Part shown: piece after piece, positions 1-51,515 of the stretch
Layout of the letters: each line of letters begins with the position of its first letter
Numbering within the stretch: position 1 is the stretch's first letter
Source of the DNA: Steroidobacteraceae bacterium
GTDB lineage: Bacteria; Pseudomonadota; Gammaproteobacteria; Steroidobacterales; Steroidobacteraceae
Reading direction: 5' to 3'
Assembly: GCA_019683695.1 (NCBI GenBank)
Contig: JADGHX010000009.1
Location: 1-51,515 of the forward strand
Length of the DNA: 51,515 bases
Program-made: the position numbers and the translations under genes
Notes under the pieces: model-generated
What the model was told of the DNA's origin: nothing
What the model saw: only the letters and a program-made list of their open reading frames with translations
The model's database searches: none

Positions 1-34
1 CTCGCGAACGTCTCCATCCGCCAGGACCTGCGCG

Positions 35-64
35 CCGGCACCCGGCGCGCTCACCGGGTGCCGG
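35..64 (-). terminator. GC-rich hairpin downstream of the cytochrome b561 gene
   Basis: A perfect 11-bp inverted repeat (CCGGCACCCGG at 35-45, CCGGGTGCCGG at 54-64) encloses an 8-base loop, about 12 bases past the stop of the b561 gene. No T tract follows on the minus strand, so an intrinsic terminator is only a guess. It could equally be a 3'-end stabilising hairpin. Confidence 0.35.
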
Positions 65-75
65 GCTTCATGCCC

Positions 76-768
76 TCAGAAGTAGGTTTCAGGCGGGGGC
101 GGCGCCGCGCTGATGAGCCAGTAGACGAGCCCCGCGCTGATGGCGATCACGATCACCGCCTTGGTGAGCTCGGAACGCGTGATGGCCTCGTGCTCCGGCA
201 CGTGCGCCGCGGGCTTCTTCCCATGGAACATGGCGCCGATCAGGTTCTGCTTCTTCACGAAGAAGTAGAACACGATCGCCAGCACGTGCAGCGACACCAT
301 GGCGAGAATGAGATTGAAATTGGCGTGGTGGAGCGAGGTGAGCCGGTCCGCCGTCTCGGTGCTCACGGCGCTGTTGTAGGGGCCGGTCCAGAGAATGTCA
401 TCCGTCGCGAAGAGCCCCGTGGTGGCCTGGAAGGCGACCAGCGCGAGCATCACGATGACGGAAATCCCGCCGAGCGGATTGTGGCCCGCGGTCTGGATCA
501 TGGTCCCCGCGGCAAGTCCCTTCGCATACCGCCAGATGCCCGCGGGGCCTTTCAGGAAGCTGCTGAACCGCGCGTGCCGCGGGCCGACGAAGCCCCAGAG
601 GATGCGGAAAACGACGAGCCCCAGCGTCCAGTAGCCGAGATAGATGTGGATCTGCATCCAGTCAAATCCGGCCTCTCCGGTGGCCCACAGTCCCGCGATG
701 CTCAGCACGAGCAGCCAATGGAACAGCCGCAGCGGCAGATCCCAAACAAGACGCTTCTCTTCACTCAT
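76..768 (-). CDS. Cytochrome b561 family protein (Ni/Fe-hydrogenase b-type subunit-like)
   Basis: A 230-residue di-heme membrane cytochrome that would move electrons between periplasmic carriers and the quinone pool. It has about five hydrophobic segments (roughly residues 12-30, 40-60, 100-120, 150-172 and 203-221). Histidines H17, H41, H147/H148 and H161 lie in or beside helices, as expected for b-heme ligands. The N-terminal WDLPLRLFHW stretch is typical of the PF01292 family. It follows the first ankyrin gene on the same strand after a 245-base gap, so it may have its own promoter. It is the only membrane electron carrier in the left part of the window and may link the neighbouring quinohemoproteins and diheme proteins to the membrane; that link is inferred. 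The family call is firm, the partner unknown. Confidence 0.88.
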   Translation of the reverse strand: MSEEKRLVWDLPLRLFHWLLVLSIAGLWATGEAGFDWMQIHIYLGYWTLGLVVFRILWGFVGPRHARFSSFLKGPAGIWRYAKGLAAGTMIQTAGHNPLGGISVIVMLALVAFQATTGLFATDDILWTGPYNSAVSTETADRLTSLHHANFNLILAMVSLHVLAIVFYFFVKKQNLIGAMFHGKKPAAHVPEHEAITRSELTKAVIVIAISAGLVYWLISAAPPPPETYF

Positions 769-1013
769 ACGTTTTCACACTGTCCGACCGAGAATCAAAA
801 GCCGGCGATTCTATTCACTCAAGACCGCCAGCGGCGACCTTTCGGAAGATCGCCTTGTGCTGTCGCCGTCAGAAGACACCCGCCACTCCACCCACTCTCG
901 CGCGCATTGAGCGCTCGCCCGCGCCTCGCGCCCTCCTGCGTGCACAGCCATCCGCGCACCTCGCACCTGAAAAGGTGCAAGCCGACGAGATCGTGAGATC
1001 AGCGCGACAGCCC

Positions 1014-2522
1014 TCAGAGCTGCTGCTTCTCCGGAGGCGCCGTGGATGCGGTCAGCTCGCGGATGAGTGCCGCAGTCGCCTCGTGCACCTCGATGCGCGT
1101 GCCGCCGCGACCATGGCCGCCGGCCCTGCCGAGCGCCGAGTCGAGCGGCGTCATGCCCTTCTTGTCCTTGGCCGTGAGGTCGGCGTTGTGCGCGACGAGC
1201 GCCTTGATCACATCGTTCCAGCCCCAGAGCGCGGCACCGTGCAGCGCCGTCTGGCCCAGGCGCGTGTCACGTGCGTTCACGTCTGCGCCGGCCTTCACGA
1301 GCAGCTCGATGGTCTCGACGGCCTGCTCCTGCGTCTTGAACCGGCCGCGTGTGTCGATCTCGTTCGAGCCGAGGTTCGCGGCGGCCATCACGGGCGTGTG
1401 CCCGTAGATGTTGGGCAGGTTCGGATTTGCGCCGTAGGCGAGCAGCAGCTTCACCGCCGGAACGTCACCGGCCTTGGCCGCGCGCAGCAGCGGCGTGGCG
1501 CCCATGGTGAGCATCTGGTCCGCGCCACGATCGGGGCCGAGCGCGCGGTACGGCGGGAACAGTTTGAGCTGCGCGTTGGGATTCGCACCTGCCTTCAGCA
1601 GCATCTCGATGAGCTGCAGGCTCGTGGTCTCATCGAGTGAAATGCGATCGGGGCGGCCGCCATGCGGGATCGTGTTCAGATCGACGGCGCTGTAGAGCGG
1701 GGTGCGGCCCCACCAGTCCCACTTGTTCGGATTCGCGCCGCTCTCGAGCAGGTATCGCGCCGTATCGAAATGGAAGTTCTGGATGGCCATGATGAGCGGC
1801 GTGACGCCTTCGGGGTCGGTCATGTCCACGTCCGCACCCGCCTCGACCAGCGCCTTCGCGCACTCGAGGCAGCCCTGCCGGGCCGCATAGAGCAGCGGCG
1901 TCAACCCGCCCGCGGGCCGCGCCTGCGCGCGGGGCTCCGCCGTGACCTGGCGCTGCCAGTTGTTCACCTTCGAGCGCGCGTTCACCTCCGCGCCATGCTT
2001 CACGAGCAGCTTCACCATCTCCGGCTGGCTCTGCGCGGCGGCCCACATGAGGGCGGTCTGCCCTTTCCAGTTTTCCACCGCGTTGACGTTCGCCTTGTGC
2101 CGGATGAGGAGCTTCGCCGCCTCCACGTTGCTCGTGCGCGCGAGCAGCATGAGCGCCGTCTGGCCATCCGCGTTGGGCGATTCCGGATCGGCGCCGGCCT
2201 CGAGGAGCTTGCGGATCACCTCAACGTTCCCCGTGACCGCCGCTTCCGAAAGCGGCGAGGAGCCGTATTCATTCACGGCGTTCACGTCGGCTCCGGCCTT
2301 GATGAGCCGATCGACGAGTTCCACGTCGTTACGATAGACCGCCCAGTGCAGCGCCGTGGTGCCATCCTTCTCCGCGGCATTCACGTCTGCCTTCTGCTCG
2401 ATGAGCTGCAGGGCGGCGGCGGTGTCTCCCGACTTCGCCAGCTCCACGAGCGATGCCGTGCCGAACGCGACACCCTGCCCCATCAATGCAGCGGCCACCG
2501 CGGCCGCAAGCCGAATCCGCAT
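1014..2522 (-). CDS. Exported ankyrin-repeat protein, cassette 1
   Basis: About 502 residues: a signal peptide (MRIRLAAAVAAALMGQG...) followed by around ten ankyrin repeats (GTTALHWAV, GQTALMLLA, GLTPLLYAA, GRTPLYSAV). Ankyrin repeats bind proteins, and the leader puts this one in the periplasm. I chose the ATG at 2522 because it starts the signal peptide, has GGAG about 10 bases upstream and lies 5 bases after the stop of the DUF1552 gene; the longer open frame runs back into that gene. Two non-canonical inserts recur in the paralogues at 10192 and 19241: one around the sequence VTAEPRAQARPAGG and one around QLKLFPPYR...DRG. This suggests a shared partner rather than generic repeats. A periplasmic ankyrin protein, AnkB of Pseudomonas aeruginosa, supports a catalase; a chaperone or protective role for the heme proteins here is only an analogy. 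Confidence 0.85.
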   Translation of the reverse strand: MRIRLAAAVAAALMGQGVAFGTASLVELAKSGDTAAALQLIEQKADVNAAEKDGTTALHWAVYRNDVELVDRLIKAGADVNAVNEYGSSPLSEAAVTGNVEVIRKLLEAGADPESPNADGQTALMLLARTSNVEAAKLLIRHKANVNAVENWKGQTALMWAAAQSQPEMVKLLVKHGAEVNARSKVNNWQRQVTAEPRAQARPAGGLTPLLYAARQGCLECAKALVEAGADVDMTDPEGVTPLIMAIQNFHFDTARYLLESGANPNKWDWWGRTPLYSAVDLNTIPHGGRPDRISLDETTSLQLIEMLLKAGANPNAQLKLFPPYRALGPDRGADQMLTMGATPLLRAAKAGDVPAVKLLLAYGANPNLPNIYGHTPVMAAANLGSNEIDTRGRFKTQEQAVETIELLVKAGADVNARDTRLGQTALHGAALWGWNDVIKALVAHNADLTAKDKKGMTPLDSALGRAGGHGRGGTRIEVHEATAALIRELTASTAPPEKQQL

Positions 2523-2527
2523 GATCG

Positions 2528-3847
2528 TCAGAGCTCCGTGATCAGCCCGGTGCTGTCGCCGACCTTGTCCTGTTCCACACCGATGCGCTGAAGCAGCGTG
2601 AGGTGCACGTTCGCGAGCGGCGTGTGATCCGGATACACGAGGTGCTGGTTGCCCTTGAGCTTGCCGCAGCCCCCGCCGACCACCGCCGTCGGCAACGGGA
2701 ACTGGTTGTGACGGTCGCTGTTGCTCATGTTGCTGCCGTAGAGAATGATCGCGTGGTCGAGCAACGAGCCGTCGCCGTCCGGGATGGACGCGAGCTTGGC
2801 GAGCCATTTCGCGAACACCTGCGTGTGGTAGCGCTGGATGCGCACCAGCTTTTCCTTCTTCGCCGGATCGTTCGCGTGATGGGACACGGCGTGGAAGGCA
2901 TCCGGCACACCGACGATGTTGTAGGTGCGGCCGCTCACCTCCGCAGCCATCATGAAGTTCACGACGCGCGTCATGTTCCCCTGGAACGCGAGCGCCGCCA
3001 TGTCGAACATGAGATTCAGGTGATGATCGAAGTTCTCCGGGATGCCGACCGGCACCTCCGGGAGCTTGAGCTTCGAGAGATCCTGCGCTTCGGTTTTCTG
3101 GATCCGGCGCTCCAGCTCGCGCACGGTCTCGAGGTAATCCGAGAGTGCCGCGCGATCCCGCGCGCCGAGCCGGGCCTGCAGAGCCGCGGCGTCCTCCCGC
3201 ACCATGTCCAGGATGCTGCCGTACTGCTGAACGAGCGCCTTGCGCTCCTCGGGCGTATCCCCGCGGCCGAACAGGCGCTCGAAGAGCTTGCGCGGGTTGT
3301 ACTCCATGGGCAGCGGCGTGGTCGGCGTGCGGAAGGAAATCGTGCCGGAGTAATTGCAGCCGTAGTCACGATCGCACGCGCCACCGCCACCCTGGGGCTC
3401 CGTGGCGATCTCGAGCGAGGGCAGCGGGGTTTCCTGGCCGATGTGGTTGGCGGCCATCTGGTCCACCGTGATGGCCATGTTGGGCTCCTGGCCCTGCTTG
3501 GGATGCACGCAGCTCAGCCAGGTTGCCGGAACGATGGCGTGCACCGCCTGGCTCTCACCCGGACGGTTCCCGAGCCCGCTCACGATCGTGAGCTTGTCCC
3601 TGAAGTCCTTCAGCGGCTCGAGAATGGGCGACAGCTCGAAATCCCGGCCGGCCTTCGCGGGCGTCCACTTCTCCATGATGGCGCCGTGCGGGAAGTAGAT
3701 GAACGCCATGCGGGGCTTCGCCGCCGCCGCCGTTTTCGCAAGCGCCGTGCGCGCGGGCACCATCGCATCCAGGAACGGCAAGGCGATCATTGCACCGGCG
3801 CCGCGGAGGAAGGTTCTGCGGGGAATGTGCTTCTTGGTGATGAACAT
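2528..3847 (-). CDS. DUF1552 family protein with Tat signal, cassette 1
   Basis: A 439-residue protein of the DUF1552 family (PF07586), of unknown function and common in Planctomycetes, Myxococcota and Acidobacteria. The N terminus has a twin-arginine motif (RRTFLRG, R10-R11), so it should be exported folded. Visible family landmarks are YFPHGA at 51-56, a Cys pair C158/C164 in CDRDYGC, the HxxSHH motif at H319-H324, and GSNMSNSDRH near the C terminus. These His and Asn clusters look like a metal or hydrolase site, but no activity is established. GAGGA lies about 9 bases before the ATG. It sits between the DUF1592 gene and the ankyrin gene with gaps of 23 and 5 bases, clearly one transcript. 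The copies at 11769 and 20769 are close paralogues. Confidence 0.9.
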   Translation of the reverse strand: MFITKKHIPRRTFLRGAGAMIALPFLDAMVPARTALAKTAAAAKPRMAFIYFPHGAIMEKWTPAKAGRDFELSPILEPLKDFRDKLTIVSGLGNRPGESQAVHAIVPATWLSCVHPKQGQEPNMAITVDQMAANHIGQETPLPSLEIATEPQGGGGACDRDYGCNYSGTISFRTPTTPLPMEYNPRKLFERLFGRGDTPEERKALVQQYGSILDMVREDAAALQARLGARDRAALSDYLETVRELERRIQKTEAQDLSKLKLPEVPVGIPENFDHHLNLMFDMAALAFQGNMTRVVNFMMAAEVSGRTYNIVGVPDAFHAVSHHANDPAKKEKLVRIQRYHTQVFAKWLAKLASIPDGDGSLLDHAIILYGSNMSNSDRHNQFPLPTAVVGGGCGKLKGNQHLVYPDHTPLANVHLTLLQRIGVEQDKVGDSTGLITEL

Positions 3848-3870
3848 CCGGCTTTCCTCGATTCGATACT

Positions 3871-6351
3871 TCAGTGCAACGCGGCCTGGGCGGTTTTCAC
3901 GTCCACCTCGTCCGCAGGCATCATCTGCATGCTGAACGGGTCACTCAGCACAATGCCGGTGACGATGGCAGAGAACTTGTAGTCATGCTTCGCCGCCTCG
4001 CGCACGATCGCGCGGACGGTGGGCATGTCCTGGTACTCGACCGGGCGACCGAGCGCGTAGGTCATCAGCTTCCGGGTGAGCGTCTGGACGAACTGCTCGG
4101 GGCGGCTCAGGAGGTAATTGCGCAGCCCGTCGACCCCGTTGAGCGACACGTCGTGCACGCTGCCGGCCGAGTCGATCGGCGTGCCCGTCTCCCGATCCTT
4201 GTCGCGCCAGCCTCCGATCGCGTCGAAGTTCTCGAGCGCGAATCCCAGCGGATCGATGATGCCGTGGCACGAGTTGCAGGTCGGGTTCGCCCGGTGGGCT
4301 TCCATGCGCTCACGCACGGTCGTCGGACGCACGCCCGTCATGTTTTCCTTCAGGGCCTCGACGCCAGGCGGCGGCGCCGCCGGCGGCGTGCCGATGAGCG
4401 TTTCCAGCACCCACGCGCCGCGCCGAACGGGTGAGGTGCGATTGGCGTAGGACATGCCGAGCAGGAAGCTCCCCTTGCCCAGCAGCCCCCACCGCTTCGA
4501 GTCCGGCAGCGTGACGCGCCGGAAGCGCTCGCCACGCACGTTCGGAATGCCGTAGTGGCGCGCCAGGCGCTCGTTCACATACGTGTAGTTCGCGGAGAGC
4601 AGATTCACGACGCTCTGGTCCTCCGCGAAGATGCTGCCGACGAACAGCTCCATCTCGCGACGGAAGGCCTCGCGCAGCGTGTTGTCGAACTCCGGATAGA
4701 TCGTGGGATCGGGCTCGATCGAGTCCACCTCGTCCACGGTGAGCCACTGGCCCGCGAAGCTGGTCGTGAGCGCCTGCGCGCGCGGATCGGCCAGCATGCG
4801 TTTCACCTGCTGCTCGATCACCGCGCGATCGCGCAGCTTGCCCTCGGTGGCGAGCTTCAGCAGCTCATCATCCGGCCCCTGGCTCCACAGGAAGAACGAC
4901 AGCCGCGAAGCGAGCTCGACATCGCTGATCCGGTAGATGCTGCCCGGCTTCGCATCCGGCGGCGGCATCTCGACGCGATAGAGGAACTTCGGGCTCGCGA
5001 GAATCGCCATCACGGCCTGCTGAATGCCGTTGTCGAACGAGCCTCCGGTCAGGCGGGCCGCCTTGTAGAAGCGCATGGGCGCCGCGATGTCGTCATCCGT
5101 CACCGGGCGACGGTACGCCTTGCGCGCGAGCGTGCTCACGATCTGCTGCGCACACGGCAGCTCCTCGGCTTCACTCGCCGGCCGGCACACGAAGATCTTC
5201 TTGCGGCTCGGCGTCTCGGTCAGACCGGTCGCAGCCGTCGGGCCCACGATCTCGATGCCCTGCACGCCGGGCACGGGCGGCCGCCCGTTGTCGAACGGCT
5301 GGAGCATCTCGTCGCTTTCGGCCTGCGTGCGCGCCACGAACGCAATGCCGATCTTGCGCGGGCCCGCCTTCACGTGCAGCTTGATGTTCTGGAACCGCGC
5401 GCGGATCGCGTTCGCCGCCGGCGCCTGCTTCTGGTCCACCGCCTTCAGGTCTTCCTCGCCGCCCAACTCGGCTTCGAAGACCTTTTCGCCATCGAGCGTC
5501 ATGATGAGGCGCTGCCGGGTATCGAGCCCCGACACGTAGCCGCCGCCGAATCCGGCGCTCTGGTTGATGTTGAAGATGTACTCGCCATCGGCCGGGAACA
5601 GATGCTCGATGAGCAGTCCGCCGCGCGTGCCGAGGGGCAGGCCTTCCACGTGCGCGTACTGGTTCGCGCCCGGCGGCGTGCGGTAGACGACGCTCGCGGG
5701 CCCCGGATTGGGATCGCCGACGGCCTTGAGGCTCACTTCCTGCGCGGCCACGATGTACTGATCGAGGAACGACGGCGAGACTCTCAGCACGCTCGCCACG
5801 TTGTCGAAGCCTTCGGATTTCGTCTCACGCGGCAGCAGCGCCGCCGCATCGATCCTGAGCCCGAGCAGATGCTCGATCTCGCGTGCGTACTCGGTGCGGT
5901 TCAGCCGGTGCAGCACCACGTGCCCCGGATTCGGGTGCTCGGCGGCGGCCGCATCGAGCTGGCTTTCGAGCCACGCCACCTGCGCGTTCACGGCCTCCTG
6001 GCTGGGCTGCGGCTTGTCCGGCGGCGGCATGAGGCGGCCACGGAGCTTGCGCACGGCCTCCTCCCAGACTTCCGCATCCTGACCGAGCGAGTCCGGCGAG
6101 AGCACATCGAAGGCGAGGCCGCCCGCCCAGTCCGTGGAGTTGTGGCACTCGTTGCAGTACTTGTTGAAGAACTCCCACTGGGGCGGCGCATCCCCGTGCG
6201 GGTTGGCAGAGCCCGAGGGCGCGGAGGCGGCAACGTTCGACGGGGCGGCGGCCGACCCTTCCGCGGCCACGGCTGACGCGCAAGCCGCCCCGAAGACCGC
6301 GCCCGCAAGCACCAGAACGGTGGGCCTCAACCGGGCCGTCACCGTGGGCAT
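3871..6351 (-). CDS. DUF1592/DUF1588/DUF1585 diheme protein (planctomycete-cytochrome type), cassette 1
   Basis: About 826 residues. After a Sec leader comes a heme c site CNECH (C66-C69-H70), then a DUF1587-type stretch (LHRLNRTEYAREIEHLL), a beta-rich middle, DUF1595 (RKAYRRPVT), DUF1592 (LASRLSFFLWS), DUF1588 (RRGAWVLETLIGTPP) with a second CxxCH site at C692-C695-H696, and a C-terminal DUF1585 (LMTYALGRPVEYQDMPTVRAI). The two CxxCH motifs predict a periplasmic diheme electron-transfer or redox enzyme; the family has no assigned reaction. I chose the ATG at 6351 for its clean signal peptide; an ATG at 6378 is also possible. Translated upstream sequence before that runs toward the MBL gene and is not supported. 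The MBL stop is 67 bases upstream, so the genes are probably co-transcribed. Confidence 0.88.
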   Translation of the reverse strand: MPTVTARLRPTVLVLAGAVFGAACASAVAAEGSAAAPSNVAASAPSGSANPHGDAPPQWEFFNKYCNECHNSTDWAGGLAFDVLSPDSLGQDAEVWEEAVRKLRGRLMPPPDKPQPSQEAVNAQVAWLESQLDAAAAEHPNPGHVVLHRLNRTEYAREIEHLLGLRIDAAALLPRETKSEGFDNVASVLRVSPSFLDQYIVAAQEVSLKAVGDPNPGPASVVYRTPPGANQYAHVEGLPLGTRGGLLIEHLFPADGEYIFNINQSAGFGGGYVSGLDTRQRLIMTLDGEKVFEAELGGEEDLKAVDQKQAPAANAIRARFQNIKLHVKAGPRKIGIAFVARTQAESDEMLQPFDNGRPPVPGVQGIEIVGPTAATGLTETPSRKKIFVCRPASEAEELPCAQQIVSTLARKAYRRPVTDDDIAAPMRFYKAARLTGGSFDNGIQQAVMAILASPKFLYRVEMPPPDAKPGSIYRISDVELASRLSFFLWSQGPDDELLKLATEGKLRDRAVIEQQVKRMLADPRAQALTTSFAGQWLTVDEVDSIEPDPTIYPEFDNTLREAFRREMELFVGSIFAEDQSVVNLLSANYTYVNERLARHYGIPNVRGERFRRVTLPDSKRWGLLGKGSFLLGMSYANRTSPVRRGAWVLETLIGTPPAAPPPGVEALKENMTGVRPTTVRERMEAHRANPTCNSCHGIIDPLGFALENFDAIGGWRDKDRETGTPIDSAGSVHDVSLNGVDGLRNYLLSRPEQFVQTLTRKLMTYALGRPVEYQDMPTVRAIVREAAKHDYKFSAIVTGIVLSDPFSMQMMPADEVDVKTAQAALH

Positions 6352-6418
6352 CCCGTTCAACGTATCGCCTCTGCTCATGCTCAATCTGCTCACTTGCCTG
6401 CTCTTCAACGCGCGCCCA

Positions 6419-7354
6419 TCAGACGATGCCACCGAGCTCACGCACGTGACCCCAGAGGCCGCGATACCCATTGACGATGAACTGCCGCGGGTCGCCCCAC
6501 TTCGCGTTGAATTCCTCCGTGGGGGGTGACGCGAGCAGATCATCCGTGCCCATGCCCTTCTTCATGAGCCCGACGAGGCGGTCCTTCATCGTGCTCAGCA
6601 TGTGCAGCTGCTCCTCGAGGTGCGCGCGTGTCTGCAGCGGCCCGGTACCCGGGACGATCTTCGTCTCGTCATTCGTCAGCTCGAGGAGCGCCTTGTTCGC
6701 ATCGACCATGCCGCCGAGCCATCCGCCGGTGGCCACGTCCAGCACCGGATAGTGGCCTACCGCAACGAGGTCTCCCGCGACCAGCACGTTCTGCGCGGGG
6801 AAGAACACGTAGAGGTCGCCATCCGTGTGTGCGCGCGGCAGGTGGCCGTAGCGCACCTCCTCACCGGCGAACGTGAGGCTCCCTTCGGTGTAGAAGGTTT
6901 CCGTGGGCCAGGCGATCTTCGGGCGCGGCGTATACTCGCGCTGTTCCCAGTCCACGTAGAACTCGGCTCCCAGCCAGAGCTTCGTGTTCTCGTGCGCGAT
7001 GATCTTCGCGCCGGCCTTGCCGAGCCGCTCGTTCGAGCCCGTGTGATCCCAGTGCCAGTGGGTGTTGAAGACCACCTGCGGCGCGCGCACCTTCGTGTGG
7101 CGCGCGATGGCCTTCAGCAGATCGTGGGAGCGCTCGGCCACACCGCCGTCGATCATCAGCACCTGATCGCCCTTGGCGAAGATGACCACGTTCGTGCCGG
7201 CGCCCGTCACCTGTGAAATGGTGTCGGTGATCGGCGTGATGACGATGGGCTCGCGTCGTGATCGCGCCAACGCAACAGGTGCGAGCGATGCGCCGGCCAC
7301 TCCACCGAGCGCCAGCTTGAGAAACTCTCTGCGTGTCTTTTCCGATGCTCTCAT
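6419..7354 (-). CDS. Metallo-beta-lactamase-fold hydrolase with Tat signal, cassette 1
   Basis: A 311-residue protein with a twin-arginine leader (TRREFLKLALGG, R8-R9) and an intact MBL metal site: HWHWDH at H99-H104, a later His in AHTDGD, and the bridging Asp in VAGD. It most resembles MBL-fold hydrolases seen beside quinoproteins and glyoxalase-II-like enzymes; the substrate is unknown. It is the first gene of a four-gene minus-strand operon (MBL, DUF1592, DUF1552, ankyrin). Export through Tat fits a metalloprotein that loads zinc or iron before export. A perfect palindrome (7381-7396) and an AT-rich promoter candidate (7452-7459) lie upstream. The fold and export are well supported, the reaction is not. 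Confidence 0.9.
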   Translation of the reverse strand: MRASEKTRREFLKLALGGVAGASLAPVALARSRREPIVITPITDTISQVTGAGTNVVIFAKGDQVLMIDGGVAERSHDLLKAIARHTKVRAPQVVFNTHWHWDHTGSNERLGKAGAKIIAHENTKLWLGAEFYVDWEQREYTPRPKIAWPTETFYTEGSLTFAGEEVRYGHLPRAHTDGDLYVFFPAQNVLVAGDLVAVGHYPVLDVATGGWLGGMVDANKALLELTNDETKIVPGTGPLQTRAHLEEQLHMLSTMKDRLVGLMKKGMGTDDLLASPPTEEFNAKWGDPRQFIVNGYRGLWGHVRELGGIV

Positions 7355-7380
7355 CGCGTTCGCAACCCGTCACACCCAGT

Positions 7381-7396
7381 GCGCCATTGATGGCGC
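7381..7396. promoter_or_regulatory. Perfect palindrome in the leader of the cassette 1 operon
   Basis: GCGCCAT-TG-ATGGCGC has 7-base arms around 2 bases. It lies 27 bases before the MBL start codon and downstream of the promoter candidate, a usual place for a repressor operator. Palindromes also occur in the leaders of cassettes 2 and 3, but with different sequences. Confidence 0.4.
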
Positions 7397-7451
7397 GATC
7401 GCCGCGCCGGTCAATGCTCCCGAACGCGGCTGTTCATTCCCGCAAACCCTG

Positions 7452-7459
7452 ATTTTATA
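7452..7459 (-). promoter_or_regulatory. Candidate -10 element for cassette 1 operon
   Basis: On the minus strand this reads TATAAAAT, the only AT-rich patch in a GC-rich spacer, about 100 bases upstream of the MBL start. No good -35 box is visible, so the assignment is weak. Confidence 0.35.
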
Positions 7460-7876
7460 AGTAGCAGAGGCGACTCGAAGGTTCCAACGAAATGTCACGA
7501 GTTGTTCGCGAATGCGCATCGGCTGCGCAGCTTTTCCTTTCCGGCACATCTGCTTTCACGGCCTTGTGAGGACGCTCGCCTCTCGCGTGGCTTCGCGGGA
7601 CATGAACCCGCTCGCAAGAGGCTTCACGGGAACGCGTCAACGCCTACGAATGGCGCATTGACAACAACCGCCGAAGCGTCGGCGCGCGGCACACGCGCGG
7701 CCTCAACTGCAAAGCTCGGCGCTTTCGACACGCGCATTCCGTCGTTCCGGCTCCGAGGCCGCGCGCTCGCGCGCTCAGGCATACCGTGCTCGACGGCCGT
7801 CGCGCCCGTGGGCCGGGGTGCACCGGAAGCCACGTGCGGCCGACAAACGCGTCCGGGCGCCTGAGAGGAATCACCG

Positions 7877-9961
7877 TTACCGGTTCCAGTCGTCCCACGC
7901 GCGTGCGGTCAGGTACTGGTAGATCGCCTCCGCCTGCTCCGGCGTGATCTGATCCGCAAAGCTCACCATGCCTTTCGCGGCGCGCGTGCCCTTCAGCACG
8001 ATGTCTGTGAACTCCGCACGGGTTGCGGGCGACATATGCCGCAGATCGGGGATGGCATTGATGGCGATCGCATCGCGGCCGTGACACTGCGCGCAGACGC
8101 GCGTGTAGTGGAATTCGCCTTCCTTGATCTGATCCACCGACCCGGTCGGACGCGGCGGCGGTGAGAGCGGCGGCGGCTCCGGAATGGGCGGAAGCTTCAC
8201 GCTGCCGCCAAGCTTGAACGCCAGCGTACGCGCCGTGGCCCGCCCGGTGGGCCGCTCTCGCAAGGCCCGGAAGTTCGCCGCACCGCCGGCATTGATGGCG
8301 ATGTACTGCTCGCCGTCCACGGTGTAGGTGATCGGCCCCGCCATCGGCACGGTCTGCACGGGGCTCTCCCACAGCTTCTTGCCATCGGTGGCCCGGTAGA
8401 TCGCGAGCGTCTGCGCACTCGTGCCTTCGATGACGAGATTGCCCGCCGTGGTGAGCGTGCCGCCGTTGTTCCCGCGCCCGTAGGGCACGCGCCAGACTTC
8501 CTTCTGCTTCACGGGATCCCACGCCGTGAGCCACCCGTCCGGTGTCTTGTGAGCGAGCTCGGCGCGCACGGCTGCGTTCTTCTCCGAAGGCGGTGCCGCC
8601 GTTCCCCAGCTCATGGTGAACTTGCGCGGAACGTAGTTCTCCTCGATCTCGTAGATGCTGTAGTTCCGCAGCACGGGGAAGTACACGAGCCCCGTGTTCG
8701 GGTTGTACGACATGGGGTACCAGTTGTGGGCGCCGACATTGTTCGGCGAGAGCAGCCGCGGCTCATCGTCGTAATTGGCATCCGGCAGCAGCACGGGGCG
8801 ACCGGTCTCGAGATCGATGTGGCTCGCCCAGTTGTTCGGCACGAACTTGCCCGCCGAGATGAGCTTGCCGTTGGTGCGATCGATCACGTAGAAGAAGCCG
8901 TTCTTGGGCGCCTGCATGATCACCTTGCGCTTGCGCCCATCGATCTTCAGGTCCGCCAGCATCATGGGCTGCGTGGCGGTGAAGTCCCAGTTCTCCTCGG
9001 GCACCTCCTGGTAGTGCCACACGTACTCACCCGTGTCCGCATCCACGGCCACGATGGACGCCAGGAACAGGTTGTCTCCCTTGCGGTTGCTGCGGAGCTT
9101 GTGGGGCCAGGGCGAGCCGTTACCCGTGCCGATGTACACGCGATTGAACTCCGGGTCGTAGACGATGGAGTCCCACGCCGTGCCGCCGCCGCCCTGCTTC
9201 CACCACTCGCCGTCCCACGTTTTCGCCGCCCACTCCATGGTCTTGTTTTCGAAACCGTTGGCCGGATTGCCGGGCACCGTCCAGAAGCGCCACAGCTGCT
9301 TGCCGGTGTTCACGTCGTAGGCGGTCACGTAGCCGCGCACACCGAGCTCGGCGCCGCCATTGCCGATCACCACCTTGCCATTGAAGGCGCGCGGCGCACC
9401 GGTGATCGAGTACGGCCAGTTCTTGTTGTCGACGGTGAGCGTTTCCCACAGGGGCTTGCCGTTCCGTGCATCGAGCGCGATCAGGCGACCGTCGAGCGTG
9501 GCGAGGATCACCTTGCCCTCGTACACCGCGAGCCCGCGGCTGATCACGTCGCAGCACACGTACCGGTTCCACTCCCGCGGCACCTTGGGGTCGTACCGCC
9601 ACAGCTCCTTCCCCGTCTTCGCGTCGAGCGCGAACGTGATGTTCCACGCGGAGTTCGCGTACATCACCCCATCGACGACGAGCGGGGTGCCCTCGACGCC
9701 GCGATACGTGTTGTGGTCGTAGTACCAGGCCAGACCAAGCTGGCCGACGTTCTTCTCGTTGATCTGCTTCAGCGGGCTGTAGCGCTGCTCGTCATAGGTC
9801 CGCCCGTGACTCATCCAGTTCCCGGGCTCCTTGTTGGCCTTGATGATGCGGCGGGTATCCACCGCGGCCGGACCTTCCGATTTGCCGCTCGCATGCGCCA
9901 GGGCAAGCACGGAGCACCCGAGCAGCAGGGCAGCGAGCGGCCTTGCGGTCGTTCTGAGCAT
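7877..9961 (-). CDS. PQQ-dependent quinohemoprotein alcohol dehydrogenase-like protein (PQQ-1)
   Basis: About 694 residues: signal peptide, an eight-bladed quinoprotein propeller and a C-terminal cytochrome c domain (CAQCH, C623-C626-H627; likely Met ligand M665). Such enzymes oxidise alcohols or aldehydes in the periplasm and pass electrons through their own heme to a cytochrome. Hallmarks are the rare vicinal disulfide pair C136-C137 (YVCCDVISRG), the PQQ-contacting Glu at about E90 (RGVEGTPL), GGAELGVRGY, and the catalytic-Asp segment ENWDFTATQP. I prefer the ATG at 9961 because AGGAAG lies about 10 bases upstream; a GTG at 9988 would add nine residues. It lies downstream of cassette 2 and upstream of cassette 1 on the same strand, with gaps of over 200 bases. 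Substrate unknown. Confidence 0.92.
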   Translation of the reverse strand: MLRTTARPLAALLLGCSVLALAHASGKSEGPAAVDTRRIIKANKEPGNWMSHGRTYDEQRYSPLKQINEKNVGQLGLAWYYDHNTYRGVEGTPLVVDGVMYANSAWNITFALDAKTGKELWRYDPKVPREWNRYVCCDVISRGLAVYEGKVILATLDGRLIALDARNGKPLWETLTVDNKNWPYSITGAPRAFNGKVVIGNGGAELGVRGYVTAYDVNTGKQLWRFWTVPGNPANGFENKTMEWAAKTWDGEWWKQGGGGTAWDSIVYDPEFNRVYIGTGNGSPWPHKLRSNRKGDNLFLASIVAVDADTGEYVWHYQEVPEENWDFTATQPMMLADLKIDGRKRKVIMQAPKNGFFYVIDRTNGKLISAGKFVPNNWASHIDLETGRPVLLPDANYDDEPRLLSPNNVGAHNWYPMSYNPNTGLVYFPVLRNYSIYEIEENYVPRKFTMSWGTAAPPSEKNAAVRAELAHKTPDGWLTAWDPVKQKEVWRVPYGRGNNGGTLTTAGNLVIEGTSAQTLAIYRATDGKKLWESPVQTVPMAGPITYTVDGEQYIAINAGGAANFRALRERPTGRATARTLAFKLGGSVKLPPIPEPPPLSPPPRPTGSVDQIKEGEFHYTRVCAQCHGRDAIAINAIPDLRHMSPATRAEFTDIVLKGTRAAKGMVSFADQITPEQAEAIYQYLTARAWDDWNR

Positions 9962-10191
9962 GACGTCTGGCTTCCTGATGGCTTTCACGCGGCCGGCAAG
10001 GGTACGCGATCGCGTCCACAGGCTGGGCGGGCGCTGACGGCAGGGTCGTTCTGTGGATAGAGCCGTGCACCCGGCACTGGCGGCGGGCGCCGATCGTCCA
10101 GTGCTCGAACGCCGCCATCAGGAACGATTGGGGATCGACCGGCCCGGCGTCGCTTCCCGCGTCCAGCGTGGAATGCGCGGGGTGCACGGGA

Positions 10192-11754
10192 TCAGTTCTG
10201 AACCGCGCCGCCCGTGCCGCGCGTCGAGCGATTCAGATTGCCGGTGAACTCCTTGGGCGGCCGGCCCGTGGCCGCGACGATGAAGTTCCGCAGGATGGCT
10301 TCGGTCGACTCCTTGCGTGTGTGCTCGGGCTCGAGAAATGCGCGTGGATGCCGCCCCACGGCGTAGTCGATGGGCCGCAGACCGAGGTCGTCCTCGGCTT
10401 CGAGGTCCGCGCCATCCGCCACGAGCTTCTTCACCGTTTCATCCCAGCCCAGCGCGGCGGCGCTGTGCAGAGCGGTGAGCCCCTGCGCGTTCCTGCGATT
10501 CACCTCGGCGCCGGCGTCCTTCAGCAGCTTCAGGCATTCCACGGCCTGCGCATCGGTTTTGTAGCGCCCTCGCGTGGGATTGAAGCTATGACCCATGCCG
10601 GCCGCAGCCATGTAGGGCGTGACGCCGGTTGCTGTGGGCAGATCCACGAGGGCACCGTGTTTCAGCAGCAGCGCCACCGAACGCGCGTCACCCACCTTCG
10701 CGGCGACGAGCAGCGGTGTGGCGCCGGTGGAGATGACCTGATCGCCCCCACGGTCGTACACACCATTGCGATACGGCGGACGCAGCTTCAGTTGCGCGTT
10801 CGGGTTGGCGCCCTTCTCGAGCAGCATGACCGCGATGTCGTAACCCGTGTGGTGATCGGTGGAAGGCAGGTCCGGCCGCCCGCCGCGCGGCAGCGTGTTC
10901 AGGTCGATGGCGGAGTACAGGGGCGTGCGGCCGTAGAAGTCCCACTTGTTCACGTCCGCGCCGGCCTCGATCAGGTATGCCGCGAAATCGAACCTCATGT
11001 TCGTGAGCGCGAGGTTGAGCGGCGTCAGGCCATCCGGCTCGGCCAGATTGATGTCCGCGCCGCCCTTGATCAGGTGCTTCGCGCACTCGATGCAGCCTTC
11101 GCGCGCGGCGTACAGGAGCGGCGTGAAGCCGCCCCGGTTCATGTTCTTCGGGCGCCCTTCCGCGGTCACCCGGCGCTGCCAGTCGCGCACGATGCCGCGC
11201 GCATTCACGTCCGCGCCGCTCTTGATGAGGAACGCGACCATGTCGGGCTGGCTCTGCGCCGCCGCCCACATGAGCGCGGTCTGGCCGCCCCACTGCTCCA
11301 CTGCATTCACGTTGGCGCCGTGCTTCACGAGCACCCTTGCGGCCTCCACGTTGCCGGTGCGGGCCACGGCCATGAGCGGGGTTTGTCCTTCGGGATTGGG
11401 CGAATCCACGTCCGCCCCGGCCTTCAGGAGCAGCTCCAGGATCTTCGCGTGACCGAGCGTTGCGGCCTCCATCATTGGCGTGGAGCCGTAATCGTTCATC
11501 ACGCTGACCTGCGCCCCTGCGCGGATCAGCTTCTCGACGAGGTCCGCGTTCCCGTAGTGCGCGGCCCAGTGCAGGGCGGTGGTTCCGTCCACGTCCCGCG
11601 CGTTGACGTCTGCCTTCGCCTCGATGAGCTTCGCGGCCGCCGCAAAGTCCTTCGACTCCACGGCCGCGATGAGCGTGCCTTCGGGCGCGGCCCACGCCGC
11701 TCCGAATCCCAGGGAGCCGAGGATCACCACCGCCGCAGCGAGCCGGATGTTCAT
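10192..11754 (-). CDS. Exported ankyrin-repeat protein, cassette 2
   Basis: About 520 residues with a signal peptide (MNIRLAAAVVILGSLGFG...) and around ten ankyrin repeats (GTTALHWAAHYG, GQTPLMAVA, GFTPLLYAAREG, GRTPLYSAI, GLTALHSAA). Three nearby starts exist: GTG at 11772 (overlapping the stop of the DUF1552 gene), ATG at 11757 and ATG at 11754. The last gives the best spacing to GGGG and the cleanest leader. It shares the two inserts of its paralogues (VTAEGRPKNMNRGG and QLKLRPPYR...DRGGD). The C terminus is about 20 residues longer than in the other copies and ends in an Arg/Thr/Gly-rich tail. Translation is probably coupled to the upstream DUF1552 gene. Confidence 0.85.
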   Translation of the reverse strand: MNIRLAAAVVILGSLGFGAAWAAPEGTLIAAVESKDFAAAAKLIEAKADVNARDVDGTTALHWAAHYGNADLVEKLIRAGAQVSVMNDYGSTPMMEAATLGHAKILELLLKAGADVDSPNPEGQTPLMAVARTGNVEAARVLVKHGANVNAVEQWGGQTALMWAAAQSQPDMVAFLIKSGADVNARGIVRDWQRRVTAEGRPKNMNRGGFTPLLYAAREGCIECAKHLIKGGADINLAEPDGLTPLNLALTNMRFDFAAYLIEAGADVNKWDFYGRTPLYSAIDLNTLPRGGRPDLPSTDHHTGYDIAVMLLEKGANPNAQLKLRPPYRNGVYDRGGDQVISTGATPLLVAAKVGDARSVALLLKHGALVDLPTATGVTPYMAAAGMGHSFNPTRGRYKTDAQAVECLKLLKDAGAEVNRRNAQGLTALHSAAALGWDETVKKLVADGADLEAEDDLGLRPIDYAVGRHPRAFLEPEHTRKESTEAILRNFIVAATGRPPKEFTGNLNRSTRGTGGAVQN

Positions 11755-11768
11755 CATGTCGCCCCGGA

Positions 11769-13082
11769 TCACACTTCGGACAGCACGCCTGTGCTGTCGC
11801 CGTGCTTCTCGACGGGGATCCCAGCGCGCACGAGCAGGGTCAGCAGCAGGTTGGCGAGCGGAGTGTCCTGCGGGTAGTGCAGGTGCTGCCCGCCTTTGAT
11901 CTTGCCGTAGCCGAGCCCGAAGACAGCGAGCGGCAGCGGATCGTTGTTGTGCAGATCGCTGTTGCTCATGTTGCTGCCGAACAGCAGGATCGAATGGTCG
12001 AGCAGCGAGCCGTCACCATCCGGCGTGTTCGCCAGGCGCTTGAGGAAGCGCGCGTACGCTTCGCTGTGGTACACCTGAATCTTCGTCAGGCGATCGAGCT
12101 TCGCAGGATCGTTCTGGTGGTGTGAGAGCGGGTGGAAGGCATCCGGCACGCCAATCTGGTTGTACGTGCGCATGCTCACTTCCTTGGCCATCATGAACGA
12201 GGCCACGCGCGTGATGTTCGCCTGATACGCCAGCGCGATCATGTCGAACATCGTGTCCAGCGTCTTGCCGAAGTCTTCCTCGAGGCCGCTGGGGGCGTCC
12301 GGCAGATCGAGCCCCTCCGCCTGCCTTTCCTTCTGCTTCTGCACGCGCCGCTCGACCTCGCGGACAGAATCGAGGTAGTCATCCACCATCGCGCGATCGC
12401 GCGTTCCGAGCTGGCGCTTGAGGTCCGCGGCGTTCTGCGTGACGAAGTCGAGGATGCTGCCCGTCTCTTCGATGATGGCCGCGCGCTCGGCATCGGTGTC
12501 GCCCTGACCGAAGAGCCGGTAGAACGCCTTGCGCGGGTTGTGCTCCATGGGCAGCGGCTGCGTCGGCGTGCGGAACGAGATGGTGCCGCTGTAGCTGCAC
12601 CCGTATTGCGGATCGCACGCGCCACCACCGCCCTCGCCCGCAAGCTCGATGGAGGGAAGCGTCGTGTCCTGGCCGATGTGCTGGGCCGCGATCTGATCCG
12701 CGCTCGTGCCCGCCTTCGGAGACTGGCTGATCGCCGGTGGCACGCAGCCGAGCCACGTGCCGGCGATGATGGCGTGCGGGCTCGGGCTCTCGCCCGCCTT
12801 GTTGCGCAGGCCCGTCACCACCGTCATGTATTTCCGGTACGGCTCGAAGGGCTTCAGGATCGGCGGCAGCTCGAAGTCGCGCCCGGTCTGCTTCGGCTCC
12901 CAGCGCGCCATCACCGCGCCATGCGGAAAGTACGTGAAGCCCAGCCGGGGAGCGGGCGCCGCGGCCGTCTTCGCCAGTGCCGTCGCCGCGGGAACCATCG
13001 CATCGAGGAGCGGAAGCCCCACGGAGACGCCAAGCCCCCGGAGAACCGTGCGCCGCGAAAGATGCTTCTTCGTGATGAACAT
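11769..13082 (-). CDS. DUF1552 family protein with Tat signal, cassette 2
   Basis: A 437-residue DUF1552 protein, paralogous to those at 2528 and 20769. It has the twin-arginine leader (SRRTVLRG), YFPHGA, the Cys pair CDPQYGC, the AFHPLSHHQND version of the HxxSHH motif, and GSNMSNSDLH near the end. GAGGAA precedes the ATG by about 8 bases. The gene begins 10 bases after the stop of the DUF1592 gene, so the two are co-transcribed and probably translationally linked. Exported through Tat; function unknown. Conservation of all putative active-site residues in the three copies argues that this one is not decaying even though its neighbouring MBL gene is. Confidence 0.9.
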   Translation of the reverse strand: MFITKKHLSRRTVLRGLGVSVGLPLLDAMVPAATALAKTAAAPAPRLGFTYFPHGAVMARWEPKQTGRDFELPPILKPFEPYRKYMTVVTGLRNKAGESPSPHAIIAGTWLGCVPPAISQSPKAGTSADQIAAQHIGQDTTLPSIELAGEGGGGACDPQYGCSYSGTISFRTPTQPLPMEHNPRKAFYRLFGQGDTDAERAAIIEETGSILDFVTQNAADLKRQLGTRDRAMVDDYLDSVREVERRVQKQKERQAEGLDLPDAPSGLEEDFGKTLDTMFDMIALAYQANITRVASFMMAKEVSMRTYNQIGVPDAFHPLSHHQNDPAKLDRLTKIQVYHSEAYARFLKRLANTPDGDGSLLDHSILLFGSNMSNSDLHNNDPLPLAVFGLGYGKIKGGQHLHYPQDTPLANLLLTLLVRAGIPVEKHGDSTGVLSEV

Positions 13083-13092
13083 GCCGGATTCC

Positions 13093-15585
13093 TCACTGCG
13101 TGACGCGGGCCAGCGCCTGCGTTCTGACTGGAATGTTCTCGTCCTTCGGCACCTGCCTCATCTGGAACGGATCACTCGTCACGATGTGCATGATGAGGGA
13201 GGAGAACCGATAGTTGTCCTTCGCCGCGGCCCGCACGATGGCGCGGACCGTGGGCATGTCGTGATACTCGAGCGTGCGGCCGAGGCCGTACGTCATCAGC
13301 TTCTCGGTGAGCGTCTGGACGAACTGCTCGGGGTTCGCGAGCAGCGCCTTGCGCAGATCGTCCGGGCCATTCACCTTCGAGCCATCCGGCAGCTCACCGG
13401 AGGCATCGATGACCTCGCCGGCCAGGCGATCCTTCTCACGCCACTTGCCGACCGCGTCGAAATTCTCGAGCGCGAAGCCCAGGGCATCCATCACGCCATG
13501 GCACGAATAGCAGCTCGGCTTGGACCGATGCAGCGCCATCTGCTCGCGCAGCGTCTTCGGCTTCTCGCCGGCCTTGGTGTCCTTCAGCGCCTCCACGTTC
13601 GGCGGCGGCGAGGCGGGCGGCGTGCCGGTGATGCGCTCGAGGATCCACGCGCCGCGCAGCACGGGCGCCGTGCGGTTCGGGTAGGAGGTGAGCATCAGCA
13701 CACCGCCCTTGCCCAGCAGACCCCAGCGAGCGGAATCCTTGAGCTCCACGCGCCGCCACTGATCGCCACGCACGTTGTTGATGCCGTAGTGAAGCGCCAG
13801 GCGCTCGTTCAGGAATGTGTAGTTCGCAGAGAGCAGCTCGAGCACGCTGCGGTCTTCGCGGAACACGCTGTCGATGAAGAGCCTCAGCTCCGTGCGGAAG
13901 TCCTCACGAGGATCCGCCGCGTACGGGAACAGGTTCATGTCCGGCTTGATCTCGTCGAGCTTCCCGATGTTCAGCCACTGGAACGCGAAGTTCGACGCGA
14001 GCGTCTCCGCGCGCGGATCCGCAAGCATGCGCTTCACCTGCTGGCGCAGCACTTCGGGGTCGCGCAGCTTGCCGGAGAGGGCCACCTTGCGCAGTTCCTC
14101 ATCCGGCACGGTGCTCCACAGGAAGAACGACAGGCGCGAGGCCAGCTCGAGATCGTTGATGCGGTAGATCGAGCCCGGCTGCGCCGTCTGGGGAGCCGGC
14201 TCCGCGCGATACAGGAACATGGGGCTCGCGAGGATGGCGGTGATGGCGCGGCGAATGCCGGCGTCGAAATCCCCGTTCGGCGCGTGGCGGCCGGCTTCGT
14301 AGAACTTCATGAGCGAGGTCTTCTCCGCCTCGGTGACCGGGCGGCGGAAGGCCTGCGTGGCGAGCCGCTGCACGATCTCGCTCGCACACGCCTGCTCATC
14401 GTCACCCCGACTCGGATGGCACGTGAAGATGTGGCGCCGGCTCGGCGTCTCGCTGATTCCCGTCACCTTGAAAGGCCCCTTCACTTCGAAGGAGGCCACG
14501 CGCAGCACCCGATCCTGACCGCCGCCGGGCACCTGCTGGAAGAGCTCGTCGTCCGATTCGGCGAACGTCCGATGCACGAAGGTGACCGCCACCTTGTGCG
14601 GGCCCGCCGTCGCCCTGAAGCGGATGCCCTTCAGGCGCGCGTTGATGGCATCGACCGCGGGATCCTGCTTCTGGTCGATGGCCTTCATGTCCTCTTCGCC
14701 GCCGATCTTCGTCTCGAAGAATTTCCTGCCATCGAGCGTGGCGATGACGGTGTGCTGGAACTCCATGTTGTAGACCCAGAGGGCCTGCGCCATGTTGGCG
14801 ATGTTCAGCTCGTACTCACCGTCGGCCGGAAAGTTGTGCTCCACGACGAAGCCGCCGCGCGTGCCGAGCGGCAGACCTTCGATGTGGAAGTGCTGGTTGC
14901 CCGAGTTGCGCGGGAAGTATTGCGTGCCCACGGGTCTTGCCGTCTTGTCGCCAATCGCCTGGATGGCGACCATGCGCGCGGCGGCAACGTAGTTGTCGAG
15001 AAACGCCGGCGTCACCTGCAGGACGTTGGCGACGTTGTCGAATCCGTCGCTCTTGTTGTCCTCGGGCAGCAGGTCGTTCACGTTCACCTTCACCTTGAGC
15101 AGGTCTTCGACGGCGTTCGCGTATTCCTTGCGATTCAGCCGGTGAAGGGCCACGCGGCCGGGGTTCGGATGCTCGGCGGCCGCGGCGTCGAGCGTGTTCT
15201 CCATGAACGAGATGAACGATTTGCGTGCCGCAGGCGGCGGCTGCGGCTCTCCCGCGGGCGGCATCAGCTGGCCACGGAGCTTGCGGATGGCGTGCTCCCA
15301 CACTTCCGCATCGGCCGGGATGTTCTCGCGGTCCATCGTGTCGAACGCGACTCCGCCGGCCCAATCGGTCGCGTTGTGACACTTCGAGCAGTACTTGTCG
15401 AGAAAGCCCCAGTGATCCTCGGGAGCGAGCGGTGTGTTGTCGCCTGCTTGCGGTATCGCGGGCGGCGGATTGCTCACCGGTGTGGCGCCCGCCTGCTCGG
15501 CTGCGCGAGTCGAAAGCGTGCTCAGCAATGTGAGTCCGCAGACACCGGCGGTCGTGAGAAATCGTCCAATCAGCCTCTGTCGCAT
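13093..15585 (-). CDS. DUF1592/DUF1588/DUF1585 diheme protein, cassette 2
   Basis: About 830 residues with the same layout as the cassette 1 protein: Sec leader, heme site CSKCH (C66-C69-H70), DUF1587-type LHRLNRKEYANAVEDLL, DUF1595 (TQAFRRPVT), DUF1592 (LASRLSFFLWS), DUF1588 (RGAWILERITGTPP), second heme site CYSCH (C692-C695-H696) and C-terminal DUF1585. I placed the start at the ATG at 15585, which begins a signal peptide (MRQRLIGRFLTTAGVCGL...). The open frame continues upstream for 414 codons, but that extension is only the complement of the plus-strand MBL gene and lacks a leader. Unlike the other two copies, it is the first gene of its operon. It has a -10 candidate and an inverted repeat upstream in the divergent spacer. 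Confidence 0.87.
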   Translation of the reverse strand: MRQRLIGRFLTTAGVCGLTLLSTLSTRAAEQAGATPVSNPPPAIPQAGDNTPLAPEDHWGFLDKYCSKCHNATDWAGGVAFDTMDRENIPADAEVWEHAIRKLRGQLMPPAGEPQPPPAARKSFISFMENTLDAAAAEHPNPGRVALHRLNRKEYANAVEDLLKVKVNVNDLLPEDNKSDGFDNVANVLQVTPAFLDNYVAAARMVAIQAIGDKTARPVGTQYFPRNSGNQHFHIEGLPLGTRGGFVVEHNFPADGEYELNIANMAQALWVYNMEFQHTVIATLDGRKFFETKIGGEEDMKAIDQKQDPAVDAINARLKGIRFRATAGPHKVAVTFVHRTFAESDDELFQQVPGGGQDRVLRVASFEVKGPFKVTGISETPSRRHIFTCHPSRGDDEQACASEIVQRLATQAFRRPVTEAEKTSLMKFYEAGRHAPNGDFDAGIRRAITAILASPMFLYRAEPAPQTAQPGSIYRINDLELASRLSFFLWSTVPDEELRKVALSGKLRDPEVLRQQVKRMLADPRAETLASNFAFQWLNIGKLDEIKPDMNLFPYAADPREDFRTELRLFIDSVFREDRSVLELLSANYTFLNERLALHYGINNVRGDQWRRVELKDSARWGLLGKGGVLMLTSYPNRTAPVLRGAWILERITGTPPASPPPNVEALKDTKAGEKPKTLREQMALHRSKPSCYSCHGVMDALGFALENFDAVGKWREKDRLAGEVIDASGELPDGSKVNGPDDLRKALLANPEQFVQTLTEKLMTYGLGRTLEYHDMPTVRAIVRAAAKDNYRFSSLIMHIVTSDPFQMRQVPKDENIPVRTQALARVTQ

Positions 15586-15607
15586 CACTGTCGTCCCACG
15601 ATGTGTT

Positions 15608-15619
15608 GACGAGCTCGTC
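15608..15619. promoter_or_regulatory. Perfect 12-base palindrome in the cassette 2 leader
   Basis: GACGAGCTCGTC lies 23 bases before the DUF1592 start codon, between the -10 candidate and the ATG. Its position matches the palindromes in the leaders of cassettes 1 and 3, though the sequence differs. Confidence 0.35.
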
Positions 15620-15649
15620 CGACGCGGTTCACTGCGGAAAAGCGCTCGC

Positions 15650-15655
15650 ATCATA
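15650..15655 (-). promoter_or_regulatory. Candidate -10 element for the cassette 2 DUF1592 operon
   Basis: The minus strand reads TATGAT, five of six matches to the sigma-70 -10 consensus, preceded by CCCGGCGC. The cassette 3 promoter has CCCGGTGC before TATAAA, and 11 of 14 positions are identical between the two. It lies 65 bases upstream of the start codon. No canonical -35 is seen; the inverted repeat at 15665-15687 occupies that place. Confidence 0.45.
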
Positions 15656-15664
15656 GCGCCGGGC

Positions 15665-15687
15665 TTTCCGGAAATTGCATCCGGAAA
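15665..15687. promoter_or_regulatory. Inverted repeat TTTCCGGA-N7-TCCGGAAA
   Basis: Perfect 8-base arms flank 7 bases. It begins 10 bases upstream of the -10 candidate of the DUF1592 operon and so covers the -35 region, as expected for an operator or activator site. Confidence 0.5.
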
Positions 15688-15796
15688 CAGGCCAGTTCGA
15701 CGCTCGTCCGAGTGTTGGATCGAGTCCAGACTGCGCCTCGGCCGCGCATGCCGCAAGTGGGCCGGGAGGAAAAACATCTGTCTCCTTCGGGAAAAA

Positions 15797-15852
15797 CTGA
15801 GCATGCTTTGCAATGCTGAAAAGCAGGGTTTGCTGAGCATGCTTTGCAATGC
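15797..15852. repeat. Two identical 20-bp direct repeats
   Basis: The 20-base unit CTGAGCATGCTTTGCAATGC occurs at 15797-15816 and again at 15833-15852, 36 bases apart start to start. Each unit carries an internal dyad (TGC-TTT-GCA). They sit 57 to 113 bases upstream of the MBL-like start codon, where an activator might bind as tandem dimers. Confidence 0.7.
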
Positions 15853-15909
15853 CGCCGGTTGCGACAAAATGCCTGCGGCCGATGGGTAATCGTGTAGAGT
15901 GCCGCGCTC

Positions 15910-16845
15910 ATGACGTGCTCGATTCCTCGCAGAGGCTTTCTCAAAGCCACCCTCGGCGGCGCAGCCGCCTTGTCGCTCGCCCAGTGGGCGCCCACCGGCG
16001 CACTCGCAAGAGAGAAGCCTGCGCCGCTCACCGCCACGCGACTTGCCGACCACATCACGCTCATCAGCGGTGCAGGTGCGAACGTCGTCGCGGTGAGCGG
16101 AAAGGATGAGGCGCTTCTCGTGGATGGCGGGCTGGAAAGCCGCTCTCGCGAGCTGCTGAAACGGGCGCTGCAGGAAACGGGCGCAAAGCGCGTGACCACA
16201 CTCATCAACACGCACTGGCACCCGGAACAGACGGGCTCGAACGAGCGGCTCGGCAAGGCCGGGGCGCGCATCATTGCGCACGAGAACACCAAGCTGTGGC
16301 TCGGCTATCCGAATCTCGTCCCACTCACGGAAACCACATACGGCCCTCTGCCGCCCAAGGCGCTGCCGAACGACACCACGTACGACAAGGGAAGCCTGGA
16401 CTTTGCCGGGAACGCGGTGGAGTACGGCTATCTCCTTCAGGCCCACACGGACGGAGATCTCTACGTGAAGCTGCCGGGCGCAAACGTGCTCGTGGCCGGA
16501 GGCGTGGTGTCCTCCGATGGCTGGCCCATCATCGACTACAAGACAGGTGGCTGGATCGGCGGGCTCGTGAACGGGCAGCGCGCCCTGCTCGAATTGGCGG
16601 ACGCGCACACGCGCATCGTTCCGGCGAATGGTCCGGTGATCGATCGCGCCGAGCTCGAGGCGCAGTCGAAAATGTACGCCACCATCCAGGATCGGCTGCA
16701 GAAGCTGCTGCGCAAGGGCATGGGCCCGGACGAAGTGGTCGCGGCTCAGCCCACAAAGGATTTCCGGCCCGAATGGGGCGACCCCACGAACTTCGTCCTG
16801 CTCGCGTTCAAGAGCCTGTGGGGCCATCTGGCGCCGGACGCGTAA
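15910..16845 (+). CDS. MBL-fold paralogue with degenerate metal site, Tat signal, cassette 2
   Basis: A 311-residue paralogue of the MBL proteins at 6419 and 24593, but on the opposite strand to its cassette. The Tat leader is present (RRGFLKATLGG, R7-R8). The metal motif HWHWDH of the paralogues reads HWHPEQ here (H102, H104, P105, E106, Q107), so the key Asp and the following His are replaced. The bridging Asp in VAGD is also lost (VAGG, G198). The later His in AHTDGD is kept. The frame is intact over its whole length and the rest is well conserved, so it looks like a pseudo-enzyme (binding or regulatory role) rather than a dead gene. It ends 63 bases before the convergent PQQ-2 gene. Confidence 0.88.
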   Translation: MTCSIPRRGFLKATLGGAAALSLAQWAPTGALAREKPAPLTATRLADHITLISGAGANVVAVSGKDEALLVDGGLESRSRELLKRALQETGAKRVTTLINTHWHPEQTGSNERLGKAGARIIAHENTKLWLGYPNLVPLTETTYGPLPPKALPNDTTYDKGSLDFAGNAVEYGYLLQAHTDGDLYVKLPGANVLVAGGVVSSDGWPIIDYKTGGWIGGLVNGQRALLELADAHTRIVPANGPVIDRAELEAQSKMYATIQDRLQKLLRKGMGPDEVVAAQPTKDFRPEWGDPTNFVLLAFKSLWGHLAPDA

Positions 16846-16908
16846 TCACACAGCGACGCACTGACGGACCGTGGCCGCAACTCACCCTGCGCTGACCGGC
16901 TCCCGATC

Positions 16909-19026
16909 TCAGTTCTTCTTCCGCGCGGCGAGACCCTCGACGATGTACGCCGCAATGTCCCTCAGCTCATCGGCGGTGTACACGTTGGTGAAGGACGGCA
17001 TGTTGTTCTTGCCCGCCGCACTCACCTGAACGATGTGATCCGCGCTTTGCCCGGCGACGAGTGACGGCCCGCCACCGTGACCGCCCTCGCCGCTCTCACC
17101 GTGACACGGCAGACAGGCGGCCTTGTAGATCCGTTCGCCGTTGGCGCGATCCGGCGGACGCGCGGACCCCGCGGCCGCAGGCGGTGGCGCCGCGGCGGCG
17201 CCCGGCGGTGCGCCTGCAGGTGCCGGCTTGAGCGATTCGATCTTGCCGTCCAGCGAGAACAGCCAGATTCCGTCCCCGCGCTTGCCGTTGGCGAACACGC
17301 CGCCACCGGCATGCACGGCCACGAGCTGCCGGTCCTTGTGCTTGAACGTGGTGACCGTCGTGTTGACGCCGGCGTCCGTCATGAACTCCCAGAGCTTCGC
17401 GCCGGTGCGCTTGTCGAGCGCGGTGAGCCGGCCGTCGGCGCGACCGACGAAGAGCAGCCCGCCCTTCGTGACCACCGCGCCGCTGTAACAGATCTCGCGC
17501 CACTGCTGCCGCCACACGAGCTTGTTCGTGCGCACGTCCAGCGCGGCCAGGATGCCCGCATCGTCCACATCCGCCTGGGCGAAGCCGCCACCCATGTACA
17601 CCTTGCCGCCACCGGGCTCCTCGAGCTTCTCGCGCACCCAGAAGGTGCTGATGCGATCCGACGCGCAGACGTACAGCAGATGCGTTTCAGGGTCGTAGGC
17701 GCTCGGTGGCCAGTTCGCTCCGCCGAACGTGCCCGGCTTCACGGTCACGGGCTCGGTCCAGAACGGCGTGAAGATGCGCCCCTGATTCGGAATCTCGCCG
17801 GTGCCTTCGATGAGCCGCGCGCCTTCCGGAACAATGTCCACCTGCTGCGGAACGATGGCATCACCGATCGGATACGGCTGTGTGGCCGCGGTCGCCTGGC
17901 GCGGCTCCTGCAGAACGGGCCGCTCCTCGATGCCGATGAGCGGCTTGCCCGTCACGCGATCCAGGATGTAGGCCCAGCCCGTCTTCGAGACTTCGACCAG
18001 CCCCTTGCGCGGGCGCCCGTCGATGACCGCATCGAACAGGATGACGGGATTCGGCGAGTCGTAGTCCCAGATGTCGTGATGCACCTGCTGGAAATGCCAG
18101 CGGTACTTCCCCGTCTTCGCCTCGATGGCGACGATGGACACGGAGAACAGGTTGTCACCCGGCCGCACACCGCCGTGCAGATCCGGGCCGGGGTTGCCCG
18201 TCGAGAAGTACAGCAGGCCGAGCTCGGGATCCACGGCTGGGGTCTGCCACACCGGCGCGCCGCCGTGCTTCCAGGCATCGCTGTTCTGGGGCCACGTCTC
18301 ATGACCGAACTCGCCGGGACCGGGCACGGTGTAGAAGGTCCAGCGGAGCTTGCCCGTCTTCGCATCGAAGGCCTTCACGCGCCCGCGCGTCCCCATCTCA
18401 CCGCCGTTGAAGCCGGTGATGACGAGCCCGTCGTAGTACAGCGGTGCGGAGGTGATGGCGAACCCTTCCCGCCAGTCCTCGGCGGCCACCGACCAGATGA
18501 CCTTGCCCGTGCGCTGATCGAGCGCGGCGAGGCGCGCATCGGTGTGCCCGACGAACACCTTGCCCTCGCCGAGCGCCACGCCACGGCTCACCTTGCCGAT
18601 GGGGCTTCCCGCGCGCGGATCCGGATTGCCGTGGTAGGTCCAGAGGATGCGGCCGGTGTCCACATCGATGGCGAACACGTCGTTGACGCCGTTCGCCACG
18701 TAGAGCACGCCCTCATACGCCAGAATCTGCGCCTGACCGGCGTTGCCGGGGCCCGCACCGGAGCCCATGCTCGTGCGCCACAGCGCCTTGAGACCTGAGA
18801 TGTTCTCCCGATTCAGCAGCGTGAGCGGCGAATAGCGCTGGTTGTAGATCGTGCCGCCATTGGTGATCCAGTTTCTGGTCGGCAGCTCGGTGAGCTGCGC
18901 CGCCGTGAACGCCGGCGCAGGTTTGATCTCCGTGCCGCTCGCCGATGCCGCGGACGTGACGAGCGCCCCTGCTGTCAGACCCAACGCAACGAGAAAGCCT
19001 TTTCCGGCTCGCGCCCGTGTTCGCAT
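16909..19026 (-). CDS. PQQ-dependent dehydrogenase with C-terminal cytochrome c (PQQ-2)
   Basis: A 705-residue exported quinohemoprotein: signal peptide, PQQ propeller, an Ala/Pro/Gly-rich linker at about 605-630, and a cytochrome c domain (CLPCH, C638-C641-H642; Met ligand M676 in NNMPSF). The catalytic-Asp region IWDYDSPNP and the FGGANWPPSAYDP block are present. It differs from PQQ-1 in two places. The vicinal Cys pair is absent (SPIGKVSRG at that position), and the PQQ-contacting Glu aligns with Q98. It may therefore use a different substrate class or bind PQQ differently. A strong GAGGGGGGTGATC precedes the ATG. The gene follows the cassette 3 ankyrin gene after 214 bases and converges on the MBL-like gene. 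Confidence 0.9.
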   Translation of the reverse strand: MRTRARAGKGFLVALGLTAGALVTSAASASGTEIKPAPAFTAAQLTELPTRNWITNGGTIYNQRYSPLTLLNRENISGLKALWRTSMGSGAGPGNAGQAQILAYEGVLYVANGVNDVFAIDVDTGRILWTYHGNPDPRAGSPIGKVSRGVALGEGKVFVGHTDARLAALDQRTGKVIWSVAAEDWREGFAITSAPLYYDGLVITGFNGGEMGTRGRVKAFDAKTGKLRWTFYTVPGPGEFGHETWPQNSDAWKHGGAPVWQTPAVDPELGLLYFSTGNPGPDLHGGVRPGDNLFSVSIVAIEAKTGKYRWHFQQVHHDIWDYDSPNPVILFDAVIDGRPRKGLVEVSKTGWAYILDRVTGKPLIGIEERPVLQEPRQATAATQPYPIGDAIVPQQVDIVPEGARLIEGTGEIPNQGRIFTPFWTEPVTVKPGTFGGANWPPSAYDPETHLLYVCASDRISTFWVREKLEEPGGGKVYMGGGFAQADVDDAGILAALDVRTNKLVWRQQWREICYSGAVVTKGGLLFVGRADGRLTALDKRTGAKLWEFMTDAGVNTTVTTFKHKDRQLVAVHAGGGVFANGKRGDGIWLFSLDGKIESLKPAPAGAPPGAAAAPPPAAAGSARPPDRANGERIYKAACLPCHGESGEGGHGGGPSLVAGQSADHIVQVSAAGKNNMPSFTNVYTADELRDIAAYIVEGLAARKKN

Positions 19027-19240
19027 TTCGGATCACCCCCCTCGAGCGAGCCGCAAGGGCTCACGTTCAGCCGGGCGGAGCATAGGCGGGCAATCGATCC
19101 CGCAACAAATGCGCAAGCGTTCACACCCGATACGCGGGCAACCGCCGGCCTCTCCGCCACGAAAGCCGGGCGGATGGCGAGATGAATGCCTCCGGACGAG
19201 GAGTCGTTTGCGGTGAATGCGCGGAAGGCGCGGCGCGCGA

Positions 19241-20725
19241 CTACTCGTTGGCTGCGAGCAGCTTCTGAAGCAGCTTCGCCGTTTCGGGGCGCGGCTCTGC
19301 GGCCGCCACACCGATGCGTCCTGTCGGACCGGCCTTGCCCATCGCGACGTCGAGCGGCGTGATGCCGTTGCGATCCGCGGCTCGCAGGTTGGCGCCGTTG
19401 TCCGCCAGAAACTGCACGAACGCATTCCAGCCCCAGAGCGCTGCGCCATGCAGTGCCGTCTGGCCGTTGTCGCGAGTCGCGTTGATGTTGGCGCCCGCCT
19501 TGAGGAGCAGCTTCGCCGCCTCGATGCACTCCTGCTCGTTCCGGAAGCGCGCTCGCGTATCGATGGTGGTGGAGCCGACTCCGGCCGCGGCCATCAGGGG
19601 CGTGATGCGAAGATCATTCGGCAGATCCACCATCGCGCCATGCTCGAGAAGCAGACGAATCGCAGGCACGTCCCCGGCCTTGGCCGCACGGATCAAGGGA
19701 GTGGTGCCCACGGTGAGCATGCTGTCTCCGCCTCTGTCCTGCCCCAGCGAGCGGTAGGGCGGGAAGAGCTTGAGCTGCATGTTGGGATTCGCACCCGCCT
19801 TCAGCAGCAGCTCCATCACTTGCAAGGGCGTCGTCGCATCCGATGACGGGCGGTCCGGCCGGCCGCCGCGCGGCGTGGTGTTGTAATCCACCGTGGAATA
19901 GAGCGGCGCGCGGCCCCACATGTCCCACTTGTTCACGTCCGCGCCGGCCCGGATGAGATAGGCCGCCACGTCCCAGCGGGCATTCAGCGTCGCCATCAGC
20001 AGCGGGCTGATGTTTTCCGGATCGGCGAGATTGATGTCCGCCCCGCCCTTCACGAGCGCTTCGGCGCAGGCGACGCAGCCTTCACGCGCCGCGAGCAGCA
20101 GTGCCGTGAGCCCGCCCGGCGGGCGGTTCTGCGGGCGTGGCTCGGCGGTCACCCGGCGAGCCCAGTGGCGGATCTTCGAACGCGCGTTCACGTCCGCGCC
20201 GTGCTTGATGAGCAGCTTCACCATCTCCGGCCGGCTCTGCGCGGCCGCCCACATCAGCGCCGTTTGCCCGCGCCACTGCTCGCGCGCATTGACGTTGGCC
20301 CCGCGCGAGATGAGGAGCTTTGCCGCTTCGAGATGGTTGGTACGCGCCACCGTCATCAGGGCGGTCTGCCCTTCCGGGTTCGGCGATTCCACGTCCGCGC
20401 CCGCATCGAGCAGCAGCTTCAGCACCTGCACGTCGCCGATCTCGGCGGCTTCCTGGACCGGCGTGGTGCCGTAGTCGTTGGTCGCGCGAACGTCCGCGCC
20501 GGCCTTGATGAGTCGCTTCACGAGCTCCGCATCGCCCACGTGCGCGGCCCAGTGCAGCGCCGTTGTGCCATCGCTCGAACGCTCGTTCGCATCGGCGCCC
20601 TGCTCGAGACGCGCGAGCGCCTCGGCGCGATTCTCGCTGCGGATGGCCTCGATCAGCGAGGCCGCGCTCGACACGCCACTCGCGCAGAGAATCAGGGCCA
20701 ACGCGGCCCATCGCCACAGATGCAT
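19241..20725 (-). CDS. Exported ankyrin-repeat protein, cassette 3
   Basis: A 494-residue protein with a signal peptide (MHLWRWAALALILCASG...) and around ten ankyrin repeats (GTTALHWAAHVG, GQTALMTVA, GLTALLLAAREG, GRAPLYSTV, GQTALHGAALWG). AAAGG lies about 8 bases before the ATG. It carries the same two family-specific inserts as the other copies (VTAEPRPQNRPPGG and QLKLFPPYR...DRGGD). Its last repeats (ALHGAALWGWNAF) match cassette 1 more closely than cassette 2, hinting that copies 1 and 3 are the closer pair. It is the last gene of the cassette 3 operon, 43 bases after the DUF1552 stop. Confidence 0.87.
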   Translation of the reverse strand: MHLWRWAALALILCASGVSSAASLIEAIRSENRAEALARLEQGADANERSSDGTTALHWAAHVGDAELVKRLIKAGADVRATNDYGTTPVQEAAEIGDVQVLKLLLDAGADVESPNPEGQTALMTVARTNHLEAAKLLISRGANVNAREQWRGQTALMWAAAQSRPEMVKLLIKHGADVNARSKIRHWARRVTAEPRPQNRPPGGLTALLLAAREGCVACAEALVKGGADINLADPENISPLLMATLNARWDVAAYLIRAGADVNKWDMWGRAPLYSTVDYNTTPRGGRPDRPSSDATTPLQVMELLLKAGANPNMQLKLFPPYRSLGQDRGGDSMLTVGTTPLIRAAKAGDVPAIRLLLEHGAMVDLPNDLRITPLMAAAGVGSTTIDTRARFRNEQECIEAAKLLLKAGANINATRDNGQTALHGAALWGWNAFVQFLADNGANLRAADRNGITPLDVAMGKAGPTGRIGVAAAEPRPETAKLLQKLLAANE

Positions 20726-20768
20726 GATTCGACCTTTTTCGAGGACCGCGGCGCTTGCCGGGCGCGCG

Positions 20769-22088
20769 TCAGATTTCCGTGAACCGGCCCGTGCTGTCCC
20801 CGAAGGACTCCAGGTGCACGCCGACGCGGTCCATGAGCGCGAGATGCATGTTGGCGATGGGCGTGTGGTCCGGGTAGCGCAGGTGCTGGTTGCCTTTGAT
20901 CTTGCCGCAACCGCCGCCCACGATTGCGGTGGGCAGCGGGAAATGATCGTGCAGGTTGCTGTTGCTCATGTTGCTGCCGTACAGGATGACGGAGTGGTCC
21001 AGCATGGACCCTTCGCCATCGGGCATCTCGGCGAGCTTCTTCACGAAGCTGGCGAAGACCTCCGTATGCCAGGCCTGGAGCTTCGCGAGCCGATCCATCT
21101 TCTGGCGATTGTTCTGGTGATGCGAGAGCGGATGGAACGCATCGGAGATGCCGATGAAGGTGTAGGGCTGATTGCTCACCTCGGCCGCCATCATGAAGCT
21201 CGCGACGCGGGTGAGATTGGCCTGGAAGGCGAGCGCGAGCATGTCGAACATGATCTTGATGTGCTCGTCGAAGCGCGCCGGAATGCCGGCCGGCGCATCG
21301 GGCACCGTCACACCCGAGAGATCGCGCGAAGAGAGCTTCTGCACGCGCCGCTCGATTTCCCTCACCGTGCTGAGATAGTCGGAGAGCGTCGCGCGGTCCC
21401 GCGGGCCGAGCGTGCGTGCGAGATCCGCGGCATCCTGCCGCACGAGGTCGATGATGCTGGCGTTCTCGCGCGCGAGCAGCGCGCGCTCTTCCGCCGTGTC
21501 CCCCTGCCCGAAGAGCTGCTGGAAGAGCTTGCGCGGGTTGTGCTCCATCGGCAGCGGGGTCTCGGGGTCGCGGAAGGAAATCGTCTTGCCGTAGCTGCAC
21601 CCGTAGTTGCGATCGCAGGAGCCTTCGCCGCCCTGCTCTTCCGTCGCGAGCTCCAGTGAGGGCAGCGGCGTATCCTGCCCGATGTGCTTCGCGACGATCT
21701 GGTCCACGGTGATGCCGCCATGCGGCTCGTGACTGATGCGAGGCGGAACGCAGCTGAGCCAGGTGCCCGGCGTGATGGCGTGCACGGGCGTGGCGATCGC
21801 GGACTTGTTCTCGAGGCCGCTCACGACCGTGAGGTATTTCTGGAACGGCTTCAGGGGCGCGAGGATGGGCGGCAGGTCGAAGTCGCGGCCTTCCTTCTGA
21901 GGCGTCCACTTGCCCATCACCGCGCCGTGCGGAAAGTAGATGAACGCCATGCGCGGCTTCGGCGCCGCGGCCGTCTTCGCCACCGCGGTGGCGGCGGGCA
22001 CCATGGCATCGAGCAGCGGCAACCCGATGCTCGCGCCCATGCCGCGCAACACGGTTCGACGGCTCAGATGCTTCTTCAGGATGAACAT
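20769..22088 (-). CDS. DUF1552 family protein with Tat signal, cassette 3
   Basis: A 439-residue DUF1552 protein with the twin-arginine leader (SRRTVLRG), YFPHGA, the Cys pair CDRNYGC, AFHPLSHHQNN for the HxxSHH motif, and GSNMSNSNLH near the end. GAGGGG lies about 6 bases before the ATG. It is 28 bases downstream of the DUF1592 stop. Compared with copy 1, the GSNMSNSDRH motif has Asn in place of Asp (GSNMSNSNLH), a small change in an otherwise invariant block. Exported; function unknown. Confidence 0.9.
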   Translation of the reverse strand: MFILKKHLSRRTVLRGMGASIGLPLLDAMVPAATAVAKTAAAPKPRMAFIYFPHGAVMGKWTPQKEGRDFDLPPILAPLKPFQKYLTVVSGLENKSAIATPVHAITPGTWLSCVPPRISHEPHGGITVDQIVAKHIGQDTPLPSLELATEEQGGEGSCDRNYGCSYGKTISFRDPETPLPMEHNPRKLFQQLFGQGDTAEERALLARENASIIDLVRQDAADLARTLGPRDRATLSDYLSTVREIERRVQKLSSRDLSGVTVPDAPAGIPARFDEHIKIMFDMLALAFQANLTRVASFMMAAEVSNQPYTFIGISDAFHPLSHHQNNRQKMDRLAKLQAWHTEVFASFVKKLAEMPDGEGSMLDHSVILYGSNMSNSNLHDHFPLPTAIVGGGCGKIKGNQHLRYPDHTPIANMHLALMDRVGVHLESFGDSTGRFTEI

Positions 22089-22116
22089 CTCCTGCCCCTC
22101 TCTCGCTGGCCTGGCC

Positions 22117-24588
22117 TCACCGGGCCAGGGCTGTCTTCTGTCCGGGTTGCGATGCCTCCCCGGCGAGCTCGCTCATGAGGAAGGCATCGCTGCGAACAAT
22201 GCCGAGCACGATGGCCGACAGGCGGTAATCCTGCCGTGCGGCCTCCCGGACGATCGCCCGGACGCGCGGCATATCGTAATACTTCAGTCCGCGCCCGAGG
22301 GCGAACGTCATGAGGTGCTCCGTGAAAGTCTGCACGAACTGCTCGGAGCGCTGCACCAGCGCATTGCGCAGATCGTCCGGTCCGTGGAGCGGCGTGCCAT
22401 CCGAGAGCTGCCCGGTGGCGTCGATGGGCACGCCGGCATCGATGTCCTTCTCGCGCCACTGACCGATCGCGTTGAAGTTCTCGAGCGCAAGGCCCAACGG
22501 GTCGATCACGCCATGGCAGTTGTTGCACGAAGGCGTGTTGCGATGGGTCTCCAGCCGCTCGCGCACGGTGAGCGCTTTCTCGCCCTCCTGCGTCTCCACG
22601 AATGCCTGCACGTTCGGCGGCGGTGCGGCCGGCGGCGTTCCGAGGAACTTCTCCAGGATGTACGCGCCGCGAATCACGGGCGTGGTGCGGTTCGCGTAGG
22701 AGGTCGCCATGAGGAACGCGCCCTTGCCGAGCAGCCCCCACCGATAGGAATTCTTCAGCTCCACGCGCTGGAAACGGCCGCCGCGCACGCTCTTGATGCC
22801 GTAGTGAAGCGCGAGGCGCTCGTTCACGAACGTGTGATTCGCCGTCAGCAGGTCCACGACGCTGCGATCGCTCTCGAACACGCTCGCGATGAAGAGCTCG
22901 AGCTCTTTCTCGAAGGCGTCGATCAGATCCGCCGAATACTGCGGGAAGAGGTTCGGGTCCGGATCGACGAGCCGCAGGCCCTGCACGTTCAGCCACTGGA
23001 ACGCGAAGTTGGTGACGAGCGAGCGCGCCCGCGGGTCCGCCAGCATGCGGCGCACCTGCGCTTCGAGCACCGCCGGCTCGTGGAGCCTGTTCTCGTTGCC
23101 GAGCCGGATCAGCTCGTCATCCGGCGGCCGGCTCCACAGGAAGAACGACAGGCGCGACGCGAGATCGATGTCGCTGATGCGGAACACCTGGCCCGGCCGC
23201 GCATCCGCCGGCGGATGATGCGAGCGATACAGGAACTTCGGGCTGACCAGGATCGCCATGATGCCCTTCTGGATGCCGGTCTCGAACCCGCCCTGCGCGT
23301 GGCCCTCCCGGTAGAAGGCCATGGCGCCTTCGAGGTCCGCGCTCGTCACGGGACGGCGGAACGCCTTGCGCGCAATGCTCGAGAGAATCTGCTCGGCACA
23401 CGGCTGCTCCTCCGCCGCGCTCGCGGGATAGCAGACGAAGATCTTTCGGCGGCTCGGCGTCTCGCTCACCCCCTTCGGGTTGAACGGTCCCTTGATCTCC
23501 ACGTTGCTGATGCGCGGACCATCCGAATTGCCATTCACGTGCAGGCCGACACCGGCGACCGGCACGAAGAGGTGCAGCGGCTCGTCCGATTCGGCGGCGG
23601 TCTTCGCGAGGAAGGTGATGCCGACACGGTGCGAACCCGCCTTCACGAAGCGGCGGATGTTCTTGAAGCGGTCGTTGATGCGGGCGACGCCGGCGGCCTG
23701 CTCGACGTCCACGGCTTCCAGATCTTCCTCGCCGCCGAGCTTTGCCTCGAATACGCGCTCGTCATCCACGGTGATGATGAGCGTGTAGGGATCCATCACG
23801 CCCCAGAGGTAGCCCGCGCCGATGAGGCCGTTGATGGTGAACTCGTATTCGCCATCGGCCGGGAAGTAATGCTCGATGAGCATGCCGCCGCGTGTGCCCA
23901 ACGGCAGCCCCTCGTGGTGCATGTAATGGTTCGCGTTCGGAGCGCCGGGATAAATCGTGCTCTGCGGGCGCGCATGCGCATTGCCCAGCGCATCGATGCT
24001 CACCTGCCGCGCGGCCGACAGATATTGCTCCAGGAACGCGGGCGAGACTTTCAGCACGTCCGCCGCGTTGTCGAAGCCGTCGCTCTTGTCGTCCCGGGGC
24101 AGCAGCGTGGTGGGATCGATCTTGAGGCCGAGGATGTCCTCGATGGCGTTCGCGTACTCGGTGCGGTTCAGGCGATGCAGGCCGACATGCCCGGGCGGGC
24201 GATGCCCGGCAGACTGCCGGTCGAGGAAGCTCTCCATGGCCGACACGAACTGCATGCGCGCCGCGGCGTCCGGCTGCGGATTTCCCGGCGGAGGCATGAG
24301 CGAGCCCCGGAGCTTGCGCACGGCCTTCTCCCACATTTCCGGATCGTCCCCGGCCGTCTCCGGCTGCAGGATGTCGAAGGCGACGCCACCGGCCCAGTCC
24401 GTGGCGTTGTGACACTTGACGCAATAGTCCTGCAGCAAGTGCCAGTTCGCGGCGAGTGCCTCATGCGGATTCGCCGCACCGTTCTGCACGGCCGTTTCGG
24501 TTGTCGGCCGCGCTTGCGCACCCCACGCGCCCTGCGCCATCACAAGGAGGCCGGCGAGCGCGGCGAAATGCATTCTGCGTAACGTCAT
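22117..24588 (-). CDS. DUF1592/DUF1588/DUF1585 diheme protein, cassette 3
   Basis: A 823-residue protein with the family layout: leader, heme site CVKCH (C56-C59-H60), DUF1587-type LHRLNRTEYANAIEDIL, DUF1595 (RKAFRRPVT), DUF1592 (LASRLSFFLWS), DUF1588 (RGAYILEKFLGTPP), second heme site CNNCH (C688-C691-H692), then DUF1585 (LMTFALGRGLKYYDMP). The start could be the ATG at 24588 or the one five codons on (24573), which gives a shorter leader. Only 4 bases separate it from the MBL stop, so translation of the pair is likely coupled, more tightly than in cassette 1. The two heme motifs are preserved in all three copies, which argues that the hemes matter. Confidence 0.88.
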   Translation of the reverse strand: MTLRRMHFAALAGLLVMAQGAWGAQARPTTETAVQNGAANPHEALAANWHLLQDYCVKCHNATDWAGGVAFDILQPETAGDDPEMWEKAVRKLRGSLMPPPGNPQPDAAARMQFVSAMESFLDRQSAGHRPPGHVGLHRLNRTEYANAIEDILGLKIDPTTLLPRDDKSDGFDNAADVLKVSPAFLEQYLSAARQVSIDALGNAHARPQSTIYPGAPNANHYMHHEGLPLGTRGGMLIEHYFPADGEYEFTINGLIGAGYLWGVMDPYTLIITVDDERVFEAKLGGEEDLEAVDVEQAAGVARINDRFKNIRRFVKAGSHRVGITFLAKTAAESDEPLHLFVPVAGVGLHVNGNSDGPRISNVEIKGPFNPKGVSETPSRRKIFVCYPASAAEEQPCAEQILSSIARKAFRRPVTSADLEGAMAFYREGHAQGGFETGIQKGIMAILVSPKFLYRSHHPPADARPGQVFRISDIDLASRLSFFLWSRPPDDELIRLGNENRLHEPAVLEAQVRRMLADPRARSLVTNFAFQWLNVQGLRLVDPDPNLFPQYSADLIDAFEKELELFIASVFESDRSVVDLLTANHTFVNERLALHYGIKSVRGGRFQRVELKNSYRWGLLGKGAFLMATSYANRTTPVIRGAYILEKFLGTPPAAPPPNVQAFVETQEGEKALTVRERLETHRNTPSCNNCHGVIDPLGLALENFNAIGQWREKDIDAGVPIDATGQLSDGTPLHGPDDLRNALVQRSEQFVQTFTEHLMTFALGRGLKYYDMPRVRAIVREAARQDYRLSAIVLGIVRSDAFLMSELAGEASQPGQKTALAR

Positions 24589-24592
24589 GACC

Positions 24593-25546
24593 TTAGCGTG
24601 TAACGCGGCGAATCTCGCCTACGTGATACCAGGCGCCGTCGTACGCCATGCGGAGAAACACGTCGGGGTTGCCCCATTGCGCGTCGAAATCCCGCGTGGG
24701 ACGCGAGGCGAGGAACTCCTCGTAGGTCTCGCCCTTGTAGTAGCTCTCGCCTATCTTCGAGAGCACGGTGAAACACATGTCGAGCTGCGATCGCAGATCC
24801 GCCCGCGTCAGCACCGGGCCCGCGCCCGGAATGATGCGAGTGTTGTCGTCTGCCTTCGCGATGAGGGTCTTCAGGCCGCTGACCATCCCGCCCAGCCAGC
24901 CGCCGGTGCAGTAATCGACGACCGGATATCGGCCGACGCAGGCAACGTCCCCCGCCACCAGCACGTTCTGGTTCGGGAAGAAGACATAGATGTCGCCATC
25001 CGTGTGGGCCTGAGGCAGGTGGCCGTATTCGAGCGTCTCGTTTCCGAAACCGAGATGCTGCGTGTCGTAGAAGAAGGTCTTGTTGGGCAGCGCGCGGGCG
25101 GGCAGCGGCGGATACGTGCGGTCCTCCCACTTCGAAAGGACTTCAGTACCCAGCCACAGCCGGGTGTTCTCGTGCGCGATGATGGTGGCGCCGGCCTTGC
25201 CGAGCGCCTCGTTCGAGCCGGTGTGATCCCAGTGCCAGTGCGTGTTCACCAGGGTTTGCACACCGCGACGGCCCGTTTCCTGGGCGACGAGGCGCAACAG
25301 CTCGGAGGACTGCTCCGCGCGTCCTCCGTCGACCAGCAGAACGCCGTCCGATGAGGTGGCCGCCACGACATTTCCGCCTGCACCTTCGATGAGCAAGAGG
25401 TCATCACTCAGGCGCGTTGCGCGTAGCGCGGAGGCCTTGGTGCGGGCGTGCGCCACACCGGTGCCGATCGCAGACAGGCCCGCGCTCCCCCACGAGAGGG
25501 TCACTGCGCTGGCCAATGACGCTCGCAGCAGATGCCGTCGATTCAA
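24593..25546 (-). CDS. Metallo-beta-lactamase-fold hydrolase with Tat signal, cassette 3
   Basis: About 317 residues from a TTG start at 25546, giving a Tat leader that begins NRRHLLRAS. The metal site is complete: HWHWDH (H103-H108), the His in AHTDGD and the Asp in VAGD. An ATG at 25675 would add 43 residues, but that stretch contains the promoter (25593-25623) and a 17-base palindrome and reads as non-coding, so I prefer TTG. It heads the cassette 3 operon. Compared with cassette 1 it carries a few extra Cys residues (VGRYPVVDYC and DMCF). Substrate unknown. It could be a lactonase, thioesterase-like or quinoprotein-associated hydrolase. Confidence 0.82.
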   Translation of the reverse strand: MNRRHLLRASLASAVTLSWGSAGLSAIGTGVAHARTKASALRATRLSDDLLLIEGAGGNVVAATSSDGVLLVDGGRAEQSSELLRLVAQETGRRGVQTLVNTHWHWDHTGSNEALGKAGATIIAHENTRLWLGTEVLSKWEDRTYPPLPARALPNKTFFYDTQHLGFGNETLEYGHLPQAHTDGDIYVFFPNQNVLVAGDVACVGRYPVVDYCTGGWLGGMVSGLKTLIAKADDNTRIIPGAGPVLTRADLRSQLDMCFTVLSKIGESYYKGETYEEFLASRPTRDFDAQWGNPDVFLRMAYDGAWYHVGEIRRVTR

Positions 25547-25559
25547 TTTCCGTACCCAG

Positions 25560-25576
25560 GGGCACCCCGGGTGCCC
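25560..25576. promoter_or_regulatory. Perfect 17-base palindrome in the cassette 3 leader
   Basis: GGGCACCC-C-GGGTGCCC has 8-base arms around one base. It lies just downstream of the expected transcription start and 14 bases before the TTG. It could be a repressor operator or an RNA hairpin masking the ribosome site. Confidence 0.55.
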
Positions 25577-25592
25577 GTCGATTCGGACCGGG

Positions 25593-25623
25593 TTTATAGC
25601 ACCGGGAACGCTCGTATTTTCAA
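25593..25623 (-). promoter_or_regulatory. Sigma-70-like promoter of the cassette 3 operon
   Basis: On the minus strand TTGAAA (25618-25623) and TATAAA (25593-25598) are 19 bases apart. A TG one base before the -10 makes an extended -10 element, which offsets the long spacer. Transcription would start near 25586, leaving a leader of about 40 bases before the TTG codon. Two CCGGA boxes 13 bases apart (25647 and 25660 on the plus strand) lie further upstream. Confidence 0.55.
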
Positions 25624-25800
25624 CAACGTGGAGCGCAGACCATTTACCGGAAGCGCGAACCGGATCGGCTTCCACCGTACCGGCGCGGCGGTGCCGTTCC
25701 CTTGCGCCCGCGAGAACCGGTGCATGGCCCGTCCCGCACCCCGAGAGCGGGAGCAGGCTCGCACGCGGTCACTGTGCCGGGACGAGGTGGAGATGCGCGC

Positions 25801-26754
25801 TCAGTCCTTCGCCCACGGCAGCACATCGAGGTCGAGATTCCCGCCACTCAGGATGATCCCGACCCGCTTGCCGGACACCTCCACCTTCCCCTCCGGAAGG
25901 GCCGCGTAAGGCACCGCGCCGGAGGGCTCGATCACGAGCTTCAGGGTTTCCCAGAGCGTGCGTAACGCGCGCAGGATGGCGGCGTCGGAAACGGTGACGA
26001 TGTCGTCCACCGAGCGCCGGATCACCTCGAACGTCTGGTCGCCGAGCATGCCGCGGAGCCCATCCGCAATCGTCTGCGGCGAGGTGTTGGGCACGATGTG
26101 CCCCGCGCGGAACGACCGGCTCGCATCGTCCGCTCCGGCAGGCTCCACACCGATCACCCGGATGCCCGGCCGCAGCCCGCGGGCCGCCACGGCCGTGCCA
26201 CTCAAGAGTCCGCCGCCGCCCACGGGACAGAGGATCAGGTCGAGATCCGGTACGTCCTCGAGCAGCTCGAGCGCCGCGGTGCCCTGCCCGGCCATGACGC
26301 GCAGGTCGTTGTACGGGTGAATGAGCTCCGCCCCGGTCTCTTCGCGCAGCTTTGCGGCCGCCACTTCACGCGCTGCGATCGTGGGCTCGCAGAAAGTGAT
26401 CTGCGCTCCGTAGCGCCGCACGGAGGCCTGCTTCGCCTGCGGCACGTTCGTGGGCATGACGATGTATGCGGGAATGCCGCGCAACTGCGCCGCACGTGCG
26501 ACTGCGGCCGCGTGGTTGCCCGATGAATGCGTGACGACGCCGTTCCGGGCCTTGTCCTCGGGAAGGACGAACACCGCGTTGGTCGCGCCGCGAGCCTTGA
26601 AGGCGCCCACCCTCTGCAGGTTCTCGCATTTGAAGTACAGGGACGCGCCGGCCTCACGATCCAGCGCCTCGCTGGTGAGCACGGGCGTGCGGGTGATGTT
26701 GTCCCGGATGCGCGCATGCGCCTCGCGGATGAGTTCCAGTGTGAGCTGCGGCAT
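25801..26754 (-). CDS. PLP-dependent serine racemase / threonine dehydratase-like enzyme
   Basis: About 317 residues of the fold-type II PLP family. Visible are the Schiff-base Lys in FKARGA (K53), the substrate loop SSGNH (77-81), the phosphate-binding GGGGL (179-183) and the SGGN near the end (303-306). The sequence follows eukaryotic serine racemase closely in blocks such as RRYGAQITFCEP and NADD-like GADD. Without an ACT domain it is a short, catabolic-type enzyme. Possible reactions are Ser racemisation, Ser/Thr deamination or threo-3-hydroxyaspartate ammonia-lyase; sequence alone does not decide. I used the ATG at 26754 because upstream codons read through a strong hairpin. It follows the methyltransferase-like gene after 83 bases but is separated by that hairpin. 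Confidence 0.88.
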   Translation of the reverse strand: MPQLTLELIREAHARIRDNITRTPVLTSEALDREAGASLYFKCENLQRVGAFKARGATNAVFVLPEDKARNGVVTHSSGNHAAAVARAAQLRGIPAYIVMPTNVPQAKQASVRRYGAQITFCEPTIAAREVAAAKLREETGAELIHPYNDLRVMAGQGTAALELLEDVPDLDLILCPVGGGGLLSGTAVAARGLRPGIRVIGVEPAGADDASRSFRAGHIVPNTSPQTIADGLRGMLGDQTFEVIRRSVDDIVTVSDAAILRALRTLWETLKLVIEPSGAVPYAALPEGKVEVSGKRVGIILSGGNLDLDVLPWAKD

Positions 26755-26766
26755 GAGTCCTTCGAG

Positions 26767-26801
26767 CCCGCTGCGGCAGGGGTGCGTCCTGCCGCAGCGG
26801 G
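26767..26801 (-). terminator. Strong 14-bp hairpin after the methyltransferase-like gene
   Basis: Perfect 14-base arms (26767-26780 and 26788-26801) around a 7-base loop, 37 bases past the methyltransferase stop and 13 bases before the start of the racemase-like gene. The stem is very GC-rich and there is no T tract on the minus strand. It may end transcription or attenuate the downstream gene. Confidence 0.5.
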
Positions 26802-26837
26802 CGTTTGTCGGAAACGATTGTCTCGGCCGGCGAAGGT

Positions 26838-27710
26838 CTACTTCGCCGGCTTCACGAACTTGAGCGTGAAGCGGTCCGACTCGCCGATGGCGGCGTACTT
26901 CGCGCGATCGGTGTCGCCCAGGGCATAGGTGGGCGGCAAGGTCCACACGCCCTTGGGATAGTCCTTCGTATCCTTCGGATTGCGGTTGATGTCCGAGCGG
27001 CCCACGAGCTGAAAGCCCGCGGCTTCCGCGAGCTTCACCGTGTATTCCTCACCCACGTATGCGTTGCCGGGCTGCTTCGGCTCATAGTTCGGGTCGTTGT
27101 TCCGGTGCTCCACCACGCCCAGGATCCCGCCGGGCTTCAGTGCACGAAACGCGGCGGCCATGACGTCCTTCTCCATGCCCTGCCACGCCCAGTTATGGAT
27201 GTTGCGGAACGTGAGCACCATGTCGGCGCTGCCATCCGGCGCGATCTGGAACTTGCCGGGCGCGAGCACCGACCACTGCACCTCGCTGTAGAGATCCGGG
27301 TGCGCCTCGAGGAGCGCCTTGAGCTCGCTGTTGTACTTGATGTCGCTGCGGTTCTTCGACTCAGGATCCATTGCCGCGGCGTAGTACTTGCCCGTGCCCT
27401 TCACGTAGGGCGCAAGGATCGCCGTGTACCACCCGCCGAAGGGCCAGAGCTCCACGACCGTCATGTCCGGCCGGATGCCGAAGAAGGCCAACGTCTCCAC
27501 GGGGTGACGATAGACATCCCGTGCCTTCTGTTCGGGCGTCCGGTGATTGCCATTCACCACGTCCTGCAGCTTTTTCAGCGCCGGGCCGCTCGTCTGCCCG
27601 CTCGCGGGGTTCGATGCCGCGTGCACGCCGAAAGCCATGAGCAGTCCTGCAGCGAGACCCACGACAGCCGAGGCCCATCGTGCGTGACCGGGATTCAACC
27701 AACGAGTCAT
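26838..27710 (-). CDS. Exported class I methyltransferase-like protein (COG4798 type)
   Basis: About 290 residues. The ATG at 27710 has a near-perfect AGGAGG 4 bases upstream and starts a signal peptide (MTRWLNPGHARWASAVVGL...). The body is a Rossmann methyltransferase domain. Motif I is altered to VVELWPFGGWYT (E87 onward), later FRNIHNW and LKPGGILGVVEH correspond to motifs IV and V. SAM is cytoplasmic, so an exported methyltransferase fold is puzzling; related exported proteins exist in other proteobacteria, function unknown. It may have become a binding protein or bind another nucleotide-like ligand. The downstream hairpin suggests it is the last gene of its transcript. Confidence 0.85.
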   Translation of the reverse strand: MTRWLNPGHARWASAVVGLAAGLLMAFGVHAASNPASGQTSGPALKKLQDVVNGNHRTPEQKARDVYRHPVETLAFFGIRPDMTVVELWPFGGWYTAILAPYVKGTGKYYAAAMDPESKNRSDIKYNSELKALLEAHPDLYSEVQWSVLAPGKFQIAPDGSADMVLTFRNIHNWAWQGMEKDVMAAAFRALKPGGILGVVEHRNNDPNYEPKQPGNAYVGEEYTVKLAEAAGFQLVGRSDINRNPKDTKDYPKGVWTLPPTYALGDTDRAKYAAIGESDRFTLKFVKPAK

Positions 27711-27765
27711 ACCGCCTCCTGAGTTGAGCGCCGCGAGTCTACCGGCGCGCAGGAGCGTCCGCCAT

Positions 27766-27789
27766 GAGCGCCGGGGGATGCGGGCGCTC
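27766..27789 (-). terminator. Weak hairpin after the short DUF4159 gene
   Basis: GAGCGCC (27766-27772) and GGCGCTC (27783-27789) form a 7-base stem with a 10-base loop, about 12 bases past the stop of the short DUF4159 gene. No T tract follows. Confidence 0.25.
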
Positions 27790-27801
27790 GTCATCACTCG
27801 A

Positions 27802-28365
27802 TCAGTGTGTCATGGCGTACAGGATGTAGTTGATGCCGAAGCGGTACGCGAGCGCCGTCATCGGCTGCGCGAACAGCCAGGGGTAGTCGAAGATCGCGTC
27901 GTCCGTGATTTGCCGATGCCGGCTGTCGTCCGCAATGTCGATGCGCGTCAGGCGCCGCACGCCGTTGCGAAAGTGGTATTCGGCTTCGGGGTAGTCGATG
28001 GCCCACCACGGTCGACCGAAGCCGCCCGCAAAGCCTCCGAATCCGCCACGGCCACCGCTCGCATGGATGAGCCGCGCGATGTGCAGCTCCGCCTCCGGTG
28101 CACGTGCGGTGTCTGGCGGCGTCGTCTGGCTCTGTGCCATTTGCAGGACACCGACGCCGATCACCGCGGCAACGGCCACCCCGCGGATGCACGCGCCCGC
28201 GCGCGGGGAACGTGCGGCTCGGCGCGCCGCACGGCGCAACCGGCGCAAGGCGCGAGTTTTGCCGATGCGGGCCAAGACCTTGACCGAAAAATCGCTGCAA
28301 GCCGGTTTTCCGGTGAACCAGGTGCGAGGGTTGCTGAAATTTCTTATCGTCACCGCAGGCACCAT
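27802..28365 (-). CDS. Internally shortened DUF4159 paralogue
   Basis: About 187 residues from the ATG at 28365; a TTG near 28275 is also possible. After a basic stretch and a hydrophobic leader or anchor (around GVAVAAVIGVGVLQM), the protein matches both ends of the full DUF4159 protein encoded divergently next door. It has LHIARLIHASG, PEAEYHFRNGVRRLTRID and DDAIFDYPWLFA, then jumps directly to QPMTALAYRFGINYILYAMTH. About 129 residues, equivalent to 102-230 of the neighbour, are missing without breaking the frame. It also has a Gly/Phe-rich insert (GGRGGFGGFAGGFG). The ends would normally pack together, so a small stable fold is possible. It may be a regulator or decoy for the full-length protein, or a relic. 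Confidence 0.75.
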   Translation of the reverse strand: MVPAVTIRNFSNPRTWFTGKPACSDFSVKVLARIGKTRALRRLRRAARRAARSPRAGACIRGVAVAAVIGVGVLQMAQSQTTPPDTARAPEAELHIARLIHASGGRGGFGGFAGGFGRPWWAIDYPEAEYHFRNGVRRLTRIDIADDSRHRQITDDAIFDYPWLFAQPMTALAYRFGINYILYAMTH

Positions 28366-28421
28366 AGAAAATCGTCCCTCGACAGACCACGATGACCGTC
28401 TGACCCGGAGAGCCGACCGAG

Positions 28422-29177
28422 ATGGAGCGAGCACCCCGACGACTGCTGCGCGCGACCCTGCTCGTCACGCTCGTCCTGTGCCCGCTCCTCGTGTACGCCG
28501 TGCAGACGCGCGAGTTCGAGTTCGCGCGCCTGATCTACGCCGAGAATCCGCAATTTGCGCGCGGCTGGGCATTCGGCGGCTATCGCTGGATGACGGATGC
28601 GCCCGAAGCCGAGACGCACCTGCTGCAGGGCATTCGCCGCCTCACACGCATCAATGCCTCGAGCGAGAGCACGGCGCTGCGTCTCGAGGATGACGCCATC
28701 TTCGATCACCCGTTCCTCTATGCCGTCGAAGTGGGCGGCTGGGAGCTGAGCGACAGAGAGGCAGCGCGCCTGCGCGAGTATCTCGACCGCGGCGGCTTCC
28801 TCGTGGTCGATGACTTCCACGGGAGCCTCGAGTGGGAAGGCTTCATGCAGTCCATGCGCCGGGTGTATCCGGATCAGCAGGTGGTCGAAATTCCCGATTC
28901 CGACGAAGTCTTTCACGTGCTCTACGATCTCATCGAGCGCCCGCAGATTCCCAGCATTTACGGCGCCATGACCGGGCGCACCTGGGAGCGCGACGGCTAC
29001 ACCCCCCACTGGCGAGGCATCTATGACGATACGGGACGGCTGGTCGTGGTCATCAATTTCAACATGGACCTGGGCGATGCCTGGGAACACGCCGACAACC
29101 CCGCCTATCCGCAACCGCTCACGGCCATTGCATACCGCTTCGCAATCAACTATCTGCTGTACTCGATGACACACTGA
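28422..29177 (+). CDS. DUF4159 domain protein, first gene of the MoxR-DUF4175 operon
   Basis: A 251-residue protein with a membrane anchor or signal at residues 8-26, then one DUF4159 domain. This domain is related to class I glutamine amidotransferase-like folds (FEFARLIYAE, RIN, DDAIFDHPFLY, GGFLVVDDFHG, INFNMDLGDAWEHAD, AYRFAINYLLYSMTH). Such proteins occur with MoxR ATPases and VWA proteins and are probably periplasmic or membrane-bound; no reaction is known. CGGAGAG lies about 11 bases before the ATG. It is followed after 27 bases by the VWA/amidotransferase-like gene and faces the shortened paralogue across a spacer of about 55 bases. Confidence 0.88.
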   Translation: MERAPRRLLRATLLVTLVLCPLLVYAVQTREFEFARLIYAENPQFARGWAFGGYRWMTDAPEAETHLLQGIRRLTRINASSESTALRLEDDAIFDHPFLYAVEVGGWELSDREAARLREYLDRGGFLVVDDFHGSLEWEGFMQSMRRVYPDQQVVEIPDSDEVFHVLYDLIERPQIPSIYGAMTGRTWERDGYTPHWRGIYDDTGRLVVVINFNMDLGDAWEHADNPAYPQPLTAIAYRFAINYLLYSMTH

Positions 29178-29204
29178 CGTCGCAGCCGCACCGAAGATCC
29201 GCGG

Positions 29205-31451
29205 GTGTTCGAGCTTCTCTTCAAATACTCTCCGTGGGCCTGGCGCGCTGGTGAGCTGTCGTTCGCCAGCAGCTGGCCGCTGTGGCTGCTTCCGACGCTC
29301 GCGATCGCAGGTGCGGCGATCATCGCCGCGAGTCTCCTTCGCCGCCGGCATCTGCGCGTCAGGCGGCGTGCCGCACTCGGCGCGCTGCAGGCTGCAATGC
29401 TCGCGATCATTCTCTTCATGCTGTGGCGGCCGGTGCTGCTCGTGGAGCGCGTGAAGGATCGCGAGAACGTCGTCGCCGTCGTGCTGGACGCCTCCGCCAG
29501 CATGGCGCACGGAGAGGGCGAGCATTCGCGGCTCCAGGAATCCGTACGCGCTCTCGATTCCGGCGCGCTCGATGCGTTTCGCAAATCCTTTGGCGTGCGC
29601 CTGTTCAGTTTTGCGAACGAGGTTCACTCGCTTCAGAGCCTTGCCGAGGTGCCGCCACCCGGGACGCAGACGCGCATCGGGGATGCGTTGCATGCCGTGA
29701 TGCAGACGGGCGCCACCACGCCGCTCTCCGGCATCGTCGTGATCACGGATGGCGGGGAAAACGGCGGCACGCTGAGCGAAGAACGGCTGGCCGAGCTCGC
29801 GTCATTCGGCGTGCCGGTGCATACGGTCGGCGTCGGCCCCGAGAAGAACAGGAATGATCTCGAGCTGGATTCCGTGGCGCTCGCGGAAGACGCCACACCC
29901 GGTGAAGTGCTGAACGCTGAAGTCACCATCCGGCACGACGGCAAGGGCAAGACGCGCCTGCGCGTGTACGACGGTGAGCGGCTGCTCGCAGCGAGCGAGG
30001 TCGAGCTGTCCTCCGACGCCGGCATCACCACGCACACGATCCCGATCCGCGCCGGCGAATCCGGCGTGCGAGACCTGCACTTCACGCTGGACCCGCTCGA
30101 AGGCGAGCGCAACACCATCAACAACACGCGCACGCATGTTCTGGATGTGATGCCGCGCCGACGCAACATCCTGTACATCGAAGGCGAGCCGCGCTGGGAA
30201 TACAAGTTCATCCGCCGCGCGGCGGAAACGGATTCCTCGTTGCGCCTCGCGAGCCTGGTGCGGGCAACACCGAATCGCTACTACCGCCAGGGCATCTCCT
30301 CGGCCGAAGAGCTGGCGAAGGGCTTCCCGCAAACCGCCGAAGAGCTGTTCGCGTACGACGCCGTGATCATCGGCAGCTTCGAGGCCGCTGCGCTGAATGC
30401 GGAACAGCATCAGGCGCTGAAGGACTTCGTGGACCGCCGCGGTGGCGGCCTGCTGATGCTGGCCGGGCGCGACGGGCTCGCGGACGGCGGTTGGGGTCGT
30501 GCGCCGGTGGCGCAGACGTTCCCCGCGGCACTGCCCGACACCACTTCCAAGACGTTCGCGCACCTCGCTGCGCGCCCGCGGCTCACGATCTACGGCGCGG
30601 AATCTCCGATCACCCGCCTGAACGACGACCCGAAAAAGAACGTCGCGGCGTGGAACGAGTTGCCGCCGCTTGCGGACCTTCAGCCTCTCGGCCGGCTGAA
30701 GCCCGGGGCCATCGTGCTGGTCGAGGCGACCTCCGGGTCGAGTCGCACCGCGCAGCCGCTGCTCGTCTGGCAGCACTACGGCCGGGGTGCAACGTACCTG
30801 CTCGGCACCGCGAGCACGTGGCGCTGGAAAATGCGCCTTCCGCATCAGGATCAGCGCCACCACACCTTCTGGCGTCAGCTGCTCCACGCCCTGGCGTCGG
30901 ACGCGCCCGCGCGCACCTCGCTCACGACTACTCAGAAGGTGTACGACGACGAGAAAAAGGTTGTCGTGAACGCGGAGCTGCGCAACGAGCGGTACGAGCC
31001 CATCAACGATGCGTCGGTCGAGCTCACCCTCATTGCCGATGACGGCGCCACGTCCCGTCAGACCATGGTGCCCTCCGGCCAGGGCGATGGCCGATACACC
31101 GCAACCGTGCAGGCCGATGGGCCCGGCTTGTACCGGCTCTCCATGAAAGCCCTGCGCGGCCAGACGGAGGTCGCCTCGGCGCAGACCCACATCCGCCGCA
31201 ACAACGGCATCGTGGAGCACTTCGGCACGCAGCAGAACCGCGCCCTGCTCCAGCGCATCGCCGACGCAACCGGGGGACGGTACTGGCGGCTCGATCAGCT
31301 GGACGAATTGCCCGAGGCACTGCGTTATTCGAAAGCGGGCGTTGTCGAACGCCAGACACTGGACCTCTGGAACCTGCCCGCGCTATTCCTTCTGCTCCTG
31401 GCGCTGAAAGGTGCCGAGTGGCTCCTCCGCCTGAGGTGGAAGACGTTGTGA
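29205..31451 (+). CDS. Membrane VWA protein with glutamine amidotransferase-like domain
   Basis: A 748-residue protein from a GTG start. Two N-terminal membrane helices (about 25-46 and 60-77) precede a von Willebrand A domain whose MIDAS motif DASASM sits at 95-100, with the distal ITDGGENGG segment. A middle region begins RRNILYIEGEPRWEYKF, typical of the amidotransferase-like part of these BatA-related proteins. It lacks an obvious catalytic Cys-His-Glu set. A C-terminal helix (about 724-744) anchors it again. It probably binds metal-dependent partners at the periplasmic face and is remodelled by the MoxR ATPase encoded downstream; this follows from the family theme. The next gene overlaps its stop by 4 bases. 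Confidence 0.88.
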   Translation: MFELLFKYSPWAWRAGELSFASSWPLWLLPTLAIAGAAIIAASLLRRRHLRVRRRAALGALQAAMLAIILFMLWRPVLLVERVKDRENVVAVVLDASASMAHGEGEHSRLQESVRALDSGALDAFRKSFGVRLFSFANEVHSLQSLAEVPPPGTQTRIGDALHAVMQTGATTPLSGIVVITDGGENGGTLSEERLAELASFGVPVHTVGVGPEKNRNDLELDSVALAEDATPGEVLNAEVTIRHDGKGKTRLRVYDGERLLAASEVELSSDAGITTHTIPIRAGESGVRDLHFTLDPLEGERNTINNTRTHVLDVMPRRRNILYIEGEPRWEYKFIRRAAETDSSLRLASLVRATPNRYYRQGISSAEELAKGFPQTAEELFAYDAVIIGSFEAAALNAEQHQALKDFVDRRGGGLLMLAGRDGLADGGWGRAPVAQTFPAALPDTTSKTFAHLAARPRLTIYGAESPITRLNDDPKKNVAAWNELPPLADLQPLGRLKPGAIVLVEATSGSSRTAQPLLVWQHYGRGATYLLGTASTWRWKMRLPHQDQRHHTFWRQLLHALASDAPARTSLTTTQKVYDDEKKVVVNAELRNERYEPINDASVELTLIADDGATSRQTMVPSGQGDGRYTATVQADGPGLYRLSMKALRGQTEVASAQTHIRRNNGIVEHFGTQQNRALLQRIADATGGRYWRLDQLDELPEALRYSKAGVVERQTLDLWNLPALFLLLLALKGAEWLLRLRWKTL

Positions 31452-32386
31452 TCGTCGCGCGCGCACTCCTGCTCACGTTTGCGCTGGCCGCCCTGCCCGC
31501 CCACGCGGCCTTGCGAGTGTTTGCGGTGAGTGGCCTCGGCGGAGAGCCGGAGTACGAGCGGCGCTTCCAGGAGCAGGCACAGGCGGTCGCGGAAGCCGCC
31601 CGCAAGTCCGGCGCCTCTCCCGAGAACATTGTCATCCTGAGCGGCGAGCGCGCGCGGCGCGACGCGCTGGAGCGGGAGTTCACCGCCTTCGCGCGCGACA
31701 CGCGCAAGGAGGATCAGGTCGCTGTCGTGCTCATCGGCCACGGCAGCTACGACGGCACGGACTATCGCTTCAATCTGCCGGGCCCGGACATCACCGGCCC
31801 GCAGATCGCCGCCCTGCTGGACCGGCTGCCCGCGCAGGAGCAGCTCGTCGTGAACGCCACGAGCTCGAGCGGCGCCGTCATCGAAAGCTGGAAGCGACCG
31901 AACCGCATCGTGATCACGGCGACGAAGAGTGGCGGCGAACGCACGGCCACCCGGTTTGCGCAATTCTGGATCGAAGCGCTCACCTCTCCGGAAGCCGACC
32001 GCGACAAGAACGAGACGGTGACCGCCGAAGAAGCCTACGCATTCGCCGAGCGCAAGGTGACCGACACGTTCAAGTCCGACGCCGCACTCGCAACAGAGCA
32101 CGCCCGCATGGAAGGCGGCAACCCGGCACGCTTCGTGGTGGCGCGGTTCGGGAATGCGGCACTCATGCCGGATGACGCAGTGCTCGCCGCCATGCTGCAG
32201 GAGCAGGCGGGCATCGAGCAGCGGATCGAGGACCTCAAGGGCCGGAAGGCGTCGATGGACCGTGACCAGTATTACAACGAGCTGGAAAGGGAGCTCATCA
32301 CGCTCGCCCAGCTCGATCGGCGCATCGACGCGCGCAAGGCCGTGCTGACGGGCCCGAGCGCAGGAGGTCCCGATGGCACACGTTGA
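31448..32386 (+). CDS. Exported caspase/legumain-like (C13-type) protein, catalytic Cys not evident
   Basis: About 312 residues from a GTG at 31448 whose GTGA overlaps the previous stop; the earlier GTG at 31418 would lie inside the upstream gene. A signal peptide (MIVARALLLTFALAALPAHA) is followed by a caspase-hemoglobinase-like fold: a strand ending VAVVLIGHGS (H98-G99) and a second strand ending VVNATSSSGAV (134-144). In active C13/caspase-like enzymes the Cys follows that second strand, but here Thr/Ser residues stand in its place (T138-S141). It therefore looks like a pseudo-protease, unless a Ser acts as nucleophile. The C-terminal part is a charged helical segment. It lies inside a tightly coupled MoxR operon. 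Confidence 0.75.
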   Translation: MIVARALLLTFALAALPAHAALRVFAVSGLGGEPEYERRFQEQAQAVAEAARKSGASPENIVILSGERARRDALEREFTAFARDTRKEDQVAVVLIGHGSYDGTDYRFNLPGPDITGPQIAALLDRLPAQEQLVVNATSSSGAVIESWKRPNRIVITATKSGGERTATRFAQFWIEALTSPEADRDKNETVTAEEAYAFAERKVTDTFKSDAALATEHARMEGGNPARFVVARFGNAALMPDDAVLAAMLQEQAGIEQRIEDLKGRKASMDRDQYYNELERELITLAQLDRRIDARKAVLTGPSAGGPDGTR

Positions 32387-34678
32387 TCTCCGCACGCGGC
32401 TGTTCGTGCGCACCGCCCGCTGGGCATGCGCGCTTCTCGTCTCGTTCGGCGTGCTCGGGGCGGCGGAAGCCCAGGAATTCGATTACGACCCGAACCGCTC
32501 CCCCGCGCTGCGCCCGTGCGACGAGCACCGCAACCGCGGGCGCACCACCGAAGCGCGCACCTGTTACGAGCAGCTCTTGCGCTCGTCCAACGACCTGCAG
32601 GTGCAGGCGGAAGCAGCCTGGGCGACGGGTGACGTGCGACGCGCCAATGAGCTGTTCCGGGAAGTGGTGCGCGCAGATGAAAAGGCCGTGCGGCCGCGGG
32701 TTCGCTGGGGGCGACTCTATCTTTCCACGCATCAGTTCTCCGATGCCGCCGCACTCTTCCGCGAGGCACTCGAAATCGATGCCGATGACGTGCAGGCCCA
32801 GCTCGGCATGGCACGCCTGCTCTCGGAGCGGTTCGAGGGCGATGCGCGCTCGATCGTGTCCGAGGTGCTGAAGAAGGACGGCGATCGGGCGGTGGGAAAC
32901 TCGCTCGTCGAAGCACACATCCTCGCCGCGCGCATGGACCTCGACGACGGGCGTTACGAGTCCGCCGAGCGATCGCTGGAACGCGCGCTGTCGCTGGCGG
33001 AGCGCACGAAGCAACCTCCGCTCGAGGCCTATGCACTGCTCGCCGCGCTCGATCTGATGCGCGGCGATGACAAGTCGCAGCAGCGCTGGGTCGATCGCGC
33101 TCTCGAATACAACCCCCGCTACGGCGGTGTGTTCGAGATGCTGGCGCACTACGAGGTCATGCGCCGGCGGTATCGCGAAGCGAGTGAGTGGTTGAAGCGC
33201 GCGGTGGACGTGCAGCCGGACCGCTGGTCTGCGCAAGCGGAATACGGCGTAAACCTCCTGCGCCTTGGCGATGTGAAGGGAGCGCGCCAGGCACTGGAAC
33301 GGGCGTACTCGGGTGATCCGTTCAGCGCCATCACCGTGAACAGCCTGCGCGTTCTCGACAAGCTCGAGAAATACAGCGTCGCGCGTGCGAGCTCACCGGA
33401 CATCATCACCTGGCTCGATCCGAAGGAAGCCGACGCGATGCGCCCGTACGTGGAAGATCTGGCGCGCAAGAGCATCGCCACCTTCTCGCGCCGCTACGGA
33501 TTCGAGCCGCAGCAGCCCGTCACGATCGAGCTCTACCCGAATCACGACGACTTCGCGGTGCGCACCGCCGGCCTGCCGGGCATCGGGCTGCTGGGCGTCA
33601 CGTTCGGGTATCTCGTCGCCATGGACAGCCCATCAGGCCGCTCGGCAGGCGACTTTCACTGGGGCAGCACGCTCTGGCACGAGATGGCACACGTGTTCAC
33701 GCTCTCCGTCACAGACCATCGTGTGCCGCGCTGGCTGAGCGAAGGCATATCGGTATTCGAGGAATGGCGCACAGGCCCGACGCCCGGCGTGGCCGTCACA
33801 CCGCGTACGCTGGATGTCTTCCGCGAGGGTAAGTTCCTTCCGGTGGCGAGGCTCGATGAAGGCTTCATTCGCCCGGACTACGGCGACCAGATCCAGGTCT
33901 CGTACATGCAGAGCGGACTCATCTGCCTCTTCATCGAGCAGCGCTGGGGCTTCGACAAGCTGGTGGCGCTGCTGCGCCAATTCACGCGGGACACGACGAC
34001 TTCCACGGCGGTCGAGGCAACCTTCAGGATGTCCCCTGCGGATTTCGACAAGGAATTCGCCACGTTCATGCGCGAGCGTTTCGCACGCATTCTCGCGGAG
34101 CCCAAGGAATGGGAGCGCGCGATGCTCGCGGCACACGAGGCCGCCCAGAAGGAGCAATGGGATCAGGTCATCGAGCCCGCCCGGCGCGCCTCCGAGATCT
34201 TTCCCGACTACACGCTCCAGGGGAGCACGTGGCTGCTGCTCGCGCAGGCGTACGACAAGACGGGCAAGCGGCCGGAAGCCATCCGCACGCTGCAACGGTA
34301 TCGCGAGCTCGGAGGATGGGATCCGGGCGCTCTGCGCAAGCTTGCCGACTGGCTCGATGAGGCCGGCCAATCCGAGCAGAGCGCGGAGATCCTCAATGCG
34401 CTCATCCTGATCGAGCCGCTCGATGCCTCGCTGCACGCGAAGCTCGGCGAGCGCTATCAGGAAAGCGGCAAGCCGCACGAGGCGCTGCGCGAATACCAGG
34501 TGCTGCTCGCGCTCAACGCGCACGACACTGCAGCCGCGAACCTCGGCATCGCCAGGGCGTTCCAGTCGCTCGGCGACCGCGCGAACAGCCGCCGCCATCT
34601 GCTCGAGGCGCTCGAGACCGCACCCCACTACCGCCCTGCCCAGGACCTCCTGCTCGAACTCAACGGAAAGCCCACTCA

Positions 34679-34682
<4 letters not shown>
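32373..34682 (+). CDS. Exported TPR protein with gluzincin (HExxH) peptidase domain
   Basis: A 769-residue protein: signal peptide (cleavage near residue 33), tetratricopeptide-like repeats to about 320, then a peptidase MA-like zinc domain with HEMAH (H436-H440) and a third-ligand Glu in LSEGIS (E457), then more TPR repeats from about 555 to the end (WLLLAQAYDKTGKRPEAIRTL, LHAKLGERYQESGKPHEALREY). It should be an exported metalloprotease or scaffold facing the periplasm. Its start overlaps the caspase-like gene by 14 bases and its stop overlaps the MoxR start (ATGA). A putative protease next to an apparently dead caspase-like protein suggests a proteolytic or protein-quality role for the operon; that is inference. 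Confidence 0.87.
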
Positions 34683-35709
<1,027 letters not shown>

Positions 35710-35713
<4 letters not shown>

Positions 35714-36606
35714 ACGCCACTCCTGCGGCCCGGCTCCTCACGCCGGAAGTGCTCGCCGGGCTCGCAAACCTCGAGCTCGTGGCGCGCACCGCCGTGGAAG
35801 GTTTCCTGGTCGGGCTGCATCGCTCTCCCCGGTTCGGGTTCAGCCAGGAGTTCGCGGAGTTTCGCGCGTACGTGGAAGGGGACGACCCGCGCTTCGTGGA
35901 CTGGAACGTGTTCGCGCGCACCGAGCGCACCTACGTGCGGCGGTACCAGGGCGAAACGAACACGCGTTTGTTCGTGCTGCTGGATGCGAGCGCATCCATG
36001 GCCTATCAATCGGCGACGGTGAGCAAGCTCCAGTACGGGAAGTACCTGGCCGCGGCGCTCGCCTACCTCGCCTCACGGCAGCACGACCCGGTCGGGCTCA
36101 TCGTGTTCGACGAGTCCATCCGCCATTACCGGCCTCCTTCAAGCCGCGCCGGCAGTCTGCAGGGCGTGCTGCACGCGCTTGACAGCACCACGCCCGGCAA
36201 GCGCACGGACATCGAGGGTTGCTTCCTCAAGTTCCGTGAGCACATGAGCCGCAGAGGACTCGTCGCGGTGATCTCGGATCTCTACTGCGATCCGGTTGCC
36301 ATGAGCCGTGCGGTGCAACCGCTCGCCTACACCGGTCACGACATCATGTTCTTCCACGTTCTCGATCCCGGCGAGCTGGAGCCTCGCTGGCGCGACTCCG
36401 TGCTCTTCGAGGACATGGAGTCCGGTCAGACCATGGAGGTCTCTCCGGAGTATCTCGAAAGCCGCTACCAGCAGCGCCTGCTGGAGCATCTGGATGGTGT
36501 GCGCAAGGCCGCGGGCGGTATGGGCGCGGACCTGATGCTGGCCCGAACGGACGAGCCCCTGGACCGCGCGCTCCGGCGCTATCTCATGTTCCGTCAGCGG
36601 CACTGA
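35710..36606 (+). CDS. DUF58 domain protein (VWA-like)
   Basis: About 298 residues from a GTG at 35710 that overlaps the MoxR stop. The open frame runs further upstream through the MoxR gene but is not coding there. The DUF58 signature is clear: FAEFRAYVEGDDPRFVDWN, then FARTERTYVRRYQGE, followed by the MIDAS-like DASASM (92-97). No membrane helix is visible, so it is likely a cytoplasmic partner of MoxR. Directly following MoxR is the usual arrangement for DUF58 genes. Three bases separate it from the next gene. Confidence 0.95.
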
Positions 36607-36609
36607 AGC

Positions 36610-38607
36610 ATGTTGCTCGCACCGCTGTTCCTCGTCGGGCTCCTGGCAATCGGATTGCCGCTGTGGCTGCACCGGTTCGCCCGCGACACGCGCACGAAGG
36701 AACCGTTCGCCTCGCTGATGCTGCTCGAACCGAGCCAGATTCATCGCAGCCGTGAGCACACGCTGAAGTACCTCTTCCTGCTTGCGCTGCGCATCGCGCT
36801 GCTTTTGCTGATCGTGCTCGCGTTCGCTCAGCCGGTGCTGCCCTGGCGTGCACCACCGCTGGAAGCGCGGGATCGCACGCTGCACGTTGTGGTGCTCGAC
36901 ACTTCTCTCTCCATGCAGCAGGGCGAGCGCTGGACGCGTGCGCTCGAGAAGGCGCGCGCGCTGATCGATGCGATGAAACCGGCCGATCAGGGCATGCTGG
37001 TCACCGCGGATTCCCGTGTGCGGGTTGTGCGCGGTCCGGTGAACGCGAGCGACAAGGCCGAGCTGCGCGCCGCGCTCGCGTCCATCAAGCCGACCGCTGC
37101 GCGCCTCGACTACGGCATGCTCATGACGAGCGCCTCATCGTGGCTGGGCACGAACCGGCCGCCCACGCAGTTCCACTTCATCACGGACCTGCAGCAATCC
37201 GCCACTCCGCTGCAGTTCGCGGACCTGGAGCCCCCCGCGGGCGTGAAGCTCGTCCTGCAGGACGTGGGCACGGCAGACGCCACGAATCAGTACGTGCGCT
37301 CCGTCGGTCCGTCGCAACACGATGCGAACACCCTCGAAGTGCGCGTCGGTGGGACGGCACCGCCCAATACCGAACGCACCGTGATCCTGACGGTGGATGG
37401 CAAGGAACGCGGGCGGAAAACGCTTTCACCGAACGATCCCCGCGCGCTCTTCCCCGGCATCGCGATGGGGCCCGGCACGCACCGGGCCATGGTTGCGCTC
37501 GAGCCCCCCGATTCCCTGCCGCAGGACGATCAGCACTTCGCCGTGCTGGAGCGCCGCGAGCCGCGCGCGCTCATCATCGGCGCAAACAGCAACGGAGACG
37601 ACGTGACGTACTTCGCCGCGGCGGTGGGCGCGCTCACGAACCCGCGGCTCGCGGTGGAGCGCACCGGCTCGGACGCCCTGAGCCAGAACGCGCTCGCTGA
37701 ATACGCCACCCTGGTTGTCTCGGATGTGGGCGTGCTCTCGAATGCAGCCACCAGCGCAATTCAGCGGTACCTCGAAGGCGGCGGCGCCGTGCTGATGACG
37801 CTCGGCCCACGTTCGGCGCAGCAGAAGCGGATTCCGCTCAGTGGCCACACCGTTGCCGGGGGCGGCCTCGGCAATCGCAGCGAAGACGGCGGCGCGCGCC
37901 GCGTAGCGGCAATCGACGACAGTCACCCGGCCTTGCGCGAGTCGCAGGGCTGGCGCAGCGTGCGGTTCTTCCGGTACGTGCCCATCGAGCCGCTGCCGGA
38001 CGATCTCGTGCTCATCCGCCTGGAAGACGGACGGCCGCTGCTCATCGAACGGCGGATCGGTGCCGGCCGGCTGCTCGTCCTCACCTCGCCGCTCGACCGC
38101 GACTGGAACGATCTGGGCGTCCATCCCCTGTTTGTGCGCTTCGTGGGTGAGGCGGCGCGCTATCTCACCGCCTCGGCTGCCGCACCCAACACGACCGTCG
38201 GCTCGGTGCTCCCCACGCGGCTCGGTGCGCGCGATGGCGGCCAAGTCTTTGATCCGCGTGGCCGCCGCGTGCTCGCATTGAGCGACACGGCGGGCAGTGC
38301 GCGCCTCATGGCCGAGCACATCGGGTTCTACGAGGTGCGCGGCGGCGGGCGCAGTGACTGGATCGCGGTGAACGCGGACGCGCGCGAATCCGAGCTCGCC
38401 CGCATGCCACCGACCAGCATCGAGCAGTGGAACACGCTTCAGACGTCCGCGCCCGCCGCGGCGAATGGGTCCGTGCCGAACGCGGAGCCACGCTCCGAGC
38501 TGAAATCCATCTGGCCATGGCTGTTGCTGATCGCGGTTACGCTTGCGTTCATAGAGCCATTGGTGGCCAACTCTCATCTCCACGTGCGACGCGGGGTGAC
38601 GACTTGA
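36610..38607 (+). CDS. BatA-like membrane protein (aerotolerance N-terminal domain plus VWA)
   Basis: A 665-residue protein. The N terminus (MLLAPLFLVGLLAIGLPLWLH) matches the aerotolerance-regulator/BatA N-terminal domain, with a second helix at about 54-73. A VWA domain follows with DTSLSM (97-102) and HFITDLQQS. The long C-terminal part resembles an amidotransferase-like fold (RALIIGANSNGDD, GGGAVLMTLG). A last helix lies near 630-650 (WPWLLLIAVTLAFIEPLVAN). It is the second membrane VWA protein of the operon and likely a partner of the MoxR/DUF58 pair. Its stop overlaps the TTG start of the DUF4175 gene. Confidence 0.9.
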   Translation: MLLAPLFLVGLLAIGLPLWLHRFARDTRTKEPFASLMLLEPSQIHRSREHTLKYLFLLALRIALLLLIVLAFAQPVLPWRAPPLEARDRTLHVVVLDTSLSMQQGERWTRALEKARALIDAMKPADQGMLVTADSRVRVVRGPVNASDKAELRAALASIKPTAARLDYGMLMTSASSWLGTNRPPTQFHFITDLQQSATPLQFADLEPPAGVKLVLQDVGTADATNQYVRSVGPSQHDANTLEVRVGGTAPPNTERTVILTVDGKERGRKTLSPNDPRALFPGIAMGPGTHRAMVALEPPDSLPQDDQHFAVLERREPRALIIGANSNGDDVTYFAAAVGALTNPRLAVERTGSDALSQNALAEYATLVVSDVGVLSNAATSAIQRYLEGGGAVLMTLGPRSAQQKRIPLSGHTVAGGGLGNRSEDGGARRVAAIDDSHPALRESQGWRSVRFFRYVPIEPLPDDLVLIRLEDGRPLLIERRIGAGRLLVLTSPLDRDWNDLGVHPLFVRFVGEAARYLTASAAAPNTTVGSVLPTRLGARDGGQVFDPRGRRVLALSDTAGSARLMAEHIGFYEVRGGGRSDWIAVNADARESELARMPPTSIEQWNTLQTSAPAAANGSVPNAEPRSELKSIWPWLLLIAVTLAFIEPLVANSHLHVRRGVTT

Positions 38608-41600
38608 GCGCAGGAGAGCGTCTCGAGCAGTACCTGAGTGAGGTACGGCGACGGCTTCAGGCCGTGATGGTCGCGCGTACGGGTGCGGTCGTCGCGCTCA
38701 CCGCGCTGCTCGTCACTATCGGCGCCGTGCTCGTCCTGCACGGCCCTGGTTTCCCTGCCGCGGCGGTTCAGACCGCTCGCATCGTCCTGGTGGCCGCGGT
38801 GCTCGTCGCCGCGGCTGCCGTGCTCTGGCAGCCGCTGAATGCACTTCGCGCTCGCAATCGTGCGCGCACATTCGAACGCCACCTGCCGCAGCAAGGCGGC
38901 CGCATCGAAACGTACCTGGAGCTCGCCCGCCGGCGCGAGCAGGGTCTCGACGCCCCATTCATCGATCTGCTCGCCGAAGATGCGCTCGCGGTCGCGGAGC
39001 GGGCCCCGGTCGATGAGGCCATTCCGCCCAAACGGATGTGGATACCGGCCGCAGCAGGCGCCGGTGCCGCCGCGCTACTCATCCTGATGCTCGTTGCCGG
39101 TCCCGCCGAATGGGGCTTTGGCAGCCGCAATCTGTGGTTCGGCACGGAGATTCCGCGCGAGCGGATCGCGCTGCGGCAGATCAGCGTGCAGCCGGGGGAT
39201 ACCACCGTCCGGCGCAATCAGGATGTGCCGATCCGCGCCTCCGTCACCGGGTTCACGCCCGAGAGCGCCGAGGTCTTCGTGCGCTTCGCGGATTCAAAGG
39301 AATGGGAACGCGCGCCGATGAAGGCCGGCGGGGACGGCAAGTTCGAATTCACGCTGTATGCGCTTCGTGAGCCGCTCACGTACTACGTGAGTGCACAGGG
39401 CACGCGCAGCGCAGAACATCGCATCAGCGTTGTGGAAGCGCCGCGTATCCAGCGAATGCGGCTGACGTATCACTATCCGTCCTGGACCGGACTCGATTCC
39501 GAAACCGACGATGCCTCGCGCGACATCCGTGCCGTGGAAGGCACACGCGTGGACGTGGAAGTGCAGACCACCGCTCCGCTGGAGTCGGCGACGCTGCTGC
39601 TTGACGACAAGGCTTCGAGCCTGAAAACAGAAGGCAACATCACTCGCGGCACCATCGAGGTGAAGAAGCCGGGCCACTATCGCATCAGCGCGAAAGTGGG
39701 CGACGAGCTGGTGCCGCTCACGGACGAGCATCAGATCGCCCTGATCGAGGACCAGGCGCCGACCGTCGAATTCGCGAGGCCCGCCCGTGACTGGCAGGCC
39801 AGCAGCATCGAGGAAGTGCCCATACAGGTGCGCGCGAAGGACGACTTTCGCATCCAGAATCTCGAGCTGCACTACTCCGTGAACGGCGGCGAGTGGAAGG
39901 TGGCGCCCCTGAAAGGCCGCGGCGAGGAAGTCACGGGCGACACGATCCTGCGGCTCGAGGAAATCGGTGAGCTGCAGGCCAAAGTGACAGGCGACGGCAA
40001 CACCCGCCTCACGCCCGGCGATCTCGTCTCGTACTACGCCGTTGCCAGGGATCGCAAGCAGGCCGTGCAGACCGATCTGTTCCTGATCCATGTGCAGCCC
40101 TTCGAGCGACGGTTCACGCAAGGCCAGGCGGGCGGCATGGGCGCCGGCGGCGCCGGTGGGGATCAGGAGAACGCCATTTCGCAGCGTCAGCGGGAGATTC
40201 TGCTGGCCACCTGGAACCTGCAGCGCATGCGGGATCGCGGCGACAAGCGTGAAGCCGAGCGCGTCGCCGAGCACGCGCGACTGCTTTCCGAAGCGCAAGG
40301 CACGCTCGCGGAGCAGGCGCGCACGCTCATCCAGCGTGCGCAGGCGCGTGGCGTGGATAGCGCGGATCCGAAAAACCGCGCGCTGATCGACAACCTGCAG
40401 AAGGCGGCCGAGGCGATGCAGCCCGCCGCGAAGAACCTGGGCGACATCAAGCTCGCCGAAGCCATCCCGTCCGAGCAGAAGGCGCTGCAGCACCTGATGC
40501 GCGCGGATGCGCTGTACACCGACATTCAGGTGCAGTTCCAGAACGCGATGGCCGGCGGTGGCAACGCCAATCAGGCCGGACGCGACCTCGCGGAAATGTT
40601 CGAGCTCGAGATGGACCTCGACAAGAACCAGTACGAAACCGAGTCGCGCGCCGCGGGCGATGAATCGCCTCAGCAGCTCGCCGATGCCCTGCGCAAGCTG
40701 CGGGAGCTCGCCCAGCGGCAGGAGCGGCTCGCACGTGAGACGGCTCGCCAGCAACAGCCACGAGAGTCCGATCGCTGGAAACAGGAACAGCTCCGGCGTG
40801 AAACCGAGGAACTGCGGCGCCAGCTCGCGGAGCTGTCGAAACAGAACGCTCAGCAGCAGGCGCAACAAGGGCAAGGTCAGGGCCAGAGCCAATCCGCCTC
40901 CGCACGCTCCGCACAGGAGGCGTTGAATCAGGTCGAGCGTGCGCTCGAGAAGATGGGCGGGTCTGAAGGCTCTCAGGGGAGCGGCGGCCAGTCCGGCGTG
41001 CGATCGGCGCAAGCCGCGAGCCGCGACCTGAAACAGGCGTTGGAGCGACTCGAACAGGGCCGCCGCGACGGCATGGCGGGCGAGTTCGACAAGCTCGCCG
41101 AGCGAGCCCGGCAGCTTGCGGAACAGCAGAAGCGCAGCGAAGAAGAGCTGCTCTCCGCATTCTCACGCACGCCCTCTCCCGGCGGCGATCCGAGTCAGTC
41201 CGGCCCAATCGGCGCGAACCGGATGCGCGGCCTCAGTTGGGAGCGCGCAGAGGCGCTCGCCGAGCAGAAGCGCGCTCTGCAGAGTGAGCTGGAGGCGCTG
41301 CGGCGAGACATGCAGGCCTCCGCGCAGAAGCATCGCGAAACCGCGCCCGGCGCCTCGGAGCGCGTGGGGAATGCCGCCAACGAGCTCGCCGAGTCCAACG
41401 TGAGCGCGGGTCTTGCGCGCAGCGCGCTCGAGCTGGAACGCGGACGCGCCTTGCAGGCCGCCGCACGCGAGCGCCTGATCACCGAGTCGCTGGAGATGCT
41501 GCAGAGTGAGCTCGACCAGGCTGCACGAGTTGCGGCGGTCGAAGCGCGCCAGCAGCGCTCGGAAAAGAGAGAAGCGAGCCCCGAGGAGCTGCTCGCGGAG

Positions 41601-42341
41601 CTCAGCGAGCTGCGTCGCGCCTGGCAACTCGCACAGGCCGAGGCCAATGCACGCAATGGCGCGCGCGGCGAGCGCGATCCGAACGGTCGCGACGCGCTGG
41701 ATCCGAACGGCGAGCGCAATCCGAACGGGCCGCGCGGCGGGCGCGATCCTGGCGAGTCCGACCGCAACGGCAACTCACGCGAGGGCGATTCGGCAAGCTC
41801 GGGAGGCTCGCAGAACGGCCGCGATGCGCCGCCTTCCGGAACGCCATCGCTCGCCGATTCGCCCGGTGGGCAATACGCCTACGGCGGGCGCGACTGGGGC
41901 GGTCCGTACGGCAATCTGGGCGGCTACGCGCCGCATCTCATCGAAGGCGATCGCGGACGCCTGAGGGCGTGGGACCCGCCGCTGCAGGCGCGCACGCTGC
42001 GGCCGATCGAAACGCCGGAGTTCCGCCGTCAGGCCGAAGAGATCGGGCGGCGGTTGCGCGAGCTGATGAATCGCATGCCGGAAGGCGCCCTCGCTCCTGC
42101 GGATATCAGCGCGCTTCGACAGCTCGCCAATCGCCTCCGCCGCGGCGGCGCGGATCCGATGGAAAACGAATACGCGCGCATGGCCGCACTCGTCGATCAG
42201 GTGGAGCTGGCCGCACTGAAGGCCGCGCAAAAAACGCAGGAAGTTGCGGCGACGCGCACCGCCACCCCGGCGTCAGACTCGCCCGAGTACCGCGAGACCG
42301 TCGCCGAGTACTACCGCCGATTGGGAAGCGGCTCGCGCTGA
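38604..42341 (+). CDS. Very long DUF4175 membrane protein
   Basis: About 1245 residues from a TTG start (TTGA overlap with the BatA-like stop). Three N-terminal helices (about 26-45, 57-74 and one around residue 150) precede Ig-like beta domains (ISVQPGDTTVRRNQDVPIRA, then MRLTYHYPSWTG). A long Glu/Gln/Arg/Ala-rich coiled coil fills the centre (about 540-1000). Near 1022-1065 comes a low-complexity Asn/Gly/Arg/Asp run with repeated DPNG units, then a C-terminal domain ending with YYRRLGSG. The large exported rod may span the periplasm, as suggested for DUF4175 (PF13779) proteins beside MoxR clusters. It ends the operon and converges on the ABC transporter genes 60 bases away. Confidence 0.88.
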   Translation: MSAGERLEQYLSEVRRRLQAVMVARTGAVVALTALLVTIGAVLVLHGPGFPAAAVQTARIVLVAAVLVAAAAVLWQPLNALRARNRARTFERHLPQQGGRIETYLELARRREQGLDAPFIDLLAEDALAVAERAPVDEAIPPKRMWIPAAAGAGAAALLILMLVAGPAEWGFGSRNLWFGTEIPRERIALRQISVQPGDTTVRRNQDVPIRASVTGFTPESAEVFVRFADSKEWERAPMKAGGDGKFEFTLYALREPLTYYVSAQGTRSAEHRISVVEAPRIQRMRLTYHYPSWTGLDSETDDASRDIRAVEGTRVDVEVQTTAPLESATLLLDDKASSLKTEGNITRGTIEVKKPGHYRISAKVGDELVPLTDEHQIALIEDQAPTVEFARPARDWQASSIEEVPIQVRAKDDFRIQNLELHYSVNGGEWKVAPLKGRGEEVTGDTILRLEEIGELQAKVTGDGNTRLTPGDLVSYYAVARDRKQAVQTDLFLIHVQPFERRFTQGQAGGMGAGGAGGDQENAISQRQREILLATWNLQRMRDRGDKREAERVAEHARLLSEAQGTLAEQARTLIQRAQARGVDSADPKNRALIDNLQKAAEAMQPAAKNLGDIKLAEAIPSEQKALQHLMRADALYTDIQVQFQNAMAGGGNANQAGRDLAEMFELEMDLDKNQYETESRAAGDESPQQLADALRKLRELAQRQERLARETARQQQPRESDRWKQEQLRRETEELRRQLAELSKQNAQQQAQQGQGQGQSQSASARSAQEALNQVERALEKMGGSEGSQGSGGQSGVRSAQAASRDLKQALERLEQGRRDGMAGEFDKLAERARQLAEQQKRSEEELLSAFSRTPSPGGDPSQSGPIGANRMRGLSWERAEALAEQKRALQSELEALRRDMQASAQKHRETAPGASERVGNAANELAESNVSAGLARSALELERGRALQAAARERLITESLEMLQSELDQAARVAAVEARQQRSEKREASPEELLAELSELRRAWQLAQAEANARNGARGERDPNGRDALDPNGERNPNGPRGGRDPGESDRNGNSREGDSASSGGSQNGRDAPPSGTPSLADSPGGQYAYGGRDWGGPYGNLGGYAPHLIEGDRGRLRAWDPPLQARTLRPIETPEFRRQAEEIGRRLRELMNRMPEGALAPADISALRQLANRLRRGGADPMENEYARMAALVDQVELAALKAAQKTQEVAATRTATPASDSPEYRETVAEYYRRLGSGSR
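41677..41728 (+). repeat. Short in-gene repeats encoding DPNG-type units
   Basis: ATCCGAACGG occurs three times (41677, 41701, 41719) in the low-complexity part of the DUF4175 gene. Spacing is 24 and 18 bases, both multiples of three, so the repeats can expand or contract without breaking the frame. Confidence 0.7.
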
Positions 42342-42401
42342 GGCGAGCTGAACTTCGCGGCATCCACTGCGTGCGCTCGTGCCAGCCCGGCACTATCCGC
42401 G

Positions 42402-43631
42402 CTACACCGTGCGTGTCGCCGTCGCCGGTGAGATGGACGCGGCTCGCCGCGCGGGCACAACGACAGCAAGCAGCCCAAGAATCCAGATCGCCACAACGCC
42501 TGCTACGAGGAAGTACAAAGGCAAACGCGGCAATGCGTACGTGGTGCTGAGCTTGATGCCCGCTGCCAACGCGAGCGCACAGCCCACTAGCGCACCCACA
42601 CTCGTGATGATCCAGTTCTCCACAATGAAGTAGCGCAGGATGTGGAACTTGCGCGCGCCAATTGCACGCCTCGTGCCCAGCTGCCGCGTGCGCGTGGTGA
42701 CGTTGAACGCGGCAAGGCCCGTGATGCCCACCAGCGTCACCGCCAGAACAAAAACGCCGATCACACTCAGAATGATCGCACTGGACCGAAAAGTGAAACG
42801 CGCCTGCGCGGCCGTCTTTTCCAGGGCCTCGATTCGCGACAGGAACCGGCCGGGCACCCGATCCGCCAATTCTTTCTCCACGCGGGCCATGGTGGCGTCA
42901 CGCCGACCGGGTTCGGTGCGCACGATATAAAACGAGTCCGGGCCCGGAGGGATCATGGGCACGAGCACATTCGAGAGCGCGAACTGCTCGTCGGGCATCG
43001 GTGCGCCCTGGAGCAGCTTCACCACGCCGACGACCGTGGATGACCGATTCACCAGACCCACGTACAGCGGCTTGCCGACCGCGTTCCCATCCGGGAAGAG
43101 CTTGTCCGCCATGTACTTTGTGATGATGACTTCCGGCGCCCAGGCTGCGATGCCCGAGGGCACGTCCTGCGCCGGCGGCGCGACCACAGAGGACTCGAAA
43201 TTCCGACCCGCAATGAGCTCCAGCCCGAGCGCATCCAGATAGTGCTCATTCGCCATGAACACCCGCGCAACGTGGGCCCCCTCCTTGTCGAGCTGTTCAG
43301 GCGAGACGGCGAACGGCAGGCCCAGCGCATAGAACGCCTGCGGCGTTCCGTTGCTGGTGGCGGCGGCAATCACGCCCGGCAACGCGTTCAGATAGTCGAG
43401 ATCTGCACGCACCGCGGCTTCGTAGTTGTACTCCGGATCGATGGCCTCGAGATGCACCCAGAAGATGTTGTTGATATCGATGCCGGTTGGCTTCGCCGCG
43501 GTCTCGAGGCGTTGTTGTATCAGGTAGGCCATGTTCACGACGACCGCAAGCGTAATGGCCACTTGCGCAGCTACCAGGATGGGACCCGTGCGATTGCGCC
43601 ACATTGCGGAAACAAGAGCCCGGATTTCCAT
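42402..43631 (-). CDS. MacB/FtsX-type ABC transporter permease (second)
   Basis: A 409-residue half-size permease. One helix near the N terminus (about 17-37), a large periplasmic MacB-type core domain, then three C-terminal helices (near 280-305, 330-355 and 370-400) with the conserved LGTRRAIGARKFHILRYF coupling-helix stretch. It pairs with the permease encoded just upstream (9-base gap), the ATPase and the adaptor to form a tripartite-type exporter. The true MacB carries ATPase and permease in one chain; here they are split. Substrate unknown (lipid, peptide or small molecule). Confidence 0.92.
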   Translation of the reverse strand: MEIRALVSAMWRNRTGPILVAAQVAITLAVVVNMAYLIQQRLETAAKPTGIDINNIFWVHLEAIDPEYNYEAAVRADLDYLNALPGVIAAATSNGTPQAFYALGLPFAVSPEQLDKEGAHVARVFMANEHYLDALGLELIAGRNFESSVVAPPAQDVPSGIAAWAPEVIITKYMADKLFPDGNAVGKPLYVGLVNRSSTVVGVVKLLQGAPMPDEQFALSNVLVPMIPPGPDSFYIVRTEPGRRDATMARVEKELADRVPGRFLSRIEALEKTAAQARFTFRSSAIILSVIGVFVLAVTLVGITGLAAFNVTTRTRQLGTRRAIGARKFHILRYFIVENWIITSVGALVGCALALAAGIKLSTTYALPRLPLYFLVAGVVAIWILGLLAVVVPARRAASISPATATRTV

Positions 43632-43640
43632 ACTGTCGCC

Positions 43641-45008
43641 TCACTGCGTCTTGAGGAAGGTGGCCGGTGCCAGTCGGCCGATGCGCCACGCGGGATAGAT
43701 TCCTGCAAGGATGCCTGTCAGCACGGATAGCACCACCGCCAGCAGCAGCATCGAAAAGTCCATGTGAGTGAAGGACTGAGCCAGCGTGAGGCGTGCAGGG
43801 TTGTCGGACGTTTCCAGTCCACGCGAGAAAATGAGGGCGTGCAGCAATCTCAGCCCGCCGAAGCTCAGGATCAGCCCGAGCGCGCCGCCGATCAGACCCA
43901 TGATCACCACCTCCGTCAGATGCTGCCGGACGATGTCCAGCCGGGTGGCACCGAGCGCACGACGCAGGCCCGCAATCGGCGCCGCGCTCAGAAACTTCGC
44001 CAGAATGAGGCCGACGGTGTTGAGCACGCACACGACCAGAAATGCCACCGCCACGATCACCTGCATGCGGGTGTCATCACCGACGACGTTGTTCATGTCG
44101 AGCCACGTGGACACGTTCACGATGCGATTGTTGAGCGGACGTGGCATGCGACCGCGCTGCTTCTGGTCGCGCACGTAGTTGTCCACGTAGTCCTGAAAGC
44201 GGGCGTGAGCCGCACTGTCGGCAAGCTCAACCCACGACTGCAGCCAGAGACACTCCTCGGTGAACAGGCTTTCGAAATTGACGACACGTGAGGTCCTGCG
44301 TACGCAGCTGATGCTCTGGGGGAACATCTTGCCGGCGCGCACCCATTCGAAGGGCACGAAGGCATCTTCGGGCAGATCGAACCCACCCCCGGACAGGTCA
44401 TAGAAGCGCGGATGCGGCATCCACGCATCCAGCACACCAATGATCTTGAACTGGCGCCCGCCCAGCGTGATCTCGCGACCGAGGCTGTTGACGCCGCCGA
44501 ACAGCTTGTCGTTGAGATATTTGGAGATGACGACGACGGGTTCGGCCGTCGTGTCCGCGGCACGCGGCCAGCCGCCGCCATACCGGAACGGCACGTCGAA
44601 CATGGCGAAGAAGTCCGCGGTGGTCACGCGCACGGGCACGTAGAAGGGCTTGATGTTCGCGCGCTCCGGCATGACGAGTTGACCGGTCCGGTACATCACC
44701 ACGCTGCGCCTGGGGATGTCGGAACGGTACACCGCCATTGCGTCCTGATACCCGAGTGTGAAGGGCGGATACTCGTAGTTGCGCAGCGGCAGCCCTGGCG
44801 GAGGCGGTCCTTCGTCGCGGGTATCCATGGTCACGGCGAAGAGCTTGTCCTCTTTCCACGGGATGGGGTGCCCGGCGCGCGCGCTGTACACGGTCATGGC
44901 AATCATCGACGCGGCGATTCCCACCGCGATCGTCACGATCATGAGCAGGCTGAGGATGGGATTGCGCTTGAGGCTGCGCAGCGCCAGTCGGGTGTCGTGT
45001 AACAGCAC
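43641..45008 (-). CDS. MacB/FtsX-type ABC transporter permease (first)
   Basis: A 455-residue half-size permease from a GTG start, with helix 1 at about 20-40 (LSLLMIVTIAVGIAASMIAMTV), a periplasmic MacB-PCD-like domain to around residue 315, and three C-terminal helices. LRRALGATRLDIVRQH is the usual coupling-helix region. The gap to the ATPase gene is 11 bases. Its sequence differs from the second permease, so the transporter is probably a heterodimer. Confidence 0.92.
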   Translation of the reverse strand: MLLHDTRLALRSLKRNPILSLLMIVTIAVGIAASMIAMTVYSARAGHPIPWKEDKLFAVTMDTRDEGPPPPGLPLRNYEYPPFTLGYQDAMAVYRSDIPRRSVVMYRTGQLVMPERANIKPFYVPVRVTTADFFAMFDVPFRYGGGWPRAADTTAEPVVVISKYLNDKLFGGVNSLGREITLGGRQFKIIGVLDAWMPHPRFYDLSGGGFDLPEDAFVPFEWVRAGKMFPQSISCVRRTSRVVNFESLFTEECLWLQSWVELADSAAHARFQDYVDNYVRDQKQRGRMPRPLNNRIVNVSTWLDMNNVVGDDTRMQVIVAVAFLVVCVLNTVGLILAKFLSAAPIAGLRRALGATRLDIVRQHLTEVVIMGLIGGALGLILSFGGLRLLHALIFSRGLETSDNPARLTLAQSFTHMDFSMLLLAVVLSVLTGILAGIYPAWRIGRLAPATFLKTQ

Positions 45009-45019
45009 GGTGAGCCCTT

Positions 45020-45736
45020 TCAGGCGCTGGCGCCTGCGGCGGCGGATGCGCGCTGGACAGTGCCGAAGTGGTGAATCTGATCGATCCGCCCGTCCACGAT
45101 ATGCACCTGGCGGTGTGCGCGCTGCGCGAGCTCCGGATTGTGCGTCACCATGAGGATGGTGGTGCCTCCGGCATTGATGCTCTGGAGCAGCTCCATGATC
45201 TGCTCCGACATGGTCGTGTCGAGATTGCCGGTGGGCTCGTCCGCCAGGATCACCCGGGGACTGCCGCAGATGGCGCGTGCGATGGCCGCGCGCTGCTGCT
45301 GACCGCCCGAGAGCTGCGATGGCAGGTGCTTCATGCGCGAGCTGAGCCCGACGCGCTCGAGAGCGGCCGTGATGCGCTTGTGGCGTTCAGCGGCCGGCAT
45401 GCGCCGGTAGTGCAAAGGGGCGTCGACGTTGTCGTAGATGTTCAGGTCCGGGATGAGATTGAAGCCCTGGAAGATGAAGCCGATCTTCTCGTTGCGGATG
45501 CGCGAGCGCTCGTTGTCGCTCAGCCGGCTCACGTCCTGACCCTCGAGGTGATACGTGCCGCCATCGAATTCCTCGAGCAGGCCCGCCACGTTGAGGAAGG
45601 TGGTCTTGCCGGAGCCGGAATGGCCCGTGATCGCGACGAACTCGCCAGGCTCCACGCGGAGACTGAAGGCCCTGAGTGCGTGCGTCTCGACGACGTCCGT
45701 GCGGAAGACCTTGGAGATATTGTTCATCTCGATCAT
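45020..45736 (-). CDS. ABC transporter ATP-binding protein (MacB/LolD type)
   Basis: A 238-residue nucleotide-binding subunit. Walker A GHSGSGKTT (38-46), Q-loop Q90, signature LSGGQQQR (142-149), Walker B VILADEPTG (162-170) and H-loop H199 are all present. It powers the two permeases encoded directly downstream. It follows the adaptor gene by 35 bases in the same minus-strand operon. All catalytic residues are intact. Confidence 0.96.
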   Translation of the reverse strand: MIEMNNISKVFRTDVVETHALRAFSLRVEPGEFVAITGHSGSGKTTFLNVAGLLEEFDGGTYHLEGQDVSRLSDNERSRIRNEKIGFIFQGFNLIPDLNIYDNVDAPLHYRRMPAAERHKRITAALERVGLSSRMKHLPSQLSGGQQQRAAIARAICGSPRVILADEPTGNLDTTMSEQIMELLQSINAGGTTILMVTHNPELAQRAHRQVHIVDGRIDQIHHFGTVQRASAAAGASA

Positions 45737-45771
45737 GCGGCGTTCCTTGGTTATGAATCTTGCCGATTCGT

Positions 45772-47112
45772 TCAGTCACTCAGGACCAGCTCCGGGGCGT
45801 TGCCGAAGTCCGTGACGCTCGAGACGATGATGCGGTCGCCCGGCTTCAGGCCCGAGACGATCTCCACTTCGCTCACGCTCATCGCGCCCAGCACGATCGG
45901 CACGCGTGTCGCCACGTCGCCCTCCACGCGGTAGGCGATCGAGCCTGCATCCACGAAAGCCCCCCGCTCCACCTTCAGCACGTTCTCGCGTGAATCGAGC
46001 ACCAGGCGCACGTTCACGCGCTGGTTCTGACGCACACCCGGCGGCAGCTTCTCGGCGAAACGCAGCCGTCCCCGAACCTCGTTCTGCTGCACTTCCGGCG
46101 AGATGGAGGTGACGACCGCCGGATACGTCTTGCCCCCGTAATTGATCTCGGCGGCCATATTCAACGCGAGATCGGCCGCATAGGTCTCGGCCACCCGAAA
46201 CTCCACTTCGAGCGCCGTGAGATCCACGACCGTGAGCAGCGGCGCGTTCTCCGTCACCGCGGCGCGCTGGTCCACGAGCAGGCTGCCCACCATGCCCTTC
46301 ACGGGCGAGCGAACGGTCAGCGCATCCACGCGGCGCTTCAGCTCGTCCACGACGAGCTGCTGCCGCTCCACCTCCACCCGTTTCGTCTTCAGCTCGAAGT
46401 TGAGGCTTTCCTCGTGCAACTTCGCATTCGCGAGCGCGTGGTCGTACACGAGCCGCGCGTCGTCGCGCTCGTCCTGCGCCCGGTCGAGGTCTCGCCGGGG
46501 AATCACGCCCTGCTCGAAGGCCGCCTTCGCGCGTTCCAGCTCTCGTTCGGTGGCACGGACCCTTGTGGTGGCAAGGTCGGCATTCTGCCGGTTCTGCAGG
46601 ATCTGTCGGCGCGTTTCGATGCGGGCCCGCTCGAGCTCGACGACGAGCGCATCCAGTGTCGCCTTTTCACGCGCGTACTCGCTCTTCAGGCTGGGGCTGT
46701 CCACCGTGGCGAGCACCTGCCCTTCGGTCACTGAATCCCCGGCGCGCACGTGGAATGTGACGGTGCCCATCGCAGCGGCGAACAGTGTGGGGTTGTTCGC
46801 CACCACAACGGTGCCCTGCGCCGCCACGTCGCTGACGAACGGGCCGCGGACCACTTCGGCAATGCGCACGCGCTCACGCGGAACCGCAACCGATGAGGAC
46901 GCCCATGAGCGCACGAGAAAGGCGAACACGGTGAGAAACGCGAGACCCGCCGCTATACCGATGATCAGAAGGGTGCGTCGTCTGCGGCGCGCCGGGGCCG
47001 GATCGATGACCACGTCCTGCGCGGAGGTATCCCTGATCGATGGCTCTCCGATGGCCCCCATGACGCTCTCGACACTCTTCTCGTGCGCACTCCCCACGGG
47101 CCTGCGCATCAT
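45772..47112 (-). CDS. Periplasmic adaptor protein (HlyD/MacA-like)
   Basis: A 446-residue membrane-fusion protein. After a cytoplasmic tail and one anchor helix (about 47-66, preceded by RRRRR) come the barrel-sandwich halves, a long alpha-hairpin coiled coil (about 135-255) and the beta-barrel and membrane-proximal domains. RSPVKGMVGSLLVDQ is a typical lipoyl-half sequence. It should link the inner-membrane MacB-like transporter to an outer-membrane channel; no TolC-like gene is seen in this window. It is the first gene of the four-gene exporter operon; two ATG codons in a row leave the exact start open by one residue. Confidence 0.92.
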   Translation of the reverse strand: MMRRPVGSAHEKSVESVMGAIGEPSIRDTSAQDVVIDPAPARRRRRTLLIIGIAAGLAFLTVFAFLVRSWASSSVAVPRERVRIAEVVRGPFVSDVAAQGTVVVANNPTLFAAAMGTVTFHVRAGDSVTEGQVLATVDSPSLKSEYAREKATLDALVVELERARIETRRQILQNRQNADLATTRVRATERELERAKAAFEQGVIPRRDLDRAQDERDDARLVYDHALANAKLHEESLNFELKTKRVEVERQQLVVDELKRRVDALTVRSPVKGMVGSLLVDQRAAVTENAPLLTVVDLTALEVEFRVAETYAADLALNMAAEINYGGKTYPAVVTSISPEVQQNEVRGRLRFAEKLPPGVRQNQRVNVRLVLDSRENVLKVERGAFVDAGSIAYRVEGDVATRVPIVLGAMSVSEVEIVSGLKPGDRIIVSSVTDFGNAPELVLSD

Positions 47113-47160
47113 GTAGCGCGTATAGATGCACCTGCAACCCGGGAAGTCGCAGGTCGATGC

Positions 47161-47181
47161 AAAAAAACACAGCCGCCGGCT
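47161..47181 (-). terminator. Short hairpin with T7 tract after the cytochrome c gene
   Basis: On the minus strand AGCC-GGC-GGCT is followed by GTG and seven T residues (47161-47167), about 60 bases past the cytochrome c stop. The stem is short (4 bp), so the call is moderate. It would separate the cytochrome from the exporter operon. Confidence 0.45.
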
Positions 47182-47242
47182 CCGCGCCGACGACTTTCAC
47201 GGTCGACAAGTCACGGGTCCCGGACAACCGGGCGCGACGGAA

Positions 47243-47674
47243 TCAGCTCTCCCCAGCCTTCGACGATGCGCCGGACCCGGCGGATTGCGATTTCAGATAG
47301 GCAATGATGTTCTGGCGAATCTTCGGATCGGGAATGCCCTTGTAGGGCTTCATGTTGTTGTTCCGCACGACCGATTCGGGATTCTCGATGAAGCGATCGA
47401 GGGTCTTCTCGTTCCACACGACGCCCGAGGATTTCATTGCCCCGGAGTAGTTGGCATAACCCTCTCGGGTACCCGCCTTGGACCCGACGATGTTGTGGAG
47501 CGACGGCCCGAGCCGATTGTCGCCCTCTTTCGTGACGTGGCAGGTGCGGCAGTTGTTGTTGAAGGCGAGCTGCCCCGCCTTCGGATCGCCGCCGGAATCC
47601 TGCGCCAGGGCCGCCGTTACCGCCCCGCTGGTCAGCACTGCGAGAAAGCCCAGGAAACATGTGGAGCGGGTCAT
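47243..47674 (-). CDS. Soluble class I cytochrome c
   Basis: About 143 residues: signal peptide cleaved after about residue 24, heme site CRTCH (C42-C45-H46), GPSLHNIVGSKAG, and the Met ligand in NNMKPYKG (M108). It resembles mitochondrial-type cytochrome c. I used the ATG at 47674, with GGAGGG about 9 bases upstream; a longer frame lacks a leader. As a mobile periplasmic carrier it could accept electrons from quinohemoproteins, although it lies over 28 kb from them, so a functional link is only possible. A terminator-like hairpin separates it from the exporter genes. Confidence 0.9.
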   Translation of the reverse strand: MTRSTCFLGFLAVLTSGAVTAALAQDSGGDPKAGQLAFNNNCRTCHVTKEGDNRLGPSLHNIVGSKAGTREGYANYSGAMKSSGVVWNEKTLDRFIENPESVVRNNNMKPYKGIPDPKIRQNIIAYLKSQSAGSGASSKAGES

Positions 47675-47822
47675 TGCAGCGAGCCCTCCACAGGGCGTGA
47701 TGCCGCGCCGGCGGTGCCCTGCAAGAGGGCAACGCCGACGCCGCATGCCGGGTTCCTTTACTTCAGGTGCACAAGCTTGGCTGCCCCACATTCGGCTGGT
47801 CTTGTGCGGGCGAACAGCGCCT

Positions 47823-49142
47823 TCAGCCCGCGGCAACACCCGGCACAGCTGTGTGCTCGACTACAGACGCCACGGCCTCCGCAACGCTCTCGTGAATCGT
47901 CGTATTCAGCGCATCCGGCACAAGATGACCCTCTGGCGCGGCCTGGGCGATGGCACGCGCGGCGGCGAGCAGCATCGCATCCGTGAATGCCGTTGCCCGC
48001 GCGCGCATCGCGCCTGCAAACAGCCCGGGAAACGCGAGCACGTTGTTGATGCTCTTGCCATCGGCTGCGAGTTTCGCGCCCGCTTCGCGCGCCAGCGCCG
48101 GCTCGATCTCCGGATCGGGGTTCGACAGCGCCAGAATGATCTGCCCCGGCCGCACCAGCTCGGGGCGGATGAGGCCTTTCACGCCCGTGGTGGCGACGAC
48201 CACGTCCGCACGTCGCATGAGCTCTTCCAGGGACACGCCTTCGCCGCCGAGCGCGGCAAGACGCGCGATGGCTTCCTCGCGCAGATCCGTGCCGACGAGC
48301 CGCTTGATGCCGAAGGCGCTCAGGAGTCGCGCAATCCCGAGCCCGGCCGCGCCAAGCCCCACGATGCCCACGACCTGCTTTTCCAGCAACGTGCCCACGA
48401 TTCGCGTGGCGTTGAGCAGGGTGGCGAGCGTGACGACGGCCGTGCCGTGCTGATCATCGTGCAGCACGGGCATCTGCAGCCGTTCCCGCAGCATCCGCTC
48501 GATCTCAAAGCATCGGGGCGCCGCGATGTCCTCGAGAAGAATGGCGCCGAAAGACGGCGCGATCGACGTCACCACATCGACGAAGTGCTCGTTGGAGGTG
48601 CTCTCGACCAGGATCGGCACGCCGCTCAGGCCTACCAGCGAGGCGAACAGCGCCGCCTTGCCTTCGATGACCGGCAACCCGGGACGGGCACCGATGTTGC
48701 CGAGCCCGAGAATGGCCGTGCCGTCGGTGATCACCGCCACCGCGCGGCCGACGTACGTGTAGTCGTAAACCTTCTCCGGGTTCTTCTGAATGGCGAGACA
48801 CACGCGCGCGACGCCGGGCGTGTAGATGTCGCGCAGGATCTGCTGCGTCGAGATCGGGATGCGGGAGCGCATCTCGATCTTGCCGCCCCGGTGCCGGTCG
48901 AACACGCGGTCGGACCAGGCGATGAACCGCGCCGAAGGCAGCGCGTTGAGCCGCTCACGCAGCAGCCCCTGCTTGCCCTCCTCGATTTCCAGCGTGATTT
49001 CCCAGAGGGTGCGTCCCTGGTCCCTGTGCAATGTGGTCACGTGCTCGAGGACCAGCCCTTCCTCGGCAATCACCTTGAGCACGCTCGCGAGACTGCCCGG
49101 CATGTGCGGGGTCTCGACCTGGAGTATTTCCGGAATCTTCAT
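47823..49142 (-). CDS. NAD(P)-dependent malic enzyme with N-terminal ACT domain
   Basis: About 439 residues: an ACT-like regulatory domain (1-75), then the malic enzyme fold. Visible residues include the catalytic Tyr in RDIYTPGVA (Y107), Lys in EGKAALF (K152), metal ligands E194-D195 and D220 (LHDDQHGTA), and the dinucleotide loop GLGAAGLG (252-259). It decarboxylates malate to pyruvate, feeding central metabolism. I chose the ATG at 49142, which starts the ACT domain; the longer frame extends into non-coding sequence. Coenzyme preference cannot be told by eye. The ACT domain suggests allosteric control by a small metabolite. Confidence 0.93.
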   Translation of the reverse strand: MKIPEILQVETPHMPGSLASVLKVIAEEGLVLEHVTTLHRDQGRTLWEITLEIEEGKQGLLRERLNALPSARFIAWSDRVFDRHRGGKIEMRSRIPISTQQILRDIYTPGVARVCLAIQKNPEKVYDYTYVGRAVAVITDGTAILGLGNIGARPGLPVIEGKAALFASLVGLSGVPILVESTSNEHFVDVVTSIAPSFGAILLEDIAAPRCFEIERMLRERLQMPVLHDDQHGTAVVTLATLLNATRIVGTLLEKQVVGIVGLGAAGLGIARLLSAFGIKRLVGTDLREEAIARLAALGGEGVSLEELMRRADVVVATTGVKGLIRPELVRPGQIILALSNPDPEIEPALAREAGAKLAADGKSINNVLAFPGLFAGAMRARATAFTDAMLLAAARAIAQAAPEGHLVPDALNTTIHESVAEAVASVVEHTAVPGVAAG

Positions 49143-49570
49143 CGGGTAAGACGTTGCGCCCTGAAATGCGGGCCGCGCATCTTCGCACAAGTTCTGGCCG
49201 AGCTCGGGGCGGGTACGCCCGGTATGCGCAGGGCGTGAGAGGTTGGGCACGCAAGCGCTCACTGCGCGGCCAAAAGACGCACCCGCGCTCAAAAACCGCG
49301 GACGATCGCGAGCGTGGCGGCAGGCACCCACTGCGGGCGCATCGCCTTCCCACAAACAAACCCACGGCGCGCATAAACCGTCATACGCTCTCGTTCCGGC
49401 CAGACCTCCGGAGGCACCCTGGACAGCGGCACTCGGCGCGACAGCGAAGCTGCCCCAAGCTGCGGCACCCGGCACGCAGACGCCTGCTTCCGGTAAGAGG
49501 CGGCCGAGCGACTTGTGGATCGGTATCAGAAATCAGCTGTAGTCAATTGATCTGACAATAGATTTATAGC
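49143..49570. other. Gene-free region between malic enzyme and sigma factor genes
   Basis: A 428-base divergent spacer. No convincing frame is present. Its right end is AT-rich (about 49540-49568) and probably holds the sigma factor promoter. No clear hairpins or repeats were seen in the rest. Confidence 0.6.
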
Positions 49571-50251
49571 ATGAAGCGGAAGCCCGCGGCCCCTGTGTCG
49601 GCCGTGCGACTTCCGCGCGTGCGCCGTGTTATGGCCGTAAACGACGACACGCAAGTGGACACTACCGATCCGTCTAGGCTGAGTCGCTCGGCCGAGTTCA
49701 CAACATTCATGCATGCCTACCAGGATATGGTCTTCTCGACGGCCGCCCGTCTCACAGGCAACGATGCCCAGGCCGAGGACCTGGCGCAGGAGACGTTTCT
49801 GAAGGCGTACGAGCACTTCGACATGCTGCGCACGAGCCCCTCACCGGGCGGCTGGCTGAAGACGGTTGCGACGAACCTCACGCTCAACCATCTCTCCCGC
49901 TATCGCAAGCGCTGGCGGTTCTTCTCCGAGATGAAGCGGGAATCTGCGGAGGACGACGAGGCGGACACCGCGTTTCCCGACGCACTGCTCGGGGTGAGCA
50001 CACCGGACGACCTCTTCGCCTCCGTGCACGCCGAGGAACGTCACCGGCTCGTGGAGGACGCCCTGAAGCGCCTGCCGGATCATCAGCGCGTGCCGCTCGT
50101 GCTCTATCACTTCGAGGACATGCCGTACCAGGACATCGCAGCCCGGCTCGGCGTATCCCTTCCCAAGATCAAAACGGACATCATGCGTGCACGCATCGCC
50201 CTCGCGAAGATGCTGGGCGAAGCTCGCGTACGTGATGGCATTGAAGGCTGA
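49571..50251 (+). CDS. ECF-type RNA polymerase sigma factor
   Basis: A 226-residue sigma-70 family protein with region 2 (about 43-112: FMHAYQDMVFSTAARLTGN, AEDLAQETFLKAY) and region 4 (about 157-215: LPDHQRVPLVLYHFEDM, IAARLGVSLPKIKTDIMRAR). The group is ECF: no region 1 or 3. The ATG at 49571 adds a basic 20-residue tail; an ATG at 49631 is equally possible because AT-rich promoter-like sequence (GATTTATAGC) ends right at the first ATG. Neither has a good ribosome site. It is followed after 5 bases by a small membrane protein gene, which may be its anti-sigma factor. Confidence 0.9.
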   Translation: MKRKPAAPVSAVRLPRVRRVMAVNDDTQVDTTDPSRLSRSAEFTTFMHAYQDMVFSTAARLTGNDAQAEDLAQETFLKAYEHFDMLRTSPSPGGWLKTVATNLTLNHLSRYRKRWRFFSEMKRESAEDDEADTAFPDALLGVSTPDDLFASVHAEERHRLVEDALKRLPDHQRVPLVLYHFEDMPYQDIAARLGVSLPKIKTDIMRARIALAKMLGEARVRDGIEG

Positions 50252-50256
50252 CCCTC

Positions 50257-50739
50257 ATGAACGACCCGCTCGGGACCCCTGATCCGAATCGCGAGCCGCT
50301 CGAGCGCCTCATCGAACAGGTGCTGCGCGAACAGCCGCCCCGGCGCGCGCCCCGCACGCTCGAATCGCGAGTGATGGCCGCCATCGCCCGCCGGGAAGCG
50401 GTGCCGTGGTGGCGAAGCAGTTTCCTTCACTGGCCCCTGCTGGCGCGGGTGGCGTTCCTTCTGATGTCAGCCGGCATCGTGAAGCTCGCATTGTCCGGTG
50501 TGGTGTGGCTGACGCAGGAAGTGCGTCCGCAACCGCTCATCGGCGCGGTGGCGAGCCCCCTCACGTGGGCCGAACGCACGACCGATTCCCTCTGGCACAT
50601 CGTCGATCTGAGCCAGGCAGTGCTGCAAGCAGTGCCCTCCTCGTGGATCTACGGCGTTGTCGCCGTGGCTGCGACCTTGTACATCGCCCTGATCGCGCTT
50701 GGCGCGACCGCGTACCGCACGCTGTATCTGAGTAAATGA
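50257..50739 (+). CDS. Small two-helix membrane protein, candidate anti-sigma factor
   Basis: A 160-residue protein with a charged N-terminal part (about 1-50, containing PRTLESRVMAAIARRE), then two helices at about 60-85 and 130-153. No zinc-binding anti-sigma motif (HxxxCxxC) is visible. Position right after the sigma gene and the soluble N terminus plus membrane anchor fit an anti-sigma factor, but the sequence does not prove it. Its stop overlaps the ATG of the next gene (ATGA). Confidence 0.7.
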   Translation: MNDPLGTPDPNREPLERLIEQVLREQPPRRAPRTLESRVMAAIARREAVPWWRSSFLHWPLLARVAFLLMSAGIVKLALSGVVWLTQEVRPQPLIGAVASPLTWAERTTDSLWHIVDLSQAVLQAVPSSWIYGVVAVAATLYIALIALGATAYRTLYLSK

Positions 50740-51515
50740 AAACCTCATTCCCGAAATCACTGCTGCTCGTCGCCGCAACAGCCGCTCTCTCGGTCTGCGC
50801 GATTCAGCTCCACGCGCAACAGACGGAGCCGCCCGCACCACCCGCCGCGGAAGCGCCGCCACCGCCCGCCCCTCCGGCGCCGCCTGCCGCCCCGCAAGCT
50901 CCAGCCGCCGAGGCGCCAGATGCGCCAGCTCCCGACAGTCCGAATGCCGAGTCGCCCGACGACAGGCCGTGGGTCGAGCGGGCGGATGAGCGGCAACGAC
51001 GCTGGGGTCCGCGACATCACGGGGACGACCTCGTCACCGTAGGCGGCAATTCCCACCTGCCGCGGGGGCAGCGGGCCAACACCGTGGTCTCGATACTCGG
51101 CTCCTCCACAAGCGAAGGAGATGTGTCGGACGCGGTCGTCTCGATACTGGGCGACACACGAGTCACAGGCACGACTCATGACGCGATCGCGGTGCTGGGA
51201 AGCACGTATCTGAATGGCCGGGCGCACGGTGATGTCGTTGCGGTGCTGGGAAGCGTGGAGCTCGGGCCGCAGGCGGAAGTGCACGGCGATGTGGTGGTGA
51301 TCGGCGGCAAGCTCACCCGCCAGCCGGGCGCGGTAGTACACGGCAGCACGCAGAACGTCTTGTCGTTCCCGCTGCACGCGTTCGATGGCCTGCGCCCTTG
51401 GGCACGGCATGCGGCGCTCTACCTGAGGCCCCTCGCCTTCGCACCTGGGCTGGGCTGGGCCTGGGGGCTCACGTTCGCATTCCTCGCCCTGTATGTGCTG
51501 ATCGCCGCTCTGTTC
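50736..51515 (+). CDS. Exported bactofilin-like (polymer-forming) protein, 3' end outside window
   Basis: At least 260 residues, still open at the window end. It starts with MKTSFPKSLLLVAATAALS, a signal peptide, then an Ala/Pro-rich linker (about 30-75). Next come short beta-helix-like repeats rich in Gly, Val and Asp (VVSILGDTRVTGTTHDAIAV, GDVVAVLGSVELG, VHGDVVVIGGKL, about 100-205), similar to bactofilin-type domains. A hydrophobic segment starts near 240 (WAWGLTFAFLALYVLIAALF). Bactofilins are usually cytoplasmic, whereas this one has a leader and a membrane segment, so it may be a related envelope protein. It overlaps the small membrane protein gene by 4 bases and is probably under the sigma factor operon. 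Confidence 0.8.
   Translation, partial: MKTSFPKSLLLVAATAALSVCAIQLHAQQTEPPAPPAAEAPPPPAPPAPPAAPQAPAAEAPDAPAPDSPNAESPDDRPWVERADERQRRWGPRHHGDDLVTVGGNSHLPRGQRANTVVSILGSSTSEGDVSDAVVSILGDTRVTGTTHDAIAVLGSTYLNGRAHGDVVAVLGSVELGPQAEVHGDVVVIGGKLTRQPGAVVHGSTQNVLSFPLHAFDGLRPWARHAALYLRPLAFAPGLGWAWGLTFAFLALYVLIAALF

Follow-up and report, generated by a model that had tools for sequence, protein, structure and literature searches.

The closest systems described so far include the planctomycete-type cytochromes of Verrucomicrobia, which, together with their neighboring families, have been reported as multi-copy genes of no known function (PMC5615132). Their PSCyt3 (DUF1588) genes share Pfam cytochrome domains with the DUF1592 proteins analyzed here and are likewise paired with a neighboring unknown family; we found no DUF1552 in the main text of that report, although it may stand in its supplement. 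DUF1587, DUF1588, DUF1592 and DUF1595 have been listed among unknown domains proposed for anaerobic respiration on the basis of protein domain comparison (PMC7789669). In addition, the protein Cbp2D/X183 of Cellvibrio japonicus combines DUF1587 and two c-type heme (CxxCH) domains with a carbohydrate-binding module (PMC8981238). Other relevant groups are the SoxH-like TIGR04559 zinc metallohydrolases, such as PP_2678 of the ped cluster, which are exported proteins of the metallo-beta-lactamase (MBL) fold linked with quinoprotein dehydrogenases (PMC12997753), and the type II quinohemoprotein alcohol dehydrogenases (PDB 1kv9 and 1yiq).

We analyzed a 51,515-nucleotide stretch of a Steroidobacteraceae contig (hereafter, the window). 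Profile scans and a motif check confirmed the three units of MBL, DUF1592, DUF1552 and ankyrin genes given in a preliminary description of this DNA, all of which lie within positions 1014-25675, together with the two quinohemoprotein genes between them and the two CxxCH motifs in each of the three DUF1592 proteins (Table 1). One point needs correcting: in cassette B the MBL gene runs opposite to its neighbors. The cytochrome b561 gene is present too, but it falls outside the span of 1014-25546 assigned to the array, downstream of cassette A. In cassette A, the ankyrin gene starts (position 2522) 5 bases past the stop of the DUF1552 gene. Where gene starts were trimmed, they were placed just ahead of a leader-like stretch; leaders were assigned by eye, and Tat leaders by the RR pattern. 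The true start of the cassette C MBL gene is perhaps near 25555. An open frame at 13093-16827 comprises the cassette B DUF1592 gene and an extension antisense to the cassette B MBL gene.

Table 1. Genes of the cassette region, with positions in the window
Feature	Position	Strand	Evidence
Cytochrome b561 (Ni_hydr_CYTB)	76-768	-	PF01292, 85 bits (cut-off 30.1)
Cassette A exported ankyrin-repeat protein	1014-2522	-	Pfam ankyrin models
Cassette A DUF1552 (HXXSHH), Tat-like leader	2528-3847	-	PF07586, 310.9 bits
Cassette A DUF1592 diheme protein	3871-6351	-	PF07631, PF07627, PF07624, PF07637 and PF07626 over cut-off; CxxCH at 6142-6156 and 4264-4278
Cassette A MBL-fold protein, Tat-like leader	6419-7354	-	PF00753, 74.3 bits; HxHxDH retained, last His ligand replaced by Thr
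Type II quinohemoprotein alcohol dehydrogenase	7877-9988	-	TIGR03075, 614.5 bits (cut-off 480.05); CC pair, C-terminal CxxCH
Cassette B exported ankyrin-repeat protein	10192-11757	-	Pfam profile scan
Cassette B DUF1552	11769-13082	-	PF07586, 294.4 bits
Cassette B DUF1592 diheme protein	13093-15585	-	Pfam; CxxCH at 15376-15390 and 13498-13512
Cassette B MBL-fold protein, divergent	15910-16845	+	PF00753, 50.4 bits; second zinc site lost (HWHPEQ, AGG, PANG)
Second quinohemoprotein dehydrogenase, no CC pair, C-terminal CxxCH	16909-19026	-	PF01011, 356.4 bits; TIGR03075, 426.5 bits (under cut-off 480.05)
Cassette C exported ankyrin-repeat protein	19241-20725	-	Pfam profile scan
Cassette C DUF1552	20769-22088	-	PF07586, 302.6 bits; sulfatase/alkaline phosphatase fold in predicted model
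Cassette C DUF1592 diheme protein	22117-24588	-	Pfam; CxxCH at 24409-24423 and 22513-22527; modeled
Cassette C MBL-fold protein, Tat-like leader	24593-25675	-	PF00753, 69.2 bits; HxHxDH retained, last His ligand replaced by Ala

The cassette idea withstands the refuting test set in the preliminary description, in that the four families also occur together elsewhere and their trees agree. Among 79 related loci, 38 DUF1552 genes had 5 kb of sequence on both sides; within this distance we found DUF1592 at 35, ankyrin at 37, MBL at 33 and all three partners at 33 of them. In a sample of loci chosen by Pfam profile, the corresponding numbers for the 18 DUF1552 genes with 4 kb on both sides were 18, 16, 15 and 15. 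As a density control, we compared the DNA within 5 kb of DUF1552 genes (676 kb) with the DNA beyond (476 kb): there were 73 ankyrin matches in the former and 0 in the latter, and 56 MBL matches against 1, so that the linkage far exceeds the level of flanking DNA. The association is kept in four gene orders (33, 8, 4 and 4 of 49 cassettes), and is seen in records named Gammaproteobacteria and Acidobacteria. Given that the gene set stays together across distant bacteria, it represents a real functional unit. It differs from the PSCyt3 genes of Verrucomicrobia in the addition of ankyrin and MBL proteins, in its occurrence in records of Proteobacteria and Acidobacteria, and in having as many as 13 copies of DUF1552 in one genome, the number found in the window genome itself. 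A TonB-receptor cluster, named from one representative with one further member scanned, is present at 6 of the 10 loci of this genome outside the window.

We also found 14 loci in which DUF1552 and DUF1592 occur without an ankyrin or MBL match (2 of the 79 related loci, 3 of 11 in the same genome, 5 of 28 in another set, and 4 of 5 in a further set), at least five of which are truncated by a contig end. Because the pair stands alone in distant loci, the ankyrin and MBL proteins look like additions that are not essential to it.

Trees of the four families were concordant. Over 49 full cassettes the patristic correlations were 0.75-0.88, whereas the permutation maxima were 0.19-0.27. All four trees recover the narrow groups around copies A and C as clades, and three recover that around copy B; when groups A and B are drawn more widely, several trees do not recover them as clades. 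Compared with the first copy, the other two copies showed identities of 61 and 65% for DUF1552, 52 and 56% for DUF1592, 56 and 60% for ankyrin, and 49 and 50% for MBL, and in the trees the nearest relatives of the window copies lie elsewhere, not among each other. The three cassettes are old paralogs, each with its own orthologs in other genomes. Genomic linkage and co-inheritance show the cassette to be one functional module, whose proteins are exported and of which the genome carries repeated, diversified copies.

The DUF1552 proteins scored far above the curated cut-off of 30 for PF07586 (HXXSHH). The Tat RR pattern was found in 92 of 93 DUF1552 and 46 of 60 MBL proteins, against 2 of 75 DUF1592 and 1 of 75 ankyrin proteins. 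In an AlphaFold2 model (pLDDT 84.8), the cassette C DUF1552 protein adopts the predicted fold of the sulfatase/alkaline phosphatase superfamily: Foldseek gave a best E-value of 7.9e-07, the matching structures are sulfatases, phosphodiesterases and phosphatases, and most of the top structures aligned with Z around 17 and rmsd 3.4-4 over about 240-275 residues (one sulfatase with Z around 17 over 264 residues, rmsd 3.5). However, the Pfam sulfatase profile PF00884 gave no match to the three window proteins at an E-value of 0.01, and in a weak alignment (hhalign probability 50%) S-N-M stands where sulfatases have their S-D-[HN] metal pair, so that one classical ligand pair is apparently replaced by Asn-Met. 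Four histidines (H319, H323, H324 and H380) are present in 90 of 90 sequences, and H54 and H103 (89), N373 and H402 (88) and H341 (86) are nearly invariant. D129, D214, D231 and Ser144 are also invariant, and Thr109 is found in 86 of 90.

The three DUF1592 proteins of the window carry the same five Pfam domains over cut-off, and two CxxCH motifs were found in 73 of 75 related DUF1592 proteins. No sequence match to solved chains was found at an E-value of 1. The model of the cassette C protein contains a predicted internal beta-sandwich (residues 209-372), which aligns with CBM6/35/36 modules at Z 8-9 and with the C1q and TNF jelly rolls at 7.3-7.6, so that its ligand need not be a sugar. Unlike Cbp2D, the window proteins lack YceI and CBM2 domains in Pfam scans, and DUF1592 here adjoins DUF1552 (35 of 38).

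All three MBL proteins exceed the PF00753 cut-off of 22.7. The three histidines of the first zinc site are retained in 50 of 60 copies, whereas the second site, whose ligands in the dinuclear metallo-beta-lactamase superfamily are D120, H121 and H263, is complete in only 2 of 60, neither of which is a window copy. As a control, we looked for HxHxDH in the other Lactamase_B genes of this genome, where 10 of 13 have it, against 2 of 7 in the cassettes. With the complete second site missing from 58 of 60 copies, it is doubtful that the cassette MBL functions as a zinc hydrolase. The best NCBIfam match of the window proteins is TIGR04559, with scores (83.6, 73.9 and 60.8) well under its cut-off of 280. 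In contrast to that family, the second-site ligands are largely lost, and the cassette MBL is tied to DUF1552, without a general link to PQQ genes.

The preliminary description placed two PQQ-cytochrome c dehydrogenases in the same system. The first is indeed similar to the type II alcohol dehydrogenases, being full-length with a CC pair at residue 145, a C-terminal heme motif (CAQCH) and 1yiq as its best PDB match, but the second, while carrying the heme motif CLPCH, lacks the CC pair and stays below the TIGR03075 cut-off. PQQ genes are no denser near DUF1552 (8 in 676 kb) than in flanking DNA (10 in 476 kb), and only 7 of 38 DUF1552 genes have one within 5 kb, leaving 31 without; in general, the cassette unit does not include the quinohemoproteins. 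The claim is borne out only in part. There is a link to one lineage: homologs of the second quinohemoprotein (69-74% identity) follow the ankyrin gene in three other genomes (loci L041, L042 and L131), in cassettes with a DUF1552 closest to copy C. Homologs of the b561 are found at other DUF1552-bearing loci (L024, 65%; L025, 52%; L045, 49%; L130, 43%; L117, 46%; L122, 68%). The earlier idea that the cassettes and both quinohemoproteins form a single periplasmic pathway of alcohol or polyol oxidation would agree with the cassette C relatives, with the higher number of TIGR03075 matches in genomes with DUF1552 (median 20 in 9 genomes, against 6 in 31 genomes without it), and with a pqqE over its cut-off in the window genome. 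However, 14 of the 15 TIGR03075 matches over cut-off in that genome are on contigs without a DUF1552 match, and, together with the absence of enrichment, this makes such a pathway decidedly doubtful. The 13 DUF1552 copies and the patchy distribution of the family (6 of 184 genomes of the class, including the window genome) might instead reflect accumulation without joint function, with paralogs held by local duplication or block transfer. This seems very improbable, in view of copies that are not mutually nearest relatives and of a linkage that spans two groups of bacteria and several gene orders.

Our preferred reading, which we hold tentatively and at somewhat under an even chance, is that the cassette works as a redox module in the periplasm and has diversified by substrate. 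Its core is made up of a diheme cytochrome, DUF1592, and a Tat-type exported protein, DUF1552. The latter may bind a metal loaded before export and act on a periplasmic substrate, while DUF1592 would shuttle electrons between the DUF1552 site and the respiratory chain. The adjoining quinohemoprotein in lineage C and the b561 in lineage A may feed the same electron pool. The ankyrin and MBL-fold proteins would be binding or assembly partners rather than classical two-zinc hydrolases, and separate copies may serve separate substrates, perhaps carbohydrates or plant-derived molecules imported by the TonB receptors beside several copies. Oxidation and a related substrate for each cassette, both proposed in the preliminary description, are likewise inferred. 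A bolder version, which we regard as unlikely, is that DUF1552 is a new exported metal redox enzyme of the sulfatase/alkaline phosphatase fold in which a His-rich site has taken over from the hydrolytic one, with DUF1592 as its dedicated diheme electron partner and the mono-metal MBL and ankyrin proteins as assembly factors, the set being copied per substrate in the manner of polysaccharide loci. The conserved Asp, Ser and Thr residues described above could also form a hydrolytic site in which the metal ligands are acidic and the nucleophile is Ser or Thr. DUF1552 could then be an exported sulfate- or phosphate-type ester hydrolase, unusual in its metal site, that removes groups from polymers, with DUF1592 oxidizing the product or serving elsewhere, in a set for desulfation or dephosphorylation and oxidation. 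The fold matches and these residues are consistent with this, as is a report on some freshwater Verrucomicrobia in which sulfatases are frequently encoded close to PSCyt genes (PMC5615132), but the missing PF00884 match and the S-N-M alignment argue against it, and we consider it rather unlikely. DUF1592 might also donate electrons to oxygen-activating enzymes such as lytic polysaccharide monooxygenases, so that the cassette would supply redox power for polymer attack: the X183 domain of Cbp2D was studied as a possible donor of this kind (PMC8981238), and a study of a lignocellulose community lists, in a table, a CBM2 protein under the name DUF1592 (PMC6004670). However, none of 20 scanned neighbor proteins (representatives and a selection) is such a monooxygenase and DUF1592 matched no solved chain, so that we think this quite improbable.

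New in this analysis are the loss of the second zinc site in most MBL copies, the modeled fold of DUF1552 with its apparently replaced ligands, and the occurrence of the DUF1592-DUF1552 pair alone. A cassette with fixed partners, a predicted DUF1552 fold and an MBL that loses its ligands offers a testable entry point to these families in Proteobacteria and Acidobacteria. Should DUF1552 prove to be a redox enzyme, a fold regarded as hydrolytic would acquire a new chemistry; should it prove to be a hydrolase, a large set of unknown genes would acquire a function.

The window contains three copies of a unit encoding an exported metallo-beta-lactamase-fold protein (MBL), the diheme cytochrome DUF1592, DUF1552 and an ankyrin protein (ANK), and the layout given in the preliminary description, with two quinohemoproteins between the copies and a b561 beyond them, was recovered at the positions listed in the table. 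The MBL gene of cassette B is the only cassette gene whose strand differs from the others. A long frame at 13093-16827 was considered as an MBL-DUF1592 fusion and rejected, because the MBL gene is antisense to the extension. Packing within the cassettes is tight, and with the chosen starts ANK begins 5 bases past the DUF1552 stop in cassette A and 11 bases past it in cassette B. Compared with the first copy, the other two show identities of 61 and 65% for DUF1552, 52 and 56% for DUF1592 (long frames included), 56 and 60% for ANK, and 49 and 50% for MBL. Scans of 7355-26000 for sigma-70 promoters (0 against 1.9 expected) and for terminators (13 against 9.9 expected) gave no useful signal. Elsewhere in the window, a plus-strand run at 28422-42341 encodes DUF4159, VWA, TPR/peptidase, DUF58, BatA and DUF4175 proteins and resembles an aerotolerance-type MoxR/Bat locus. 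The minus strand at 42402-47112 carries genes for a MacB-type ABC exporter, made up of two FtsX/MacB permeases together with an ATPase and an HlyD-type adaptor.

Coordinates and order of transcription of the cassettes and associated genes
Feature	Coordinates	Strand	Place or remark
Cassette C	25675 to 19241	-	first in transcription order
Second quinohemoprotein	19026 to 16909	-	after cassette C
Cassette B MBL	15910-16845	+	antisense to upstream extension of cassette B DUF1592 frame
Cassette B (minus-strand genes)	15585 to 10192	-	after second quinohemoprotein
First quinohemoprotein	9988 to 7877	-	after cassette B
Cassette A	7354 to 1014	-	after first quinohemoprotein
Cytochrome b561	768 to 76	-	after cassette A

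The four families were also found together well beyond the window. A scan of genome contigs, mostly from metagenome bins, confirmed 390 matches, and the 79 distinct loci retained as the best of these are skewed to close relatives; the groups in their record titles (some of them doubtful) include Gammaproteobacteria and Acidobacteria (Terriglobia, Bryobacterales, Vicinamibacteria). Among the 81 DUF1552 genes of these best 79 loci, we counted the 38 with 5 kb on both sides; DUF1592 was near 35, ANK near 37, MBL near 33, and all three near 33. A second sample of loci, selected by Pfam profile in relatives of the source genome and overlapping the first since some assemblies are the same, yielded 31 DUF1552 matches, and the 18 with 4 kb on both sides had DUF1592 in 18 cases, ANK in 16, MBL in 15 and all three in 15. 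The source genome itself, a draft of 5.18 Mb in 312 contigs (97.65% complete), has 13 matches to DUF1552, nine of them counted, and 12 to PF07631; DUF1592 was near all 13 DUF1552 genes (truncated and weak at one, L104), ANK near 10 and MBL near 7. As a density control on the 79 loci, with phmmer matches below 60 bits left out, the 676 kb lying no more than 5 kb from a DUF1552 gene contained 73 ANK and 56 MBL matches, against 0 and 1 in the 476 kb beyond. The order MBL-DUF1592-DUF1552-ANK occurred in 33 of the 49 full cassettes, DUF1592-DUF1552-ANK-MBL in eight and DUF1592-DUF1552-MBL-ANK in four, and a divergent MBL was present in four.

Next, trees of the four families were compared across the 49 full cassettes. 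Their pairwise distances were correlated at 0.75 to 0.88, against a maximum of 0.27 with permuted labels. The nearest relatives of copy A were at L023 and L024, those of copy B at L066 and L070, and those of copy C at L032, L035, L041, L042 and L051, all loci of other genomes. Each of these groups was monophyletic in the trees of DUF1552, DUF1592 and ANK. For MBL, clades were recovered for A and C (the latter as its four MBL-bearing members) and not for B (support 0.15). These groups were set after the nearest neighbours had been seen, so that the clade test is a check and not a blind test. Adding L025 and L026 to A, or the second L023 cassette to B, gave wider groups that were not clades in several trees. 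The divergent MBL of cassette B recurs at L066, L070 and L062. L131 is outside the trees, and its DUF1552 is 74% identical to that of copy C, against 61% for A and 58% for B. A recent tandem triplication was ruled out because the closest relatives of each copy lie in other genomes; the three copies are old paralogs that were brought or kept together. Taken together, linkage and trees leave us in almost no doubt that the cassette is real and conserved.

DUF1552 is scarce in the class, occurring in 6 of 184 genomes including the source genome. In four of the five others, a distant DUF1552 has DUF1592 nearby and neither ANK nor MBL near it; in the fifth, closer genome, ANK is also near. The pair without an ANK or MBL match was seen at two of the best 79 of 390 loci (L045, L097), at three of 11 in the source genome (L104, L106, L110) and at five of 28 in the Pfam-profile sample (L117, L138, L142, L143, L144). 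Contig ends truncate five of these loci, L104, L106, L138, L142 and L143, and L104 and L106 are among the three DUF1552 loci of the source genome without ANK. In our reading, DUF1592 and DUF1552 would form the older core, to which ANK and MBL would have been added in one clade.

The preliminary description had also tied PQQ dehydrogenases to the cassettes. As general members they were ruled out by density, with eight PQQ genes in the same 676 kb around DUF1552 against 10 in the 476 kb beyond; the association did stand in the lineage of copy C. The first quinohemoprotein is a standard type II quinohemoprotein alcohol dehydrogenase. The second lacks the adjacent cysteines and falls under the cut-off of TIGR03075, the model for PQQ quinoprotein dehydrogenases, and in an alignment to 1kv9 it keeps Glu, Asn and Asp, which we take to be pocket residues. 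Homologs of the second (69-74% identity) follow the ANK gene in L041, L042 and L131, after gaps between open frames of about 470, 490 and 0 bases, respectively, and in each of them DUF1552 is closest to copy C (77%, 77% and 74%). A five-gene unit thus exists in lineage C. A b561 homolog comes directly after ANK in L024 (65%), L025 (52%) and L130 (43%), and others occur on L045, L117 and L122; the one at L122:11037-13502, 68% identical to the window b561, lies within an open frame of 822 aa, perhaps a fusion. At the genome level, TIGR03075 matches, counted with partial and probably BamB-like ones and without correction for kinship, had a median of 20 in nine genomes with DUF1552 against 6 in 31 without (p = 5e-5), and of 21.5 in eight against 8 in 17 within the family (p = 1e-4). 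This link may be an effect of lifestyle. In the source genome, 15 dehydrogenases exceed the TIGR03075 cut-off, and for 14 of these the contig has no DUF1552 match.

All three window MBLs passed PF00753, and their best NCBIfam model was TIGR04559, a SoxH-like quinoprotein relay zinc metallohydrolase, with a score far below the cut-off. Under the ligand numbering that we assume for the cassette MBLs, all three first-site histidines were present in 50 of 60, and the second-site set of D120, H121 and the last His was complete in two. The last His was present in two of the 60 and is replaced in the window copies by Thr, Asn and Ala. The motifs HxHxDH and AGD read HWHPEQ and AGG, respectively, in cassette B. 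As a control, HxHxDH was found in 10 of 13 other Lactamase_B genes of the source genome against two of seven cassette MBLs; among the loci behind this control, L212 and L214 are uncertain, and L213 and L215 represent a single gene. The closest solved chain to the MBL at 6419-7354, 8d2z, likewise has neither the Asp and His of the second site nor the last His, and degenerate MBL proteins may thus make up a wider family; a literature search for 8D2Z with metallo-beta-lactamase found nothing. The widespread loss of second-site ligands suggests that the cassette MBL is most likely something other than a classical two-zinc hydrolase, and we infer that the MBL and ankyrin proteins would be non-catalytic partners.

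Two CxxCH motifs were present in 73 of 75 DUF1592 proteins. The DUF1592 model (823 residues, pLDDT 87.3) includes a beta-sandwich (residues 209-372) whose resemblance to CBM6, 35 and 36 (Z 8-9) is slightly above that to other jelly rolls (7.3-7.6); this sandwich filled the fold-search list, which barely probed the helical and heme parts, so that their fold is not judged here. By sequence, neither DUF1592 against solved cytochromes nor DUF1552 against solved chains gave a match at E 1. The DUF1552 model (439 residues, 90 sequences, pLDDT 84.8) resembles sulfatases, phosphodiesterases and phosphatases (best Foldseek E 7.9e-07), and the first row of a second structural comparison had Z of about 17 and rmsd 3.5 over 264 residues. 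A profile alignment with sulfatases of the relatives was weak (probability 50%), its best part pairing S-N-M with S-D-[HN], and DUF1501, tried in profile comparison as a bridge between DUF1552 and sulfatases, was uninformative (probability 10%).

The Tat pattern was present in 92 of 93 DUF1552 proteins. In the 90 aligned sequences, His 319, 323, 324 and 380 are invariant and His 54, 103, 341 and 402 occur in 86-89; these histidines may bind a metal. On such a basis DUF1552 could be a novel exported metal redox enzyme on a sulfatase/alkaline phosphatase fold, acting with DUF1592 in the periplasm, and we hold this to be quite improbable. Asp129, Ser144, Asp214 and Asp231 are also invariant, and Thr109 is kept in 86 of 90; these residues could belong to a hydrolytic site. 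Given the conservation of Thr109, Ser144 and the acidic residues, we slightly lowered our confidence in both the redox-module reading and the novel redox enzyme and slightly raised it for an exported ester hydrolase, which still seems rather unlikely.

In the literature searched, with subscription papers and preprints mostly outside it, we found no paper with DUF1592 and DUF1552 together, five papers that mention at least one of five related names, and no description of the four-gene cassette; searches for ankyrin with PQQ likewise found no paper. Excerpts of published papers touch on the component families. Genes for planctomycete-specific cytochromes c are said there usually to adjoin unknown families, with functions wholly unknown (PMC5615132), and a DUF1587 protein is tied to LPMO reduction (PMC8981238). 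In further excerpts, a CBM2 protein named DUF1592 is listed (PMC6004670), DUF1587, DUF1588, DUF1592 and DUF1595 are listed for addition to anaerobic respiration domains (PMC7789669), a secreted DUF1552 protein is among the regulated genes of Rhodopirellula (PMC2754498), and a SoxH-like protein of the ped cluster is described (PMC12997753).

The genes surrounding the cassettes bear on their possible role. Among recurrent neighbors at 90 loci, with families named from one representative each, were a family that looks exported and has no confident Pfam match (20), an ABC ATPase (14), DUF6152 (13) and GSDH (8). Members of the exported-looking family (e.g., L064:5202-6385, L111:11072-12413 and L105:1444-2853) have a leader and a motif like GHWEGDTLVVET, and a DUF6152 gene adjoins them in several loci. 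TonB receptors were found in six of the 10 source-genome loci outside the window (L102, L105, L107, L108, L109 and L111); L109 also has a gene for FecR, an arrangement like that of substrate-sensing uptake systems. These neighbors hint that compounds from outside are taken up and oxidized, and they single out no substrate. As our best, still tentative reading, the cassette may be a periplasmic redox module that diversified substrate by substrate.
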